Shown here: piece by piece, positions 1 to 64,000 of the stretch
Layout: each line of letters begins with the position of its first letter
Numbering within the stretch: the first letter of the stretch is position 1
Source of the DNA: an uncultured Alcanivorax sp.
GTDB lineage: Bacteria > Pseudomonadota > Gammaproteobacteria > Pseudomonadales > Alcanivoracaceae
DNA length: 64,000 nt
Reading direction: 5' to 3'
Assembly: GCF_947258575.1 (NCBI RefSeq)
Contig: NZ_CAMYIV010000005.1
Location: forward strand, 248,001-312,000
The notes under the pieces: model-generated
Told to the model about the DNA's origin: nothing
What the model saw: the letters and a program-made list of their open reading frames with translations, nothing else
Databases searched by the model: none
Position numbers and translations under genes: made by a program

Positions 1-1304
1 TTCACCACACCACGGGTGGTGGGGATGCTGAAACGCTCGCCTTCGCCGAAGGGGCCACCGGTCCAGCCGGTGTTCACCAGGAACACGGTGGAGCCGAAAT
101 CTTCCATCCGTTTGATCAGCAGCTCGGCGTATTCGCCGGCGCGACGGGGGAAGAAGGGGGCGCCGAAGCAGGTGGAGAAGGTGCTCTTGATGCCGCCACC
201 GGAACCCATTTCGGTGGAGCCGACCAGCGCGGTGTAGCCGCTCAGGAAGTGGTAGGCCGCCGCTTCCTTGGACAGCTTGGATACCGGCGGAAGAACACCG
301 GTCAGGTCGCAGGTCAGGAAGATGATGTGTTTGGGCTCACCGGCACGGTTGGCGTCGACTTTCTTGTCGATGTTTTCCAGCGGGTAGGCGGCACGGGTGT
401 TCTGGGTCAGGGACACGTCGGTGTAGTCGGCGGTGCGGCTTTCGTCATTGATGATGACGTTTTCCAGTACTGCGCCGAATTTGATGGCGTCCCAGATAAC
501 CGGCTCGTTCTTCTGGCTCAGGTCGATGCACTTGGCGTAGCAGCCGCCTTCGATGTTGAACACCACATCCTTGCCCCAGCCGTGCTCGTCGTCACCGATC
601 AGGTAACGGTTCGGGTCGGCGGACAGGGTGGTTTTACCGGTGCCGGACAGGCCGAAGAACAGGGCCACGTCGCCGTCTTCGCCAACGTTGGCGGAGCAGT
701 GCATGGGCAGCACGTCTTTTTCCGGCAGCAGGAAGTTCTGCACGGAGAACATGGCTTTCTTCATTTCACCGGCGTAACGCATGCCGGCGATCAGTACCTT
801 GCGCTGGGCAAAGTTGAGGATCACACAGCCATCGGAATTGGTGCCGTCACGCTCCGGCTCACACTGGAAGTGCGGGGCGTGCAGAATCTGCCATTCTTCC
901 TTGCTGCGCGGATTGTATTTTTCCGGGCGGATGAACATGGTGTTGGCGAACAGGTTGTGCCACGCGGTCTGCGCGGTCACTTTTACTGCCAGGTAATGAT
1001 CCGCATCGGCACCTACGTGCAGGTGGGAAACAAAGGCATCAGCGTCGGCAACGGCAACGCTGACACGATCCCACAGGGCATCGAACTTGTCGGCGGGGAA
1101 GGCACGGTTAATAGCACCCCAGTGGATGTGCTCGCTGGTGCTGGGCTCTTCAACGATGTAGCGGTCCATGGGGGAACGGCCGGTGCGGTGACCGGTTTCC
1201 ACTACCAGGGCGCCGGTATCGGACAGGCGGCCTTCGTTGCGTTGAACAGCCAGTTCTACCAGCTGGGCCGGGCTGAGGTCGTTATAAACAATCGGGTCGG
1301 TCAT
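1..1304 (-). CDS. pckA: Phosphoenolpyruvate carboxykinase (ATP), 3' end cut by window edge
   Basis: Converts oxaloacetate and ATP to phosphoenolpyruvate, the entry step of gluconeogenesis, which matters for a cell living on fatty acids and alkanes. About 434 residues are visible; the C-terminus lies outside the window. The P-loop GLSGTGKTT is at residues 218-226, followed by the second nucleotide/metal motif IGDDEHGW near 236-243, both diagnostic of the ATP-dependent family. Two in-frame ATGs lie 6 bp apart (1310 and 1304). AGGA sits 6 nt before the second, so 1304 is preferred. The gene lies downstream of hslO on the same strand, in the order yrfG-hslR-hslO-pckA known from enteric bacteria, but a repeat-rich gap separates it from hslO, so it is probably transcribed on its own. 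Confidence 0.96.
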
Positions 1305-1310
1305 GGTCAT

Positions 1311-1676
1311 TCCTGGGCTTGTGGCCGTGCCGTTTCAGCGTGTATGGGCGCCGAAACTCTGGTTCGCATTGCGGATAACAGTGCCGGTCTCGTGCCCGTT
1401 ACTGCCACCGGGCAAGACCAAAGGGGACCGGGGGACAAAGCCTCCAGTCAGCACAGGCGCGCGATTATGCCAGAAAAGGAAATCAGTGGCGATTCCCCCT
1501 TGGACCGGGTGGTCACGGCGCGGCAGTCAGTGAACAGTTAATAGTTAACAGTGAATAGTTGCGCGATCCGGCCCGGGGTCGCCTGAAACGCAAGAGGCCG
1601 CGTCCATGGCTCGGGCGCGGCCTCTTGCGTTTCAGCCCCTGAGGGCCTGTTTCGCGTCGCTGTTAACTGTTCACTA
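1311..1676. other. Intergenic region pckA-hslO with composite repeat
   Basis: No gene is supported here. The region holds the pckA leader and the composite heptad-repeat/hairpin element described separately (1529-1682). A long open frame on the plus strand that crosses pckA into this gap is an antisense shadow. Confidence 0.7.
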
Positions 1677-1682
1677 TTAACT
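1529..1682. repeat. Heptad inverted-repeat element A with central hairpin
   Basis: The left arm (1529-1560) is four and a half tandem 7-mers: AGTGAAC, AGTTAAT, AGTTAAC, AGTGAAT, AGTT. The right arm (1659-1682) is the complementary set GTTAACT, GTTCACT, ATTAACT. Between them is a perfect 20-bp stem (1583-1602 with 1616-1635) carrying the GCAAGAGGCCGCG motif. The hslO stop codon (TTA at 1677-1679 on this strand) is part of the right arm. It could act as a terminator or mRNA 3'-end structure, but there is no T-tract. Confidence 0.85.
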
Positions 1683-2531
1683 GCTTTCCCGGATCATCGC
1701 CGCCAGATCCACCGCATCAAAGCGTTCCTGGTTGCGGCAGAAGTCGCAGGTCAGGGTCACTTCGCCGTCTTCGTCCAGCAGGGTCTGCAATTCATTGCTG
1801 CCCAGGGACAGCAAGGCATTGCGGTTGCGGTCCCGGGAGCAGGTGCAGCCGAACTGCAGGGCCTGGGCGTCGGGCAGCTGTGGCGGGGTGTCGTGGAACA
1901 AGCGGTGGAGGATGGTCTGGTCGTCCAGGTTGAGCAGCTCTTCCATTTTCAGGGTGCCGGCGAGGGCTTCCAGGTGCTCCCACATCTGTGTGTTGGCGTC
2001 GCTGCTGGCCAGCTGGTTGGGCAACCGCTGCAGCAGCAGGCCGGCGGCCCGGTTGTTGCCGCTGGCCAGCCACAGGCGGGTAGGGAGTTGTTCGGACTGG
2101 CGGAAGTAGGCTTCCAGGCACTGGGCCAGGGAGTTGCCGGCCAGGGGCACGATGCCCTGATATTGCTTGCCCTGGTCCGGGGTGATGGTGATGACCATGT
2201 TGCCATCGCCAATGAGGGTCTGGATGTCGCCGTGGCTCCAGTCCTGGCCGTCGCTGTGGCGGGCCAGGGCACGCAACTCGCCCTCGTTGGTGCACTCGGC
2301 CAGCAGCAGGGATACCGGGCCCTTGCCCTGGGCCTGCAGTGCCAGGCGGCCCTTGAATTTCAGGGTGCTGGCCAGTAATGCCACAGCGGCCACCGCCTCG
2401 CCGATCAATCCCTGTACTGCCAGTGGGTAGTTATGCCCTTCAATAATACGGGTGACGCTGCTTTCCACCTGCACCAGTTCGCCGCGGATATCGGAGTCGG
2501 GGAACAGGAAGCGTTGTTTGTGATCTTGCAT
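1677..2531 (-). CDS. hslO: Redox-regulated chaperone Hsp33
   Basis: Cytoplasmic holdase chaperone, inactive in its reduced zinc-bound form and activated by disulfide formation under oxidative stress. The 284-residue length is normal for the family. The C-terminal zinc site is intact: C229-x-C231 and C262-x-x-C265. The ATG at 2531 has AGGA about nine bases upstream. It follows hslR and yrfG on the same strand with short gaps, an order shared with E. coli, so the three probably form one heat-shock operon. The last codons AGT TAA lie inside a heptad repeat arm, so the final serine and the stop are supplied by repeat sequence. Confidence 0.97.
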
Positions 2532-2603
2532 GGTTGTGTCCTGAGGGCTGTCACTGTGGTTCGCTATGTCTTTCAGCTGCCTTTAATGGGGGCACGATAG
2601 CGG

Positions 2604-2993
2604 TTATTCCAGGTTGTCTCTCTTGAAGCGCTGGATATCCCGGCGTTCCTTCTTGCTGGGCTTGTGGTCCGGTGCTGCGGCGGCGGCCCGTGCCAGCTTG
2701 CGTTGCTCGCTGCTCTGTTCCCGGCGGCTGCGGCTTTGTTCGGTTTCCTGGTAGAGAGTCTGGGCCACGCTGGCGGGGCCGCGCTTGCTGCTCAGGCCTT
2801 CTACTATTACCTCGAAATGTTCGGTGCCCTTGGTAATGGCAATGGTCTGCCCGGGCTGCACATTCTTGCTGGGTTTGGCCTTGCTGCCATCAATCTGCAC
2901 CTTGCCGCCTTCGATGGCGGCCTTGGCCAGGCTGCGGGTCTTGAAGAAACGCGCCGCCCACAGCCAGGAGTCGATACGAACGGTCTCGCTCAC
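2604..2993 (-). CDS. hslR: Ribosome-associated heat shock protein 15, S4 domain
   Basis: Small RNA-binding protein that binds stalled 50S subunits carrying nascent chains and helps recycle them after heat shock. An S4 domain fills residues about 5-70 (RIDSWLWAARFFKTRSLA, then GGKVQIDG), followed by a basic, Arg/Lys-rich tail as in E. coli Hsp15. The 129-residue length is normal. The start is GTG at 2993, 10 nt after the yrfG stop, with GAGAG upstream; no ATG gives a better N-terminus. Co-transcription with yrfG and hslO is likely. Confidence 0.95.
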   Translation of the reverse strand: MSETVRIDSWLWAARFFKTRSLAKAAIEGGKVQIDGSKAKPSKNVQPGQTIAITKGTEHFEVIVEGLSSKRGPASVAQTLYQETEQSRSRREQSSEQRKLARAAAAAPDHKPSKKERRDIQRFKRDNLE

Positions 2994-3003
2994 GGCATTT
3001 CTC

Positions 3004-3657
3004 TCATGGTAAGACCTGCAGAAAATCGTCGATGGCCGGGAACGGGTCGGTATGGTCCCGCCTGGGCAGGCTGGAATCCGGGTGCAGGATACTCACCGGC
3101 TGGCCGATGCCGTAAAGCTGGGCGCTGTGAAGTACCGGCAGGGAGTCATCCACCAGCAGAGCGCGGGCCGGGTCGAAGGGCAGGTGGCGTTGCAGGTGCT
3201 GCCAGAAGGACTGGGCTTCCTTGGCGTGGCCATAATCGTGGCTGGAGACGATTTCATCGAAATAGCGGTCGATGCCGGTACGCTCTACCTTCAAGTCCAG
3301 GGCATCACGATGGGCGTTGGTGACCATGATGACCTGTTTGTCGGACTCCTTCAGTGCCTGCAGAAACGTGTCCGCCCCGGGGCGCACAGCGATGCGATCG
3401 CCGGCTTCGCGTTTCAGGCGGGCGATTTCCAGGCCCAGCTCCGCGGTCCAGAAATCCAGGCAGTACCAGTTCAGGGTGCCCAGATGACTGGTGATCCAGT
3501 CGTGGATGATGCGGTCGGCCTCGGCCCGGTCCAGCCCCTGCTGGCGGGCGTAGCACTCGGGGACATGTTTCTGCCAGAACCAGTTATCGAACTCCAGGTC
3601 GAGCAGGGTGCCGTCCATATCCAGTAGCACGGTGTCGACGGATTGCCAGTCAATCAT
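3004..3657 (-). CDS. yrfG: HAD-family GMP/IMP nucleotidase YrfG
   Basis: Haloacid-dehalogenase-fold phosphatase; the E. coli homologue removes phosphate from GMP and IMP. Motif I is DMDGTLLD near residues 13-20, motif II is VTNAHRDAL (about 112-120), and motif III/IV includes the LLVDDSLPVL stretch. The length of 217 residues fits. The ATG at 3657 has AGGAAA upstream. It is the first gene of a yrfG-hslR-hslO unit and is divergent from nudE across a 65-bp gap, which should hold promoters for both directions. Confidence 0.93.
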   Translation of the reverse strand: MIDWQSVDTVLLDMDGTLLDLEFDNWFWQKHVPECYARQQGLDRAEADRIIHDWITSHLGTLNWYCLDFWTAELGLEIARLKREAGDRIAVRPGADTFLQALKESDKQVIMVTNAHRDALDLKVERTGIDRYFDEIVSSHDYGHAKEAQSFWQHLQRHLPFDPARALLVDDSLPVLHSAQLYGIGQPVSILHPDSSLPRRDHTDPFPAIDDFLQVLP

Positions 3658-3722
3658 GAATTTCCTGCGTATTCGGGTTAGTCTTCGGCCTTAAATGATT
3701 GCCGCGAGATCTGACGCTGATT

Positions 3723-4268
3723 ATGGATGAGAAACCGGAGATTCTCGACACCCGACTGGTGGCAAAAAGCCGCCTGTTCGGAATCGAAGAGCTGCACCTG
3801 CGTTTCCGTAACGGGGTGGAACGTACCTATGAGCGCCTGCGCACCCCGCCCATCGCGGCGGTAATGATGGTGCCGCTGCTGGATGACGACACCGTGGTAA
3901 TGATCCGCGAGTATGGCGCCGGTACCGAAAGTTACGAGCTGACCCTGCCCAAGGGGGCCTACGAACACGGCGAGGACTGGCGCGATGCGGCCAACCGGGA
4001 ATTGAAGGAAGAAGCCGGTTATGGTGCCCGCCGCCTCACCCTGATGAAGGACATGACCCTGTCGCCGGGTTATATGGGCCACCGCATCAAGGTGGTGCTG
4101 GCCGAAGACCTGTATGAAGAATCCCTGCCCGGGGACGAACCGGAAGAGCTGGAAGTACTCACCTGGAAACTGTCCGATCTGGATCGCCTGATCGAGCGGG
4201 ATGACGTGACGGAAGCCCGGGTGATCGCGGCGCTGCTGATGGCCAAGCGGTTGCTGGAACAACGCTGA
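3723..4268 (+). CDS. nudE: ADP compounds hydrolase NudE (Nudix)
   Basis: Nudix hydrolase that cleaves ADP-ribose, Ap3A and NADH into mononucleotides. The Nudix box runs from GAYEHGEDW to RELKEEAGYGA (about residues 79-104 of the chosen frame). The frame is open from TTG 3699, but ATG 3723 gives MDEKPEILDTRLVAKSRLF, which matches the N-terminus of the E. coli enzyme, so it is preferred. It precedes cysQ on the same strand, as in many gammaproteobacteria (nudE-cysQ), and a short GTAGGAG inverted repeat separates the two. Confidence 0.94.
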   Translation: MDEKPEILDTRLVAKSRLFGIEELHLRFRNGVERTYERLRTPPIAAVMMVPLLDDDTVVMIREYGAGTESYELTLPKGAYEHGEDWRDAANRELKEEAGYGARRLTLMKDMTLSPGYMGHRIKVVLAEDLYEESLPGDEPEELEVLTWKLSDLDRLIERDDVTEARVIAALLMAKRLLEQR

Positions 4269-4278
4269 TAATTACGCC

Positions 4279-4297
4279 GTAGGAGTGGCGCTCCTAC
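4279..4297. repeat. Short GTAGGAG inverted repeat
   Basis: GTAGGAG (4279-4285) pairs with CTCCTAC (4291-4297) over a 5-nt loop, between nudE and cysQ. A longer element carrying the same GTAGGAGCG motif lies at 46993-47083, so this is probably a member of a small dispersed palindrome family. Confidence 0.6.
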
Positions 4298-4330
4298 AGG
4301 TGCCAAAATCTGAATCACAGGAAAACAGAA

Positions 4331-5146
4331 ATGACCGACTTTAATACCCTGCTGGAACCGCTCGCCGAGATTGCCCGTGAAGCGGGTGATGCCATTCTGA
4401 CGGTGTACGAGCGTGACGACCTGGGGGTGGAAACCAAGGACGACAAATCGCCGATCACCGAAGCGGATATGGCAGCACACAAGATTATCGAAGCGCGGCT
4501 GCAGGCGCTGACGCCGGATATCCCGGTGTTTTCCGAAGAGTCCGGCGGTATTGCCTACGCGGATCGCAAGGACTGGCCCCGTTTCTGGCTGGTGGATCCG
4601 CTGGATGGCACCAAGGAGTTCATCAAGCGCAATGGCGAGTTCACCGTGAACATCGCTCTGGTGGAAGGCGATACCCCGGTGTTGGGCGTCGTGCATGTAC
4701 CGGTAACGGCAGTGACCTACCTGGGTGGCCATGGTGTGGGTGCCTATAAAGAGGAAGGCGGTGAGCGCAAGCCGATCCAGTGCCGCGCCCGCACCACCCC
4801 GGTGGTGATGGTAGCCAGTCGCAGCCACGGCGGCGAAGCGGTGGAAAAGCTGGAAGCCTTTATCCGCGAGGAAGTGGGTGAGGTAGAGCGGGCCTCCATG
4901 GGCTCGTCCCTGAAGTTGTGTCTGGTTGCTGAAGGCAGCGCGGACATTTATCCGCGCCTGGCGCCCACCAGCGAATGGGATACGGCTGCGGCCCACGCGG
5001 TGGTCACCGCCGCCGGCGGGGTCGTGGTGAATACCGCCTTTGAACCGCTGCAGTACAACAAGGAAGACATCCTCAATCCGCACTTCCTGGTGCTGGGGCA
5101 GAGCATCGACGAATGGCGCTTTATCGCCCCGGCGATTGCAGGGTAA
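4331..5146 (+). CDS. cysQ: 3'(2'),5'-bisphosphate nucleotidase CysQ
   Basis: Inositol-monophosphatase-fold enzyme that hydrolyses 3'-phosphoadenosine-5'-phosphate, a by-product of sulfate assimilation and acyl-carrier-protein maturation. The metal-binding motifs are clear: SEESGG near residues 73-78, DPLDGTKEF about 93-101, and WDTAAAHAV about 218-226. Length of 271 residues is usual. The ATG at 4331 follows ACAGGAAAAC. It lies downstream of nudE, so one nucleotide-salvage transcript is plausible. Confidence 0.96.
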   Translation: MTDFNTLLEPLAEIAREAGDAILTVYERDDLGVETKDDKSPITEADMAAHKIIEARLQALTPDIPVFSEESGGIAYADRKDWPRFWLVDPLDGTKEFIKRNGEFTVNIALVEGDTPVLGVVHVPVTAVTYLGGHGVGAYKEEGGERKPIQCRARTTPVVMVASRSHGGEAVEKLEAFIREEVGEVERASMGSSLKLCLVAEGSADIYPRLAPTSEWDTAAAHAVVTAAGGVVVNTAFEPLQYNKEDILNPHFLVLGQSIDEWRFIAPAIAG

Positions 5147-5153
5147 AGGCGTA

Positions 5154-5240
5154 TTCACCACAGAGGACACGGAGTTCACAGAGAAAACAGACCTGTAATA
5201 GGTCTTGGCTCAGTGTTCTCCGTGCCCTCTGTGGTAAAAA
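5154..5240. repeat. Nested inverted repeat, ACCACAGAGG type
   Basis: Outer arms 5157-5174 and 5218-5235 (ACCACAGAGGACACGGAG against its complement, one mismatch) enclose an inner hairpin, AGACCT (5189-5194) with AGGTCT (5200-5205). It lies directly after cysQ. The outer arm with an inner hairpin recalls the heptad elements, but the arms here are not 7-periodic. Confidence 0.75.
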
Positions 5241-5258
5241 ACAACCAAGGAGTCATCC

Positions 5259-6143
5259 ATGAGCACAATGCGTGAACTGCGATTTGTCAGTGATGGCCAG
5301 TCCTGCCGGGGGGATCTGTATCTCCCCGAGGGTGACGGCTCTTTCCTGACCGTGGTCATGGGCCACGGTTTTGGTCTGACCAAGGCCTGTGGGCTGGAGC
5401 CGTTTCGTGATGCTTTTTTAAAGGCCGGCTATGCGGTATTCCTGTTCGACTACCGGCACTTCGGTGAAAGCGAAGGCATGCCCCGTCAGGTGTTGTTGCC
5501 CAACCGGGAGGTGGCAGACTGGCAGGCGGCGCTGGCTTGTGTGCGCAAGCAAGAGCAAGTGGACAACCAGCGCATTGTGCTGTGGGGAACGTCCTTTGGT
5601 GGCGGCCTGGTGACTGCAGTGGCAGCCCGTGAGCCGGATGTGGCCGGCATCATTGCCCAGTGCCCGATGATGGATGGGCTGTCGTCAGTGCTGGAAGTGG
5701 TGCGCTATGCAGGCATTGGCCAGGCCATCAAGATGACGGGGCTGGGCCTCTGGGATGTGATCAGCAGCCTGCTGGGGCTGGGGCCGCGCATGCTGCCATC
5801 TGCAGGCAAGCCCGGGGAGCTGGCGGCCATGTCCAGCCATGATGCCTACGACGGTTATACCGCCCTGATGCCTGAAGGGGTGCCAAATGAAGTCGCCGCC
5901 CGTATTGGTCTGGTGCTGCCAATGTTCCGGCCCGTGACGCAGGCGGCCAAGGTGACTTGCCCGGCGCTGGTGCTGATCTGTGAAACCGATACCGTGGCGC
6001 CCGCGTCCGCCGCAGAAAAAGCCGCCGCGATGATGGCGAAGCCCACCGTGAAACGCTACCCCATTGGGCATTTTGATATCTATCAGGGTGAGGCCCGGGA
6101 TATCAGTGTGGCGGATCAGCTGGAATTTCTTCAGGGTTTGTAG
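5259..6143 (+). CDS. Alpha/beta hydrolase
   Basis: Predicted serine hydrolase of 294 residues. The oxyanion-loop motif HGFG is at 36-39 and the nucleophile elbow GTSFGG at 110-115 (Ser112). The acid is probably in CETDTVAP and the catalytic His in GHFDIY near the C-terminus. A cap-like insert of about 80 residues follows the nucleophile strand. There is no signal peptide, so it is cytoplasmic. ATG 5259 has AAGGAG upstream. Substrate unknown; position just before a cluster of monooxygenases suggests an ester or lactone hydrolase acting on Baeyer-Villiger products, but this is inference from neighbourhood only. Confidence 0.85.
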   Translation: MSTMRELRFVSDGQSCRGDLYLPEGDGSFLTVVMGHGFGLTKACGLEPFRDAFLKAGYAVFLFDYRHFGESEGMPRQVLLPNREVADWQAALACVRKQEQVDNQRIVLWGTSFGGGLVTAVAAREPDVAGIIAQCPMMDGLSSVLEVVRYAGIGQAIKMTGLGLWDVISSLLGLGPRMLPSAGKPGELAAMSSHDAYDGYTALMPEGVPNEVAARIGLVLPMFRPVTQAAKVTCPALVLICETDTVAPASAAEKAAAMMAKPTVKRYPIGHFDIYQGEARDISVADQLEFLQGL

Positions 6144-6149
6144 CGTGGG

Positions 6150-6300
6150 CAAGTTTCAAGTTTCAAGTTGCAACACGCCATACGTTTGCCCTTGATTTCA
6201 AACGCATGAGGCCGCGCTCCAGTCATTGGGCGCGGCCTCATGCGTAGCGGCTGACAGCAGCGCTGATCCGCGTTGAAACTTTCAACTTGTAACTTGCGAC
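6150..6300. repeat. Heptad inverted-repeat element B with central hairpin
   Basis: The left arm is CAAGTTT, CAAGTTT, CAAGTTG, CAACACG (6150-6177). The right arm (6269-6299) is CGCGTTG, AAACTTT, CAACTTG, TAACTTG. The inner stem is CGCATGAGGCCGCG (6203-6216) with its exact complement (6231-6244). It lies between two convergent genes, 7 nt after the hydrolase stop and 3 nt beyond the stop of the small membrane gene. Confidence 0.85.
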
Positions 6301-6302
6301 TC

Positions 6303-6545
6303 TCAGAACGGCAGCAAGGCCATCAGATCCAGAGTCAGTTGATCTGCAGCCACCAGTGCGCCGGTGGCGATCATGCTCAGGTTGATGCAGGGCAGGATCA
6401 GGCCAACGGCGAACAGGTTGACCATGCCGGGCTGGCGGATGCGACCGCTCCATAACAGCAGGCTGATAATGACGGCGCAGGACATCGGTATCCATAGCCA
6501 GGAGTGAGAGGCGAACGTATCCCCGAAGGCAGTCAGATCGAACAT
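6303..6545 (-). CDS. Small predicted membrane protein
   Basis: An 80-residue protein with two predicted membrane helices, roughly residues 15-32 (LWIPMSCAVIISLLLW) and 41-65 (MVNLFAVGLILPCINLSMIA). No known family is recognised. Support: a plausible AAGGG site about 8 nt before ATG 6545, an AT-rich promoter-like stretch just upstream, and a stop that abuts a heptad repeat arm as do other genes in this window. It could be an inner-membrane accessory protein; no function is proposed. Confidence 0.5.
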   Translation of the reverse strand: MFDLTAFGDTFASHSWLWIPMSCAVIISLLLWSGRIRQPGMVNLFAVGLILPCINLSMIATGALVAADQLTLDLMALLPF

Positions 6546-6982
6546 GCCGGTACCCTTATAATTATAGTGTGTTATCTATCCCCGTACGCGCCTTTCCCCT
6601 GTGGCGCGCAGGCAGTATGCAGAAGTGGGCAGGGCAGCAATGTGTATGAGATCACAAATCGGTGATGGCACGATGATATTGGATCTCCCGTACCACTTTA
6701 TTATGAAAATCAGCGAGTAATAGTCGGCCGCGGATCCTGTGGCCGCCATGCGGGTAGACAGGCGGTCAGGGAAAGTAGACCCAGTGTTTATGCCGGCTGC
6801 GCCACACCTGCCGTCCCTAGCGGCACTTTTTCCCGTCTCCAGGGCCAATTAACGGCCTGTTTTGGCCTTTTCTCATACCCGCCAGTACGGCTATTCTGTC
6901 TGCCAGTTAACGGTGCCATTGAATGATGTCAATGTTTTGCACTGCCGAGACCAGGCGGCCCAAGGGCTGGAGGTAAAAGAGA
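6546..6982. promoter_or_regulatory. Intergenic region upstream of AlmA-like gene 1
   Basis: A 437-bp gap between divergent genes with no supportable coding sequence. It should carry promoters for both. The clearest symmetric site is ATCAC-n6-GTGAT at 6651-6666, a candidate operator. A 90-codon open frame on the minus strand (6576-6848) has no protein-like features and is rejected. Confidence 0.35.
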
Positions 6983-8491
6983 ATGTCTAATAACCACGTT
7001 GATGTATTGATTATTGGTGCCGGCCTTTCCGGTATCGGGGCAGCTTGCCACCTGACCCGCAAGAGCCCGAATCGTAGCTATGCCATTATCGAGCGTCGCG
7101 AACGCATTGGCGGCACCTGGGACCTGTTCAAGTATCCGGGCATCCGCTCCGACTCCGACATGTTCACCCTGGGCTACAGCTTCCGTCCCTGGACCGAGCC
7201 CAAGGTATTGGCCGATGGCAACTCCATCCGCCAGTACGTGGAAGACACCGCAGACGAATATAACGTCAAGAAGCACATCCGCTTCGGGCGTAAGGTGATC
7301 AAGGCAAACTGGTCCAGTGAGGACAATCAGTGGGCAGTGGAAACCACCAATGAGAAGACCGGCGAGCAGGAAACCTTTACCGCCAACTTCCTGTTCTCCT
7401 GCAGTGGTTACTACAACTACGACGAAGGCTACAAACCGGATTTCCCCGGTGAAAAAGACTTCAAGGGCCAGGTGGTTCATCCCCAGCATTGGCCGGAAAA
7501 CCTGCAATATGAAGGCAAGAAAGTCGTGGTGATCGGCTCCGGTGCTACCGCCGTCACTCTGGTGCCTGCCATGGCTCGCGAAGGGGCCAAGGTCACCATG
7601 CTGCAGCGTTCCCCGACCTATATTGCCACGGTGCCGGAAGTGGATCCGATCTCCGTGGGCATGCGCCGCTTCATGCCCGAGATGATGGTCTACCGTTTGG
7701 CCCGCGCCCGTAACATTGGTATCCAGCGCCTGGTGTACAAGCTGTCCAAGCAGCGCCCGAAACTGGTGCGTCGTGCCCTGTTGGCGGCGGCGAAGCGTCA
7801 GCTTGGTGATGATGTGGACATGACCCATTTCCGTCCCAGCTATAACCCCTGGGATCAGCGTCTGTGTGCGGTGCCCAACGGTGACCTGTTCAAGACCGTT
7901 CGCCGGGGTGAGGCCGATATCGTTACCGACCATATCGAGCGTTTCACCGAGAACGGTATTCTGCTCAAGTCAGGTCAGGAGCTGGAGGCAGATATTATTA
8001 TCACTGCCACCGGTCTCAATGTTCAGATGCTTGGCGGTGTGGAAGGCACTATCGACGGCAAGGCCGTAGAGCCCCGCGAGTCGCTGGTCTACAAAGGCAT
8101 GATGCTGCGTGATGTGCCAAACATGGCGCTGGTTTTCGGCTACACCAATTCCTCCTGGACCCTGAAAGCGGATCTGGTCTGCGAGTATGTGTGTCGCCTG
8201 CTTAATCACATGGAAAAAACCGGTGCCCAGACCGTGATCCCCCGTGACAAGGAAGACTGCATTACCGATGAGAACTTCCTGGGTCTGCAGTCCGGCTATG
8301 TCATGCGTGCGGATGATCGTCTACCTCGCCAGGGTTCCAAGCAGCCATGGATGGTGGTGCAGAATTACCTGGTGGATCTGCCGAAGCTGCGTTTCGGCGC
8401 CATCGATGATGGTGTACTGGAGTTCAGCAATTACCAGCCGGTGAAGAAGAAAGGGTTGGTGGCGTCGGTGCTTGGTTCCGTGACAGGCTGA
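6983..8491 (+). CDS. AlmA-like flavin-containing monooxygenase 1
   Basis: FAD/NADPH-dependent monooxygenase of 502 residues in the same family as AlmA, which is linked to long-chain alkane use in Acinetobacter and Alcanivorax. The FAD Rossmann motif GAGLSG is at 12-17, GGTWDLFKYPGIRSDSDMF follows at about 43-61, the fingerprint F160-x-G-x-x-x-H166-P-Q-x-W170 is present, and the NADPH motif GSGATA is at 185-190. ATG 6983 follows GGAGGTAAAAGAG. It is strongly similar by eye to the gene at 32109. Single gene with its own long upstream region; the stop lies 3 nt before GCAAGCC repeats. The substrate (long-chain alkane or ketone) cannot be decided from sequence. Confidence 0.9.
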   Translation: MSNNHVDVLIIGAGLSGIGAACHLTRKSPNRSYAIIERRERIGGTWDLFKYPGIRSDSDMFTLGYSFRPWTEPKVLADGNSIRQYVEDTADEYNVKKHIRFGRKVIKANWSSEDNQWAVETTNEKTGEQETFTANFLFSCSGYYNYDEGYKPDFPGEKDFKGQVVHPQHWPENLQYEGKKVVVIGSGATAVTLVPAMAREGAKVTMLQRSPTYIATVPEVDPISVGMRRFMPEMMVYRLARARNIGIQRLVYKLSKQRPKLVRRALLAAAKRQLGDDVDMTHFRPSYNPWDQRLCAVPNGDLFKTVRRGEADIVTDHIERFTENGILLKSGQELEADIIITATGLNVQMLGGVEGTIDGKAVEPRESLVYKGMMLRDVPNMALVFGYTNSSWTLKADLVCEYVCRLLNHMEKTGAQTVIPRDKEDCITDENFLGLQSGYVMRADDRLPRQGSKQPWMVVQNYLVDLPKLRFGAIDDGVLEFSNYQPVKKKGLVASVLGSVTG

Positions 8492-8494
8492 AGC

Positions 8495-8581
8495 GCAAGC
8501 CGCAAGCCGCAAGCCGCAAGCGGTTTGTTCCGGTTATGAAGTGCAAGAGGCCGTGCCCGATCCCCGGGCGCGGCCTCTTGC
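8495..8581. repeat. Heptad element C: GCAAGCC repeats plus hairpin
   Basis: Three perfect tandem GCAAGCC units and one GCAAGCG (8495-8522) start 3 nt after the AlmA-like stop codon. They are followed by the stem GCAAGAGGCCGTGCCCG (8543-8559) with its near-complement (8565-8581; one G-T pair). A right heptad arm is weak or lost. It lies between convergent genes. Confidence 0.8.
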
Positions 8582-8624
8582 CTTGTGACTCACTGCTGTT
8601 TCTGACGCGTTGCAGTTGGCCGCT

Positions 8625-9590
8625 TTATTTCCAGGGCAGTTGATCCATCCGCTGGCGCGCGCTGCTGTATTCCTGCTTGAGTCGCTCGATCAACTCGCTG
8701 GCCGGGCCGATTTTCTTGATGGCGCCGATGCCCTGGCCGCTACCCCAGATATCTTTCCAGGCTTTGGAGCTGCCATCGCCGAAATCCATCTTCGACGGGT
8801 CGCTTTCTGGCAGGTCGTTCGGATCCAGCCCGGCCGCTTCGATGGAGCTGCGCAGGTAGTTGCCGTGGACGCCGGTGAACAGGTTGGAATAGATGATGTC
8901 GCTGGCACTGCTGTCGACGATGGACTGCTTGTAGCGTTCGTCCGCGTTGGCTTCGTCGGTGGCAATAAAGGCGGAGCCGATATAGGCCAGGTCTGCACCC
9001 ATGGCCTGGGCGCCGAGAATGGCATCGCCTTTGGCGATGGAGCCGGACAGCAGCACCGGGCCGTCAAACCATTCGCGAATTTCCTGGACCAACGCAAACG
9101 GCGACTGGGTGCCAGCGTGGCCACCGGCACCGGCCGCCACAGCGATCAGGCCGTCGGCGCCTTTTTCGATGGCCTTCTTGGCGAAGAAATTGTTGATGAT
9201 GTCGTGAAATACCAGGCCGCCATAGCTGTGAATCGCCTCGTTCACGTCCACCCGGGCGCCCAGCGACGTGATCACGATGGGCACCTTGTACTTCACGCAC
9301 ATTTCCAGATCGTGTTCCAGCCGGTTGTTGGACTTGTGCACGATCTGGTTGACCGCAAAGGGCGCTGCCGGCTGGTCCGGATTGGCCTGGTTCCAGGCGT
9401 CCAGTTCTTCGGTGATCCGCTTGAGCCATACTTCCAGCTCTTCCGCCGGCCGGGCGTTCAGCGCCGGAAAAGAGCCGACGATACCGGCCTTGCACTGGGC
9501 GATGACCAGATCCGGGTTGGAGACAATAAACATGGGGGACGCGACGGCGGGCAGGCGCAGCCGGTCTTGCAGGGACGCGGGTAACGACAT
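8625..9590 (-). CDS. Nitronate monooxygenase family (2-nitropropane dioxygenase-like)
   Basis: FMN-dependent TIM-barrel enzyme of 321 residues. The N-terminal segment LRLPAVASPMFIVSNPDLVIA and the glycine-rich FMN phosphate-binding part (GLIAVAAGAGGHAGTQSPFALV, then LLSGSIAKGDAILGAQAMGADLAYIGSAF) are typical of the family, and His within GAGGHAG is the expected catalytic base position. ATG 9590 has AAGGAG at ideal spacing. The physiological role may be detoxification of nitronates or an enoyl-reductase-type reaction; it is convergent with the AlmA-like gene. Confidence 0.88.
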   Translation of the reverse strand: MSLPASLQDRLRLPAVASPMFIVSNPDLVIAQCKAGIVGSFPALNARPAEELEVWLKRITEELDAWNQANPDQPAAPFAVNQIVHKSNNRLEHDLEMCVKYKVPIVITSLGARVDVNEAIHSYGGLVFHDIINNFFAKKAIEKGADGLIAVAAGAGGHAGTQSPFALVQEIREWFDGPVLLSGSIAKGDAILGAQAMGADLAYIGSAFIATDEANADERYKQSIVDSSASDIIYSNLFTGVHGNYLRSSIEAAGLDPNDLPESDPSKMDFGDGSSKAWKDIWGSGQGIGAIKKIGPASELIERLKQEYSSARQRMDQLPWK

Positions 9591-9705
9591 GGTGACTCCT
9601 TGCGAAAACAGGGTGTGGACGCCCAGGCGGGTGTCCGCAGGAGAGAAATTACACCTTAAAAAGCCGGTAATTGCGATGGCTGAAAGCGTCGCGTGTCAGG
9701 CGGCG

Positions 9706-10197
9706 CTATTTATCGCCGCCGTTTTCCTTGCTGTCCCCCTTGCGCAGTGATTCGATAAAACGTCCGGGCAGGCCTGCAGAACGCAGCAGTGGACGCAGTT
9801 GCATCAGCATTTCATGCAGGTCGATAACGTGCTCGTTGAGGGCATCCACTTTGTTATCCAGGCTTTCCACGCGCTCGGGCAAGGTGCGCATGCTTTCCAC
9901 GATGCTCATGGTGCGATGTGCCATCACCAGGTACTCCAGGGCGGCCCGGACGATGGCAACCATCACCAGCAGGATCAGCGGCGACAGGGTGGCGGTGGCC
10001 AGGCCAAACCACAGCGAACTGGAAAAGCTGGCAGCCACAAAAAAGCCCACCAACAATACCGCGCCAATGATCATTAGCAGGTAGAGCAACGGCAGCAACT
10101 GCATGGACAGGTAGCGATTGAACTGCCAGTCCACCAGCTGCAGGACTTTTGACTGATTCAGTTTTTCCTTGTTGAGCATGGGCACCCCGATGGCCAT
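9706..10197 (-). CDS. Membrane protein, DUF4282-like, with C-terminal coiled coil
   Basis: A 163-residue protein. Two membrane helices (about 35-58 and 65-90: LLPLLYLLMIIGAVLLVGFFV and LATATLSPLILLVMVAIVRAAL) are followed by a charged coiled-coil tail with regular leucines (RVESLDNKVDALNEHVIDLHEML). The shape resembles DUF4282 proteins. The start is uncertain: ATG 10197 or ATG 10179 (MLNKEK), neither with a strong ribosome site. No function can be assigned. Confidence 0.7.
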   Translation of the reverse strand: MAIGVPMLNKEKLNQSKVLQLVDWQFNRYLSMQLLPLLYLLMIIGAVLLVGFFVAASFSSSLWFGLATATLSPLILLVMVAIVRAALEYLVMAHRTMSIVESMRTLPERVESLDNKVDALNEHVIDLHEMLMQLRPLLRSAGLPGRFIESLRKGDSKENGGDK

Positions 10198-10691
10198 TGA
10201 TTTGCTTCATTGTTGCCGGGTGTCCGGGCTTTTCCTACCCATAGATTGTAATGCTCTGTTATATGCCCAGGGGCCACTTGCTGCATGCGATGGGTGGAAA
10301 CCCTAGGCAAATAGTGCCCTATGAGGCTGAAAAAATCCGAACGCTGTGTTCGTTTTTGGTGATTAACACTAACCGGGCTGCCCATGATGCAGAAAAGTGA
10401 CTATGGCATGGAAGCAGGGTGTCAGGCCTTTCAGACAAAGCGGAAATTAATATTTCCTTTTATTTCAGTAATTTAATGTTTTCATGGCGTTTGTTTCTGG
10501 CATGCCGAGGCGCCGTTCTATCGGCATTCTGAGCTGTGGAGGCCGGGCTGAATAAGCCATGTTGAACCGAATTGAATCCGAACAAGCATTCGCTTTATTG
10601 TGTCACTCGTCAATGTAACAGTAGTGCGCGCCCAACTAACGTCCATGGCGCGCAACATTATCGGCTTTGCCCTCATTGGACAGGTGACCTA
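10198..10691. promoter_or_regulatory. Intergenic region upstream of BVMO operon A
   Basis: A 494-bp gap with no supportable gene. It contains an AT-rich stretch (about 10440-10485) and, at 10572-10623, the 52-bp block shared with the second BVMO operon. An open frame from 10572 runs into the operon's first gene, but the natural start is ATG 10692. Confidence 0.6.
10572..10623 (+). promoter_or_regulatory. Shared 52-bp upstream block, copy A (candidate TetR operator)
   Basis: The first 30 bp (starting TTGAATCCGAAC) match 14746-14775 with one change, and CAATGTAACAGTA at 10611-10623 matches CAATGTGACAGTA at 14785-14797 with one change. The spacing between the two parts is identical (39 bp start to start). 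The block lies about 120 bp before ATG 10692. Confidence 0.7.
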
Positions 10692-11621
10692 ATGACGACT
10701 GCAACGATTCATCAATACGTGTCGAAAACCGCCCAGAAACGGCCTGAGATGCCGATTCGCCACATGGATTTTCAGTTCGACGCCGAGCAACTGGACGATA
10801 CCTTCTTCAGAAACACGGAGCTGGCGTCGGCGTATTTCGAGGCCCTGTCCATCTTTCTGACCTTCGGCGAAGATCTGGTGATCGACACAGCCCGTTACCA
10901 TCGTCAGTTTGTGAAAGATCCGGAGCTCAAGCGTCTGGTAACTGCCCTGATCGGTCAGGAAGCCATCCACTCCAAGATGCACAACGAGTTCAACGATGTG
11001 TTGGCACAGCACCGTTACCCTGTCGGTCTGTATCGTTTCCTTGCCGACAAGGTGTTCGAGCACGGCTTCAAGAAACTGTCCAACCGCATGCAGCTGTCAT
11101 TGATGGCGGGCATTGAGCATTTCACCGCGGTGCTGGCGGAATACATGATGAAGAACGAAGACATCTTCTACGAGTCCCTGGACGAGAAGCAGCGGGCCCT
11201 GTGGATGTGGCACATGCTGGAAGAGTCTGAGCATAAGGATGTTGCCTACGACGTGTTCCAGGAATTGTCCGGTGACTATTACCTGCGCATGCGTGGTTTT
11301 GCTCTGGCGGCCTTCACTCTTACTTTCCTGATTCCGGTTGCGGCGTCGTTGATCCCGGTAATGCGCAAACCGCGTAACTTGCTGAGCCCCAGTTACTGGA
11401 AGGATGTGAAGCGTAGCCTGGCGGTGCTGGCCGGGCCTGAAGAGGGTGTCTTCGGCAGCACCATCAAGCATATTCTGGATTACACCCGTCGTGATTTTCA
11501 CCCCAGCGACCACGATACCAGCGCCTATCTGGAGTACTACAAGGAAAAGCTGCTGCACCCGAAGACCGGGTTGTTGACGCCGTATCTGACCAAGGAATTC
11601 GTGCCGGGCAAGCGTGCCTGA
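10692..11621 (+). CDS. Ferritin-like / metal-dependent hydrolase family protein (predicted diiron), operon A
   Basis: A 309-residue protein of the type usually annotated as predicted metal-dependent hydrolase (PF10118). The ligand pattern seen is that of a four-helix diiron carboxylate protein: E60, E90-x-x-H93, E142, E178-x-x-H181. A hydrophobic segment follows at about 202-222 (FALAAFTLTFLIPVAASLIPV), suggesting membrane association. The open frame extends upstream to 10572, but ATG 10692 has AGGTGACC upstream and gives a sensible N-terminus. It is first in an operon with an SDR and a Baeyer-Villiger-type monooxygenase (gaps 38 and 15 bp). A diiron oxygenase or desaturase-like role is inferred; hydrolase activity is not excluded. 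Confidence 0.85.
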   Translation: MTTATIHQYVSKTAQKRPEMPIRHMDFQFDAEQLDDTFFRNTELASAYFEALSIFLTFGEDLVIDTARYHRQFVKDPELKRLVTALIGQEAIHSKMHNEFNDVLAQHRYPVGLYRFLADKVFEHGFKKLSNRMQLSLMAGIEHFTAVLAEYMMKNEDIFYESLDEKQRALWMWHMLEESEHKDVAYDVFQELSGDYYLRMRGFALAAFTLTFLIPVAASLIPVMRKPRNLLSPSYWKDVKRSLAVLAGPEEGVFGSTIKHILDYTRRDFHPSDHDTSAYLEYYKEKLLHPKTGLLTPYLTKEFVPGKRA

Positions 11622-11659
11622 ACGAACACTGAATACTCAACCTGAAAAGGTAGAAGGTA

Positions 11660-12499
11660 ATGCTGAATATTCTCAAGTTTCGTTCCAGCAAGCCGAGCTA
11701 TAACGGCTACGCTGTCGTCACCGGTGGCGGCAGTGGTATTGGTCGCAGTTTTGCCCTGGAGTTGGCCAGACGAAACAGTGCGGTCGTCTGCGCGGATCTG
11801 AAGCTGGAAAGTGCCGAGGAAACCGTGGCGCTGATCAAGAAGGCCGGCGGCAAGGCTTTTGCGGTGGCTTGTGATGTGGGTAAGGCAGCTCAGGTAAAGA
11901 AGCTGTCCGAGCAGTCTGAAAAACTGTTGGGCCATCCGGTCACCATGGTCATCAACAATGCCGGTGTGGGTATTGGTGGCAAGTTCGAAGAGCTGAGCCT
12001 GGAAGACTGGAAATGGGCGATGGATGTGAACCTGTGGGGCGTAGTGCACGGTTGCCACTACTTCGTGCCCGGGTTCAAGAAGCAAGGTCGTGGTGCCATC
12101 ATCAACGTGGCGTCTGCCGCGTCCTATACGGCTGCGCCGGAAATGAGTGCCTATAACGTTACCAAGGCCGGGGTGCGGGCGTTGTCCGAAACCCTGTACG
12201 CGGAACTCAAGCGCGACAATATTAACGTCAACGTGCTGTGTCCGACTCTGGTTCCCACCAACATCATCAAGGATGGCCGCATTCCTGCGCGTTATTCCAA
12301 ACTGGCCGATCATGCGTTGATGAACTACGCCATGACCACCAGTGATTCCGTGGCCAAACTGACCCTGAATCGTCTTGATAAGGGAGAGCTGTACACCACG
12401 CCACAGGTGGACGCCAAGCTGTTCTGGATGATGAAGCGGGCCACTCCCAATTTGTACGCGAACCTGCTTGGGTTCTCTTACCGCTTTGTTAAGAATTGA
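11660..12499 (+). CDS. Short-chain dehydrogenase/reductase, operon A
   Basis: NAD(P)-dependent oxidoreductase of 279 residues with the classical SDR motifs: TGGGSGIG (cofactor binding) near residues 21-28, NNAG near 98-101, and the catalytic S-Y-x-x-x-K arrangement in NVASAASYTAAPEMSAYNVTKAG. ATG 11660 follows AAGGTAGAAGG. It sits between a predicted diiron protein and a BVMO, so it would plausibly interconvert an alcohol and the ketone substrate of the monooxygenase. The C-terminus has an extra 40-residue segment (KLFWMMKRATPNLYANLLGF) found in SDRs of lipid metabolism. Confidence 0.92.
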   Translation: MLNILKFRSSKPSYNGYAVVTGGGSGIGRSFALELARRNSAVVCADLKLESAEETVALIKKAGGKAFAVACDVGKAAQVKKLSEQSEKLLGHPVTMVINNAGVGIGGKFEELSLEDWKWAMDVNLWGVVHGCHYFVPGFKKQGRGAIINVASAASYTAAPEMSAYNVTKAGVRALSETLYAELKRDNINVNVLCPTLVPTNIIKDGRIPARYSKLADHALMNYAMTTSDSVAKLTLNRLDKGELYTTPQVDAKLFWMMKRATPNLYANLLGFSYRFVKN

Positions 12500-12514
12500 T
12501 CGAGGAATTTCATC

Positions 12515-14026
12515 ATGGCTGCAGCAAAGAAACGCAAAACCCCTGAGGCCAGGATTTACGACACCTTTATCGTTGGCGCCGGTATTTCCGGTTTGTGCGC
12601 TGCGATCAAGATGAAGAAAGAGGGCTATCACGATTTCAAGATCATCGAGAAAGCCACCCGCGTCGGCGGCACCTGGCGGGAAAATACCTACCCAGGCTGT
12701 GGCTGTGATGTGCCTTCTTCCCTGTACTCTTTTTCCTTTGCGCTTAGCAGCAAATGGAGCCACCTGTTTGCTCGTCAGCCGGAAATTCTCAGCTACCTGG
12801 AAGAGGTTAGCGAAGACTTTGGCATTAATGAGCTGATCGAATTCGGTACAGAACTGGAGCATGCCGAGTGGGACGAAAGTCGCCACCTTTGGGTGCTGGA
12901 TACCAATAAAGGCCAGACCCTGGCGCGTACGGTTGTCTTTGCCACCGGGCCGATCACCGAAGCCCAGATTCCGTCGTTGCCGGGCCTGGATAGCTTCAAG
13001 GGTGAGATGTTCCACTCCGCCAAGTGGAACCATGACTATGATCTGACTGGCAAGCGGGTGGCGGTGATCGGTACTGGCGCCTCGGCCATCCAGTTTGTGC
13101 CGCAGATTCAGCCCAAGGTGAAAGAGCTGCACGTCTTCCAGCGTACTGCCCCCTGGGTGCTGCCCAAGCCGGACATGGATCTGGGTGACACCAGCAAGCA
13201 GCTGATCAACAAGCTGCCTATCATCCAGAAAAGCTGGCGTAAGGCCGTGGCCACCTCCCTGAATGTGATCAACTTCGGGCTGCGTAACCCGGCAGCCCTG
13301 AAGCCGGTGAGCACGGCGGCCAAACAGCTGCTGCGCGTGCAGGTGAAAGACAAGACCCTGCGCAAGGCGGTGACCCCGGACTTTACCCTGGGCTGCAAGC
13401 GTATCCTGTTTGCCAACAACTATTACCCGGCCCTGCAGGCAGACAATGCTAACCTGATTCCCCATGGTCTGGTGGAAGTGGAAGGCAATACCGTGATTGC
13501 CGCCAACGGTGAACGCCACGAGGTAGACGTGATTATCTGGGGGACCGGCTTTGAAGTGTCTCACCCGCCGATTGGCAGAAAGGTGATTGATGCCAACGGT
13601 GATCGCCTCTCTGACCTGTGGAAAGACACCTCACCGGAAGCTTATCTTGGCGCCACCATGAAGGATGTGCCCAATGCCTTCCTGGTGCTGGGTCCCAACG
13701 TGCTGGTGTACGATTCCTTTATCGGTCTGGCCGAAGCCCAACTGGACTACATCATTGATGGTCTGAAGAAGGTTAAGCAGAAGGGGATTACCCGCTTTGC
13801 CATCAAGCCCCCGGTGCTGAAAGCCCACAATGACAAAGTCCAGAAGCACCTGAAAACCACGGTGTTCAACAGTGGTGGCTGCAAGAGCTACTACCTGGAT
13901 CAGAACGGCCGCAACTTCGCCGCCTGGCCCTGGTCGCTGAAAGAGCTTAAGAGACGCCTGAGCGATTTCAAGGTAGGAGACTACGAAGTGGTCTACCAGA
14001 GCGCGGAGAAAAAGAAGGCCGCCTGA
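12515..14026 (+). CDS. Baeyer-Villiger-type flavin monooxygenase, operon A
   Basis: FAD/NADPH monooxygenase of 503 residues. The motifs occur in order: GAGISG at 21-26 (FAD), GGTWRENTYPGCGCD at about 51-65, the type I BVMO fingerprint F161-x-G-x-x-x-H167-x-x-x-W171, and GTGASA at 186-191 (NADPH). The N-terminus is short and basic (MAAAKKRK). ATG 12515 has GAGG upstream, 15 nt after the SDR stop. Last gene of operon A; a perfect 12-bp stem follows. It closely resembles the gene at 15876 and is more distant from the two AlmA-like genes. The family converts ketones to esters or lactones; the actual substrate is unknown. Confidence 0.93.
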   Translation: MAAAKKRKTPEARIYDTFIVGAGISGLCAAIKMKKEGYHDFKIIEKATRVGGTWRENTYPGCGCDVPSSLYSFSFALSSKWSHLFARQPEILSYLEEVSEDFGINELIEFGTELEHAEWDESRHLWVLDTNKGQTLARTVVFATGPITEAQIPSLPGLDSFKGEMFHSAKWNHDYDLTGKRVAVIGTGASAIQFVPQIQPKVKELHVFQRTAPWVLPKPDMDLGDTSKQLINKLPIIQKSWRKAVATSLNVINFGLRNPAALKPVSTAAKQLLRVQVKDKTLRKAVTPDFTLGCKRILFANNYYPALQADNANLIPHGLVEVEGNTVIAANGERHEVDVIIWGTGFEVSHPPIGRKVIDANGDRLSDLWKDTSPEAYLGATMKDVPNAFLVLGPNVLVYDSFIGLAEAQLDYIIDGLKKVKQKGITRFAIKPPVLKAHNDKVQKHLKTTVFNSGGCKSYYLDQNGRNFAAWPWSLKELKRRLSDFKVGDYEVVYQSAEKKKAA

Positions 14027-14053
14027 CGATCATCAGACGCTAGGTCTGTTGAC

Positions 14054-14082
14054 TGAGGGGGAAGCGAAAGGCTTCCCCCTCA
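14054..14082. terminator. Strong stem-loop between convergent operon A and tetR
   Basis: A perfect 12-bp stem, TGAGGGGGAAGC (14054-14065) with its complement (14071-14082), and loop GAAAG. There is no long T-tract on either side, so it may be a bidirectional or RNA-stabilising structure rather than a classic intrinsic terminator. Confidence 0.6.
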
Positions 14083-14120
14083 TGCGTTGTGCGCTTGGCA
14101 GACGAGCACCGAGCGGGCTG

Positions 14121-14732
14121 TCAGCCCGCCAATTCCACTTTCTTGTCCACATAGCTGGCGAGAATGTCCCCGAACACCGTCGCCAGCTCCTCGAAGCTTT
14201 GTATCGGGTTGTCCTCGGACAGATGCCTGACCACGGTGAAAATGCCGCCGTTGATATAGAAATAGGCCACGGTGGGAATATTCGGCAGTTTCAGAAGCTC
14301 CGGGTGATGCATCAGATACTGGGTGAATAGCTCCATGAGGGCGCTGTTGATCGGTGACTGGTAGATCACCATGTCCATGCTGAAGGCGTGGCGAGCGCAA
14401 CGCAGGTAGAGCTGGTTGTTCTCTTCCAGAAAGTCGCGAAAACTGAACAACAATTTCTCAATCGCCTGGCGAATGTCCAGACGCACCAGTTCCGGGATCA
14501 GTGGTTTGATCAGATCCACGGTGTCACTGACAAAGCGTTTGCTGGCCGCATCAATGATGGCGTCCTTGTCTTCAAAATACTCATACAGTGAACCCACGCC
14601 GATACCGGCTTTTTCCGCGATCTGTCTGGCGGTAATAGCGCTTGGGCCGTAGTTGGCGATGGATATCAGGGCAGCCTGGACAATGGCGTCTACGGTGGCC
14701 CTGGAGCGTTGTTGTTTGGGTTTGCGTGCCAT
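14121..14732 (-). CDS. TetR-family regulator of the two BVMO operons (inferred)
   Basis: A 203-residue repressor-type protein. The N-terminal helix-turn-helix is at about residues 12-58 (ATVDAIVQAALISIANYG, ITARQIAEKAGIGVGSLYEYF), followed by an all-helical ligand domain. It is divergent from operon B, and the shared 52-bp block lies 14 bp upstream of its start. The same block occurs before operon A, 4 kb away. It therefore probably controls itself and both operons, with a hydrocarbon-derived effector. The regulon is inference; the TetR assignment is clear. Confidence 0.92.
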   Translation of the reverse strand: MARKPKQQRSRATVDAIVQAALISIANYGPSAITARQIAEKAGIGVGSLYEYFEDKDAIIDAASKRFVSDTVDLIKPLIPELVRLDIRQAIEKLLFSFRDFLEENNQLYLRCARHAFSMDMVIYQSPINSALMELFTQYLMHHPELLKLPNIPTVAYFYINGGIFTVVRHLSEDNPIQSFEELATVFGDILASYVDKKVELAG

Positions 14733-14745
14733 CAGGTTATCCGAG

Positions 14746-14797
14746 TTGAATCCGAACGAGCATTCGCTTTATTGTTACATCAACCAATGTGACAGTA
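14746..14797 (+). promoter_or_regulatory. Shared 52-bp upstream block, copy B (candidate TetR operator)
   Basis: Lies between tetR and operon B. It contains CGAACGAGCATTCG (arms CGAA/TTCG) and a nearly perfect dyad, TGTTACAT-n6-ATGTGACA (14773-14794, one mismatch). A third symmetric pair, GTGACA with TGTCAC, extends downstream. The block is repeated at 10572-10623. Confidence 0.7.
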
Positions 14798-14878
14798 AAC
14801 GTTTTTGTCACCTGTACGGAGCGTCGGACCCTCGGGTCTTCCGCCACAACTCGCAGAATAATCCGTAAGGAGTGCATC

Positions 14879-15805
14879 ATGGCTTCCATCGATCTGGACA
14901 AAATGCTGACCAAAATCAAAAGCACCCAGTGGGCCCTGTCGGATATCGACTGGGACGCTCCGGGTGCCGAGCTGATTACCGAAGAGCAGTGGCCCAAGCT
15001 GAAAGATTTCATGGCCGACCTGATGTGGATTGAGCACGTGGGCGCCCGCGCATTTGCTGCCATGGCCAAGAAAGCCCCCACCGATACCCTGCGCCAGATT
15101 TATACCTACTTCCATGCCGAAGAGCAGCGCCATGCCAATGCCGAAATGGCACTGATGAAGCGCTGGGGCATGCTTGAGGGAGATGAGATTCCCGAGCCCA
15201 ACATCAACCTGCGGCTGGTGATTGAATGGCTGGATCGTTACAGCGATGACATGCCGGTGTATGTGCTGGGCACAGTGGTGCCGATGCTGGAAATTGCCCT
15301 GGACGGTGCCTTGTGTACCTTCCTGCTGGAGACGGTGAAAGATCCGGTTTGCCACCAGGCGTTCGAAAAGATCAACGACGATGAGTCCCGTCATCTGGGC
15401 GTCGGCTTTAGCGTAATGGAAATGCAGGGCCGCGGGAAAACCTTCATTGGTGCTACAAAAATGCTGGCACCGTTGCTGGACCCGCGCCTGATGCTGGGCA
15501 TTGCCTCCTATGTGCCGCTGCTCAATAAAATGCGCGATAACATTATTACCATGGGTCTGCCGGAAGAGCGCCTGTATGCCGCCATGGCCAAATTCGAAAA
15601 AATTGGCGGCCGCACGGAAGATGGCCGTCGCAACCCCTGGTTCCAGGTGATTCGTCAGCACGCCAAGCTTGTGGTGAATCGGCGCAATCATGTCTATCAC
15701 GTGCCCGTGGATGGCATGGTCAAACTGACCGGTCTGATCCCGCGCCGGGCACTGCCTGCAGTGCCTTCCTGGGTGAGAGAGCTGACCTACCAGCCCACTG
15801 CCTGA
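14879..15805 (+). CDS. Ferritin-like domain protein (predicted diiron), operon B
   Basis: A 308-residue, mostly helical protein. Canonical diiron ligand pattern: E52, E82-x-x-H85 (in EEQRH), E138 and E169-x-x-H172 (in DESRH). The spacings resemble those of the operon A protein, although the two are not obviously similar elsewhere. ATG 14879 has AAGGAG at good spacing; the frame is open from GTG/ATG codons further upstream, but those would overlap the operator block. It is co-transcribed with a Baeyer-Villiger-type monooxygenase 70 bp downstream. A non-heme diiron oxygenase or an oxidative-stress protein serving the flavoenzyme are the main alternatives. Confidence 0.85.
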   Translation: MASIDLDKMLTKIKSTQWALSDIDWDAPGAELITEEQWPKLKDFMADLMWIEHVGARAFAAMAKKAPTDTLRQIYTYFHAEEQRHANAEMALMKRWGMLEGDEIPEPNINLRLVIEWLDRYSDDMPVYVLGTVVPMLEIALDGALCTFLLETVKDPVCHQAFEKINDDESRHLGVGFSVMEMQGRGKTFIGATKMLAPLLDPRLMLGIASYVPLLNKMRDNIITMGLPEERLYAAMAKFEKIGGRTEDGRRNPWFQVIRQHAKLVVNRRNHVYHVPVDGMVKLTGLIPRRALPAVPSWVRELTYQPTA

Positions 15806-15875
15806 GAGACCCCATGACGGCGCGCCATGTGCCTGTTGCATGGCGCGGCCACCTGATTGCTGAAGAGATCCTGTT

Positions 15876-17429
15876 ATGACTACATCCTCTGCCTCCCCGA
15901 AAAAGGCCCCAGGAAAGGCGGCGACCCGGAAGCGGCCCACCACGGGCAAGCGCGCGACGGTAAAGAAAACCCCCGCCGTAAAACCGGCAGCCGTGTTGAT
16001 CGTGGGTGCGGGCTTTGCCGGCCTGGGGATGGCCATTCGCCTCAAGCAGGCCGGCATTAAGGATATCGTGATTCTGGAGCGAGCCAGTGCGGTGGGCGGC
16101 ACCTGGCGAGACAATCAATATCCTGGTGCCGCCTGCGATATTCCCTCCAATCTGTATTCGTATTCGTTTGCTCCCAACCCGAACTGGTCACGAAGCTTCT
16201 CGGGCAGCGAGGAAATTCTCGGCTATATCCACCATCTGGTGGCCGAGTTTGAGCTGGAACCCTACATTCGTTTCGAGAAGAACGTGGAAGACCTGTCCTT
16301 CGATGAAAAGAAAGGGATCTGGACCGCCACGACCGACAAGGGGGAACAGTTTGCCGGGCGGGCTGCGGTGATGGCTCAGGGGCCGTTGTCCAACTGCAGC
16401 TTCCCGGCCATTACCGGTATCGAGGATTTCACGGGCCACAAGATCCACAGTGCCCGCTGGGATCATGAGTACGATTTCACTGGCAAGAAAGTGGCCGTGA
16501 TTGGTACCGGCGCAAGCGGCATCCAGATTATTCCCGAACTGGTCAAACAGGCGGGTCACGTGAAAGTGTTCCAGCGCACGCCGGGCTGGGTGATGCCGCG
16601 CCCGGATTTTGCCACGCCGGCCTGGAACAAGAAGTTGTTTGAAAAACTGCCAGCCAGTCAGCAGGCCATGCGCAATCTGCTCTACTGGAGCCATGAGAGC
16701 ATGGCGCTGGCGGTTATCTGGAAGTCGCCGCTGACGCGTATTGCCGAACGGGTGGCGCGGCTGCACCTGCGCCGTCAGGTGAAAGATCGCTGGCTGCGCC
16801 GTCAGCTGACACCGGACTTCACCATCGGCTGCAAGCGGGTGCTGGTCTCCAATGATTACTACCCGGCACTGCAGAAAGACAATGCCAAGCTGATTACCTG
16901 GCCCATTGCCCGCCTCAGCGAAAAGGGGGTTCGCACCGTGGAAGGTATCGAGCATCAGGTGGACTGTATCGTCTTTGCCACCGGTTTCGACGTCAGTCAT
17001 TCCGGCACGCCATTCCCGGTGAAAGGCCGTGACGGTCGGGTGCTGGGGGAGGAATGGCAGGGCGGCGCCCAGGCCTACAAGAGCATCAATGTGTCCGGCT
17101 ACCCGAACCTGTTCATGACCTTCGGGCCCAACTCCGGGCCCGGCCACAACTCGGCGCTGGTGTACATGGAATCCCAGCTCGACTATGCGGTGAAAGGGAT
17201 CGAAAAGATTCTCAAGGACGATCTGAAAATGCTGGACGTGAAAGAAGACGTGCAGCGTCGGCATAACAAGGCAATACAAAAGCGCCTGGCCCGGACCAAC
17301 TGGAATTCCGGCTGCAAAAGCTGGTATCTGACCGATGATGGCTTCAACGCCACCATGTACCCGGGTTTCGCCACCCAGTACGCGGCCCAGATGGCAGAGT
17401 TTGAAGAGCGCGATTACGAAACCGTTTGA
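15876..17429 (+). CDS. Baeyer-Villiger-type flavin monooxygenase with basic N-terminal tail, operon B
   Basis: FAD/NADPH monooxygenase of 517 residues. GAGFAG is at 44-49, GGTWRDNQYPGAACDIP at about 74-90, the BVMO fingerprint F185-x-G-x-x-x-H191-x-x-x-W195 is intact, and GTGASG is at 210-215. Residues 1-37 form an extra Lys/Ala/Thr/Pro-rich tail (SPKKAPGKAATRKR and similar) that looks like a histone H1-type segment and is absent from the AlmA-like enzymes. ATG 15876 is the only start that gives this frame before the Rossmann fold. Second gene of operon B, ending before an intrinsic terminator. The tail could mediate membrane, nucleic-acid or partner binding. Confidence 0.92.
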   Translation: MTTSSASPKKAPGKAATRKRPTTGKRATVKKTPAVKPAAVLIVGAGFAGLGMAIRLKQAGIKDIVILERASAVGGTWRDNQYPGAACDIPSNLYSYSFAPNPNWSRSFSGSEEILGYIHHLVAEFELEPYIRFEKNVEDLSFDEKKGIWTATTDKGEQFAGRAAVMAQGPLSNCSFPAITGIEDFTGHKIHSARWDHEYDFTGKKVAVIGTGASGIQIIPELVKQAGHVKVFQRTPGWVMPRPDFATPAWNKKLFEKLPASQQAMRNLLYWSHESMALAVIWKSPLTRIAERVARLHLRRQVKDRWLRRQLTPDFTIGCKRVLVSNDYYPALQKDNAKLITWPIARLSEKGVRTVEGIEHQVDCIVFATGFDVSHSGTPFPVKGRDGRVLGEEWQGGAQAYKSINVSGYPNLFMTFGPNSGPGHNSALVYMESQLDYAVKGIEKILKDDLKMLDVKEDVQRRHNKAIQKRLARTNWNSGCKSWYLTDDGFNATMYPGFATQYAAQMAEFEERDYETV

Positions 17430-17455
17430 CCTCCTCGGTCTGGTTTCTTCCGGTG

Positions 17456-17482
17456 AACGCGGCTCCTGGCCGCGTTTTTTTT
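17456..17482 (+). terminator. Intrinsic terminator after operon B
   Basis: CGCGGC (17458-17463) pairs with GCCGCG (17469-17474) and is followed by eight T residues (17475-17482). Confidence 0.85.
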
Positions 17483-17615
17483 GCGGCAAGGCTCATGTTC
17501 TCACGCAGCTTCCTGCGTTTGCCATAAAAGCATCACGCCTTTGTCGCAGTGGCTTCATCCCGCACGGCTATAACCTCAGGATCATGAAATAACACGAACC
17601 GTTGGGGAGTTCACA

Positions 17616-19544
17616 ATGACATCCTGGTATAGCCTGGGGGCCGGCGTACTGCTGGCCGCTGCCTTGACCGCCTGTGGCGGAGACAGCAGCGACGACAATC
17701 CTGCTGCCGGTGGCGAGCAAGTAAAAACGCCGGATAGCCTGCGTCTGTCTTTTCTGAGTCGCTACGAGTCTGGCAGTTTTGATACGTCTGCCGCTGAAAT
17801 TCCTGCCTATGACGCTGCCAGTCAGCGCCTGTTTGTGGTCAACGCAGAGCAGGGCGTGCTTGATGTGCTGGATATGAGCGACCCCGCCAAGCCCTTATTG
17901 ATCGGGTCGATGGGTGTTGAAGAGATCGCTGCCGGGGCCGTCGTGAACAGTGTGGCGGTGAAAAATGGGTTGGTCGCGATTGCGGTTCAAGCCGCCACGA
18001 AGACCGACAACGGCTTTGCGGCCCTCTACCGTGCTGATGACCTCAGCCTGCTGGGTAGTGTAGAAGTGGGCGCCCAGCCGGACATGATCATCTTTACCCC
18101 GGATAGCAGCAAGGTGCTCACTGCTAACGAGGGTGAGCCCAGTGACGATTATCAGATTGACCCGCCGGGCTCTATCAGCATTATCGATATCAGCAATCCG
18201 CAAGACCCTCAGGTCAGCACGGCGGGTTTCAGTGCCTTTGATGCCGATACGCTACGCAGCATGGGTGTGCGCATCTATGGGCCGGGCGCGGACGTGGCCA
18301 TGGATCTGGAGCCGGAATATATCGCGCTGTCTGCCGATGGAAAAACCGCCTGGGTGACCCTGCAGGAAAATAATGCCCTGGCCAAGGTCAATATCGATAC
18401 CGCCACCGTTACCGATATCCTGCCGCTGGGAGAAATCGATCGCAGCGTGGAAGGTTTCGGCATTGATGCCAGTGATGACGATGAAGAGATCAACATCCAG
18501 ACCTGGGACGGGGTAGTGGGCCTGTACCTGCCTGACGCCATTCATGCTTATAGCGCTGGCGGCAGTACCTATCTGGTTACCGCCAACGAAGGCGACGCCC
18601 GTGCCTGGGGTGAGGACAACGATGCCTACTGGGGCAGCGAAGGTGAGGGTTGTGTTGGCGATGCCAGCCAGGGGTTCGTGGAAGAATTCCGCGTCAAGCA
18701 TCTGGTGCATGCCAGCGGCTTCGATCGGCGCTGCGGCGACGATCTGCCCCCGCAGCTGCGTGAACTGGCTGCCGGTGCGCTGCTGGACCCCGCGGTGTTC
18801 GATTACTGCGGTGCCAGCGCCGGTGATCCCGGTGATTGCCGCGAAGACGATGTGCTGGGCCGTCTCAACATTACCTGGACCATGGGCTACAAGACCGACG
18901 CCGCCGGCGCCCCGGTAATGTACAACGATGCGGGGCAGCTGGATCCGGCTGGCACTCGCATCATGTATGACACCCTGTACAGCTATGGGGGTCGCTCCTT
19001 CTCCATCCGGGACGAAAACGGCAACCTGGTATTCGACAGCGGCGATGCCATCGAACAGTTCCTGGCCAGCGACGAATGCCGGCTGGGTACCAACCGCAGC
19101 ATTGCCTGCCAGGATTACTTCAACAGTGGCCATGATGAAATAAACGCCATGGACAGCCGCAGTGATGCCAAGGGCCCGGAGCCGGAAGGCCTGACCATCG
19201 GCGCCATTGGCGACAAGACTTTCCTGTTCCTGGCCCTGGAGCGCATGGGCGGCATTCTGGTCTATGACATTACCGATCCGCAGCAGCCCCAGCGGCTGGA
19301 TTACCTGAACAGCCGCAACTTCTGGGGCGGCGGCGGTGATGGCGAGGACATCGAAGACCTGATCGATGATGGCCTGCTGGCAGAAAGCGATGTGGGTGCC
19401 GTGGTGGGGGATCTGGGACCGGAAGGGCTGGTGTTCATCGCCGCCGCCGATTCACCCAATGGCATGCCGTTGCTGGTGGTGGGTAACGAAGTCAGTGGTA
19501 CCACCGCTATCTACCGGGTGGAAACGCTATTCGACGAGGAGTAA
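17616..19544 (+). CDS. Choice-of-anchor I family lipoprotein, beta-propeller-like
   Basis: A 642-residue exported protein. The signal peptide ends in the lipobox LTAC (Cys20), followed by an acidic Ser/Asp/Gly linker. The body has repeated beta-propeller-type strands (VVNAEQGVLDVLDMSDP, VLTANEGEPSDDY, AYSAGGSTYLVTANEGDARAW, LEPEYIALSADGKTAWVTLQENNALA) characteristic of choice-of-anchor I proteins, which are often found with alkaline phosphatase or nuclease domains. It is very acidic with many Asp/Glu, suiting a calcium-binding surface protein. ATG 17616 has GGGGAG upstream. Monocistronic, with terminators on both sides. Function unknown; possibly phosphoester metabolism or adhesion. Confidence 0.85.
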   Translation: MTSWYSLGAGVLLAAALTACGGDSSDDNPAAGGEQVKTPDSLRLSFLSRYESGSFDTSAAEIPAYDAASQRLFVVNAEQGVLDVLDMSDPAKPLLIGSMGVEEIAAGAVVNSVAVKNGLVAIAVQAATKTDNGFAALYRADDLSLLGSVEVGAQPDMIIFTPDSSKVLTANEGEPSDDYQIDPPGSISIIDISNPQDPQVSTAGFSAFDADTLRSMGVRIYGPGADVAMDLEPEYIALSADGKTAWVTLQENNALAKVNIDTATVTDILPLGEIDRSVEGFGIDASDDDEEINIQTWDGVVGLYLPDAIHAYSAGGSTYLVTANEGDARAWGEDNDAYWGSEGEGCVGDASQGFVEEFRVKHLVHASGFDRRCGDDLPPQLRELAAGALLDPAVFDYCGASAGDPGDCREDDVLGRLNITWTMGYKTDAAGAPVMYNDAGQLDPAGTRIMYDTLYSYGGRSFSIRDENGNLVFDSGDAIEQFLASDECRLGTNRSIACQDYFNSGHDEINAMDSRSDAKGPEPEGLTIGAIGDKTFLFLALERMGGILVYDITDPQQPQRLDYLNSRNFWGGGGDGEDIEDLIDDGLLAESDVGAVVGDLGPEGLVFIAAADSPNGMPLLVVGNEVSGTTAIYRVETLFDEE

Positions 19545-19563
19545 TTCTCGTAAGCCATATCGA

Positions 19564-19587
19564 GGCGGCCTGTGGGCCGCCTTTTTT
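19564..19587 (+). terminator. Intrinsic terminator after the lipoprotein gene
   Basis: GGCGGCC (19564-19570), loop TGTG, GGCCGCC (19575-19581), then six T residues. Confidence 0.85.
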
Positions 19588-19722
19588 ATGGTGCACCGTA
19601 GACTGGCGGGAAATCAGTATCAGGGTGTTGAGCCATTGTGCTGACAGCCGGGCTTCCAGGACAAATGCAGCACCGCGTTAGAGCCTTTCTTCCAGGGCGA
19701 CGCCTGTAAACGCCAGAACAAG

Positions 19723-20025
19723 CTATTTGTTCTGTTTCGCTTCGAACGCGGCCAGCTGTTGCGGGGTTGCCGGAGTCTGGTATTGCGCTTTCCAGTCGGC
19801 GAAGGGCATGCCGTACACCCATTCCCTGGCGGCGTCATAATCCAGTGCCACCTGGCGCTCATCCGCAGCGGCCACCAGCCATTTGGACAGACAGTTACGG
19901 CAGAAGTCCGCCAGAATCATCAGGTCAATATTTTGCACTTCCTTGTGTTCGTCAAGATGCTGCAGCAAGCGGCGAAAGGCGGCAGCTTCCAGTTCGGTGC
20001 GTGTCGCGGTATCCAGTGTGGTCAT
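19723..20025 (-). CDS. DUF1244 family protein
   Basis: About 100 residues. The conserved core includes AFRRLLQHL, MILADFCRNCLSKW and EWVYGMPFADWKAQYQ, which identifies the small DUF1244 family common in proteobacteria. The single FCRNC motif may bind metal. ATG 20025 has AGGAGA upstream; the open frame continues further upstream to 20262, but that part is not protein-like and would overlap the next gene's promoter. No function is established. It is divergent from the following lipoprotein gene. Confidence 0.85.
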   Translation of the reverse strand: MTTLDTATRTELEAAAFRRLLQHLDEHKEVQNIDLMILADFCRNCLSKWLVAAADERQVALDYDAAREWVYGMPFADWKAQYQTPATPQQLAAFEAKQNK

Positions 20026-20155
20026 GGGCTTCTCCTGCAAATGGGTGCAATCATGATACGGGCTGTCAATGGCGGGCGTCGACGCCGGGCTCTTACCGTG
20101 CATACTATAGGGCAGATTGGGACTCCCATATTGAAACGCGCAAGGAGGAAGGGCG

Positions 20156-20926
20156 ATGTCATTGAAACGAGGCGTAGCGGTTATCGGTCTGTTTTTGGCG
20201 GCGGCATGGCTGGTCAGCTGCGGTATGAACAGTGAAGAAAAGCGTCTGGCGGCAGCCATCAATCAGGCCTTGCAGACTCGCGATCTGGGCTATTGGCAGG
20301 TAGACGATCTGGATATCCAGGATCAGCGTCAGGACAGCACCGGCCCGGAAGAAATTACGACCTACAAGGTGGAGGCAGTGCTGGCCTTGGAGAAACCACT
20401 GCGTGAGGTACGTTATGTAGATGACATCGGCAAGCGCGTGGTGACTCGTACGGCACTGGCGCAAGGAGAGGAGCGCGATCTGAGTGCGTCGGTGCAGATC
20501 ATTCGTGGCAATGATCAAGAGAACGTGGTGACCACCCTGGATGAACAGGCCTTGCCCCGCGGCATGGTGGCGGAAGACTTTGAGCAACGCTTTGAAGGCT
20601 GGCAGGTGATTGCTGAAGACAGCGATGAATTTGCTGATCTGGAAGAGGAACTGCAGGGCAAACTGGATGACAGCCTGTCCGCCATGGCCGAGGCAGATCA
20701 CACCCTGCGCCAGATACAGGTGCAGTTGATGGCAGCGCGCGCTGAATTGGCAGTGCTGGAAGAAAACGCCGAAGCCGTCGGTGGGCTTGGTGAGCCCATG
20801 GAGAAGGCCAGCCAGGAGGTAGAAGCCCTGATCGAGCGGGTGCAAGAGCAGGAAGCATCCCGCGACAGTCTCGGCGAACAAGTGGAGCGACGCAAAAAGG
20901 CCCTGGCCAGTTTGCGCGGGGAATAA
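20156..20926 (+). CDS. Hypothetical lipoprotein with C-terminal coiled coil
   Basis: A 256-residue exported lipoprotein: N-terminal hydrophobic segment and lipobox LVSC (Cys22). Residues about 30-160 form a compact domain (HLW-poor, mixed charge), and residues about 165-256 are a long Glu/Leu/Gln-rich coiled coil ending in ERRKKALASLRGE. ATG 20156 is preceded by AAGGAGG. I do not recognise the family. The layout, a globular domain anchored to a membrane with a periplasmic coiled coil, would suit a scaffold or adaptor, but that is only a description. Confidence 0.75.
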   Translation: MSLKRGVAVIGLFLAAAWLVSCGMNSEEKRLAAAINQALQTRDLGYWQVDDLDIQDQRQDSTGPEEITTYKVEAVLALEKPLREVRYVDDIGKRVVTRTALAQGEERDLSASVQIIRGNDQENVVTTLDEQALPRGMVAEDFEQRFEGWQVIAEDSDEFADLEEELQGKLDDSLSAMAEADHTLRQIQVQLMAARAELAVLEENAEAVGGLGEPMEKASQEVEALIERVQEQEASRDSLGEQVERRKKALASLRGE

Positions 20927-21024
20927 GAGGGCGGCTTGCCGGCCTGGATGCTGCTGAAAGATTCAGGCCGGGGGGCGTCTCGGGTATCATGTTGTCCCCG
21001 CACAGTCCCCATGAGAGCGTCTCC

Positions 21025-21432
21025 ATGTTTGAACTCACCGTCACGCCCCGCTTTTACGAAACCGATGCCTTTGGTCATGTGAACAACACCGTGGTCACCG
21101 GCTGGTTTGAAACCGGGCGGGCGCCCCTGTTCCAGTTGTTCGGAGGCGGCAGTGATCCGTCAGCGCTGCCACTGATTCTGGCCCGGGTGGAGGTGGATTT
21201 CGTCGGCCAGATTTATTACGGCAGTGATGTGCAGCTGCGTACTGGCATCGAGAAAATCGGCAACAGCTCCTTCGTGGTAGCCCAACAGGCCTGGCAAAAC
21301 GGCAAGCTGGTGGCCCGGGGCAAGGCCGTGCAGGTCTACTTCGAGCACGACAAGCAGGCCTCAGCGCCGATCCCCGATACATTCCGTCAGGTGCTCGCCG
21401 AGCATCAGGGCTCCCTGCCGGAAGACCAGTAA
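21025..21432 (+). CDS. Acyl-CoA thioesterase, hot-dog fold
   Basis: A 135-residue protein of the 4-hydroxybenzoyl-CoA thioesterase / YbgC-FadM type. The N-terminal motif RFYETDAFGHVNNTVVTGWFE contains the catalytic Asp (YETDAFGHVNN) of this family. The frame is open from 20989, but ATG 21025 (MFELTVTPRFYETD) matches the usual start. It would hydrolyse an acyl-CoA to the free acid, possibly during fatty-acid turnover. It precedes hemH with a 108-bp gap. Confidence 0.9.
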   Translation: MFELTVTPRFYETDAFGHVNNTVVTGWFETGRAPLFQLFGGGSDPSALPLILARVEVDFVGQIYYGSDVQLRTGIEKIGNSSFVVAQQAWQNGKLVARGKAVQVYFEHDKQASAPIPDTFRQVLAEHQGSLPEDQ

Positions 21433-21540
21433 CTCCCCTATTCGATCAGACCGATAGTCATGGTCGGCATGTCACCTTGACGTCGTGACGCTACACTATC
21501 GGCCACACTGATCGCTCAACGTAATGGCAGCGAGGAACGG

Positions 21541-22632
21541 ATGGCTTATCAGGGGCAACAGAATTTTGATCACCGCCAGGCGCAGAAACTGGGGGTGTTG
21601 GTCACCAACCTGGGGACTCCGGATGCACCGGAGACCGGCGCCCTGCGCCGCTATCTGCGCGAATTTCTGTCCGACCCGCGAGTGGTGGAAGTGCCCCGGC
21701 TGATCTGGTTTTTCATCCTGCACATGGTGATTCTGGTGATCCGCCCGCCGCGTTCTGCCCATGCCTATAAAAGTGTCTGGACGGATGCGGGCTCACCGCT
21801 GCTGGTTCACACCGAGGCGCAGTGCGCCGGCATTCGCGAGCGTCTGCAGAATAAATTTGGTGATGATATCGATGTGCGCTTTGCCATGCGCTACGGCAAT
21901 CCCTCCATCGCCAGCCAGTTGCAGGCCATGGAAGAGGCAGGCGTGCGCAAGCTGCTGGTGCTGCCCCTGTATCCGCAGTATTCCGCGTCCACCAATGCCT
22001 CTACCTTCGACGCCATTGCCAAGGACTTCATGCAACGCCGCTGGCTACCGGACCTGCGCTTTATCAGCCACTATCCGGATTACCCGCCCTACATCGAGGC
22101 CATGGCCAACCACATTGAAGCCTTTCGCGCGGAACATGGTACGGCGGACAAGCTGATCTTCAGCTACCACGGGGTGCCGAAAAAATACCTGCTCAATGGC
22201 GACCCCTACTTCTGTGAATGCCACAAGACCTCGCGCCTGCTGGCTGAGCGGCTGGGCCTGGGCGACGACGACTGGCTCACCACCTTCCAGTCCCGCTTCG
22301 GCCGTGAGGAATGGCTCAAGCCCTACACAGACCACACCCTGATGGCGCTGCCGGAGCAGGGCGTGAAATCCGTGCAGGTATTCTGTCCGGGCTTCTCCTC
22401 CGACTGCCTGGAAACCCTGGAAGAAATCGACGTGGAAAACCGCGGCTATTTCGAGGAAGCCGGCGGCCAGGCCTTCGGCTACATCCCGGCACTGAATGCC
22501 GAGCCCGGCCACCTGGACGCCCTCACCCAGCTCATCGAAGAGAACCTGCAGGGCTGGGAGTTACCGGAAAATGATGCCGTGGGCCTGAACGAACGCCACC
22601 AACGAGCCCGCCAACAAGGTGCTGATCGCTAG
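21541..22632 (+). CDS. hemH: Ferrochelatase
   Basis: Inserts Fe2+ into protoporphyrin IX, the last step of heme synthesis; acts at the inner membrane face. Length of 363 residues. Characteristic segments: VLVTNLGTPDAPE, YPQYSASTNAS, the metal-site motif FSYHGVP (His210) and FCPGFSSDCLETLEEI. ATG 21541 has GAGGAAC upstream. It ends before a GGCCGC hairpin shared with other sites. Heme supply is relevant for cytochromes needed by an aerobic hydrocarbon degrader, but no direct link is seen. Confidence 0.97.
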   Translation: MAYQGQQNFDHRQAQKLGVLVTNLGTPDAPETGALRRYLREFLSDPRVVEVPRLIWFFILHMVILVIRPPRSAHAYKSVWTDAGSPLLVHTEAQCAGIRERLQNKFGDDIDVRFAMRYGNPSIASQLQAMEEAGVRKLLVLPLYPQYSASTNASTFDAIAKDFMQRRWLPDLRFISHYPDYPPYIEAMANHIEAFRAEHGTADKLIFSYHGVPKKYLLNGDPYFCECHKTSRLLAERLGLGDDDWLTTFQSRFGREEWLKPYTDHTLMALPEQGVKSVQVFCPGFSSDCLETLEEIDVENRGYFEEAGGQAFGYIPALNAEPGHLDALTQLIEENLQGWELPENDAVGLNERHQRARQQGADR

Positions 22633-22647
22633 TTCATGATCCATAAC

Positions 22648-22738
22648 GTAAGAGGCCGCTCCCTCACATGGGCGCGGCCTCTTGCATTTCAGGACAGGAA
22701 AGCCCGCTCCGCGAACTGTTCACTATTCACAGTTAACT
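22648..22738. repeat. Heptad element D: hairpin plus right arm only
   Basis: The hairpin GTAAGAGGCCGC (22648-22659) pairs with GCGGCCTCTTGC (22674-22685). The right arm GTTCACT, ATTCACA, GTTAACT (22718-22738) runs into the stop codon of the isocitrate dehydrogenase gene (TTA at 22733-22735). No left arm is left after hemH. Confidence 0.8.
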
Positions 22739-23752
22739 GTTTTGTTCCAGCCTGCGAACCAGCTCATCGGTAAACTCACTGGTGCTGGCGCGCCCGCCCA
22801 GGTCCGGGGTGACGATCTCGCCTTCGCCCACTACCTGACGCACGGTTCGGCGCAGTTGTTTGGCCTTGTCGTGCAGTTCGATGTAATCGAGCATCAATGC
22901 CCCGGCCAGCATGATGGCGGTGGGGTTGGCGATGCCCTGGCCGGCAATATCCGGGGCGCTGCCGTGGACCGCTTCGAACAGGCCGCCGTGCTCGCCGATG
23001 TTGGCGCCGGGAGCCACGCCCAGGCCACCGATCAGGCCGGCACACAGGTCGGAGAGGATGTCGCCGAACAGGTTGGTGGTGACGATTACATCGAAGCGGT
23101 GCGGGTTCATGGCCAGCTGCATGGCGCAGGCGTCCACGATCATTTCTTCATGCTCCAGCTGCGGATAGTCTTCACGCACCTTACGGGCCACGTCGAGAAA
23201 CAGCCCCGAGGTGGACTTCATGATATTGGCCTTGTGCACCACCGTGACCTTCTTGCGGCCCTGCTTCACCGCCGTTTCGTAGGCAAAGCGCAGCAGGCGC
23301 TCGGATTCCGTGCGGGTAATACGGCTGCGCAGCTCGGCGGTTTCGCCGTCCTCACTGACGGTCTGCCCCAGGCCGGAATAGATGCCTTCGATATTTTCCC
23401 GCACGGTCATGATGTCCACGTTGTCGTAGCGGGATTTGACCCCGGGAATGGACAGGGCCGGGCGCACGTTGGCGAACAGGTCGAAGGTCTTGCGCAGGGT
23501 CACGTTTACCGAGGTGAAGCCACCCCCCACTGGCGTGGTGATGGGGCCTTTAAGGGCCAGGCGATTGCGCCGGAGCACCGCCAGGGTCTCTTCCGGTACC
23601 AGATCCAGTCCTTTGTCCAGCGCTGCCTGGCCGGCAATGGCATATTCGAATTCGAGTCCGCAATCCAGAGCTTTCAGTACCCGTACCGTGGCATCCACGA
23701 TGTCCGGTCCGATTCCATCGCCGGGGATAACGGTTACGGTGTTCTTGTTCAT
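22733..23752 (-). CDS. NAD-dependent isocitrate dehydrogenase (IDH3-like)
   Basis: Beta-decarboxylating dehydrogenase of 339 residues acting on isocitrate in the TCA cycle. It has GDGIGPDIV at the N-terminus, the substrate loop [19 protein letters not shown], the tyrosine-bearing [13 protein letters not shown] and the cofactor segment [20 protein letters not shown]. These match mitochondrial NAD-IDH type enzymes better than LeuB, where the substrate loop differs. The frame is open from 23830, but ATG 23752 has GGAGG at good spacing. It follows soxR on the same strand with a 123-bp gap. LeuB activity is a remaining alternative. The last codons AGT TAA are in a heptad repeat. Confidence 0.88.
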
Positions 23753-23875
23753 ACTGCCTCCTGATTGCGGAAAGGGTGTTGCAGGAATCTCATTGTGCCC
23801 GCTGCAGATGGCAAAATGAATGCCGACCAAGGTCGGAAGGGTTGGCGGCAGCGGCTATGAAAACGCGAAAAGCCT

Positions 23876-24325
23876 CTAGAAATGTGGCCCCGGGCCTTCC
23901 TCGGACAGGGAGTCAAAGGGGTTGCGCAGCCGGCAGGCCTTGATGGACAGGCAGCCACAGCCGATACACTCATTGAGCTGGTCGCGCAGCACGGTCAGGT
24001 CATTGATGCGCTCGTCCAGGTGGCCGCGCCATTTGGCCGACATGCGCTTCCAGTCCCGGGCGGTGGGGGTGCGGCCATCGGGCAGTTCGCCCAGGGCTTC
24101 GGCAATTTCCGCCAGCGGAATGCCGATGCGCTGGGCGACCTTGATAACGGCGACCCGGCGCAGGACATCACGGTGATAGCGGCGCTGATTGCCAGCGCTG
24201 CGCGAGCTCTGGATCAGGCCTTTTTTTTCATAGAAGTGGAGGGCGGAAACGGCCACCCCGCTGCGTTCGGCCACCTCGCCAACGGTAAGCGCCTTGTGAA
24301 TATCGTCTGTAGAGGACAGGGTCAT
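23876..24325 (-). CDS. soxR: Redox-sensitive transcriptional activator SoxR
   Basis: MerR-family regulator sensing superoxide or redox-cycling compounds through a [2Fe-2S] cluster. Winged helix-turn-helix at residues about 13-60 ([26 protein letters not shown]), dimer helix, then the cluster motif C120-x-x-C123-x-C125 with C131. The 149-residue length is normal. ATG 24325 has AAGGAT upstream. A symmetric dyad sits in its own promoter (see 24353). In many non-enteric bacteria SoxR controls efflux genes; the divergent ABC exporter may be such a target. Confidence 0.96.
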
Positions 24326-24352
24326 GGTGAAATCCTTTGTTTATGCGCTTTT

Positions 24353-24366
24353 ACCTTAACTAAGGT
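24353..24366. promoter_or_regulatory. soxR: Candidate SoxR box
   Basis: Perfect dyad ACCTTA-AC-TAAGGT, 28 bp upstream of the soxR start and 102 bp upstream of the divergent ABC-transporter start. Its outer ends and central symmetry resemble known SoxR sites, where the regulator binds between over-spaced -35 and -10 elements. Confidence 0.6.
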
Positions 24367-24467
24367 TTAGGTTTTATGCTGCCAAATCGTGATCAGCGTT
24401 GCCAGCGGATGGGCGTTATTTCGGGCATAATGAGGCGGCCGTAACAGGTCCAACGAAGGAGAAAGTG

Positions 24468-25430
24468 GTGAGTGCTGTCATTTCCGTGAAAGACCTGAAC
24501 AAGATCTATCAGGGTGGCTTTCAGGCCTTGAAGAACATCAATCTGGATATTCACGCCGGAGAGATCTTTGCTCTGCTGGGCCCCAACGGTGCCGGCAAGA
24601 CCACCCTGATCAGCATTATCTGCGGCATCGTCAATCCTTCCAGCGGCACCGTGCTGGCGGACGGTTACGACATTGTTCGCGATTACCGCGAAGCACGCAG
24701 CGCCATCGGGTTGGTGCCCCAGGAACTGTCCACTGATGCCTTCGAGACGGTCTGGGATACGGTGAGCTTCAGCCGTGGTCTGTTCGGCAAACCCCGCAAC
24801 GATGCCCATATCGAGAAAGTGCTGAAGGTGCTGTCCCTGTGGGACAAGAAGGACAACAAAATCATGATGTTGTCCGGCGGCATGAAGCGGCGGGTGATGA
24901 TTGCCAAGGCGCTCTCTCACGAGCCCAAGATCCTGTTTCTGGATGAACCCACCGCCGGCGTGGATGTGGAATTGCGCCGGGAAATGTGGGAGATGGTGCG
25001 CCAGCTCCGCGAGCAGGGGGTAACCGTTATCCTGACTACCCACTACATCGAGGAAGCCGAGGAGATGGCAGACCGGGTGGGTATTATTCGTCAAGGGGAA
25101 ATTATCCTGGTGGATGACAAGGCCCGTCTGATGCAGAAGCTGGGTCGCAAGCAGCTCACGGTCCACCTGGCCGAGCCACTACAAAGCCTGCCGGCCACGC
25201 TGGATGACGACGCTCTGGCGCTGTCGGAAGATGGCTACGGGCTGGTTTATACCTACGACGCCAACCAGGAAACCACCGGGATTGCCGAGTTGCTGCGAGC
25301 GCTGAATGCTGCCGGTATCGAGTTCAAGGATCTGCATTCCCGGCAGAGCTCACTGGAGGATATTTTTGTGGATCTGGTCCACAACGGCCAGCCTGCCGCT
25401 GCAAACGCTAGCTCAGCCGGAGAGGTCTGA
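24468..25430 (+). CDS. ABC-2 transporter ATPase (YadG-like)
   Basis: The ATP-hydrolysing subunit of an exporter, 320 residues from GTG 24468. Walker [10 protein letters not shown] at 38-46, signature LSGGMKRR, Walker [14 protein letters not shown]-loop [16 protein letters not shown] is six bases before the GTG; the frame is open upstream to 24399, but that part lacks a ribosome site. The stop overlaps the permease start by one base (TGATG), showing translational coupling. Similar to E. coli YadG, whose substrate is unknown. The gene is divergent from soxR. Confidence 0.94.
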
Positions 25431-26197
25431 TGAAATTGAACATGTACTCCATTCGTGCCATCTACAAATTTGAAATGGCGCGAACCTGGCGCACCTTGAT
25501 GCAGAGCGTGGCGTCGCCGGTGATTTCCACCTCCCTGTATTTTGTGGTGTTCGGGTCTGCCATCGGTTCGCGCATGGTGGAAATTGGTGGCGTCAGTTAC
25601 GGGGCCTTTATTATTCCCGGCCTGATCATGCTTACCCTGATGACACAGAGCATTTCCAATGCCTCGTTCGGTATCTATATGCCCACGTTTTCGGGAACCA
25701 TCTATGAAGTGCTGTCGGCGCCGGTCTCCTATGTGGAGATCGTCATCGGTTATGTGGGAGCTGCTGCGACCAAGTCATCGATACTGGGCGTTTTGATATT
25801 GATCACGGCGCGCTTCTTTGTGGACTATGAGGTTCAGCATCCCTTCATGATGTTCGGCTTCCTGCTGCTTACCGCGATTACCTTCAGCCTGTTCGGGTTC
25901 ATTATCGGCATCTGGGCGGATACCTTCGAGAAATTGCAGATCATTCCCCTGATGATCATTACCCCGCTGACCTTTCTGGGCGGCAGCTTCTATTCCATCG
26001 ACATGCTGCCACCGTTCTGGCAAACCGTGACCCTGTTCAATCCGGTGGTTTACCTGATCAGTGGCTTCCGCTACAGCTTCTTCGGCACCGCGGACGTCCA
26101 TATCGCCATCAGCATCGGCATGACCTTGTTTTTCCTGGCCATCTGCATCGCTCTGGTGTGGTGGATCTTTCGGACGGGGTACCGGTTGAAGAGTTAA
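25430..26197 (+). CDS. ABC-2 transporter permease (YadH-like)
   Basis: The 255-residue membrane subunit of the same exporter. Six hydrophobic segments are seen (for example [66 protein letters not shown], and [22 protein letters not shown]). [12 protein letters not shown] is a typical ABC-2 loop. The start overlaps the ATPase stop. The C-terminus RLKS ends with AGT TAA, which is also the first heptad of a repeat element, so the repeat provides the last codon and stop. Confidence 0.94.
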
Positions 26198-26288
26198 CAG
26201 CTAACAGTGAATAGTTGACAGCTCGCGAAAATCTCCTTTTTAGATCCAGACGACAGAGGCCGCGCCCAATTTGTGGTCGCGGCCTCTG
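26192..26288. repeat. Heptad element E: left arm plus hairpin
   Basis: Tandem AGTTAAC, AGCTAAC, AGTGAAT, AGTTGAC, AGCTCGC (26192-26226), overlapping the permease stop codon. A hairpin follows: CAGAGGCCGCG (26254-26264) with its complement (26278-26288). No right arm is seen before the convergent reductase gene. Confidence 0.8.
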
Positions 26289-26390
26289 TGCTTTCTTATT
26301 TATCCTTTTTTCTTGATAGCCACGTAATGCCATCAGTGCTTGGGCGTTACGGGGGTGCCCAGTGGCTCCGAAGCATTTGCCGGGCCGATA

Positions 26391-27620
26391 TCAATCGATC
26401 ACGGTGAAGGTCATGCCGGCTTTTTCCTGCAGGCGTTTCAGCAGTGAATCGCCGAGCAGTGACGCGGTGGTCCAGAAGCCGCCGGGGGCATCCGCAGGCA
26501 GATCCTGCGCCAGACAGGCTGCAGCCTGGCCCAGCAGTTTGGCGGTGGAGCCGTAGCCCGGGTCCGCATCGCCGGTGACTTTCACGCGGATGCTGTCGTT
26601 GTTGTCGGTAACGCCGAAAAAGCGGATGTCATAGAAGCCGGCTTTCTGGGCTTCCGGGCTGGGGCCTTCGCCTGGTTGTGGCACCACGAACTTGTTCAGC
26701 AACCAGCGGGTCGGTTTGAGGGCGGCGGCGGCGAAGAACAGGCCGGTACCGGTGCCGATACCCAGGGCCTTCATGCGCCCGCCCATGCCAGGGCCGGCCA
26801 GCATGGCTTCGTTGTAGGTGAAGTTGTTGCCGTAGGCCTTGCCGTTAAGGGCGTTGGAGCGATGCACGATGCGGCTGTTAATGGCATCCATCACGAACGG
26901 TGCTGCCCATGCATCGAAGTCCTCATCCTTGCGCGGCATGCTGATGCTGTCCTGGCGGGCGCTGAAGCCATGGTCCGGCGGACATATCAGATAGGGGTTG
27001 GCCAGTTTCTTGCGCAGGGCGGGATCTTTGCCGGCTTCTTCGGCGATGTTCATCATGCTCGCTACGGTGCCGCCGGACACGCCGCCCTTGGCCACTTTTA
27101 CGCGCATTTTCACGCGGGTGGCGGGGGCCTTGAAGCGGGCCTGGGCCTGCTGCTGGAGGAAGTAGGTGCCCATGTCGGAGGGAATGGAATCGAAGCCGCA
27201 GCAATGCACGATGCGCGCGCCACTCTGTTTGGCCTGGTCTTCGTATTTTTCCAGCATGGCGGCAATCCACTGCACTTCTCCGGTCAGGTCGCAGTAATCG
27301 GTGCCGCTGGTTACACAGGCACGAATCATGGGTTCACCATAGAGCGCGTAAGGGCCCACGGTGGACACCACCACTCGGGTCTGGGCGCAGAGGGTATCCA
27401 GGCTGGCAGCGTCGTTGGCATCGGCGCTGAGCAATGGCAGCGCGCTGCCGGCCTGGCCCAGTTGCGCTTTTACCTGTTCCAGTTTGTCTTTGGAGCGGCC
27501 GGCTGCCGCCCATTTCAGGTCGCCATCCACCCCATAAGTGTCAGTGAGGTATTGGCAGAGAATCTGGCCGACAAAACTGGTGGCGCCGAACACCACCACG
27601 TCAAACTGTGCATCACTCAT
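26391..27620 (-). CDS. Saccharopine dehydrogenase-like reductase
   Basis: A 409-residue NAD(P)-binding protein. Rossmann motif VVFGATSFVGQILCQYL near residues 8-24, then VVSTVGPYALYGEPMIRACV and GARIVHCCGFDSIPSDMGTY, the signature of the saccharopine-dehydrogenase-like subfamily that includes mycobacterial trans-acting enoyl reductases. ATG 27620 has AAGGAG at ideal spacing. The gene follows the alkB gene on the same strand but after a terminator, so it is probably separate. A role in lipid or hydrocarbon intermediate reduction is inferred from family and neighbours. Confidence 0.85.
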   Translation of the reverse strand: MSDAQFDVVVFGATSFVGQILCQYLTDTYGVDGDLKWAAAGRSKDKLEQVKAQLGQAGSALPLLSADANDAASLDTLCAQTRVVVSTVGPYALYGEPMIRACVTSGTDYCDLTGEVQWIAAMLEKYEDQAKQSGARIVHCCGFDSIPSDMGTYFLQQQAQARFKAPATRVKMRVKVAKGGVSGGTVASMMNIAEEAGKDPALRKKLANPYLICPPDHGFSARQDSISMPRKDEDFDAWAAPFVMDAINSRIVHRSNALNGKAYGNNFTYNEAMLAGPGMGGRMKALGIGTGTGLFFAAAALKPTRWLLNKFVVPQPGEGPSPEAQKAGFYDIRFFGVTDNNDSIRVKVTGDADPGYGSTAKLLGQAAACLAQDLPADAPGGFWTTASLLGDSLLKRLQEKAGMTFTVID

Positions 27621-27777
27621 GGGAGCTCCTTGGAAATGAACGCAAAGCGAAATCGGAACGATTGTCCAATGATGGACCTATCCTAAGGGATTGAGAGGGG
27701 TAAGCGTAACCGGCAAAAGGCTCATCGCGGATTCGCGAGGCCTTGCTTCTGAATGCCTGACCGCGGCCAATGATTGC

Positions 27778-27856
27778 GTTGGGTGCACTGAGCTAGGGCG
27801 AACTGCACCATCAAACGCTGGATTGGTGCAGTTCGCCTTAGGCTCAGTGCACCCTA
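27778..27856. repeat. GTAGGGTG-type inverted repeat, variant arm
   Basis: Arms 27778-27809 (starting GTTGGGTGCACTGAGC) and 27826-27856 (ending GCTCAGTGCACCCTAC) are complementary, with a short spacer. The layout GGGTG-variable-AGC-CTAG-GGCG-variable-CACC matches the element at 63746 with different inner bases (CACTGA in place of GATTAG). Confidence 0.75.
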
Positions 27857-27885
27857 CACTTTGTAATTGAGAGGGGGTTTGCGAA

Positions 27886-27914
27886 TAAAAAAGCCCCACC
27901 AAGGAGGATGGGGC
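27886..27914 (-). terminator. Intrinsic terminator of alkB
   Basis: On the minus strand GCCCCATCCTCCTTGGTGGGGC forms a stem followed by six T residues. The element starts 22 bp after the alkB stop. Confidence 0.85.
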
Positions 27915-27935
27915 AAATGCCATACCTGGTGCTGA

Positions 27936-29117
27936 CTAAGAGGCTTGTTTGATCTGGTATTTACGAATCAGTGCATCGCGCCGTGCCGGATCAAAATTGA
28001 TGTTGGCGGCGTCATAACCGGCGTGTTCCAGCATCCGTCGGTCCATAACCTTGAACCACAGAGGCGGTACATAGCTGATCAGGAACATGCCGAAATAGCC
28101 GTTGGGCAGCGTCGGCAGGCCGTCGAAATGGCGCAGGCTCTGGTAGCGGCGTGCGGGATGAGCGTGATGATCAGAGTGACGCTGCAGGTGGAAGGACGCC
28201 CAGTTGGAGAACATGTGATTACTGTTCCAGCTGTGGTGCGGCTGGGTACGCTCGTAGCGACCATTGGCATCCTTGTGGCGGAGCAGACCGTAGTGTTCCA
28301 CGTAGTTGGCGGACGTCAGCTGCAGATAGGACCACAGGGTAACGGCGGCAATGAAGGGCAGCATTTTCCAGCCAAACAGGGCGATGATGCTGCCCCAGAT
28401 AATCACACTGAGCAGCCCCGGTTGCAGGATCTCATTGTGCAGGGACCAGACTGCTTTGCCTTCTTTCTGCAGTCGCGCTTTTTCCAGCTGCCAGGCTCGT
28501 TTCATGGTGCCGGGAATTTCCCGCAGGGCGAACTTCCAGATGGTTTCACCCAGCCGGGAGGAGGCCGGATCTTCCGGTGTGGCCACATCACGATGGTGGC
28601 CCTTGTTGTGCTCGATAGGGAAGTGGCCGTAACCCAGCGGTGCCAGTACCAGTTTGGCCAGCCAGCGCTCGGTGCGCGTTTTCTTGTGGCCCAGTTCATG
28701 GCCCAGGTTGATACCGGCTGCGCCGCAGATGGTGCCGGTGAGCAGTACCATGGCAATGATGCCGTGCAGTGGCAGTGAGTAGGTGCCAACAAACCACATG
28801 CCGAACAGATAGGCGCTCAGCAGAATCGGCACCAGGGCATAGGTCATGCGCCGATAGAACATATCTGCTTCGAGCTGTGGCACCACCTCTTCCGGCGGGT
28901 TGCTGCGATCCTGGCCAATCAGCATATCAAGCAGCGGGATGGCCAGATAATAAAATGCCAGTGGCAACCACAGCAGCAAGGGCTCGCCGGTTGCCATCAC
29001 CAATAGCGGGCCGAGGAAAACGGTGCCCGGAACAAAAAGAGACACAATCCAGAGGTGCCGCTTGCGATCGCGGTACTCAACGCCGGAGGGGCCGACAAAT
29101 ACGCCAGCTTGACTCAT
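27936..29117 (-). CDS. alkB: Alkane 1-monooxygenase (AlkB)
   Basis: Integral membrane non-heme diiron hydroxylase converting medium-chain n-alkanes to 1-alkanols with electrons from rubredoxin. Length of 393 residues. Several membrane helices (about 22-42, 48-66, 92-110, 117-137, 233-262). All histidine motifs are present: HELGH (140-144), EHNKGHH (169-175), LQRHSDHH (311-318), plus NYVEHYGL (271-278). ATG 29117 has GAGG six bases upstream. It is divergent from an AraC regulator across 165 bp and ends at an intrinsic terminator. No separate rubredoxin gene lies beside it, so electrons may come from the fused rubredoxin nearby or from elsewhere in the genome. Confidence 0.97.
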   Translation of the reverse strand: MSQAGVFVGPSGVEYRDRKRHLWIVSLFVPGTVFLGPLLVMATGEPLLLWLPLAFYYLAIPLLDMLIGQDRSNPPEEVVPQLEADMFYRRMTYALVPILLSAYLFGMWFVGTYSLPLHGIIAMVLLTGTICGAAGINLGHELGHKKTRTERWLAKLVLAPLGYGHFPIEHNKGHHRDVATPEDPASSRLGETIWKFALREIPGTMKRAWQLEKARLQKEGKAVWSLHNEILQPGLLSVIIWGSIIALFGWKMLPFIAAVTLWSYLQLTSANYVEHYGLLRHKDANGRYERTQPHHSWNSNHMFSNWASFHLQRHSDHHAHPARRYQSLRHFDGLPTLPNGYFGMFLISYVPPLWFKVMDRRMLEHAGYDAANINFDPARRDALIRKYQIKQAS

Positions 29118-29282
29118 GGTATGACCTCATTGGTTATTGGTGGTATCTGAGTTCCTTCATAGTGTTCTCGAAAGGCGTGGCCGAGCACCCCTTGAGGTGG
29201 CAAAAAATCGTCATAAAGTGACAGATTAAACAGGGCGTTTAGGGGTAGGCTAGGGGCTCACTCACTGACGGGAGAGGATCTG
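29118..29282. promoter_or_regulatory. Divergent alkB / araC promoter region
   Basis: A 165-bp region between divergent alkB and the AraC-type gene. It must contain both promoters and probably the regulator's binding site. An A-rich stretch TGGCAAAAAATCGTCATAAA is at about 29198-29217. No clean inverted or direct repeat stands out to my reading. Confidence 0.5.
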
Positions 29283-30311
29283 ATGGCGCTTGGGGAAATG
29301 GACCGGTTGAAACCGGCCATTCATCCGACCTATAGCCGTGTGCTCTGTGCGCACCTGAAACAGGAAGGTTTCAGTGACGGGGATATCTTTTCCGGTACCC
29401 GGCTGGCCTGGCAGGAATTGTTGAGCGAGCACCGCTACCTCAGCCTGGAGCAGCTGTCACGGTTGATCCGTCGGGCCTTGCGGTTGACCCGGGAACCCTG
29501 GATCGGAGTGAAGATTGGCGGTAATACGCCGGTATCATCCCACGGCGCTCTGGGTTATGCGGTGGTGTCGGCTCCGGATATACGCACCCTGTTGTCAGTG
29601 GTGGCCCGCTATGTGGGAGTGCGCCTGCAGCTGATCCAGCTAACGTTTGAAGAGCAGGATGGCTGGGGCCGTCTACAGTTGAAGGAGCAAACGGATCTGG
29701 GGGATTGCCGGGAATTTTTGCTCGGCGCTCTACTGGGCAGTTACTTCCAGATGACGGATGCGGTGTCCGCCGGGCGCTCCCGCGACGCGCGGGTTCACCT
29801 GCCTTTTGAGCGCCCCTCCTGGGCGGAGCACTATGAGCGTTTGCTCGGTTGTCCAGTGGCGTTTGATGCGGAGTGCTTTCTGATTGAGGTGCCACCAGAG
29901 CAACTGGCATCCCCTTGCCTGACCGCAGACCCGGCCATGCACCGCAATGCCATCCGTGATTGTGAGCACCAGCTCAAACAGCTGGAAAAGGGCGGGCCGT
30001 TCAGTCAGCAGGTCAGCCTGGTGCTACTGGATTGTCAGGGAGAGTTCCCTTCTCTGGAAGTCATGGCGGAAAAGTTTGCCATGTCGCCACGCACGCTGAT
30101 CCGCAAGTTGAAAGCGGAAGACACCCGTTATCAGCAATTGCTGGATGATGTGCGTAGCGAGTTGGCAGCCTGGTGGCTGACAGAAACCCAGTTGCCCATA
30201 GAACGTATCGCCGAGAAGCTTGGCTACCAGGATACATCCAACTTCAGCCGAACCTTTCGACGCTGGTTTGGAATGCCCCCTCTCGCCATGCGCAAGGAGG
30301 GGGCGCTGTAA
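29283..30311 (+). CDS. AraC-family regulator, OruR/ArgR-like
   Basis: A 342-residue activator. Residues about 20-200 form the Arabinose_bd-type sensor domain (SHGALGYAVVSAPDIRTLLSVVARYVGVR). The C-terminal double helix-turn-helix is at about 255-335 (SLEVMAEKFAMSPRTLIRKLKAEDTRYQQLLDDVR, IAEKLGYQDTSNFSRTFRRWFGMPP). ATG 29283 follows GAGAGG. It sits between alkB and alkB-rubredoxin, divergent from one and convergent with the other, so it probably activates one or both in response to alkanes or their products. The target is inference. Confidence 0.93.
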   Translation: MALGEMDRLKPAIHPTYSRVLCAHLKQEGFSDGDIFSGTRLAWQELLSEHRYLSLEQLSRLIRRALRLTREPWIGVKIGGNTPVSSHGALGYAVVSAPDIRTLLSVVARYVGVRLQLIQLTFEEQDGWGRLQLKEQTDLGDCREFLLGALLGSYFQMTDAVSAGRSRDARVHLPFERPSWAEHYERLLGCPVAFDAECFLIEVPPEQLASPCLTADPAMHRNAIRDCEHQLKQLEKGGPFSQQVSLVLLDCQGEFPSLEVMAEKFAMSPRTLIRKLKAEDTRYQQLLDDVRSELAAWWLTETQLPIERIAEKLGYQDTSNFSRTFRRWFGMPPLAMRKEGAL

Positions 30312-30315
30312 AAGA

Positions 30316-30353
30316 CCCCGGCGTACACGGGGGGGGATATAGGTTCGCCGGGG
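30316..30353. terminator. Bidirectional stem-loop between araC and alkB-rubredoxin
   Basis: CCCCGGCG (30316-30323) pairs with CGCCGGGG (30346-30353) over a 22-nt loop. It lies between two convergent genes only 50 bp apart. Confidence 0.6.
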
Positions 30354-30361
30354 TTGTCCTC

Positions 30362-31783
30362 TCAGTGTTTCCTGAGGACAAAATCCACTTTTTCGCGCAC
30401 CGCGCAATCCGGGCACGGCCAGTCGTTGGGAATCTGCAGCCAGCGGGTGCCCGGCGGGAACCCTTCTTTTTCTTCGCCGCGACTCTCGTCATACACATAG
30501 CCGCAATTGGGGCACTGGAACTGGTGCGGAGTATCGATTTCCTGTTCCGCCTGGCGGGCTTCGGCCACGGCGCCTTCGGCCACATCCGGTTCCGAGTCGG
30601 CGCTGTGATAGGTAACCGCCGGCTGTTGCCATTTTTTTAGCAGCTTTTCCCGCTTGTCCGGCTGCAGGTTGGCCAGGGTCAGGTCACCCTTGTAGTGCTG
30701 GTACACCAGCGGGTCCATCTTCTGGAACCAGACGAAGGGAAAGTAGGCCGGCATCAGCATGGAGGCGTAACCGGAGGGCAGCTGTGGGCTGTCATCGAAA
30801 TGGCGCAGGGCCTGGAAACGCCGGGTAGGGTTGGCGTGGTGATCAGAGTGACGCTGCAGCTGATAGAGGAACAGGTTGGTGACGATGTGGTTGCTGTTCC
30901 AGGAGTGTTTCGGTTCGCAGCGTTCATAACGGCCGTCGGCTTTCTTCTGGCGCAGCAGACCGTAGTGTTCCATGTAGTTGATCACTTCCAGCAGAGATGC
31001 CCCGTAGAACGCCTGCAGCAGCAGGAAAGGCAGCACGATCCAGCCCAGCCACAGGGTCAGCAGCCCGAACAGCACCACTGTCATCAACCAGGCCTGCAGG
31101 TTTTCGTTTTTCAGGGACCATAGCGGGTCTTCACAACGCTCCAGCCGTTGGGCTTCGATGCTCCATGCCGATTTGACGCTGCCGATCATGGTGCGCGGCA
31201 GGAACCGCCAGAAGGATTCGCCCATGCGGGCACTGGCCGGGTCTTCCGGGGTGGCCACGTTTTTGTGGTGGCCCTTGTTGTGTTCCACAAAGAAATGGCC
31301 GTAAGCCACCGGCGCCAGGGTGATCTTGGCCAGCCAGCGCTCCGTTTTGCCCTTCTTGTGGCCGAGTTCATGGGCGGTGTTGATAGCAATGCCGTTAACT
31401 GCGCCGACACTGAAGACAAGACCCACCAATCCCCATAACGGCGTTTGCCCCTGGGCGACCAGCCAGGCCCCCATGATGGTGGCAAGATATTGCGTGGGAA
31501 TATAGGCATAGACGATCAAGCGATAATACTTGTCGTCTTCCAGTTGCGGGACGGCGGATTCAGGCGGGTTGTTGGTGTCGGTGCCGATGACCCAATCGGC
31601 GAGGGGAATGAGACCGTACACCAGCAAGGGGCCACCCCAGAGCAGGCCGGGCCAGTCCCAAATAAACATGTAGATGAGTAGAAACGACACAGCCAGCACT
31701 GGAATGGCGGGGCTGAGTAACCAGAGGTAACGTTTACCATCATGCCAGTCTGTAAACGCGGTGGTTTGTTCTGCTGATTTCAT
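30362..31783 (-). CDS. Alkane 1-monooxygenase fused to C-terminal rubredoxin
   Basis: A 473-residue protein (from ATG 31783) in which AlkB carries its own electron donor. The AlkB part has HELGH, EHNKGHH, NYMEHYGL and LQRHSDHH in order. An acidic Ala/Glu linker of about 30 residues (SADSEPDVAEGAVAEARQAE) follows. The rubredoxin domain occupies about 422-473, with iron ligands C424, C427, C457 and C460 in CPNCGY and CPDC. An upstream ATG (31798) is possible, but the GGTGGAG region favours 31783. It is divergent from the AlmA-like gene 2 and convergent with the AraC gene. Such fusions are best known from actinobacteria and occur in a few proteobacteria. Confidence 0.96.
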   Translation of the reverse strand: MKSAEQTTAFTDWHDGKRYLWLLSPAIPVLAVSFLLIYMFIWDWPGLLWGGPLLVYGLIPLADWVIGTDTNNPPESAVPQLEDDKYYRLIVYAYIPTQYLATIMGAWLVAQGQTPLWGLVGLVFSVGAVNGIAINTAHELGHKKGKTERWLAKITLAPVAYGHFFVEHNKGHHKNVATPEDPASARMGESFWRFLPRTMIGSVKSAWSIEAQRLERCEDPLWSLKNENLQAWLMTVVLFGLLTLWLGWIVLPFLLLQAFYGASLLEVINYMEHYGLLRQKKADGRYERCEPKHSWNSNHIVTNLFLYQLQRHSDHHANPTRRFQALRHFDDSPQLPSGYASMLMPAYFPFVWFQKMDPLVYQHYKGDLTLANLQPDKREKLLKKWQQPAVTYHSADSEPDVAEGAVAEARQAEQEIDTPHQFQCPNCGYVYDESRGEEKEGFPPGTRWLQIPNDWPCPDCAVREKVDFVLRKH

Positions 31784-32108
31784 GTCTCCACCCTGCATGC
31801 AAAGTTATCACTTTGAACCTGAATCGCTGATTTCAGCGTGGCGGCAAAGGCTCACGTCATGCGCCGCGATGAAATCGCGGTTTCAGTTTCAAGCTATACC
31901 CAATGTTGCGAGTGGCCAAGCGATGGTTTGTATTAACTTGGCAACCTTGCGGATCTTTTCGCGGAAAGAATTTGCAGTGCGGTGGTGTGAATAAAAAGGA
32001 TTGTTAACAGCGATAAATTACGTTGGGATAGGGAGGAAGCGTAAGCGTTACTGTTGCCCCTGCAGAAGCCGCAGGGCCGGGTTTTGCGAATTTTTCGGGA
32101 GACAGCGG
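31784..32108. promoter_or_regulatory. Divergent promoter region, alkB-rubredoxin / AlmA-like 2
   Basis: A 325-bp gap between divergent oxidation genes with no supportable coding sequence. It contains two clean palindromes: CGCTGA-TT-TCAGCG (31825-31838) and CCGCGAT-GAA-ATCGCGG (31864-31880). They are 25 bp apart and closer to the alkB-rubredoxin start. They are candidate regulator sites. Confidence 0.5.
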
Positions 32109-33575
32109 ATGAATAAAAAAAGCAGCCAGCAGGAATTTGATGTGCTGATCATTGGTGCCGGGCTTTCCGGAATCGGAGCCGCCTGTCACCTGCAGAAAGA
32201 ATGCGCCGGCAAGACGTTTGCCATTCTGGAGCGGCGTCAGGCCATGGGTGGCACCTGGGACCTGTTTCGTTATCCCGGCATACGCTCCGACTCGGACATG
32301 TTCAGCTTCGGCTACGGTTTTCGCCCCTGGAATGAACTGCAGGTGCTGGCGGATGGGCCATCTATTCGCAACTATATTCACGAGACCGCCGATGAATATC
32401 GCGTCAGCCAACATATTCATTATGGTCTCAAAGTCACCGGGGCGGCATGGTCCTCTACAGAGAAACACTGGACCGTGACGGCGGAGCGCGAAGACAGCGG
32501 AGAAACGGAAACCTTTGTGTCCCGCTTTCTGATCGGCTGCACCGGTTACTATAATTATGATCAGGGTTATCTGCCTGATTTTCCCGGCATGGAGCGGTTT
32601 CAGGGAACCTGCGTGCATCCACAGCAATGGCCGCAAGACCTGGATTACCGAGACAAGAAAGTGGTGGTGATTGGCAGCGGTGCCACTGCAGTGACACTGG
32701 TGCCGGCCATGGCGGAGGACACATCCCACATCACCATGCTGCAGCGATCACCGTCCTATATCTTTTCTGTTCCCGCCTACGACAAATTTTCTGAATTGCT
32801 GGATCGTGTGCTGCCGTCCGGCTGGGTCTACCGCATGGCCCGCTGGCGCAATATCAAGTTGCAGCGGCTGATCTATGTGATCGCGAAAAAGTACCCCGAC
32901 TTTACCCGCAAGATGCTGTTATCCAACGTGAAACGTCATGTGGGGAAGGATTTCGACATGACGCATTTCCAGCCCGTTTATCAGCCCTGGGATGAACGAC
33001 TCTGCGCAGTGCCGGATGCGGATCTGTTCAAGGACTTGCGCGAAGGCAAAGCCGATATTGTGACCGACCATATCGATACCTTTACGGAAAAGGGGATTCG
33101 TCTCAAATCCGGCCGGGAGCTGGATGCGGATATCATCATTGCCGCCACTGGTCTGAACCTGCAGGTGCTGGGGGGAATGAGCCTGTCCCTGGATGGCGAG
33201 CCTCTGGATGTGAGTGAGCGGATGACGTACAAGGGCGTACTGATGGAAGGTGTGCCGAACATGGCCTGGATATTCGGGTATACCAATGCATCCTGGACCC
33301 TGAAAGCGGACATCGCCTCGGCCTATATTTGCCGCTTGCTCAATTACATGGACGCGGAAGGGCTGACGGTCGTCACCCCGGAAGGGGACAGCGATCTGAC
33401 CCTGGCAGACAGATCCATCATGGATGCCCTGGCCTCCGGGTACGTGAAACGTTCAAGCCATAAACTGCCGCGCCAGGGGCGACATCACCCGTGGAAGGTG
33501 GTGAACCATTACGGCAAGGACAAGCACATCCTGCTGGAAGAGCCGGTGGAAGATGGGCTGCTGTCGTTTCAGTAA
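32109..33575 (+). CDS. AlmA-like flavin-containing monooxygenase 2
   Basis: A 488-residue FAD/NADPH monooxygenase closely resembling the gene at 6983. GAGLSG at 16-21, GGTWDLFRYPGIRSDSDMF, the fingerprint F-x-G-x-x-x-H-P-Q-x-W-P in FQGTCVHPQQWPQ, and GSGATA before VTLVPAM. The frame is open from 32001, but the upstream codons do not look like protein, and ATG 32109 has GGGAGA seven bases upstream. It is paired divergently with the AlkB-rubredoxin gene, which supports a role in alkane (possibly long-chain) oxidation. Its stop is 10 nt before heptad repeats. Confidence 0.92.
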   Translation: MNKKSSQQEFDVLIIGAGLSGIGAACHLQKECAGKTFAILERRQAMGGTWDLFRYPGIRSDSDMFSFGYGFRPWNELQVLADGPSIRNYIHETADEYRVSQHIHYGLKVTGAAWSSTEKHWTVTAEREDSGETETFVSRFLIGCTGYYNYDQGYLPDFPGMERFQGTCVHPQQWPQDLDYRDKKVVVIGSGATAVTLVPAMAEDTSHITMLQRSPSYIFSVPAYDKFSELLDRVLPSGWVYRMARWRNIKLQRLIYVIAKKYPDFTRKMLLSNVKRHVGKDFDMTHFQPVYQPWDERLCAVPDADLFKDLREGKADIVTDHIDTFTEKGIRLKSGRELDADIIIAATGLNLQVLGGMSLSLDGEPLDVSERMTYKGVLMEGVPNMAWIFGYTNASWTLKADIASAYICRLLNYMDAEGLTVVTPEGDSDLTLADRSIMDALASGYVKRSSHKLPRQGRHHPWKVVNHYGKDKHILLEEPVEDGLLSFQ

Positions 33576-33585
33576 CTGGGGAGGT

Positions 33586-33744
33586 AAGTTAAAAGTTGAA
33601 AGTTCAAAGTTAAAAAGCGCGAATTGGTCGGGGCTAGCCGGAAAGGCCTTGCCCGAGCTTTGAGGATGAATCGCGGGCACGCCCTGCCCGTTTCCCGACC
33701 ATTCAGTCCGCGCTTTTTAACTTTACACTTTGAACTTTCAACTA
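33586..33744. repeat. Heptad inverted-repeat element F
   Basis: The left arm is AAGTTAA, AAGTTGA, AAGTTCA, AAGTTAA (33586-33613), ending AAAGCGCG. The right arm (33713-33744) is TTAACTT, TACACTT, TGAACTT, TCAACTA, preceded by CGCGCTTT. The arms pair. The interior lacks the GGCCGCG hairpin but has another inverted pair, TGGTCGGG with CCCGACCA. It lies between the convergent AlmA-like 2 and ychJ genes. Confidence 0.85.
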
Positions 33745-33750
33745 CTTCCT

Positions 33751-34191
33751 TCACCCACAACACTTTTTGAATTTCTTGCCGCTTCCACAGGGGCAGGGAT
33801 CGTTTCTGCCCAGCTTTATCGTGCTCACCGAGGGTGTGCCGTCCAGGTAATACCAGTGGCCGTTTTCGCGCACGAAGCGCGAGCGCTCTTCGAGTACGCT
33901 CAAGCCCTGGCGGTCCTTGCTGGTGGCGCGAAAGTGTACCCAGCCAGTATCTCCCTCTTCGCCACTGGCAATGATCTCCAGAGCCAGCCACTGCTGGTGG
34001 TTATCCAGGTCCAGCCCGACAGGGCGCTGGCTCAGGTGCCAACTCCGGGCGATGTAGTCGGTATTTTTCAACGCAAAGGCGCAAAACCGCGAGCGCATCA
34101 GCGCTTCCGGCGAGCCCGCCGGTTTGCCCTGGTGCAGGGGCTGGCAACAGTGTGCGTAGTCCAGTCCGGACTGGCAGGGGCAGGCGCTCAT
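33751..34191 (-). CDS. ychJ: YchJ family protein (SEC-C zinc motif)
   Basis: A 146-residue UPF0225-type protein. The N-terminal [13 protein letters not shown] and the C-terminal [13 protein letters not shown] are zinc-binding SEC-C-like motifs; the central domain begins [15 protein letters not shown]. The start ATG overlaps the TetR stop (ATGA), so the two genes are translationally coupled. Function is not established; the family is widespread. It ends 7 nt before a heptad repeat arm. Confidence 0.92.
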
Positions 34192-34772
34192 GGGGTCTCT
34201 CCACTAAAGCAATCGAACAGCGCCAGCAGATCCCGGCGCAAGCGGGGCAGATTCTCGGCCCAGGGGTCATTCAGTACCAGTGCATTCATGGCGCCGTTGA
34301 GCAACACGGCCAGTCCTTCGGCGCTGCCGGAAAAGTGCAGGGCGCCTTCTTCCATGGCTTCACGGATGCCCTCACGCAACAGCGGGAAGCTGTAACGCTC
34401 GTCCAGGGCCCGCCAACGCTCCTGACCCAGCACCGAGGGCGCCTCGACGACCAGGATGCGTCGCACATCATCCCGGGCCATGAAATCCACCCAGGCCAGG
34501 CTGCCGGCCTTCAGGGTGGCCAGGCTGCCGCGCTGCCCGGCCACGGCTTTCTCGATGGCGGCCATGGCTTCCCGGCTGAGCAGATCGCAAACCGCTTCGA
34601 ACAGCTCCGCCTTGTTGCGAAAGTGGTGATACATGGCGCCCCGGGTCACCCCGGCACCGGACAGAATCGTCTCCGTGCTGGTGTCTGCGTAGCCCTGCTC
34701 GGCAAACAGGTGGCGGGCGGCATTGATCAGACAGCCGCGGGTCTGGGCGCGACGTTGGGCATTGGTGGCCAT
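34188..34772 (-). CDS. TetR-family regulator
   Basis: A 194-residue repressor-type protein with an N-terminal helix-turn-helix ([37 protein letters not shown], about residues 15-50) and a helical effector domain. It is divergent from a VOC-fold enzyme across 93 bp holding two symmetric operators (see 34793 and 34824). It is coupled to ychJ. Autoregulation and control of the VOC gene are inferred from this layout. The ligand is unknown. Confidence 0.93.
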
Positions 34773-34792
34773 GATGTCCTCTTCTGGTTGAC

Positions 34793-34846
34793 AAACAGAC
34801 TACCAGTTTGTTTTTATTTACTCAAAACAGACTGATTGTCTGTTTT
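34793..34846. promoter_or_regulatory. Two TetR operator candidates
   Basis: Site 1 is AAACAGACT-ACC-AGTTTGTTT (34793-34813, one mismatch between arms). Site 2 is AAAACAGAC-TGATT-GTCTGTTTT (34824-34846, perfect 9-bp arms). Both share AAACAGACT half-sites and lie between the divergent TetR and VOC genes. Confidence 0.75.
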
Positions 34847-34865
34847 ATTCACAAGGAGGTATCAG

Positions 34866-35282
34866 ATGAAGATCAGCGACCGTTACCCCATCGTGGTCAC
34901 CGAGCATAAAGTGGCCTGCCGGGATTTCTGGCAACAGCATTTCGGCCTGGATGTGCTGTTCGACAGCGACTGGTTTGTGCTGCTGGGTGACGAGCAGCAG
35001 GGCAGCGTGGTGGCGTTCATGAGCCCGGATCATCCCTCAGCCCCACCGGGCCCGGAGACCTTTGGCGGGCAGGGACTGTGCCTGGAGATCGAAGTGGAGG
35101 ATGCCCGTCAGGCGCTGGCGGATTTCCAGGCCAGTGACGGCCAGGTGGATTACCCGCTCAGCGACGAGCCTTTCGGTCAGCGCCGCTTCGGCCTGCGTGA
35201 CCCGTCCGGGTTATGGGTGGATGTGGTGGAGCAGATTGAGCCGCAGCATGGCTATTGGGATCGGTATATGCAGGCGGTGTGA
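34866..35282 (+). CDS. VOC-superfamily (glyoxalase/bleomycin resistance-like) protein
   Basis: A 138-residue protein with the two beta-alpha-beta-beta-beta modules of the vicinal-oxygen-chelate fold: VTEHKVACRDFWQQHFGLDVLFDSDWFVLLG and then CLEIEVEDARQALADF ... RRFGLRDPSGLWVDVVEQI. ATG 34866 has AAGGAGG upstream; the frame is open from 34836, but that would overlap the operator. It is divergently controlled by TetR. Its natural substrate is unknown; detoxification is a typical role for family members. Confidence 0.88.
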   Translation: MKISDRYPIVVTEHKVACRDFWQQHFGLDVLFDSDWFVLLGDEQQGSVVAFMSPDHPSAPPGPETFGGQGLCLEIEVEDARQALADFQASDGQVDYPLSDEPFGQRRFGLRDPSGLWVDVVEQIEPQHGYWDRYMQAV

Positions 35283-35296
35283 ATGCCGCTGTTGGA

Positions 35297-35361
35297 GCTT
35301 TGCATGCAAAGCGAATCTCAGACCCCGGACCGGCAGAAGCCTTCGCTTTGCGAGCAAAGCG
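35297..35361. repeat. Pair of CTTTGC hairpins
   Basis: GCTTTGCATGCAAAGC (35297-35312) is fully self-complementary, and CGCTTTGC-GA-GCAAAGCG (35344-35361) forms a second hairpin with the same core. They lie between the convergent VOC and chaC genes. Confidence 0.65.
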
Positions 35362-35381
35362 CCAACGGGAGACGGCAAAGC

Positions 35382-35939
35382 CTACAGGCTGAGCAGGTGC
35401 CGTTCGATGGTAAAGACATGGTCGTCGTCAGCGTCCATGTCCCGCAACGCCTCGGCCAGCTGCAGCAGATAATCCCGGTTGCTGCCGCTGGGGCCCTGGC
35501 TGGTGGCGATGTGACGGGCAATCAGCAGTTCGTCGGTCTGGCCGAGAAAAGCGGCATTGTCCTCGGTGGCAATATAGACCAGACCGTCCGCCTGATCCCC
35601 GTCGGCAAAAGTCAGTGGAGTGCGAAAGCGCAGGTAACCATTTTTCTCCCGATGGTCGAGATGCTCGAACACATCCGGGGTAATCCGGTACGCCATACCG
35701 GTGCAGAGGGCGCCCGGTGTCTGAATCAGGGTGACCACCCGGACGGGGCGGTCCGGGGTGCCACGATGGTCATGGGATCCCTGCCAGAAACGACGTGCCC
35801 AGTCGTGGATGGTCGCGGGCCGTCGTTCCAGAAAGGGGAAGTCCGCCTTGTAGATCAGAGAACCATAGCCAAACAGCCACACCGGCTGATGTGGGTCCAG
35901 AGAATGGCGACGGCGGTTTTCGGCGGAGGTATCCAGCAT
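35382..35939 (-). CDS. Gamma-glutamylcyclotransferase, ChaC-like
   Basis: A 185-residue enzyme of the ChaC type, which splits glutathione into 5-oxoproline and Cys-Gly in the cytoplasm. The nucleotide-free substrate loop FGYGSLIY is near residues 23-30, and the catalytic glutamate is in HREKNGY (about 95-101). The ATG at 35939 has a weak ribosome site, but no later start preserves the GYGS loop. It is divergent from pdxH across 77 bp. Confidence 0.93.
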   Translation of the reverse strand: MLDTSAENRRRHSLDPHQPVWLFGYGSLIYKADFPFLERRPATIHDWARRFWQGSHDHRGTPDRPVRVVTLIQTPGALCTGMAYRITPDVFEHLDHREKNGYLRFRTPLTFADGDQADGLVYIATEDNAAFLGQTDELLIARHIATSQGPSGSNRDYLLQLAEALRDMDADDDHVFTIERHLLSL

Positions 35940-36016
35940 GGTTTTCTTGATCCCGGTTCGGTGTCTTCACGGTAGCGGCGCTATACTGCTTGCTCAGTCT
36001 AAACGCCGGGGAGACC

Positions 36017-36646
36017 ATGAAAGACGTACGCGAAGAATATCATGCCGAGGGCCTTAGCGAAGGACACCTCCACGACAATCCCGTAGAGCAGGCCCGGCGC
36101 TGGGTGGATGAAGCCATTGAAGCCGGGTTCCCGCTGCCCAACGCCATGACCCTGGCCACGGTCAGTGCTGACGGCCAACCCTCTACCCGGGTGGTATTAC
36201 TGAAAGGGATCGAAGGCGGCGGCTTTACCTTTTTTACCCATTACGACAGCCGCAAGGGTGAAGAGATTGCGGCCAATGCCAAGGTATCGTTCACCATGTT
36301 CTGGCAGCCCTTTGACCGGCAGATGATTGTGATCGGTGAAGCCAGCAAGGTGGATGAAGAGGAATCGGAAAGCTACTTTGCGTCGCGACCCTACGCCAGC
36401 CAGATCAGCGCGGCCATTTCCCCGCAAAGCCAGCCGACCAGCCGGGAATGGCTGGAAGCGGAAGTGGAAGCCTTGCAACAGCAGCACCCGGAAGCGCCAG
36501 TGCCCCGACCTGCCAACTGGGGTGGCTATCGCATCACGCCCACGGAAATCCAGTTCTGGCACGGTCGGCCAAGCCGACTGCATGACCGTTTCCGTTACCG
36601 CAAACAGGCGGACGGGAGTTGGGTGAGGGAGCGGCTTGCGCCGTAA
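36017..36646 (+). CDS. pdxH: Pyridoxamine 5'-phosphate oxidase
   Basis: FMN-dependent oxidase making pyridoxal 5'-phosphate from PNP or PMP. 209 residues from ATG 36017, which follows GGGGAG. Family motifs: MTLATVSADGQPSTRVVLLKG, FTHYDSRKGEEIAANAKVSFTMFW, ASRPYASQISAAISPQS and the C-terminal RLHDRFRY. The open frame begins at 35990, but the later ATG matches family starts. Single gene upstream of a two-component regulator. Confidence 0.96.
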   Translation: MKDVREEYHAEGLSEGHLHDNPVEQARRWVDEAIEAGFPLPNAMTLATVSADGQPSTRVVLLKGIEGGGFTFFTHYDSRKGEEIAANAKVSFTMFWQPFDRQMIVIGEASKVDEEESESYFASRPYASQISAAISPQSQPTSREWLEAEVEALQQQHPEAPVPRPANWGGYRITPTEIQFWHGRPSRLHDRFRYRKQADGSWVRERLAP

Positions 36647-36784
36647 AATGCGCTCGAAAGGCCTTGTCGATCTATCGTTGTGCCGTCGCGGCGCGGTTGT
36701 GCTCGTTGAATGCAAGGACTTGCCGTGGAAATAATCTTCACTGTCTAATAAGCTTATAACCAGGATCGGGATAAGGCAGTACCG

Positions 36785-37396
36785 TTGAAGATTTTGATTG
36801 TGGACGATCATCAGCTGTTTGCTGATGCGTTAAGCATTACGCTCAAGCATGCCTATGCAGAGGCGAGTATTACCACTTGCGAGCAGCCAAAGTGGTTGCT
36901 GGATAATCGCCAATTATTACCAGAGTATAATCTCGTGATTCTTGATCAGGCCATGCCTGATCTGGATGGGCTTACCCTGTGGAGCTTGATTGGCCGCCTG
37001 ATGGGCGAGGCTAAAGTGCTGGTGTGTTCTGGCTCTGCCACAGAAACCACCGTGCGCCGGGCCGTGCAGTTGAAGGTCAATGGCTTCGTGGACAAAAGTG
37101 AATCGGTAGAACAGATCCTGTTTGCCATTCGTGAAGTCATGACTGGCCGTAGCTATTTTTCTGAATCCTTCCGGCTGATGGCTGGCTCTGGCCCGGAAGA
37201 AGCGCTCACCCTCACTCGTCAGCAACTTGCCATTCTGGCCATGCTTCAGGAAGGCCATGGCAACAAGGAAATCGCCCGCCAGCTGTTTGTCAGCGTGAAC
37301 ACCATCAAGACTCACCTGCGCCTGCTTTACGAAAAAATGGATGTGGCCAACCGCACTGCCTGTATCGAAAAAGCCCGCCAGATGGGGCTGCTTTAG
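36785..37396 (+). CDS. LuxR/NarL-type response regulator
   Basis: A 203-residue regulator. The receiver domain (1-120) has acidic residues at D7-D8, phospho-acceptor D54 (VILDQAMPDLDG) and a conserved lysine in GFVDKSES. The C-terminal LuxR helix-turn-helix is at about 137-200 (LTRQQLAILAMLQEGHGNKEIARQLFVSVNTIKTHLRLLYEKM). The start is TTG 36785; the sequence from there begins MKILIVDDHQ, which leaves no room for a later start. Its stop overlaps the stop of the convergent histidine kinase gene by a few bases, a tight convergent pair. The kinase is its likely partner. Confidence 0.93.
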   Translation: MKILIVDDHQLFADALSITLKHAYAEASITTCEQPKWLLDNRQLLPEYNLVILDQAMPDLDGLTLWSLIGRLMGEAKVLVCSGSATETTVRRAVQLKVNGFVDKSESVEQILFAIREVMTGRSYFSESFRLMAGSGPEEALTLTRQQLAILAMLQEGHGNKEIARQLFVSVNTIKTHLRLLYEKMDVANRTACIEKARQMGLL

Positions 37397-39132
37397 GCTG
37401 CGCTGCTGGGCGCCAGCATCTCTTCCAGTTTTGCGGTCAGCGCATCTGCTGCCACCGGCTTGAAAAGCACATCGATGTCATCCGGCAGAGTCTGGATAAA
37501 ATCCGGATTGGTGTTGCCGGTAATGATGAGTGTTGGCACGGGCTGACGAAATAAGGCGGTGACAGCTTCGATCACCGAGCCAGCATTGGTATGCGGCCCA
37601 ATCTGATCATCGGTGATCACCACTGATGGCGGTGAGCCGCGCTCTTTCAATGCCTGCATGGCCGGTTCCAGTGAATGGTGAGCAGATACCGTTGCGCCCA
37701 AACTGCCCAGCAGGCCGCTCAGGGCTTCCGTGACGCGTTTGTCATCATCTATCAACAGCACTGTCAGTGTTTCAAACAGCGGCAGCGCATTGACCACGTT
37801 GTCAGCGGGCGGCGGCAGGCAGGTGGCCGCCGCCGGTAACGTCAAGGTGAAGGTGGTGCCTTCCCCCTTCCGAGACCGCATTTGCACCGGGATCTCGCAC
37901 AGGGCACCCAGCCGGCTGACAATGGCCAAGCCCAACCCCAGTCCGTTCTGGATCGAACGTTGGTCATTGTCTATCTGCATGAATTCCTCAAACACGTCAG
38001 ACTGGTAAATGTCGTCAATGCCGATGCCGGTATCCTCGATGTCCAGCAACAATTGTTTGTCTTGCTGCCGGGCGACGATACGAATGTGCCCCTGTTCGGT
38101 GTACTTGAGGGCATTACTGATCAGGTTGCGAACAATACGGGCGAACATGATGCCATCGGTGAAAATGTGCTGGCCGGCCAGGTTTTCGGTGACCACCGTC
38201 AGTTGCTTGGCGCTTGCCTGGGGGCGTACCTCATCAAGGATCGGCTGCAGGGTATCGAGCAGATTGATAATACGCTTACGCGGTTTCAGTCGCTGTGACT
38301 GCAAGCGTGACAGCATGAGCAAGTGCCCCAGCAGTTCATTGCAGGAGGCAATGGCGGTATCCAGTTTGGCGACGATCTCGGGTTGTGGGGCGGCATTGTT
38401 CTTCAGCATGGCGGCATACAAGGTGGCCGCCTGCAGCGGTTGCCTCAGATCGTGGCTAGCCGCAGCGAGAAAGCGGGTCTTGCTTTCGCTGGCCTTGCTG
38501 GCCCGTTCACTGGCCTGCTCGGCTTCAATGCGCAGGGCAATGGTGCTGATTTGTGAGCGGTGGATGTAAAGGCTGAACAGCGCCATGAAAATAAGATTGA
38601 TTAGCGGGATCATTTTGATGATCCCGGGTGCTTCCGGTACGTAAACCAGAATAAAGGCCAGCCAGGCCAGATAGACCGGAGTAATGAAGCCGATAAAAAT
38701 ATCTGGATAGACCCCCATGGACACGGACGGAATCGAGGTGGCCACCGACAGGATAACCAGACAGGTCAGCAGGGTTACCGGCGTGGCCCCTTGCAGAAAG
38801 AGATAAGGGAAACTTGACCAGAGCATCGCCCAGATCACGGCCAGGTAGAGGTTTAGTCGATGCCATTTTCGGGTTTTAGGCGCTTCGTGTTCCCGATGGG
38901 CGCTGTAAAACCGGATCAGGAAAAGCGATTGTGCTGCGACACAAAGCAGCACGGTATACCAGCCGATAAAGGGCGGTTCGGTACGCATCTCCAGAAAAAA
39001 TAATGGCAGTGCCGCCGCAATAAAAAACGACAGCACCATGCGTGACCCCACCTCTTCCATGAACAGGTTGTGGCGCTCCTGAAGGATGCGTTCGCGGTTT
39101 TCCGTCACCGCACGACGAAGGGTTTCTGGCAT
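37393..39132 (-). CDS. Hybrid sensor histidine kinase
   Basis: A 579-residue inner-membrane kinase. Residues about 30-190 hold roughly six hydrophobic segments with no large periplasmic loop, so it probably senses within the membrane. The H-box is FLAAASHDLRQPLQAATLYA with His227. The N-box (RNLISNALKYT), G1 (DIEDTGIGI) and G2 (NGLGLGLAIVSRLG) follow. A C-terminal receiver domain (from about 455, LTVLLIDDDKRVTEAL, phospho-acceptor in VVITDDQIG) makes it a hybrid. The SHDLRQPL H-box is that of the FlhS/ExaD-like group. It converges with the LuxR-type regulator; the signal is unknown. Confidence 0.94.
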   Translation of the reverse strand: MPETLRRAVTENRERILQERHNLFMEEVGSRMVLSFFIAAALPLFFLEMRTEPPFIGWYTVLLCVAAQSLFLIRFYSAHREHEAPKTRKWHRLNLYLAVIWAMLWSSFPYLFLQGATPVTLLTCLVILSVATSIPSVSMGVYPDIFIGFITPVYLAWLAFILVYVPEAPGIIKMIPLINLIFMALFSLYIHRSQISTIALRIEAEQASERASKASESKTRFLAAASHDLRQPLQAATLYAAMLKNNAAPQPEIVAKLDTAIASCNELLGHLLMLSRLQSQRLKPRKRIINLLDTLQPILDEVRPQASAKQLTVVTENLAGQHIFTDGIMFARIVRNLISNALKYTEQGHIRIVARQQDKQLLLDIEDTGIGIDDIYQSDVFEEFMQIDNDQRSIQNGLGLGLAIVSRLGALCEIPVQMRSRKGEGTTFTLTLPAAATCLPPPADNVVNALPLFETLTVLLIDDDKRVTEALSGLLGSLGATVSAHHSLEPAMQALKERGSPPSVVITDDQIGPHTNAGSVIEAVTALFRQPVPTLIITGNTNPDFIQTLPDDIDVLFKPVAADALTAKLEEMLAPSSAA

Positions 39133-39199
39133 GGCTGGCAGGTTTGTAAAATGACGACTACCAGTCTAGCCCGATTATGACGGCGTGTAAGTGTCCCCC

Positions 39200-39224
39200 G
39201 GTGAAATTCACCCATCAGGGTGAA
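39200..39224. promoter_or_regulatory. GGTGAA/TTCACC overlapping palindromes
   Basis: GGTGAA-A-TTCACC (39200-39212) overlaps TTCACCC-ATCA-GGGTGAA (39207-39224), so three half-sites alternate in orientation. They lie between the hybrid kinase and the divergent ELWxxDGT lipoprotein and are a candidate site for the neighbouring LuxR-type regulator. Confidence 0.5.
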
Positions 39225-39293
39225 GAAGCGGCGTTCCCCCCGATGCTCTAATGAGCCTCTCTCTGGGATGAGTCACTAATCGGGGTAAACGTA

Positions 39294-40838
39294 ATGATCA
39301 ACAAGCAACTCACTCAACTGGCTGCCGCCATCGGCGTGGCCACCATGATGACCGCCTGTGGTGGCGGTTCTTCCAGCTCTGGCGGCGGTGGCACCACCGT
39401 GGCAGAAGGGGGCAATGGCTTTGTGGTATTTCCTGCGGCTGAAAGCGCCGGCGCCATTGCGGTGCTCCGTGCCACGGCAAGGGCGGCGCTTCCCACGGAA
39501 TACCTTTACAAAACGGACGGTACCCCTGCCGGCACCAGCAAGATTGTTGATGACAATAACAACGGTTTTGAAGTGGGTCGTTTCGGCGGTGGTTACATGG
39601 CGGAGCTAGACGGCACGTTCTACTTTGCAGGCAAGGACAGCAACGGCGATGTGGAGCTGTGGGCCACCGACGGCACCGGCGCGGGCACCGAGCGTGTGGC
39701 GGACATCTATCCCAATGGCAACGGTCAGCCGCACAATATGGTGCCGGCGGCTGGAAAATTGTTTATGAATGCTGTGGTGGATCAGTTTGGCCGCGAGCTG
39801 GTGGTTTTCGACCCCGTTACTAATGACTCAGTAGTGTTGTCGTCAAATATTAACGGCAACCCGACCAGCAATACGGCGCCTGAGTCCCTGACCCCGGTGG
39901 ATGGCGGCCTGTTCTTCTTTGATCAGCCTGCCGGCGATGTCTACTTCACCGATGGTACCACGGCAGGAACCGCGAAGATCGCCACCAATAACGACACCAT
40001 CATCGGCGGCTCTCTGACGAAATACCCGCAACTGATTGGCGATGATGATTGGTTGGGTTATAACGGCAAGCTGCTGTTTACCGGGCGTTTTAACGCCACC
40101 GATGCAGAAACTCGTCTGTACGAGCTGGATCAAGATGGCAATATCGAGGAAGTAGCCTTTGATGATGGTGGCAGCACGGTACGGCTCGATATTACTGAGA
40201 ATGTGGTAATCAGCAACGGCAAGGTGTATTTCGTTGCGGATAAGGGAACCAACACCACAGACCTGAATATCTTCGAGTATGACGGCAGCACGGTAACCAA
40301 CCTGACCGCCAGCGAAGCGAATAAGCCTTATGAAGATCGGCTGGTAGGCACCTCACTGGGTGTGTTTATGTACGTGGAGCAAGCCGGGGTAACCCCGTAT
40401 CTGCTGCGCATCGATAACACCAGTGGCACTGCAGAAATTGATCCGGCAGTGCGTAGCACGGGAGATTATTCCTTCTCTGATGTTGAAGCCTGGACCATGG
40501 TGGAGGCTAACGGTACCGTGTTCTTTGCGGCGGATACCGAGGGCGCCGGTGGCAGTGATTTCGGTACCGAACTGTGGAAGACCGATGGCACCTCGCAGGG
40601 GACGGAGCTGGTCAAGGATATCAATGATACTGCGGCGGGTGCAGGTTCGGAGCCTTTCCCGCTGGCGTTTATGTATCAGGTGCCTCCCACCGTGAATGGT
40701 GAGCTGGGCAACAAGTACCTGTTCATTGCGAATGATGGCAGTTCAGGCTTGGAGCCTTGGGTGTCCGATGGTTCGGCCACGGGCACGGTTATCCTCAAGG
40801 ATATCAGCGCTGGAGCGGGTAGCAGCGTGATCGACTGA
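39294..40838 (+). CDS. Secreted lipoprotein with ELWxxDGTxxGT repeats
   Basis: A 514-residue surface or periplasmic lipoprotein with lipobox MTAC (Cys22) and a Gly/Ser-rich linker. The body has repeated units of the type ELW-x-x-DGT-x-x-GT: VELWATDGTGAGTERV, VYFTDGTTAGTAKI, TELWKTDGTSQGTELV, EPWVSDGSATGTVIL, with further degenerate copies. This is a beta-rich repeat seen in large marine surface proteins. ATG 39294 follows GGGGTAAACGTA. An intrinsic terminator follows. The repeated motif is recognised; the biological role is not. Confidence 0.88.
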   Translation: MINKQLTQLAAAIGVATMMTACGGGSSSSGGGGTTVAEGGNGFVVFPAAESAGAIAVLRATARAALPTEYLYKTDGTPAGTSKIVDDNNNGFEVGRFGGGYMAELDGTFYFAGKDSNGDVELWATDGTGAGTERVADIYPNGNGQPHNMVPAAGKLFMNAVVDQFGRELVVFDPVTNDSVVLSSNINGNPTSNTAPESLTPVDGGLFFFDQPAGDVYFTDGTTAGTAKIATNNDTIIGGSLTKYPQLIGDDDWLGYNGKLLFTGRFNATDAETRLYELDQDGNIEEVAFDDGGSTVRLDITENVVISNGKVYFVADKGTNTTDLNIFEYDGSTVTNLTASEANKPYEDRLVGTSLGVFMYVEQAGVTPYLLRIDNTSGTAEIDPAVRSTGDYSFSDVEAWTMVEANGTVFFAADTEGAGGSDFGTELWKTDGTSQGTELVKDINDTAAGAGSEPFPLAFMYQVPPTVNGELGNKYLFIANDGSSGLEPWVSDGSATGTVILKDISAGAGSSVID

Positions 40839-40858
40839 TTCAGGTTGTGAGCAATATC

Positions 40859-40885
40859 AAAGCGGGCCTCTGGTCCGCTTTTTTT
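40859..40885 (+). terminator. Intrinsic terminator after the ELWxxDGT lipoprotein
   Basis: AAAGCGG (40859-40865) pairs with CCGCTTT (40875-40881), and the T-tract continues the stem. Confidence 0.85.
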
Positions 40886-40925
40886 ATGGGCAGGGCCTTG
40901 CTCCCAAGTGATTTTGCTAATGATG

Positions 40926-41861
40926 TTATTCGTTGTCGCTACAAATGTTTGAACCAGAAGTATCATGTTGCCAGATTGTGGCCAGGAAGGATCCGGACAA
41001 ATTGTGCCAGATACTGAATAGCGCACCGGGTAGCGCGGCCATGGCACTGAAGTGCTTCACCGCCAGAGCCACTCCCAGCCCGGAATTCTGCATGCCCACT
41101 TCAATGGCGAGGGTGCGGGCGCGCTTTTTATCCAGGCGCAACAGCCGTGCGATGCCGTAGCCGCTGGCCAGGCCGAGACCGTTGTGGGCCACCACCGCAA
41201 TAAAGATGGCAATGCCTGCCTGGGCAATGCGTCCCTGGTTCAGTGCCACGATAATCCCGATCACCACCACAATGGCCGCCACGGAAACCAGCGGAAAGAC
41301 ATCCCGCAGCGGTGCCAGCTGGCGGGCAAAGCGGGTGTTGAGAAAGCAGCCCACGGTCACCGGCAGCAGCACGATTTGCAGCAATGAAATCAGCATGCCA
41401 TCGATGGGCACCGGAATGCGCTCGCCTAGATACACCCAGGTCAGTAAAGGCGTGGCAACCACCGCCACGAGGGTAGAGGCAAAGGTAATGGCCACGGACA
41501 GGGCCACATCCGCCCGCGCCAGATAGGCGATCACATTGGACGCAGTGCCGCCGGGGCAGGCGCCCACCAGTACCAGCCCCACCAGTAATTCCTGGGGCAG
41601 CTGCAGGGCGATGCCGATGGCAAAGGCGAGCAATGGCATCAGGCTGTACTGCAGCAGCAGCCCCAGGGCGATAATTCCCGGCTGGCGCAGCACCCGCTGA
41701 AAATCCTCCCAGGTGAGCGACAGGCCCATGCCGAACATGATCAGCATGAGCAATGGCACAATAGCGTCCTTGCCGCCGACCAGCAGGGCAGGTTGCCAGT
41801 AGGCCAGCAGGGAAAACAACAGGGCCCATAGCGGGAACAATTGGGTCATCCGGTTGAGCAT
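40926..41861 (-). CDS. Bile acid:sodium symporter (BASS) family transporter
   Basis: A 311-residue protein with about nine to ten predicted membrane helices. The family motif GMGLSLTWEDF and the sodium-site stretch VGACPGGTASNVIAYLARAD are clear, as is EVGMQNSGLGVALAVKHF near the C-terminus. It would import an organic anion with sodium, suiting a marine cell. It lies downstream of a GntR regulator and an allophanate hydrolase on the same strand with an 84-bp gap, so it could be part of that unit. The substrate is not known. Confidence 0.93.
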   Translation of the reverse strand: MLNRMTQLFPLWALLFSLLAYWQPALLVGGKDAIVPLLMLIMFGMGLSLTWEDFQRVLRQPGIIALGLLLQYSLMPLLAFAIGIALQLPQELLVGLVLVGACPGGTASNVIAYLARADVALSVAITFASTLVAVVATPLLTWVYLGERIPVPIDGMLISLLQIVLLPVTVGCFLNTRFARQLAPLRDVFPLVSVAAIVVVIGIIVALNQGRIAQAGIAIFIAVVAHNGLGLASGYGIARLLRLDKKRARTLAIEVGMQNSGLGVALAVKHFSAMAALPGALFSIWHNLSGSFLATIWQHDTSGSNICSDNE

Positions 41862-41945
41862 TGTGGTCGCCTGTCAGTGTGCAAGGCGGCCAGTGTAAGC
41901 TGACTAGGGTATCGACGCACAGGAGCAACCCGTGAAAGCGGTGAT

Positions 41946-42722
41946 TCAGGAAGAGCTATCCGGCTGTGGTATTGCGGCGGTAGTGGCCCCTCCCCTATGA
42001 ATATGGCTTCTGATTGCAGCAGTGTTCTGATTGTTAGCATGGGCTTCCTGCAGCATGTGCAGGGTAATGTTGCGGACGGCATGTCGGGAGGATTCGATGT
42101 GGCTCTGCAGATGATGCTTGGCATCTTCAGCCTGGCCATTCTCAACGGCCTTGAGGATGGCGGCGTGTTCGTCATAGGTGGCCGCAATGCGGTCTTGCTG
42201 GGTGAAATCCAGGCGCCGGATGATACGCAGTCGTTCGGTAAGATCCTGATGAATGCGTTCCATTTCCCGGTTGCCCGCGGCGGCGACAAGTTGGCCGTGG
42301 AAGTTCTCGTCCATGACGGCGACGGCAGGGCCGTCCGTCAGTCTTTCGATGGGTGAGAGGCTCCATTGTTGCATCAGTTGCTGCAGCGTTTGGTTTGCTG
42401 CAGCTCCCCTTGGGAGCTTGCAGAGGGTGTCCACTGCCGCGCATTCGAGAGCGGTGCGGACACCGTAGAGTTCTTCGAAATAGCGAAAATCAAACGGTTT
42501 CACCTGCCAGCCGCTGCGGAACAGGACATCCACATACGATTCACGCTGCAAGCGAAACAACGCTTCGCGAACGGGTGTGCGTGAGGAGCCCATTTTTTCG
42601 GCTATGTGGTTTTCGGTGAAACGGTCTCCGGGCAGCAGACGAAAATCAAAGATATCTTGCTTGAGCCGGGCATAGATCTGTTCTGACAGGCTAGGTTGTC
42701 TGTTACTGGGAGATAGAGTCAT
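41946..42722 (-). CDS. GntR-family regulator, FCD (FadR) subfamily
   Basis: A 258-residue regulator from ATG 42722. The winged helix-turn-helix is at about 15-75 (IYARLKQDIFDFRLLPGDRFTENHIAEKMGSSRTPVREALFRLQRE). The FCD effector domain (about 85-225) has metal-binding-type residues (DENFHGQL, YDEHAAIL, HLQSHIESSRHAV). It follows the allophanate hydrolase gene by 40 bp, so it is in the same unit. FCD regulators often bind TTGTnnACAA-type sites, and such a site lies in front of atzF. Confidence 0.93.
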   Translation of the reverse strand: MTLSPSNRQPSLSEQIYARLKQDIFDFRLLPGDRFTENHIAEKMGSSRTPVREALFRLQRESYVDVLFRSGWQVKPFDFRYFEELYGVRTALECAAVDTLCKLPRGAAANQTLQQLMQQWSLSPIERLTDGPAVAVMDENFHGQLVAAAGNREMERIHQDLTERLRIIRRLDFTQQDRIAATYDEHAAILKAVENGQAEDAKHHLQSHIESSRHAVRNITLHMLQEAHANNQNTAAIRSHIHRGGATTAAIPQPDSSS

Positions 42723-42762
42723 GACGTTGTTTCCATCGGTTTCACTCTGTAGCGGGCCGTCT

Positions 42763-44553
42763 TTATCGAGAAGCGGTCTGATGGAGTGAAGCACTGTAGT
42801 GTCTCCACCCGCCCAGTTCGGTAATGTCGGTGGCGTCATCGATGGCCCAGGGCTCGCAGATAAAGCCCTTCACCCAGCGGCCATCCACGGTTTCCAGGCT
42901 GCCGATGCCCAGCGGGGCGGGAATCAGGCCGACAAAGCTGCCGAAGTGTTCGATCGGCATTTGCCACAGTTCGATGGGAATGCTGGCGCCGCCGTCCTTT
43001 TCATTGCGGATCAGGCCGGGCTTGGGAGGTACCGTGTTGGCCAGGGCGTAGAGGCGGTAGCAGGGTGCGGTGTGAGTGGCTTCCAGCAGCACCGCGTCAC
43101 GCTCGGTGAGCTGGCTGTTGAGTGGCATGCCGGTGAGGTGGGCGCCGACTACGGCCACGGTGATGGTGTTGTCATCGTCAATGGTGGTGGGTGTTTGCGG
43201 CGCGGGCAGATCCAGTCCGGTGGCGCCGGCCTGCCAGGGCTGGTGTTGTTGCCAGCGTTGTCCGAATTCGGCCAGGGCATGGTCGTTCCAGGCCGGGGCG
43301 ATCAGGGTGACGCCCCCGGGCAGACCGTCATCCCGAAAGCCGCCGGGTAAGGCCAGCGCACACAGGTCCAGCAGATTGACGAAGTTGGTCCAGGTGCCCA
43401 GTTGGCTGTTCAGGGTGATGGGGTCGTCGCGCACTGCGTCGCGGGTGTAGATCCCCGGCGCCGTGGGCAGGAGTAACGCATCTACCTCCGCCAGCAGGGT
43501 GTCGGACTGGCGCTTGAGTTCGGCCAGCCGGTATTGGGCACGGAAACTGTCAACGGCGCTGAGTTGTGCGGCCGGTTCGAGGATGTCGCGAATGACCGGC
43601 AGTACTGCGTCCGGCTGCCTGTGCAGCAGGGCTTCGGTGACGGTGAAACGCTCGGCGACCCAGGGCCCCTGATAGAGCAGGGCGGCAGCATCCTGCAGCA
43701 CCATGGTGTCCACGGTAACCAGTTCGGCAATGCGGCTGAGGCTTTCCAGTTGCTGTTCCCAGAGCGCTTTCGCCCGGGTATCACCGAACCAGGGCAGGTC
43801 CCTGGGGATGCCCAGTCGGGGGCGAGGCGGCAGCCTGGTGTTCTGGCGCGACGGTGCCTGGCGACAGTAGGCATCGGCGCTATCGAACTGGCCGATGATG
43901 CGGTAAACGCTCTGGGCGTCTTCTACGTTCAGCGCAAAGACGCTGACACAGTCCAGTGTTCGACAGGCTGGCACCACACCTTTGGTACTGGCGGCACCGC
44001 GGGTGGGTTTCAGGCCCACGGTATTGGTGAAGGCAGCGGGAATTCGCCCGGAGCCAGCGGTGTCGGTACCCAGGGAGAAAGGCACCAGCCCCAGGCTGAC
44101 ACTGACAGCGGAGCCGGAACTGGAGCCGCCGCTGAGGTAGTCGGGGTTGAAAGGGTTGGGTACCTCACCGTAAGGGGAGCGGGTGCCAACCAGGCCGGTG
44201 GCGAACTGATCCAGGTTGGTTTTGCCCACCACAATGGCGCCGGCCTCGCGCAGAAGTCTGACCACGGTGGCGTCTTCCTGCGGGATGTAGGCAAAGGCGG
44301 GGCAGGCGGCGGTGGTGGGAATGCCGGCCACATCGATATTGTCCTTCACCGCAAAAGGCACGCCGTATAAAGGCAGATCCGGGTCGGTCAGGGCATTGGC
44401 CTGGGCAAGCAGAGAGGACTCGTCCAGCAGGTGAATCCACAGGGCGCGCTCGCTGTCGTGCAGCAGTGTCGCCAGTTGTTTCATGGCCTGTACCGGGGTG
44501 AGGTCACCGCTGCGGTAGGCCGCCTGCCATTGTTGAAGAGTCCAGCCAATCAT
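42763..44553 (-). CDS. atzF: Allophanate hydrolase
   Basis: A 596-residue enzyme that splits allophanate to ammonia and CO2. The N-terminal amidase-signature domain (about 1-430) has catalytic Lys in [10 protein letters not shown] and the Gly/Ser-rich stretch [12 protein letters not shown] ... [13 protein letters not shown] carrying the Ser-cisSer-Lys triad. The C-terminal domain (about 450-596: [34 protein letters not shown]) is the small second domain of AtzF/DUR1,2-type enzymes. No urea carboxylase or urea-transport genes are adjacent, so this is an orphan copy. It is followed by gntR and a BASS transporter. ATG 44553 has a weak ribosome site. Confidence 0.94.
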
Positions 44554-44862
44554 TCGTTAGCACACCTGGTTGTACACAAGTTGGTATGCGGACTTGTGCA
44601 AAGGCGGTGCCAAACGAATGGAAATAATTTAAGTGATTGTTTTTACAAAAATTAAATCTCTGAGGGCTGACGTTATCGGCGGCAGCCGTCAGGCTGGTAT
44701 GCGCCACGCTGATGCAGCTGCGCTGTAAGAGTGCAAAAGGTTGCGTTGCGGTTTGGCACTGCTATTGCCGGCAACGATGGCGGGAAAAGGGCTGTGCTAT
44801 TTCCGCTTTTGGCCGCGTTTTGACAGAGTTGATAAGGAAGTCGGATCCAACAGGAGGCGTGC
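44554..44862. promoter_or_regulatory. Intergenic region upstream of atzF and patatin
   Basis: A 309-bp gap between divergent genes with no supported coding sequence. It holds an AT-rich stretch (about 44630-44660) suited to a promoter and the symmetric sites noted at 44570-44601. Confidence 0.6.
44570..44601. promoter_or_regulatory. Candidate GntR operator before atzF
   Basis: TTGT-AC-ACAA (44570-44579) and TTGTGCAA (44594-44601). Together they form a larger dyad, CACAAGT (44575-44581) with ACTTGTG (44592-44598). The site begins 16 bp upstream of the atzF start. Confidence 0.55.
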
Positions 44863-45711
44863 ATGTCTTCGCGAGCGCTGGTTGTGGAAGGAGGCGCCAT
44901 GCGCGGTATTTTTGCCGCCGGGGTGCTGGATGCCTTTCTGGAAAATGAGTACCGGGAATTCGATTTTGCGGTGGGCGTGTCCGCCGGCTCTACCAATCTG
45001 ATTGGTTACCTGGCCGGGGATCATGGGCGCAGTCGGCGCATCATCACCGATCACGCCTGCCGGGCTGAGTTCATCAACTGGCAGCGTTTCATGAGCGGCG
45101 GTCATCTGTGTGACGTGCACTGGTTATGGCATCAATCCTTGCAGGATGTGCCGCTCAATCTGGGCCGGCACTGGCAGTCGCAGACACCGCTATGGGTGGT
45201 AACCACGTCTGTGGAGGACGGTGCGCCCCGTTATCATCGGGCGACGCCGGATAACCTGAATGAGATCATGACGGCGTCCTGTTCCATTCCTTTTGCTTAC
45301 CGGCAATTCCCCACGGTGAACGGGCATCCCATGACTGATGGCGGGCTGGGCGATTCCATTCCGGTGCGTTGGGCCTATGAGCAGGGCGCCAGGGATATCA
45401 CCGTGGTGCTGTCGCGGCATCAGGGCTATCGCAAGAAACCCAGCGCGTTGACGCCGCTGCTGAAACCCTGGGTCAAGGATATGCCGGGTTTGTATGCGGG
45501 CATGCTCAAGCGCTCGCAAGCCTACAATGACGCGCTGGACTTTATTGATAATCCGCCGGCGGATTGTCGGCTAACCGTGATTGCGCCGGGCCGGGATTTT
45601 CCGGTGAGCCGCTTGACCACCAATGGGCAGAAGCTGGAGCAGGGCTATTGGCAAGGACATCAGGCGGCGTCGGTGGCACTGGGCGAGCAGCCATTGGAAG
45701 CGGTGGGTTAA
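44863..45711 (+). CDS. Patatin-like phospholipase
   Basis: A 282-residue acyl hydrolase. The oxyanion glycine-rich motif VVEGGAMRG is at residues 7-15, the nucleophile elbow GVSAGS at 38-43 (Ser40), and the catalytic Asp in DGG at 159-161. There is no signal peptide, so it is cytoplasmic, unless secreted by another route. ATG 44863 has AGGAGG upstream. It may act on membrane lipids or acyl esters such as wax or storage lipids. The stop codon is in the start of a GGTGGGTTA repeat. Confidence 0.93.
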   Translation: MSSRALVVEGGAMRGIFAAGVLDAFLENEYREFDFAVGVSAGSTNLIGYLAGDHGRSRRIITDHACRAEFINWQRFMSGGHLCDVHWLWHQSLQDVPLNLGRHWQSQTPLWVVTTSVEDGAPRYHRATPDNLNEIMTASCSIPFAYRQFPTVNGHPMTDGGLGDSIPVRWAYEQGARDITVVLSRHQGYRKKPSALTPLLKPWVKDMPGLYAGMLKRSQAYNDALDFIDNPPADCRLTVIAPGRDFPVSRLTTNGQKLEQGYWQGHQAASVALGEQPLEAVG

Positions 45712-45750
45712 CTGGTGGGTTACGCCCTTCGGGCTAACCCACCCTACACC
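45703..45750. repeat. GGTGGGTTA palindrome after the patatin gene
   Basis: GGTGGGTTA occurs twice (45703-45711 and 45715-45723). The second copy forms the hairpin GGTGGGTTACGCCC-TTCG-GGGCTAACCCACC (45715-45745), followed by CTAC. Same general type as the elements at 27778 and 63746. The patatin stop TAA (45709-45711) is in the first copy. Confidence 0.7.
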
Positions 45751-45822
45751 AGTCGGGTAAGGTCAGCGCAAGCGCGGCGCTTGCAACGCAGCCTGCGGCC
45801 TCGAAACCTGGCGGCTTTCCAT

Positions 45823-45843
45823 TATCAATTATTCATTATCAAT
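45823..45843. repeat. Heptad element G: TATCAAT repeats
   Basis: Three tandem 7-mers, TATCAAT, TATTCAT, TATCAAT (45823-45843). They overlap the stop (45829-45831) and last codons of the small periplasmic protein gene, which thus ends KIDNE. No paired arm or hairpin is seen. Confidence 0.65.
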
Positions 45844-46170
45844 TTTTAATTGCCCTTCACAGCGCCAGGTCCAGGCTTCCAGCTCAATGCGTTGAATCCC
45901 GCGATGATGATTATCCATCAGAAACACGCGCCGGTCTTTCAGGACTGCCCGGTTGCCGTCGGCTTTTTTGATGGCCTTGAACAGTTTCTTTTTGGCGTTG
46001 TTTTCGATCCAGGCGTCACTGAACAGCAGGCCCTGAAGTTTGCCGCCGGTTTCTATAGTAACGGTATCGCCGCCCCGGCAGTCGCTGGGTGCGTTTTCCA
46101 GAAGATAGACCTTGTCGGCCTGGCCGGCTGAGGCCAGTAATAACAGCGCGATACTTAGTAAGCTGCGCAT
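45829..46170 (-). CDS. Small exported protein of unknown function
   Basis: A 113-residue protein with a Sec-type signal peptide (MRSLLSIALLLLASAGQA, cleavage after SAGQA). The mature part has two cysteines, probably forming one disulfide (DCRGG and WRCEG), and is otherwise basic and mixed. ATG 46170 has AGGAAA upstream. No family is recognised. It lies 18 bp after the aldo/keto reductase, so co-transcription is possible. Confidence 0.7.
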   Translation of the reverse strand: MRSLLSIALLLLASAGQADKVYLLENAPSDCRGGDTVTIETGGKLQGLLFSDAWIENNAKKKLFKAIKKADGNRAVLKDRRVFLMDNHHRGIQRIELEAWTWRCEGQLKIDNE

Positions 46171-46187
46171 AGTGTTTCCTTTTTTTG

Positions 46188-46976
46188 TTATTCGCCGCAG
46201 GCGCGGCGTGCTTTTTCCACGTTCTCCCGCAGGTGCTGCGGGTTGATGGTGCCGGCAATAATACTGCCGACGCCGGGGGTGCCAAGGATCTTGTTCATGC
46301 TTTCCTGCACCGGGTCCTTTCCCTGGTTGTGCAGGTGGCCGCTGGCAAAAGCTTTCTTGATCAGGATGCCCTTGTTCCGGGCGGCGGCGTGTTCGATCAC
46401 CGGTAGCTCTTCATCATGGGCCAGGTTGTAGGTGACCATGGCCACGTCTGCCTGGTTGAGGGTGTCGATACCGCCGGCCACGGTCTTGCTGGACATGCCG
46501 GTGGCGCGGATCAGGCCGTCTTTTTTCAGATCGTTGAGGGCATCCAGGGTGCCCATGTTGAGGACGTCCAGATCGTTGCCGTCGGAATGCACCAGCACAC
46601 AATCCAGGTAGTCGGTATTGAGTCGCTTGAGGCTGCGTTCCACCGAGGTGCGTACATGTTCCGGGGAGAAATCGAAGTGGCTGTCGCCGCTGTCGTTGTC
46701 GAACTCCTCGCCCACCTTGGTAACGATGACCCAGTGCTGGCGATCGCGGAGCAGTTGTCCCAGGCGCTCTTCGCTGCGGCCATAGGCCGGTGCGGTGTCG
46801 ATCAGGTTCAGGCCCAGGTCCCGGGACCGGGCGATCAATTCCACCACCGACTTGTCATCGGGAATGGTGAAGGCGCTGGGGTATTTCACGCCCTTGTCGC
46901 GGCCGATCTTTACCGTGCCAAGGCCGAGAGCGCTGACGGTTAACCCTGTGTTGCCCAGCGGGCGCATGAAGGACAT
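46188..46976 (-). CDS. Aldo/keto reductase
   Basis: NADPH-dependent (beta/alpha)8-barrel oxidoreductase of 262 residues. Motifs: LGLGTVKIGR, DTAPAYGRSEERLG with catalytic Tyr, the Lys in VTKVGEE, and LDCVLVHSDG with the conserved His. The frame is open from TTG 47090, but ATG 46976 (MSFMRPLGNTG) is the natural start, with GGAG upstream. It follows a FAD oxidoreductase on the same strand, the same pairing as beside waaA in Pseudomonas. The substrate is not predictable. Confidence 0.92.
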   Translation of the reverse strand: MSFMRPLGNTGLTVSALGLGTVKIGRDKGVKYPSAFTIPDDKSVVELIARSRDLGLNLIDTAPAYGRSEERLGQLLRDRQHWVIVTKVGEEFDNDSGDSHFDFSPEHVRTSVERSLKRLNTDYLDCVLVHSDGNDLDVLNMGTLDALNDLKKDGLIRATGMSSKTVAGGIDTLNQADVAMVTYNLAHDEELPVIEHAAARNKGILIKKAFASGHLHNQGKDPVQESMNKILGTPGVGSIIAGTINPQHLRENVEKARRACGE

Positions 46977-46992
46977 GAAGTCTCCTGAAACA

Positions 46993-47083
46993 TTCTCGCT
47001 GTAGGAGCGCCGCTTGAGGCGCGAATTGTACTTGGGAAAGCCGTCGCAAGCAGGTTCGCGCCTCAAGCGGCGCTCCTGCAGGG
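46993..47083. repeat. GTAGGAGCGCCGCTTGAGGCG inverted repeat
   Basis: Arms GTAGGAGCGCCGCTTGAGGC (from about 47001) and its complement GCCTCAAGCGGCGCTCCTGC (to about 47081) form a long dyad between the AKR and FAD-oxidoreductase genes. It is a widespread palindrome type in gammaproteobacteria. Confidence 0.75.
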
Positions 47084-47086
47084 GGA

Positions 47087-48280
47087 TCAAAAACAGCGGT
47101 GCCAGTACGGCACGCCCATGGGCGCCTGTTCCAGCGCTGCCGGTACCGTTAGCGGTGTCCCCGGTTCCAGGCCGCTTTCTTTGACCAACGCCATCACTCT
47201 GTCGCCCAGATCCGGGGCCAGGGTGAGTTTGGTGGGCCAGGCGACGATCAGGTTGTGATCGCGGTGGGCGTAGGCGTTGTCCGGTTTTACCAGCGCCTGT
47301 TGTTTCGGTTCGGCGCGGGTCACGTTGAGGACAGCGAATTCGGCCTGGCTGAAATCGAGCCAGGGAAACAACTGCTTCATTTCGTCTCGGCCGGCGGCCA
47401 GTTGTTCCTGGTCACTGCGTTCCACGCCCCGCTCGGCCAGGTCGCCGCCCAGATACCAGACCACCTTGCCATCCGGGCAGTCATGGGTGGTCACGGTGAG
47501 CACCGGCTTGTTGCTGGTGCCGACGCAGTGGGCGTAAAGGCGGTGGCCCAGGTCGTGTTTCACCAGCAACATTTTCAGCGGCCGTAACTGGCTGTGTTCC
47601 TCGGGCAGCAGGTGGGCCTGATGGGCGCCGTCCAGCAGTGCCGGGTTGCCATTGCCGGCGGACAGGATGGTCAGGGCCGGTTCGATACGCTGGCCATTGA
47701 CGGTTACCGCCTTCAGCCCTTGCTCTCCCCATTCCAGAGAATCGCGTTCCATATCGAAGGCCAGCAGGCGTTCACGCACCGGCGCGGCCAGGGTGTCGAT
47801 CAATGATTCGGTGTTGATGACCAGATCATCCAGCTTGTAGACATTGCCCTTGAAGGCCTTGTCCGCCAGCGCGGAAGGGAAATGCTCCCGCTTCAGTTTT
47901 TCGATGCGCCCACGCAGCATCTTGCTGGCGAAGAAGTTGGTCATGCGCGAGGCCACGGAACCACTGGACCACATGTGCTGGGTATCGCTGAGCACTTGCA
48001 GCTGGCGCAGGTCCACCGGATCGTCGCCGGCCATGGCCGCACGCCAGCGGTCCGGCATGGTGGCAATGGATTCCGATTCACTGGACAGGTTGCCGCCCAG
48101 GGCATACTTGAGGCCGCCGTGAATAATGCCCTGGCTGGCCAGGGTCTGGTCGCCGCCCAGGGTGTCGGTTTCAAGCAGCAGGCACTGGTATCCGGCCGCG
48201 TTGAGCCGGTTGATCAGCCACAGGCCGGCAATGCCGCCGCCGAAGATCAGAATGTCGGGTTTCAGAGGGGAGTGACTCAT
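47087..48280 (-). CDS. FAD-dependent oxidoreductase (DAO-like)
   Basis: A 397-residue flavoprotein. The N-terminal FAD-binding fold ILIFGGGIAGLWLINRLN (about 10-27) and the subsequent TDTLGGDQTLASQGIIHGGLKYAL are typical of the DAO/GlpD-like superfamily. The C-terminal part (DPLNVTRAEPKQQALV, NLIVAWPTKLTLAPDL) is a variable substrate domain. It forms a pair with the aldo/keto reductase and lies beside waaA and tolC, as in Pseudomonas. The oxidised substrate (hydroxy- or amino-acid) is unknown. Confidence 0.88.
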   Translation of the reverse strand: MSHSPLKPDILIFGGGIAGLWLINRLNAAGYQCLLLETDTLGGDQTLASQGIIHGGLKYALGGNLSSESESIATMPDRWRAAMAGDDPVDLRQLQVLSDTQHMWSSGSVASRMTNFFASKMLRGRIEKLKREHFPSALADKAFKGNVYKLDDLVINTESLIDTLAAPVRERLLAFDMERDSLEWGEQGLKAVTVNGQRIEPALTILSAGNGNPALLDGAHQAHLLPEEHSQLRPLKMLLVKHDLGHRLYAHCVGTSNKPVLTVTTHDCPDGKVVWYLGGDLAERGVERSDQEQLAAGRDEMKQLFPWLDFSQAEFAVLNVTRAEPKQQALVKPDNAYAHRDHNLIVAWPTKLTLAPDLGDRVMALVKESGLEPGTPLTVPAALEQAPMGVPYWHRCF

Positions 48281-48416
48281 GGCTCACCATCAGAGAAAGT
48301 TGCCGCTATGCTAGCATAGGCTGCGCTGCGGGCACGCAAGCAGGCAACAGGCATTACCCTGCTTTTCCTGTAGCGTTATGCATGCAAGCAGTCCTCACAC
48401 CGAGACAAGAGCGCCT

Positions 48417-49688
48417 ATGCAAACCCTTTACTCCTTTCTTTGGTATTTACTGCTCCCGTTACTGTTTTTGCGCCTTTGGCTGCGCGGTCGGCAGGCGCCG
48501 GCCTATCGTCAGCGCTGGAAGGAACGCATGGCCTGGGGGTATCGCCCCGGCACCCTGAAAAACAGCATCTGGGTGCATGCGGTGTCGGTGGGGGAAACCC
48601 TGGCGGCAGTGCCGATGATCGAGCGGTTGCTGGCGGATTATCCGGATACGCCATTGCTGGTGACCACGACGACACCCACCGGTTCGGAGCGGGTGAAAGC
48701 CCTGTTCGGAGATCGGGTGACCCATGTCTATTGCCCCTGGGAGTTGCCCACTGCGCTGAACCGTTTTCTGCGAGCGTTTGATCCGAAAACGGTGATCGTG
48801 CTGGAAACCGAATTGTGGCCCAACCTGTGTGCAGCGGTGAAACGTCACGGCGCCAAGCTGATGCTGATGAACGGGCGCTTGTCGGAAAAAAGCTACCGGG
48901 GCTACAGCAAGCTTCCCCGCCTGGTGCGACCGATGATGGCGCGGTTCGATGCCCTGGCGGTGCAGACCCCGGTGGAACGGGAGCGTTATATCGCCCTGGG
49001 GGCCTGGCCGGAACGGGTCCATGCCATCGGCAGCGTGAAATTCGACATGAGCCTGGACGATACGGTCCGGCAGGCGGCGGCGAGTTTGCGGGCGGAAATT
49101 GGCGAGCGCCCGGTATGGATCGCTGCCAGTACGCACCCTGGCGAGGATGAGCCTGTACTGGTAGCCCACCAGGCATTGCTGCAAGTGCTGCCCAATGCGC
49201 TGCTGGTGCTGGTGCCCCGGCATCCGGAACGGTTCGACAGCGTGGCGCAGTTGATTCGCCAGCAGGGGCTCGCGCTGGCCCGGCGCAGCAGGCAAGAGGC
49301 AATCTCGGCCGACACCGGGGTTTACCTGGCCGATACCATGGGCGAACTGCTGATGCTGTTCGGTGTGGCGGATGTGGCGTTTGTCGGTGGTTCGCTGGTG
49401 CCGGTGGGCGGGCACAATCTGCTGGAGCCGGCCGGCTGGGGCAAGCCGGTCGTTACCGGGCCGCACCTGCACAACTTTACCGCCATCGCCGGGCTGCTGG
49501 ATGATGCCGATGCCCTGGCCCTGGTGGACAATGCGGATGCCCTGGCGATTGCCTTGCAGGCCCTGTTCCGATATCCGGATCAACGCCAGCGTCAGGGGCA
49601 GGCGGCCGCAGCGGTGGTGGAAGCCAATCGTGGGGCGCTGGAGAAAGGGCTTGAACTGATTAGTGAACAGTTAACAGTGAATAGTTAA
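48417..49688 (+). CDS. waaA: 3-deoxy-D-manno-octulosonic acid transferase
   Basis: Adds Kdo residues to lipid A at the cytoplasmic face of the inner membrane. 423 residues from ATG 48417. An N-terminal membrane anchor (LWYLLLPLLFLRLWL) is followed by the catalytic motif HAVSVGETLAAVPMIERL (Glu near residue 60), VLETELWPNL and, in the C-terminal half, VGGSLVPVGGHNLLEPA. The frame is open from 48378, but ATG 48417 matches family N-termini. The last eight codons, ending in NS, come from heptad repeats (AGT GAA CAG TTA ACA ... AGT TAA), a clear case of the repeat extending the protein. Confidence 0.95.
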   Translation: MQTLYSFLWYLLLPLLFLRLWLRGRQAPAYRQRWKERMAWGYRPGTLKNSIWVHAVSVGETLAAVPMIERLLADYPDTPLLVTTTTPTGSERVKALFGDRVTHVYCPWELPTALNRFLRAFDPKTVIVLETELWPNLCAAVKRHGAKLMLMNGRLSEKSYRGYSKLPRLVRPMMARFDALAVQTPVERERYIALGAWPERVHAIGSVKFDMSLDDTVRQAAASLRAEIGERPVWIAASTHPGEDEPVLVAHQALLQVLPNALLVLVPRHPERFDSVAQLIRQQGLALARRSRQEAISADTGVYLADTMGELLMLFGVADVAFVGGSLVPVGGHNLLEPAGWGKPVVTGPHLHNFTAIAGLLDDADALALVDNADALAIALQALFRYPDQRQRQGQAAAAVVEANRGALEKGLELISEQLTVNS

Positions 49689-49801
49689 CAGCGACGCGAA
49701 AGGACTTTTACAGCATTAAACGCAAGAGGCCGCGCCCAGTGTATGGGCGCGGCCTCTTGGCTTTCAGAGAATGGTTGCGCTCACACGCGCAACTATTCAC
49801 T
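49662..49801. repeat. Heptad inverted-repeat element H with central hairpin
   Basis: The left arm AGTGAAC, AGTTAAC, AGTGAAT, AGTTAAC (49662-49689) codes for the end of waaA. The hairpin is CAAGAGGCCGCGCCC (49723-49737) with its exact complement (49745-49759). The right arm, GCAACT plus ATTCACT (to 49801), is short and lies 5 nt from the tolC stop. Convergent genes. Confidence 0.85.
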
Positions 49802-49806
49802 GCTCT

Positions 49807-51213
49807 TCAGTACCGCGCGTCAGGCACCAGCGCGTCGCTGCGGCCTTCCAGGTCCGGCTGGTAGATGTTCAGGGTGTTGGTGTCCGAGAGCCACTGGTTG
49901 ATGCCTGCCAGGTCTCCCTGCTGAAGGTCACCGGTGGTGGATTTCAGGGTCAGGGAGTTGATGATGTAGTCGTAACGGGCGTTGGCGTAGTCGCGTTCGG
50001 CGGCGAACAGGGCCTGCTGGGCGTTGAGCACGTCCACCACATTACGGGTACCGACCTCGTAACCTGACTGGGTAGCTTCCAGGGCCGAGCGGGCGGAGCG
50101 GATGGCCTGCTTGCGGGCGCTCACGCGCAGGGCATCGGATTCCACTGTGCGATAGGCACTGCGGGCCTGCTGAATGATATCGCGCAGGGCCTGCTGGTAC
50201 TGGTAGACCGCAGCATCTGCACGCAGAGAGGCTTCCTTGCGGCGGCTGTTCAGGCCGCCCCCCTGAAACAGAGGCATGGTGACTTCCACGCCGATCTGTT
50301 TGGTGTCGCTGTCCGGGTTGACCCCGGTACCAAAGCCTGAGGCGCTATTATCTTCAGGGATGGAGTTGGCGTTCTGGTACTGGGCAACAAATTGAACTTG
50401 GGGAAGCTGGGCTCCCAACTGGCGTTTGGCCGTTTTTTCTGTCAGTTCGGAATTATACCGGGCGGCCAGAACCTGGGGGTTTTGGGACTGGGCCTTGTCG
50501 ATCCAGTCATTCATGTCGGCCGGTTGCGGGCCTTTCATGGGCAGTTCGTCTTTGAGTTCAGAGAGTGTTTCCCAGCGTTGACCGCTCAGCGATTCCAGCT
50601 GATCGCGGGCGATGTCATATTGTTGCTGGGCGACAATCAGGTTCACCCGGGTCAGGTCATAGGTGGCCTGGGCTTCTTCCACATCGGTGGCGGGTACCAG
50701 TCCCACATCGAAACGTTCCTGGGTCTGTTCCAGTTGCCGGCCGATGGCTTTTTCTTCGGCCTTGGCGGACACCAAGGTGTCCCAGGCGCGCAGTACACCG
50801 AAGTAGCCCTGGGCCACGCGCAGGACAAAATCCTGCCGGGCCTGTTGGAAATTGGCTTGGGCAATATCGGTGCTCGACTTGGCTTCCTTGTAGCCGTACC
50901 AGGCATCCACGCGGAACAACGGCTGCGTCAGTTGCACCGTGGTGGTCTCGGTGCCGAATTCCTGGGTGACGCCCAAGTCCTTCAAATCACGCTCTGTGTC
51001 ATACCGGCCATAAGTGGCGGAGACAGTGGGGAATAATGCCGCACGGCCCTGCACCAGCAGTTGCTGGTCCGCGTCCCAGCTCATGCGGGCGGCTCGCCAG
51101 GTGCCGTCATAGCTCCAGGCGGCGTTGGCGATCTCGACCAGATCGGCGGCGTGGACGGAACTGGCCAGTGAGGTCAGCATGAGAACGAGGATCTTGGTTG
51201 GGCTGCGCTTCAT
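49807..51213 (-). CDS. tolC: Outer-membrane efflux channel TolC
   Basis: Outer-membrane channel for multidrug efflux and type I secretion. 468 residues with an Ala-rich signal peptide (cleavage after SVHA). The two related halves of the OEP family are recognisable (YDTERDLKDLGVTQEFGTETTTVQLTQPLFRVDAWYGYKEAK; VEVTMPLFQGGGLNSRRKEA), with long helical segments. The family-typical VGTRNVVDVLNAQQALF is near the C-terminus. The start ATG has AGGAAAG upstream. It is divergent from thiC and convergent with waaA. Confidence 0.96.
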   Translation of the reverse strand: MKRSPTKILVLMLTSLASSVHAADLVEIANAAWSYDGTWRAARMSWDADQQLLVQGRAALFPTVSATYGRYDTERDLKDLGVTQEFGTETTTVQLTQPLFRVDAWYGYKEAKSSTDIAQANFQQARQDFVLRVAQGYFGVLRAWDTLVSAKAEEKAIGRQLEQTQERFDVGLVPATDVEEAQATYDLTRVNLIVAQQQYDIARDQLESLSGQRWETLSELKDELPMKGPQPADMNDWIDKAQSQNPQVLAARYNSELTEKTAKRQLGAQLPQVQFVAQYQNANSIPEDNSASGFGTGVNPDSDTKQIGVEVTMPLFQGGGLNSRRKEASLRADAAVYQYQQALRDIIQQARSAYRTVESDALRVSARKQAIRSARSALEATQSGYEVGTRNVVDVLNAQQALFAAERDYANARYDYIINSLTLKSTTGDLQQGDLAGINQWLSDTNTLNIYQPDLEGRSDALVPDARY

Positions 51214-51318
51214 TCTGGTGCACTCTTTCCTGGGTGAGTTTGGTCATTATAGTACTGGGTGGTACAGAAAATTGATACGGCTTCTGTCACACCGGTGTCG
51301 CGGTTGTTTGGCCGATAG

Positions 51319-53877
<2,559 letters not shown>

Positions 53878-53881
<4 letters not shown>

Positions 53882-54345
53882 AACGCCGCGATCGCTACCG
53901 GCTGGATTTTCGGGCCCTGATGAGCCAGTGCGAGGAAAACTACGCCCGCATGCTGCCGTTGATGAACGCCATGGGTGAGCGCGACAGCATGGATGTGGAG
54001 CTGGGTCACACCCAGCATACTCATACCTTGCAACTGCGGGTGCTGGAACGCTCCCCTTATACCACCACCGTACGCCTGGAAGACCAGGAGTTGCTGGATG
54101 TGTTGCCGGCCTCACGCCTGACCGTGCGGCTGTATCACGATGCGCGCCTGGCTGAAGTCACCGAGGCGCGTCCTTTTCGGCGGGTCAATGCCCGCTATGC
54201 CTATCCCAATCGCCATATGCACCAGCGTGATGAAAAAGTGCAGTGGAACCGTTTCCTGGCCGAGTGGTTGCGCCATGTCCACGACCATGGTCGTGATGCA
54301 GGCAACGACTGGCGCCAGCAGGTGACCGGTAATTCCTCAAGGTAG
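53878..54345 (+). CDS. yqiB: DUF1249 family protein YqiB
   Basis: A 155-residue basic protein found next to nudF and cpdA in many gammaproteobacteria. The core LDFRALMSQCEENYARMLPLM and YPNRHMHQRDEKVQWNRFLAEWLRH define DUF1249. ATG 53878 overlaps the nudF stop. Function is not established. The frame could extend upstream, but ATG 53878 gives the family's usual N-terminus. Confidence 0.92.
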
Positions 54346-54437
54346 CTGTAAAGAAATGCTAACCATGTCCTGATCTTGGACGTCTTTCCTAGAAAAGTGC
54401 CATCATCTTGGTTATAAGTGATTCATGAGCGTTGAGG

Positions 54438-54457
54438 GAATGCTCGGGAGAGCATTC
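54438..54457. repeat. Leader hairpin before cpdA
   Basis: GAATGCTC (54438-54445), loop GGGA, GAGCATTC (54450-54457): a perfect 8-bp stem in the 160-bp gap between yqiB and cpdA. GAGCATTCGC also occurs in the TetR block at 14758; this may be coincidence. Confidence 0.5.
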
Positions 54458-54504
54458 GCTGCCTCCCAAACGGGAATAATAAATCGAGGACGGGAGCGGG
54501 GATC

Positions 54505-55311
54505 TTGACGCAGCAGTTGCAGCCCCTTCGAGTGGTGCAGTTATCAGACTGCCATCTGTTTGCCGATACACAAGGCAAGCTGTTGGGCCTGAATACCCAG
54601 TTCAGTCTGGATAAGGTATTGGAGCTGATCCGTGGTGAGCAGCCCAGTCCGGACCTGATTCTGGCCACCGGGGATCTGTCCCAGGATGCTTCCTTTGAGT
54701 CGTATCAGCGGCTGGAGCAGGCCCTTTCTGCCTTCCCGGCACCGGTATACTGGCTGGAAGGCAATCACGACAAGCCCGCCCCCATGCTCCAGGCCCTGGA
54801 TTGCCATCGCGAGCGCATCAGTCCCTGTGTGCTGGAGATCGGCAACTGGACCATCATCATGCTCGACTCCACCATCCCCGGTGAAGTCCCTGGCGACCTG
54901 TTTGACGAAGACCTGAAATTTCTCGATGACGCCCTGGCCAACGCCCGTGGCGAACATCTGATGGTATGCCTGCATCACCATCCGGTGCCCATGGAGTGTG
55001 CCTGGCTGGACACCCAGGTGGTGGGTAGTGCCGAGCAGTTTTTCGCCGTCATCGACCGCCACCCCCGTGTGCGCGCCATTATCTGGGGCCATGTGCATCA
55101 GGAATATGATGACCTGCGCAACGGCGTACGCCTGCTGGCAGTGCCCAGCACCTGCGTGCAGTTCAAACCGAAAAGCGAAGACTTCGCCGTCGACGACAGC
55201 AACCCGGGCTACCGCTGGCTGGACCTGTACCCGGACGGTCGCATCGACACCGCTGTCAGCCGGGTGGAGGGGATTACCTTTGAGGTGGACTTCAGCGTCA
55301 AGGGATACTGA
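54505..55311 (+). CDS. cpdA: 3',5'-cyclic-AMP phosphodiesterase
   Basis: Class III metallophosphoesterase degrading cAMP. 268 residues. Metal-site motifs in order: QLSDCHLF, ATGDLSQD, GNHDKP, CLHHHPVP and WGHVH. The start is TTG 54505 with GGGAGCGGGG upstream; no ATG nearby keeps the QLSDCHLF strand. It follows yqiB after a gap with a hairpin, and its stop is 2 nt before the AGTGAAC heptads of element I. Confidence 0.94.
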   Translation: MTQQLQPLRVVQLSDCHLFADTQGKLLGLNTQFSLDKVLELIRGEQPSPDLILATGDLSQDASFESYQRLEQALSAFPAPVYWLEGNHDKPAPMLQALDCHRERISPCVLEIGNWTIIMLDSTIPGEVPGDLFDEDLKFLDDALANARGEHLMVCLHHHPVPMECAWLDTQVVGSAEQFFAVIDRHPRVRAIIWGHVHQEYDDLRNGVRLLAVPSTCVQFKPKSEDFAVDDSNPGYRWLDLYPDGRIDTAVSRVEGITFEVDFSVKGY

Positions 55312-55313
55312 TC

Positions 55314-55467
55314 AGTGAACAGTTAATAGTGAATAGTTAACAGCGAAACCGCTTGACTCCTCAACCGGGCCTGCCAGCATCATCACTGTTCACTGTTCAC
55401 TGTTCACTGTTCACTGTTCACTGTTCACTGTTCACTGTTCACTGTTCACTGTTCACTGTTCACTGTT
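55314..55467. repeat. Heptad element I: 12 perfect CACTGTT repeats
   Basis: The left arm is AGTGAAC, AGTTAAT, AGTGAAT, AGTTAAC, AGCGAAA (55314-55348). The right arm (55384-55467) is 84 bp made of exactly 12 CACTGTT units. It lies between cpdA and yqiA. The perfect tandem array is a strong candidate for length variation by slippage. Confidence 0.92.
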
Positions 55468-55492
55468 TGATCCTCCGACCTGTTGAATTCCT

Positions 55493-56080
55493 ATGGCTCC
55501 AGAAACCTCTCTCATCTATATCCACGGCTTCAACAGTTCCCCGGCGTCCCACAAGGCGACCCGGTTGCGAGAGGTGTTTGAGCGTGCCGGTTGTCCGGAG
55601 CGGTTGCACGTGCCGGCGCTGCCGGTGGAGCCCAAGGCGGCCATGGCGGAGCTGGATGCGGTGATTGCCGGGGCCGGTCCGGTGGCGTTGCTGGGCTCAT
55701 CTCTGGGTGGTTTCTATGCTACCTGGCTGGCCGAGCACCATGATTTGCAGGCGGTAATCGTAAATCCTGCGGTTCGACCCTGGCGACTACTGGACAAATA
55801 CACAGGTATCCAGCATAACTATCACACCGGCGAGGCCTGGGAATTCAATCCGGCCTGGCTGGACGAGCTGAAGCGCTATGAAGTGCCGGCCATCAGCCAG
55901 CCGGAAAACCTGCTTCTGCTCACCCAGACCGGCGATGAAACCCTCGATTGGGAAGACGGCTGGGACTATTACGGGGACTGCCACCGCTATTGCGGCTTGG
56001 GTGGCAGCCACGGCTTTGATAACTTTGACGCCTTCATTCCGCTGATACTGCGGTTTTGTGGTATTGAAATACACGCCTGA
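55493..56080 (+). CDS. yqiA: Esterase YqiA
   Basis: Alpha/beta-fold esterase of 195 residues. The N-terminal IYIHGFNSSPASHKA and the nucleophile elbow GSSLGGFYA (Ser in GSSLGG) define the YqiA/UPF0227-type family; catalytic His is in GGSHGFDNF. ATG 55493. It lies between cpdA and parE as in E. coli, and its stop is followed within 10 nt by the CAGACGC heptads of element J. Confidence 0.93.
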   Translation: MAPETSLIYIHGFNSSPASHKATRLREVFERAGCPERLHVPALPVEPKAAMAELDAVIAGAGPVALLGSSLGGFYATWLAEHHDLQAVIVNPAVRPWRLLDKYTGIQHNYHTGEAWEFNPAWLDELKRYEVPAISQPENLLLLTQTGDETLDWEDGWDYYGDCHRYCGLGGSHGFDNFDAFIPLILRFCGIEIHA

Positions 56081-56090
56081 TGCCCGAGGC

Positions 56091-56155
56091 CAGACGCCAG
56101 ACGCTTGATCCTGCCAAGCGTTCAGCGTCTGGCGTCATGCGTCTGGCGCTTCTGG
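56091..56155. repeat. Heptad inverted-repeat element J, CAGACGC type
   Basis: The left arm is CAGACGC twice (56091-56104). The right arm is GCGTTCA, GCGTCTG, GCGTCAT, GCGTCTG, GCGCTTC (56118-56152), in complementary orientation. It lies between yqiA and parE and ends 8 bp before the parE start, so the RNA structure would be close to its ribosome site. Confidence 0.8.
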
Positions 56156-56162
56156 AAAATCT

Positions 56163-58049
56163 ATGGCCAATACGTATACGTCCGAAAATATTGAAGTGTT
56201 GTCGGGCCTCGACCCGGTGCGCAAGCGTCCGGGGATGTACACCGATACCTCCCGTCCCAACCACCTGGCCCAGGAAGTCATCGACAACTCGGTGGATGAA
56301 GCCCTGGCCGGCCATGCCAAATCCATCAAGGTCACCCTGCTGAAAGATGGCGGCGTGGAAGTGGAGGATGACGGTCGCGGCATGCCGGTGGACATGCACC
56401 CGGTTCAGAAGAAGCCCGGGGTGGAAGTGATCCTGTCCACGCTGCATTCCGGCGGCAAGTTCTCCAACAACAACTACCAGTTCAGCGGTGGTCTCCATGG
56501 TGTCGGCGTGTCCGTGGTTAACGCCCTCTCCACCAAGCTGGAAATCCTGGTGAAACGGGACGGCCAGCTGCACCGGATGGAATTCGGTGATGGCGAAAAA
56601 CGCAGCGATCTGGAAGTGGTCGATACCGTCGGCAAACGCAACACCGGCACCATTCTGCGTTTCTGGCCCGACGCCAAGTATTTTGATTCACCGAAGATTT
56701 CCGTTTCCCGGCTCAAGCATCTGCTGCGCGCCAAGGCGGTGTTGTGCCCGGGGTTGCTGGTTACCCTGGACAACCAGGTCAGCGGTGAAACGGATGCCTG
56801 GCAATTCGCTGATGGCCTGATCGAATACCTGCTGGAATCCGGTCGTGGCTGGGAGCGGGTGCCGGATGAGCCCTTCAATGGTGCCATGAGCGCCGAAACC
56901 GAAGCGGCGGACTGGGCGGTGATGTGGCTGCCGGAAGGCGGCGAGCTGGTGCAGGAATCCTACGTTAACCTGATTCCCACCCCCCAGGGCGGCACCCATG
57001 TGAATGGCCTGCGCTCTGGTTTACTGGAAGCCATGCGCGAGTTCTGTGAATTCCGCAACCTGTTGCCCCGTGGCGTAAAGCTGACCCCGGAAGATATCTG
57101 GGACCGGGTTGCCTATGTGCTCAGCGTCAAGATGCAGGACCCGCAGTTCGCCGGCCAGACCAAGGAGCGGCTCAGTTCCCGGCAGACCGCCGCGTTCGTG
57201 TCCGGCGTGGTCAAGGATGCCTTTTCCCTGTGGCTGAATCAGCACACCGATGAAGCAGAGAAGCTGGCGGACCTGTGCATCAACAATGCCCAGAAGCGTC
57301 TGCGGGCCGCCAAGAAAGTCACCCGCAAGAAGATCACCAGTGGTCCGGCGCTGCCCGGCAAACTGGCCGACTGCACCAGCGATGATCCGTCCCAGAGCGA
57401 AATCTTTCTGGTGGAAGGGGACTCGGCGGGTGGCTCTGCCAAGCAGGCCCGGGACCGGGTCTACCAGGCCATCATGCCCCTGCGCGGCAAGATCATGAAC
57501 ACCTGGGAAGTGGACTCCGGCGAAGTGCTGGGCAGCCAGGAAATTCACGATATTGCCGTGGCACTGGGTATCGAGCCGGGCAGTGATGATCTGGGCGGTC
57601 TGCGTTACGGCAAGGTGTGCATCCTTGCCGATGCGGATTCCGACGGCCTGCATATCGCCACCCTGATCTGTGCCCTGTTCCTGCGTCACTTCCCGGCGCT
57701 AGTGAAGAACGGCCATGTGTTCGTGGCCATGCCACCGCTGTACCGCATTGATGTGGGCAAAGAGGTTTACTACGCCCTGGACAAGGAAGAGCGTGCAGGC
57801 GTGTTGGACCGTATCAAGGCCGAAAAGAAGCGCGGCAAGGTCAACGTCACCCGCTTCAAGGGCCTGGGCGAAATGAATCCGCTGCAACTGCGCGAAACCA
57901 CCATGGCGCGAGATACCCGCCGATTGGTGCGCCTGGATGTCACCAGCGGCGATGACACCCACCAGCTCATGGATATGTTGCTGAGCAAGAAGCGCGCCTC
58001 CGATCGCAAGATCTGGCTGGAAGAGAAAGGCAATCTGGCTGAGATTTGA
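56163..58049 (+). CDS. parE: DNA topoisomerase IV subunit B
   Basis: ATPase subunit of topoisomerase IV, which decatenates daughter chromosomes. 628 residues, near the E. coli 630. GHKL ATPase motifs VIDNSVDEALAG and GGLHGVGVSVVNALS; TOPRIM motifs EGDSAGGSAKQARDR and DADSDGLHIATL. The start ATG is 8 bp after element J. The stop TGA supplies the first base of the first heptad of element K, showing the repeat fused to the gene end. Confidence 0.97.
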   Translation: MANTYTSENIEVLSGLDPVRKRPGMYTDTSRPNHLAQEVIDNSVDEALAGHAKSIKVTLLKDGGVEVEDDGRGMPVDMHPVQKKPGVEVILSTLHSGGKFSNNNYQFSGGLHGVGVSVVNALSTKLEILVKRDGQLHRMEFGDGEKRSDLEVVDTVGKRNTGTILRFWPDAKYFDSPKISVSRLKHLLRAKAVLCPGLLVTLDNQVSGETDAWQFADGLIEYLLESGRGWERVPDEPFNGAMSAETEAADWAVMWLPEGGELVQESYVNLIPTPQGGTHVNGLRSGLLEAMREFCEFRNLLPRGVKLTPEDIWDRVAYVLSVKMQDPQFAGQTKERLSSRQTAAFVSGVVKDAFSLWLNQHTDEAEKLADLCINNAQKRLRAAKKVTRKKITSGPALPGKLADCTSDDPSQSEIFLVEGDSAGGSAKQARDRVYQAIMPLRGKIMNTWEVDSGEVLGSQEIHDIAVALGIEPGSDDLGGLRYGKVCILADADSDGLHIATLICALFLRHFPALVKNGHVFVAMPPLYRIDVGKEVYYALDKEERAGVLDRIKAEKKRGKVNVTRFKGLGEMNPLQLRETTMARDTRRLVRLDVTSGDDTHQLMDMLLSKKRASDRKIWLEEKGNLAEI

Positions 58050-58211
58050 GTGGAAAGTTTCAAGTGGAAAGTTGCAACGCGAAGCCAGTTCCTTGTGTGT
58101 TGAAAGGCTATCGCTTCGCGCTGGCCGTTAACGGCGGCACGCGGGCAAGGCTGTTCAGGTTGGCAGGGCTTCTTCCGCGCTTTGCAACTTTGAACTTTCA
58201 ACTTGCAACTC
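58049..58211. repeat. Heptad inverted-repeat element K
   Basis: The left arm is AGTGGAA, AGTTTCA, AGTGGAA, AGTTGCA, ACGCGAA (58049-58083), beginning on the last base of the parE stop. The right arm (58177-58211) is GCGCTTT, GCAACTT, TGAACTT, TCAACTT, GCAACTC. The arms pair. It fills the parE-parC gap, and no GGCCGCG hairpin is inside. Confidence 0.85.
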
Positions 58212-58283
58212 TTCGAGCATCGCAAAGACATATAGCCTCTCAGCATTTGAACATGCTGTGATCGAGAAGAAGGCATTGAAGAA

Positions 58284-60524
58284 ATGGCTGATGAATTTGA
58301 AAGTCTTCCCTTAAGGGAATACACCGAAAAAGCGTACCTGGATTATTCCATGTACGTGATTCTGGATCGGGCCTTGCCCAATATTGGTGACGGCCTCAAG
58401 CCGGTGCAGCGGCGTATTGTGTACGCCATGAGTGAGCTGGGGCTGAAGGCCACCTCCAAGTACAAGAAATCCGCGCGTACCGTGGGTGATGTACTGGGTA
58501 AATATCACCCCCATGGTGACTCCGCCTGTTACGAGGCCATGGTGTTGATGGCGCAGCCATTCAGCTACCGTTATCCGCTGGTGGATGGTCAGGGTAACTG
58601 GGGTAGTGCAGATGACCCGAAGTCGTTTGCTGCCATGCGTTATACCGAATCCAAACTGGCGCCCTATGCGGAAGTGCTGCTTGCCGAGCTGGGCCAGGGC
58701 ACGGTGGAATGGGTGCCCAACTTTGACGGCACCATGGACGAGCCCAAGCTGCTGCCGGCGCGTCTGCCCAATGTGTTGCTCAACGGCACTACCGGTATCG
58801 CGGTAGGCATGAGCACGGATATTCCGCCGCACAACCTGCGTGAAGTGGCGAATGCCTGTATTCACCTGCTCAAGGATCCGGGGGCGTCACTGGATGACCT
58901 GATGCAGTACATCCAGGGCCCGGATTTCCCCACCGAGGGGGAGGTGATTACTTCCCAGAACGACATCATCCGCATGTATGCGGAAGGGAAGGGGTCGCTC
59001 AAGCAGCGTGCCGTGTATGAGCGCGAGGAAGGTGACATCGTCGTTACTGCCTTGCCCTATCAGGTATCCGGCGCCAAGGTGCTGGAACAGATTGCCGACC
59101 AGATGCAGAAGAAAAAGCTGCCCATGGTCAGTGATCTGCGCGATGAGTCGGATCATGAAAATCCCACGCGTCTGGTGATTACACCGCGTTCCAATCGGGT
59201 GGATATTCCCCAGTTGATGAGCCACCTGTTTGCCACCACGGATCTGGAAAAGAACTACCGGGTAAACCTGAACATGATCGGCATTGATGGCCGGCCACAG
59301 GTAAAAAGCCTGGATATGATCCTTAACGAGTGGCTGCAGTTCCGTATGGTCACCGTGCGTCGGCGTCTGCAGCACCGTCTCGACAAGGTGCTGGAGCGTC
59401 TGCACATCCTGGAAGGCCTGTTGGTGGCCTTCCTCAATATCGATGAAGTGATTCACATCATCCGCACCGAAGATGTGCCCAAGCCGGTGCTGATGGAGCG
59501 CTTCGGTATTTCCGAGCAGCAGGCGGAAGCCATCCTCGAGTTGAAATTGCGCCACCTGGCCAAGCTTGAGGAAATGAAGATTCGTGGCGAGCAGGATGAG
59601 CTGAACGAAGAGCGCGAGTATCTGGAAACCACCCTGGGCTCCATGGCGAAAATGAAAAAGCTGGTGGCCAAGGAACTGCAGGAAGACGCGGACAAATATG
59701 GCGACGATCGTCGCTCGCCGCTGGTAGAACGGGATGCGGCATCTGCCCTCGACGAAACGGATCTGGTCAGCGCCGACCCGGTGACCGTGGTGCTGTCCGA
59801 GAAAGGCTGGGTGCGTTCTGCCAAGGGCCATGAGGTGGATGTGGTTGGCCTGAGCTACAAGGCCGGCGACAAGTACAAGGCCTCGGCCCAGGGCAAGTCC
59901 AATCAGCCGGTATGCTTTATCGACAGCACCGGCCGCAGTTACTCCCTGCCGGCCCATACACTGCCCAGTGCCCGTGGCCAGGGCGAACCCCTGTCTGGCC
60001 GTGTCAGCCCACCGTCCGGGGCCAGCTTCATGGCCGCGGTGATGGGCAAGGAAAAGGACGCCTACCTGATGAGCACCGATGCCGGTTACGGCTTTGTGGT
60101 GCGCTACGGGGATCTGCTGGCCAACAAGAAGGCAGGCAAGACGGTGCTGTCGGTGCCCAAGGGCGCCAAGGTTCTGCCGCCGAAACCGATTGCCTCCACC
60201 GATGACGATCTGATTGCGCTGGTCTCCAACGAAGGCCGTCTGCTGGTGTTCCCGGTGAAGGAATTGCCGGAAATGGCACGGGGCAAGGGCAACAAGATGA
60301 TGTCCATCCCCGGGGCGCGGGTGGCGGACCGGATTGAGTTCGTGCAGGACATGCAGGTGCTGGGGCCGCAGGATGCGCTCACCATCCATGCCGGTAAACG
60401 TCATCTGACTCTCAAGGCCAGCGATCTGGAGCACTACTACGGGGAGCGGGGCCGCCGTGGCGCCAAGTTGCCACGTGGATTCCAGAACGTGGACCATATG
60501 GCCGTGGAGCGTAAAGGCGAGTAG
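58284..60524 (+). CDS. parC: DNA topoisomerase IV subunit A
   Basis: DNA-cleaving subunit of topoisomerase IV. 746 residues. Active-site Tyr120 is in [13 protein letters not shown]. The quinolone-resistance-determining region has Ser80 and Glu84 ([12 protein letters not shown]), the sensitive E. coli-type state. The C-terminal beta-pinwheel is present. ATG 58284 has AGAAGG upstream. It follows parE after the repeat element K; an intrinsic terminator follows it. Confidence 0.97.
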
Positions 60525-60540
60525 CGCTTTTACCGGTGAG

Positions 60541-60575
60541 AAAAAACGGCACGCTCGACAGCGTGCCGTTTTTTT
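60541..60575 (+). terminator. Intrinsic terminator after parC
   Basis: A 10-bp stem, ACGGCACGCT (60546-60555) with AGCGTGCCGT (60560-60569), flanked by A- and T-tracts, so it can work in both directions. Confidence 0.9.
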
Positions 60576-60701
60576 GTGTGCCGGTTTTCGGCAGATCAAT
60601 CCATCACGCTGTTGCTTCCCGCGGCGGGTGAACAGACTTGCGTGATGGCGAGAACCGGGTTTAATACCCTCTTTGACAGGGAAAAGAGTAGGAGTGTCAC
60701 C

Positions 60702-61631
60702 ATGGCTGCCACGATCACGGGCGTTATCACCGCACTGTTATTGCTGCTCAATACCCTGATACTGATTGGCCCCATGATGCTGGTGGCGCTACTCAAGGTG
60801 ATCCTGCCAGGTTCGCGAGCCCGCCAGGTCTGCTCCTCTGTCGTCATGGCTATCGCTGAAACCTGGGCCGAGATCTGCAAGGCCATCTTTGCGTTGATGA
60901 CACCCACCCAGTGGGAGATTCGTGGCGTGGAGGATTTGCGCGGTGACACCTCCTATCTGGTGATCAGCAACCATCAGTCCTGGGTGGATATCCCCGCGCT
61001 GATTCAGGCGTTCAATCGCAAGACGCCTTACTTCAAGTTCTTCCTCAAGAAAGAACTGATCTGGGTGCCGTTTCTGGGGCTGGCATTCTGGGCGTTGGAT
61101 TACCCTTTCATGAAGCGCTACAGCAAAGCGTTTCTGGAGAAGTACCCCCACCTCAAAGGCAAGGATCTGGAGATCACCCGGCAGGCCTGTGAGAAATTTC
61201 AGGGTATACCGGTGACAGTGGTGAACTTTCTCGAAGGTACCCGCTTTACTGCCGCCAAACATGATAACCAGCAGTCTCCCTACCGGCATCTTCTCAAGCC
61301 CAAGGCCGGTGGTGTGGCTTTTGTACTGGCGGCTCTGGGTGACAATCTGGATGCCATACTGGATGTGACCATCCTGTACCCGGAAGGGGCGCCGCCGGGC
61401 TTCTGGGATTTGTTGTGTGGCCAAGTGGATCGGGTCGTGGTGGATGTACAGACCCGCCCCCTGAAGCCGGCGCTATGGCGTAGCGATTACCAGGAAGACC
61501 CGGTTTTTCGGGCGGAAATGCAGCAGTGGGTCAGTGATCTGTGGGCGCAGAAGGACGCGCGACTGGTACAGATGGCCGAACAGGAAAACCAGGGCAGCGC
61601 ACAGCCGGCAAAGCGCGCCGGCCGCGACTAA
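60702..61631 (+). CDS. Lysophospholipid acyltransferase (YihG-like)
   Basis: Membrane acyltransferase of the PlsC superfamily, 309 residues from ATG 60702. An N-terminal hydrophobic segment (ITALLLLLNTLILIGPMMLVALLKVIL) is followed by the HxxxxD motif in NHQSWVD and FLEGTRF. AGGAG precedes the ATG; the frame is open from 60576, but the extra part lies over the parC terminator region. It resembles E. coli YihG. It probably remodels phospholipid acyl chains. Confidence 0.92.
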   Translation: MAATITGVITALLLLLNTLILIGPMMLVALLKVILPGSRARQVCSSVVMAIAETWAEICKAIFALMTPTQWEIRGVEDLRGDTSYLVISNHQSWVDIPALIQAFNRKTPYFKFFLKKELIWVPFLGLAFWALDYPFMKRYSKAFLEKYPHLKGKDLEITRQACEKFQGIPVTVVNFLEGTRFTAAKHDNQQSPYRHLLKPKAGGVAFVLAALGDNLDAILDVTILYPEGAPPGFWDLLCGQVDRVVVDVQTRPLKPALWRSDYQEDPVFRAEMQQWVSDLWAQKDARLVQMAEQENQGSAQPAKRAGRD

Positions 61632-61705
61632 TCAGGTTCAACAGGAAAAGGCATTGTCCCTGCCTTCGCCGAGGCCAGAGGCAATGCCTGGTCCGTGACA
61701 AGCCA

Positions 61706-62446
61706 CTAGAAACTCAGTGAGGCCGCCAGATAGGGCCCGCCCATATCCAGATCCGCATCCAGATCGCTGACATCATCCAGCTCCAGGTCCATGTGCTTGT
61801 AGCCCAGCTCGACGCCAAGCAGGAAATCCGAGCGCCAGCCGATGCGAGCGGTCAGATCCCGCAAGGTGTTGCCGTCGTAGCTGATCGTATCGATCTCGCC
61901 GCCGACATAGACGCCAGGCACCGGCAGGTTGAGTCGGCCAGAGGCATGCAGCATGGGCAGGGTTTCATCGAAGTTCTTGGTGGTGCTGACCAGCAGGTTG
62001 TCCAGGCTGATGCTGCCCTCGATCTTGCGGACGGTCACCCCCAGGTTCACTTTCAGGGCATTATCCAGCGGCGTGTAGTAGAGCGTGCCGTCGAGGATGT
62101 CCAGATCGATATCGGTTGCGACCTCGGTGTTGGCCACAAACAGCTGGCCATTGAACACAAAGGTACGTTGCAGGCGATTGCTGGCGTCATCAGAGAGATC
62201 CAGGCTGCGCACCCGCACATTGGGAATCAGCGGTACGGCATGTTCCACGCCCAGATAGAGCACCTGCTGATTGGCTTCATCAAAGCCCAGGTCATCCTGC
62301 ATGCGGATATCTTCACCACCAGAGGCAACCGTGCCTTCAAACTCGGTGTCCCAGCTGTAGCCGCCGCCATAAACGGCAATGCCTGGTGCTGACCAGGCCA
62401 GGGGGGCGGCCAGTAAACCGGCTGCCAGCAGACTGATGCGTTTCAT
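61706..62446 (-). CDS. Outer-membrane beta-barrel protein, TIGR04219-like
   Basis: A 246-residue protein with a signal peptide (MKRISLLAAGLLAAPLAWS, cleavage after AWSA) and alternating beta-strands ending in aromatic AASLSF, as in outer-membrane barrels. The family resemblance is to TIGR04219 proteins. Sequence is rich in Asp near VSDLDADLDMGGPY. ATG 62446 has GGAG upstream. Function unknown; may be a small porin-like or lipid-transfer barrel. Confidence 0.85.
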   Translation of the reverse strand: MKRISLLAAGLLAAPLAWSAPGIAVYGGGYSWDTEFEGTVASGGEDIRMQDDLGFDEANQQVLYLGVEHAVPLIPNVRVRSLDLSDDASNRLQRTFVFNGQLFVANTEVATDIDLDILDGTLYYTPLDNALKVNLGVTVRKIEGSISLDNLLVSTTKNFDETLPMLHASGRLNLPVPGVYVGGEIDTISYDGNTLRDLTARIGWRSDFLLGVELGYKHMDLELDDVSDLDADLDMGGPYLAASLSF

Positions 62447-62596
62447 GGAAACTCCTGCTTGTGAGTGAACGTTCAGTATTGCAGGTCTACAAGGGTGTCA
62501 CCAAGTCCACAGGGATTCTGGTACCATGCCCACAACAATCACGATTCATTTGCCGGGGTTCGGCAGGTTTGGCCCGGCTCCTGCTGACAGTTACCT

Positions 62597-63127
62597 ATGT
62601 TTCTAGATGAAATGCCCGGACAGTTCCGTTATCCGGCACCGGAAGATGCACAAGACAAAGACTTGCTGGCAGATATCCAGCGCAAGGGCTGGCACCATTT
62701 TGCGGTGCCCGGTGGCGATGGTCAGCCTGGTTTCACCTTCAGCGTGGGGCATTTCCTCAATCTGAATCACCCGGAACTGATCGTGCTGGGGCTGAAGGAT
62801 TCCCTGGCCAGCCGCCTGCTGGACAGCGCCGCCGTGCGCATTCGCGGCCTGAACAAGCCTTATCAGCCATACCGCCTGTACAACGATATTGCCGATGGCC
62901 TGGAAGTCATGTTCCTGCCGGTGGCCTTTGCGCATTACAAGGAATACCTGGGCTTCGCCAACTGGTTCTACCAGAGCCTGCCGGCGCCGTACCCGGCCCT
63001 GCAAATGGTGTGGCCCGATCCCAAGGGCGTGTTCCCCTGGCAGCCCGGTTACGATACCCGGTTCCACCGGGCCCAGCCGCTGCTGGGGGTGCCGCCTGCG
63101 TCCCCGTTAACCCAGAATCGCCGTTGA
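62597..63127 (+). CDS. DUF4262-like protein
   Basis: A 176-residue cytoplasmic protein. The sequence LLADIQRKGWHHFAVPGGDGQPGFTFSVGHFLNLNHPELIVLGL and the tail ALQMVWPDPKGVFPWQPGYD are the conserved parts of DUF4262. ATG 62597; a second in-frame ATG at 62612 is possible. No function is known for the family. It precedes a DUF2058 gene by 14 bp. Confidence 0.85.
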   Translation: MFLDEMPGQFRYPAPEDAQDKDLLADIQRKGWHHFAVPGGDGQPGFTFSVGHFLNLNHPELIVLGLKDSLASRLLDSAAVRIRGLNKPYQPYRLYNDIADGLEVMFLPVAFAHYKEYLGFANWFYQSLPAPYPALQMVWPDPKGVFPWQPGYDTRFHRAQPLLGVPPASPLTQNRR

Positions 63128-63141
63128 GTTCGGAGAGCAAG

Positions 63142-63681
63142 ATGGCCAATTCCCTGCAAGAACAATTGATGAAAGCCGGCCTGGCGGACCAGAAGAAGGC
63201 CCGTCGTGCCAAACAACAAAAACGCCAGGAAGCCAACCAGGCCAAGCGTGGCGAAATCGAACTGGAAGACCCGGCCGAGCGGGCCCGTCGCCAGCGCGAG
63301 GAAAAGGCTGAAGCGGATCGTCAGCGTGAAGCTGCTCGCAAGGCGGAGCGTGAGAAGAAGGAAATCGCCGCCCAGATCAAGCAGATGATCGAACAGAGTC
63401 GTCTGGATCGCCAGCATGGCGATGTGGCCTATCAGTTCGTACAGGACAAGAAGATCAAGAAGGCCTGGGTCACCGCCAAGCAGCAGGCCCAGCTTGAGCG
63501 CGGCCAGATCGCCATTGTCGCCCTGGGCGACGGCTACGAGCTGGTGCCCACGGTCGTGGCAGAAAAGATTCGCCAGCGTGAGGAGTCTGCGGTGCTGCTG
63601 CTCAACGAGCGCGGCAGCAAGGCGGTGGACGAGGATGACCCCTACAAGGACTTCCCGATCCCAGACGATCTGATGTGGTAG
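63142..63681 (+). CDS. yaiL: DUF2058 family protein YaiL
   Basis: A 179-residue, highly charged protein. The first half is a Lys/Arg/Glu coiled coil (LMKAGLADQKKARRAKQQKRQEANQAKRGE); the C-terminal part DKKIKKAWVTAKQQAQLERGQIAIVALGDGYELVPTVVAEKI is the DUF2058 core. ATG 63142 is preceded by GGAGAG; the frame is open upstream within the previous gene. It resembles E. coli YaiL, which has no settled function, and is linked to the DUF4262 gene. Confidence 0.9.
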   Translation: MANSLQEQLMKAGLADQKKARRAKQQKRQEANQAKRGEIELEDPAERARRQREEKAEADRQREAARKAEREKKEIAAQIKQMIEQSRLDRQHGDVAYQFVQDKKIKKAWVTAKQQAQLERGQIAIVALGDGYELVPTVVAEKIRQREESAVLLLNERGSKAVDEDDPYKDFPIPDDLMW

Positions 63682-63745
63682 CGCGCCGCGGCAACGAGCT
63701 ACGAACCGCGTTTGCGCGGAAATCGCCTAACGGGTGACCAGGAAT

Positions 63746-63848
63746 CGTAGGGTGGATTAGCCCTAGGCGTAATCCACCTTCGTTTCAGCGTAACGATAAT
63801 TCGGAAGGTAAGGCTGGTGGATTACGCCTGCGGCTAATCCACCCTACG
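63746..63848. repeat. GTAGGGTGGATTAGCC inverted repeat
   Basis: Arms 63746-63778 (CGTAGGGTGGATTAGCCC...) and 63816-63848 (...GGCTAATCCACCCTACG) are nearly complementary over 33 bp. Each arm is itself a hairpin (GGTGGATTAGCC with GGCGTAATCCACC). A dispersed palindrome family also seen at 27778 and 45715. Confidence 0.8.
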
Positions 63849-63902
63849 TTTTTATTCCGGTCAGGCACCAAACTCCACCCTTAAACCAACCAGGCCCGAA
63901 CC

Positions 63903-64000
63903 ATGACCGCATCCACTACACTTGGCGCCCGCCACTCCCTGGAAGTCATCAAGCCGATCCATAACGGGTTGCTGCTGGACGGCGGTTCGCTGGGGGAGGT
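63903..64000 (+). CDS. Unidentified gene, cut by window edge
   Basis: An ATG at 63903 begins a frame that stays open to the window end: MTASTTLGARHSLEVIKPIH and so on (32 residues visible). There is no clear match to a known family from this much sequence. The start codon follows the repeat at 63746 by 55 bp. Confidence 0.5.
   Translation, partial: MTASTTLGARHSLEVIKPIHNGLLLDGGSLGE

Follow-up and report, generated by a model that had tools for sequence, protein, structure and literature searches.

Intergenic tandem heptamers in Alcanivorax and its relatives go together with the gene of one protein family, IVP (PF05635, a four-helix-bundle protein known as "23S rRNA intervening sequence protein"), and we regard this association as near certain. 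What is new is the knowledge of what the heptad arms belong to, namely the link to IVP. We consider it probable that the arrays belong to dispersed DNA elements with IVP as the cognate arm-recognizing protein, in an economy like that of REPIN-RAYT but built from unrelated parts. Both full-length PF05635 genes of the source genome are flanked by heptad arms, and these two IVP-bearing elements occupy loci that do not vary from species to species. We tested whether inverted arms whose strongest period is lag 7 enclose the gene, and found such arms around IVP at 91 of 107 usable loci (47/48 in the family set, 28/43 in the phylum set, and 16/16 on plasmids), where the 47 are not independent events, given that several family loci come from close relatives. 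The same test was positive for 0/194 intervals shifted 900 bp either way and for 1/123 short genes. Flanks were 220 bp for family and phylum loci and 260 bp for plasmid loci; L173, L177, and L306 (family) and L195 and L197 (phylum) were left out as too short, and L340 and L341, identical copies in one genome, were each counted. The plasmid loci, from Spirochaetota, Bacteroidota, Cyanobacteriota, Bacillota, and Chloroflexota, represent 16 of 25 matching records, with the shifted control lacking for the last 10. Among the phylum loci, the first 30 were the best-scoring and the 15 weaker ones added to them had a lower pass rate; the test failed at 15 of the 43, two of which showed period 8. Since heptad arms enclose an IVP gene in several phyla, these results suggest that IVP recognizes the arms.

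The window (the whole 64-kb stretch of Alcanivorax DNA that was analyzed) holds elements that lie between protein-gene calls, which were made with a purpose-written codon-usage script and no annotation; none of them contains an IVP gene. The first-pass annotation had reported tandem heptamers in at least 11 gaps, and all 11 arrays (A to K) were recovered, with one design in which the word varies by site and the period stays 7. Tandem Repeats Finder gave period 7 at A, B, C, F, G, H, I, J, and K, scoring the left arm of K as period 14, and D and E were called by direct reading of the sequence. Two arms had been claimed in seven cases, which held by our paired-arm criterion for A, B, F, I, J, and K; H was weak. 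In these elements the left arm lies on the plus strand and the inverted right arm on the minus strand, and hairpins and cores carry no strand. Both Tandem Repeats Finder and the paired-arm criterion delimited the left arms of A (AGTKAAY class, 1528..1560), B (CAAGTTT class, 6149..6177), and I (AGTKAAY class, 55309..55347), and both arms of F (AGTTNAA class, 33587..33621 and 33709..33743) and K (AGTGGAA/AGTTTCA class, 58048..58081 and 58178..58211). The paired-arm criterion delimited the right arms of A (1657..1683) and B (6269..6297) and both arms of J (CAGACGC class, 56082..56105 and 56124..56147, with a short loop), and Tandem Repeats Finder delimited the right arm of I, which has grown to 12 perfect TCACTGT copies (55383..55467). 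Central hairpins lie in A (GC-rich, GCAAGAGGCCGCGTCC / GGGCGCGGCCTCTTGC, 1590..1628) and B (6204..6243), and the core of K spans 58082..58177. Element H has a full 30-nt left arm of the AGTKAAY class (Tandem Repeats Finder, 49662..49691), a central hairpin whose end was taken from the sequence (49722..49759), and a right arm of about 12 nt (49791..49802) that falls below the paired-arm criterion. The remaining four are single arrays: C (GCAAGCC x4, 8494..8521, plus strand, Tandem Repeats Finder) with an adjoining hairpin at 8543..8581, D (AGTKAAY class, 22714..22741, minus strand, direct reading) with an adjoining hairpin at 22650..22685, E (AGTTAAC type, 30 nt, 26192..26221, plus strand, direct reading), and G (TATCAAT type, 45817..45844, minus strand, Tandem Repeats Finder).

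The excess of period 7 that the first-pass annotation asked for genome-wide is present, and a chance origin of the arrays is excluded. Within 461 kb of the source genome, 46 arrays scored at least 13 at lag 7 compared to 0 at lags 4 to 6 and 8 to 13, and shuffles of 3-base blocks gave 0 arrays at lag 7; the array density in this sample is biased, given that 20 of its 21 pieces were picked partly around known matches. A less biased sample of 350,288 bp (the window plus 15 stretches) gave 0, 0, 3, 37, 0, 3, 1, and 0 arrays scoring at least 12 at lags 4, 5, 6, 7, 8, 9, 10, and 11, respectively. The AGTKAAY-class pattern AGTKAAYAGTKAAYAGT had 301 matches in the 3.5-Mb source genome, counting overlapping registers, and the reversed pattern had 0. 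Lag-7 arrays were present in 8/9 genomes with IVP compared to 1/6 without it (80-kb samples, phylogeny ignored).

A typical arm consists of four heptads plus two bases, or about 30 nt, with a median of 30 nt at IVP genes and 29 nt in noncoding elements. Arrays are usually paired, the two arms of an element being inverted copies of one another, and GC-rich central hairpins occur in a large group of cores. With lengths of about 150 bp, most elements have no coding content, and a few hold one gene, PF05635/TIGR02436, in place of the noncoding core. We extrapolate some 180 to 210 arm pairs per genome, counted in gaps of up to about 900 bp. It had been proposed that these are mRNA 3'-end structures that arise by slippage; in such a role the arms would pair in the transcript to protect or terminate messages. 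The placement is consistent with this proposal: the nearest gene end is a stop codon for 47/64 arrays, at most 25 nt away in 44 of those 47, and paired arms occur in 16/139 co-directional, 5/41 convergent, and 0/38 divergent gaps. When folded, seven window elements also gave z values of -3.1 to -12.1 compared to mononucleotide shuffles. However, sense-strand mismatches in three sets comprised 49 G.U and 70 A.C pairs, and with no G.U excess we rejected pairing at the RNA level. The arms also enclose a protein gene in many phyla, IVP sequence predicts arm class, and hairpin formation does not depend on period-7 direct repeats. The mRNA proposal is therefore highly improbable.

We compared arm class with IVP sequence at two fixed loci where orientation is constant, glyA-IVP-nrdR (n = 23) and cysC-IVP (n = 11). 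Arm distance tracked IVP distance given flank distance, with partial r values of 0.62 and 0.56, respectively, that were reached in 0/2000 permutations at either locus, whereas arm distance against flank distance given IVP yielded -0.07 and -0.29. On these sequence comparisons, heptad class at the two loci follows IVP sequence rather than flank divergence. One arm class also goes with an IVP group across genera: AGTKAAY arms occur at L179 and L307 (g1) and at L180, L181, L308, and L309 (g3), and these IVPs are 80 to 86% identical. In the 16 IVP-bearing genomes of the genus, the class of the resident glyA-IVP was overrepresented among dispersed arms (rank sum of 191 versus a permuted 136 +/- 16.5; P = 0.00025, phylogeny ignored). 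Four classes were counted in each of the 17 genomes of the genus, with 6 subtracted for the IVP locus, and class labels and patterns were defined only after the arms had been inspected. The sole genus member without IVP (G029) had 0 matches in all four classes. The source genome is an exception, given that its commonest tested class, AGTKAAY, fits neither resident IVP (AGTTGAC and AAGCTAC); likewise, G008, G027, G038, and G041 have 149 to 297 AGTKAAC matches and a glyA-IVP of a different class, their other IVPs being partly examined. These data bear on whether the heptad elements are independent and IVP genes merely insert into them as targets. IVP copies are far fewer than noncoding elements, and nested elements indicate that an element can take an insertion, as this explanation would have it. 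It nevertheless seems improbable to us, given that, at the same site, arm class and IVP group correspond between genera and that the IVP-less genus member has none of the four tested classes.

It had also been suggested that these are mobile or repair-made elements. The K element is 83% identical over 156 bp to an element in a non-homologous gap of G040, one element can be nested inside another, and arm classes change at orthologous sites, all in favor of that suggestion; the gaps compared yielded neither a clean empty site nor a target duplication, and transposition is thus putative. In one G038 gap the class had switched in the left arm alone, which indicates that arms can change one at a time. 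The first-pass annotation had also raised the possibility that arms in orthologous gaps are conserved unique sequence. They are not, given that class and core often differ between species, although some gaps are kept among close relatives, and gap J is conserved in L031 to L033. Gap I had looked like a retained core with both arms changed; the core score exceeded the shuffle maximum against L031 (25 versus 20) but fell below it against L033 (17 versus 23) and L047 (16 versus 25), and we do not claim this reading. The core of K has related cores of opposite orientation in L032 and L033: its reverse complement scored 72 against L032 and 64 against L033, compared to a forward score of 21, shuffle means of 22 to 23, and shuffle maxima of 48 (L032) and 41 (L033). 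Inversion in place was not accepted, given that core identity is about two thirds while the adjoining ParE and ParC are 97 to 99% identical, and replacement by a related element in reverse orientation is thus equally likely. These differences also bear on whether IVP serves the host as a regulator or as a nucleoid protein, with arms that are binding sites kept for regulation and spread by ordinary recombination. Fixed co-directional IVP loci, arms at gene ends, and the role in translational regulation that MacGregor suggested for TAACTGA repeats (available text of PMC4679880) would suit such a function. We think it unlikely, given that class, core, or element presence differs in many orthologous gaps of relatives, leaving few gene-specific sites conserved, and that unrelated gaps hold related cores.

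Under the explanation we prefer, the arrays would be the ends of small dispersed DNA elements whose heptad arms are recognized by IVP. The specificity of IVP and the arm word would co-evolve, and noncoding copies would persist and spread where a matching IVP is present now or was recently. The constant period may reflect the spacing of IVP oligomer contacts on the arm, so that the word is free to change and the step is fixed. IVP is not known to contain a catalytic motif, and copying would most likely follow a DNA-level, hairpin-based route using host enzymes. In REPIN-RAYT systems, the gaps between genes hold numerous short, inverted noncoding elements, and one or a few protein genes at fixed loci are bordered by those repeats. 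The heptad elements share with them dispersed noncoding copies, one or a few fixed protein genes, and a class match between protein and repeat, from which some cases depart here, AGTKAAY in the source genome among them. In contrast, RAYT is a Y1 HUH transposase and IVP a four-helix bundle (PF05635 was the sole Pfam match for four IVPs), and a conserved palindrome there is replaced here by a heptad array with a changing word. If our explanation is true, this would be a second repeat-plus-protein economy alongside REPIN-RAYT. The elements resemble MITEs in being small, noncoding, and dispersed with inverted ends, but they end in arrays of changing sequence. No target duplication was seen in the gaps compared, none of which offered a clean empty site.

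The first-pass annotation knew of no named family of this design, a statement that is half correct. Tandem intergenic heptamers are dispersed through the genome here, and heptanucleotide repeats have been published for other bacteria. Cyanobacterial STRRs are heptanucleotide repeats. TAACTGA heptanucleotide repeats have been published for Beggiatoaceae (PMC4679880), and GGGAATC repeats for Xanthomonas, mostly of four units, with inverted pairs numbering 70 in one species and 75 in another and a mean distance of 28 nt from the 5' neighboring ORF (PMC4692102). These repeats are also intergenic tandem heptamers, but each word is handled separately in the available text of these papers, as a translational signal or a G-quadruplex. 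We found no literature that joins heptanucleotide repeats to IVP; "four helix" is absent from the main text of PMC4692102 and "four helix bundle protein" from PMC4679880. Our finding joins two loose ends, heptanucleotide repeats, which have no accepted explanation, and IVP/S23, for which structures have been solved and we found no role in the literature. Two relatives were identified in the PDB, 2RLD and 2GSC (XCC0516), and both entries contain five chains. It is possible, and we offer this tentatively, that an IVP pentamer recognizes the arm in steps of 7 nt, with the oligomer setting the period and side chains setting the word, and that heptad-armed IVP elements and their noncoding satellites are widespread, rRNA intervening sequences (IVSs) and the cyanobacterial, Xanthomonas, and Beggiatoaceae repeats being local faces of them. 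Four heptads plus two bases would then provide five anchor positions, one per subunit, and IVP would carry an evolvable heptad code. If IVP recognizes the arms, natural protein/word pairs could be used to work out the recognition code.

The 23S rRNA IVSs with an S23/IVP ORF, a class of insert that RNase III excises, share the protein family and terminal inverted repeats of similar length with our elements, whose inverted repeats are about 30 bp; the IVS of Coxiella burnetii has a 28-bp stem (PMC4990558). Ralph and McClelland (1993, cited in PMC4990558) proposed that the IVS is a mobile element whose ORF acts as the mobility component, a question that one binding assay could address if IVP recognizes the arms. 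In contrast to IVSs, heptad elements lie between protein genes rather than within an rRNA gene, have many noncoding copies, and encode IVP in the IVP-bearing copies only; the available text on IVSs makes no mention of a heptad structure. Insertion into rRNA was rejected, given that none of the 20 loci compared with Rfam, taken from the first 30 phylum loci, gave an rRNA match (there was one SRP RNA). PF05635 has also been reported to resemble Avd of diversity-generating retroelements (available text of PMC10053308), which have a reverse transcriptase with template and variable repeats and from which heptad IVP elements differ in carrying a single ORF. A second protein family, PF13366 (GxxExxY), was rejected as a heptad partner after 5 of 13 loci were inspected: L221, on a short contig, had no clear arms, L222 had lag-7 arms that lie more than 200 bp away from the PF13366 match, and the arms at L219, L220, and L223 had period 9. 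The arms of the L031 element, in which PF13366 was confirmed, likewise have period 9.

The window lies at C5:248001-312000 of G000, an Alcanivorax genome of 3.5 Mb whose ParE is 99% identical in the closest named relatives (Alcanivorax sp. DSM 26293, a MAG and A. jadensis T9). The first-pass annotation had described intergenic arrays with a period of 7 bp, and lag scans confirmed that these are real and almost exclusively of that period. Across 461 kb of G000, a set partly selected by hits, 46 arrays scored at least 13 at lag 7 and none did so at lags 4-6 and 8-13. Besides 7, scores were also reached at its multiples and at a few lags of coding type. A less biased sample of 350,288 bp gave 0, 0, 3, 37, 0, 3, 1 and 0 arrays at lags 4 to 11, respectively. 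PMC4679880 cites Mrazek et al. (2007) for the finding that, among long repeats, heptamers are the commonest in most genomes, and credits the same authors with a polymerase-slippage idea.

Enclosure by inverted heptad arms is a general rule for genes of the IVP, the PF05635 "23S rRNA intervening sequence protein." G000 has two PF05635 genes above the cut-off, both full genes being enclosed in this way, and one weak fragment. Inverted arms with lag 7 as the strongest period were present at 47 of 48 usable IVP loci in the family and 28 of 43 in the phylum, against none of 194 control intervals shifted by 900 bp and a single one of 123 short genes. All 16 plasmid IVP loci examined from five other phyla were armed (16 records out of 25 hit records). 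Four scanned proteins from armed loci matched both PF05635 and TIGR02436 "four helix bundle protein," and the solved relatives that we found, 2RLD and 2GSC (XCC0516), have five chains apiece, in keeping with a pentamer; a five-anchor arithmetic relating the IVP oligomer to the arm is conjecture. A literature search covering mostly open-access journal papers found nothing linking heptad repeats to the PF05635 protein. At two phylum-wide IVP loci (L193 and L204), the strongest period of the inverted arms was 8, not 7. Heptad-armed IVP genes also lie between cas2 and cas1 on an Anabaena cylindrica plasmid (L357) and between genes of restriction-like operons (hsdS/hsdR, helicase/methyltransferase and DUF1156/Swt1-HEPN) at L217, L218, L355 and L361.

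The class of the arms, that is, the word they use, matches the IVP. At the glyA-IVP-nrdR (23 genomes) and cysC-IVP (11 genomes) loci, site and orientation are constant and arm class is variable. Arm distance tracked IVP distance with flank distance controlled (partial rank correlation of 0.62 for glyA and 0.56 for cysC, each reached in 0 of 2000 permutations) and did not follow flank distance with IVP controlled (-0.07 and -0.29, respectively). Across genera, the AGTKAAY group unites IVPs L179 and L307 of the own genus (g1) with L180, L181, L308 and L309 of a second genus (g3) at 80-86% identity, and two further g3 IVPs (L294 and L297; arms AGTTGAC/AGTTGAT) are 75-80% identical to the g1 AGTTGAC group. 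Dispersed arms were enriched for the resident glyA-IVP class (rank sum of 191 versus 136 +/- 16.5 permuted, p = 0.00025; 16 genomes), with four classes counted across all 17 genomes of the genus, and G029, the sole member without an IVP, had zero of all four. A dispersed array in G038 equals the arm of the cysC-locus IVP over 29 bases, and the sole array found in 100 kb of G274 sequence away from the IVP shares the class of its IVP arms (GGGATTC). Against matching, AGTKAAY is abundant in G000 and fits neither of its two IVPs, and AGTKAAC is plentiful in G008, G027, G038 and G041 alongside another glyA class. In 80-kb samples, lag-7 arrays were present in 8 of 9 genomes with an IVP versus 1 of 6 without, 26 of the 30 arrays coming from the four Alcanivoracaceae among those nine. 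The IVP occurs in 29 of 46 family genomes (16 of 17 in g1, 12 of 13 in g3 and 1 elsewhere); the AGTKAAY pattern was restricted to g1 and g3 among 40 genomes sampled and is missing from several genomes with an IVP.

The 350,288-bp sample contains 218 gaps that measure 20 bp or more. Inverted arm pairs were present in 16 of the 139 between co-directional genes, in 5 of the 41 between convergent genes and in none of the 38 between divergent genes, and 6 further gaps held a single array only. Six of the 21 pairs lie inside the window and 15 across the other 286 kb, the latter extrapolating to ~180 pairs per genome. When the 64 arrays scoring at least 11 in the 461 kb were placed relative to genes, the nearest gene end was a stop codon for 47 (44 of them at most 25 nt away), and 4 lay inside called genes. 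Arms at IVP genes had a median length of 30 nt, compared with 29 nt for all others, and noncoding elements had a median span of 153 bp. When the cores, the DNA between arms, of 69 elements from G000 and related genomes were clustered, the largest cluster (24) had a GC-rich hairpin in common and went with seven consensus words, three being AGTKAAY variants. The right arm of site I (window 55383-55467) is a perfect array of 12 copies; L036 and L047 also have a long expanded right arm in this gap, on the same side.

In orthologous gaps, the class, the core or the presence of an element often differs among related species, although some gaps, such as site J in L031-L033, are conserved. The parE-parC gap carries AGTTTCA/AGTTGCA arms in the window, L032 and L033, ACGCTTC arms in L034 and GTCGGAC arms in L035-L038. 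In L031 it is filled by a PF13366 (GxxExxY) gene (L031:11884-12423) flanked by period-9 arms where relatives hold heptad elements. Inverted period-9 arms of the CCACAGAGG type flank this gene and those of L219, L220 and L223, and such genes form a second class of gene cassette with short tandem arms. Related elements also occupy unrelated gaps. The window's parE-parC element has an 83% match over 156 bp in G040, where the matching element lies in another gap; G040's own parE-parC gap has a related core in the opposite orientation. CGAGTT-class elements are nested within AGTKAAY-class elements (L149 and L151; genome G008), half an element sits within a REP-like palindrome in G027, and one G038 gap has a left arm of another class while its core and, to the right of it, the arm and flank align with G000.

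Arm mismatches on the sense strand, over three sets, comprised 49 G.U and 70 A.C. Pairing kept in RNA predicts more G.U than A.C, and recognition of the arms at the DNA level is therefore favored; the earlier suggestion of mRNA 3'-end structures was not supported, as the G.U excess was absent. The architecture of the elements, their enclosure of the IVP, the matching of class, the occurrence of related elements in unrelated gaps and the turnover of class are direct results. We infer that the IVP would bind the heptad arms, that persistence of the noncoding copies would depend on it and that some route would exist by which the elements are copied. REPIN-RAYT, a known repeat-plus-protein system, served for comparison. 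Heptanucleotide repeats in cyanobacteria, termed STRR, were reportedly described by Mazel in 1990.

REP-like palindromes with the outer word TGTAGGAGC lie at window 46977-47086, in orthologous gaps and in the L362 gap at 6289-6353; in the same gap across species, the outer word is kept and the inner stem sequence changed. Ahead of the gene called at 54532, conservation among Alcanivorax species is unusually high at window 54346-54531, which may be a leader RNA or point to a reading frame longer than the one called.
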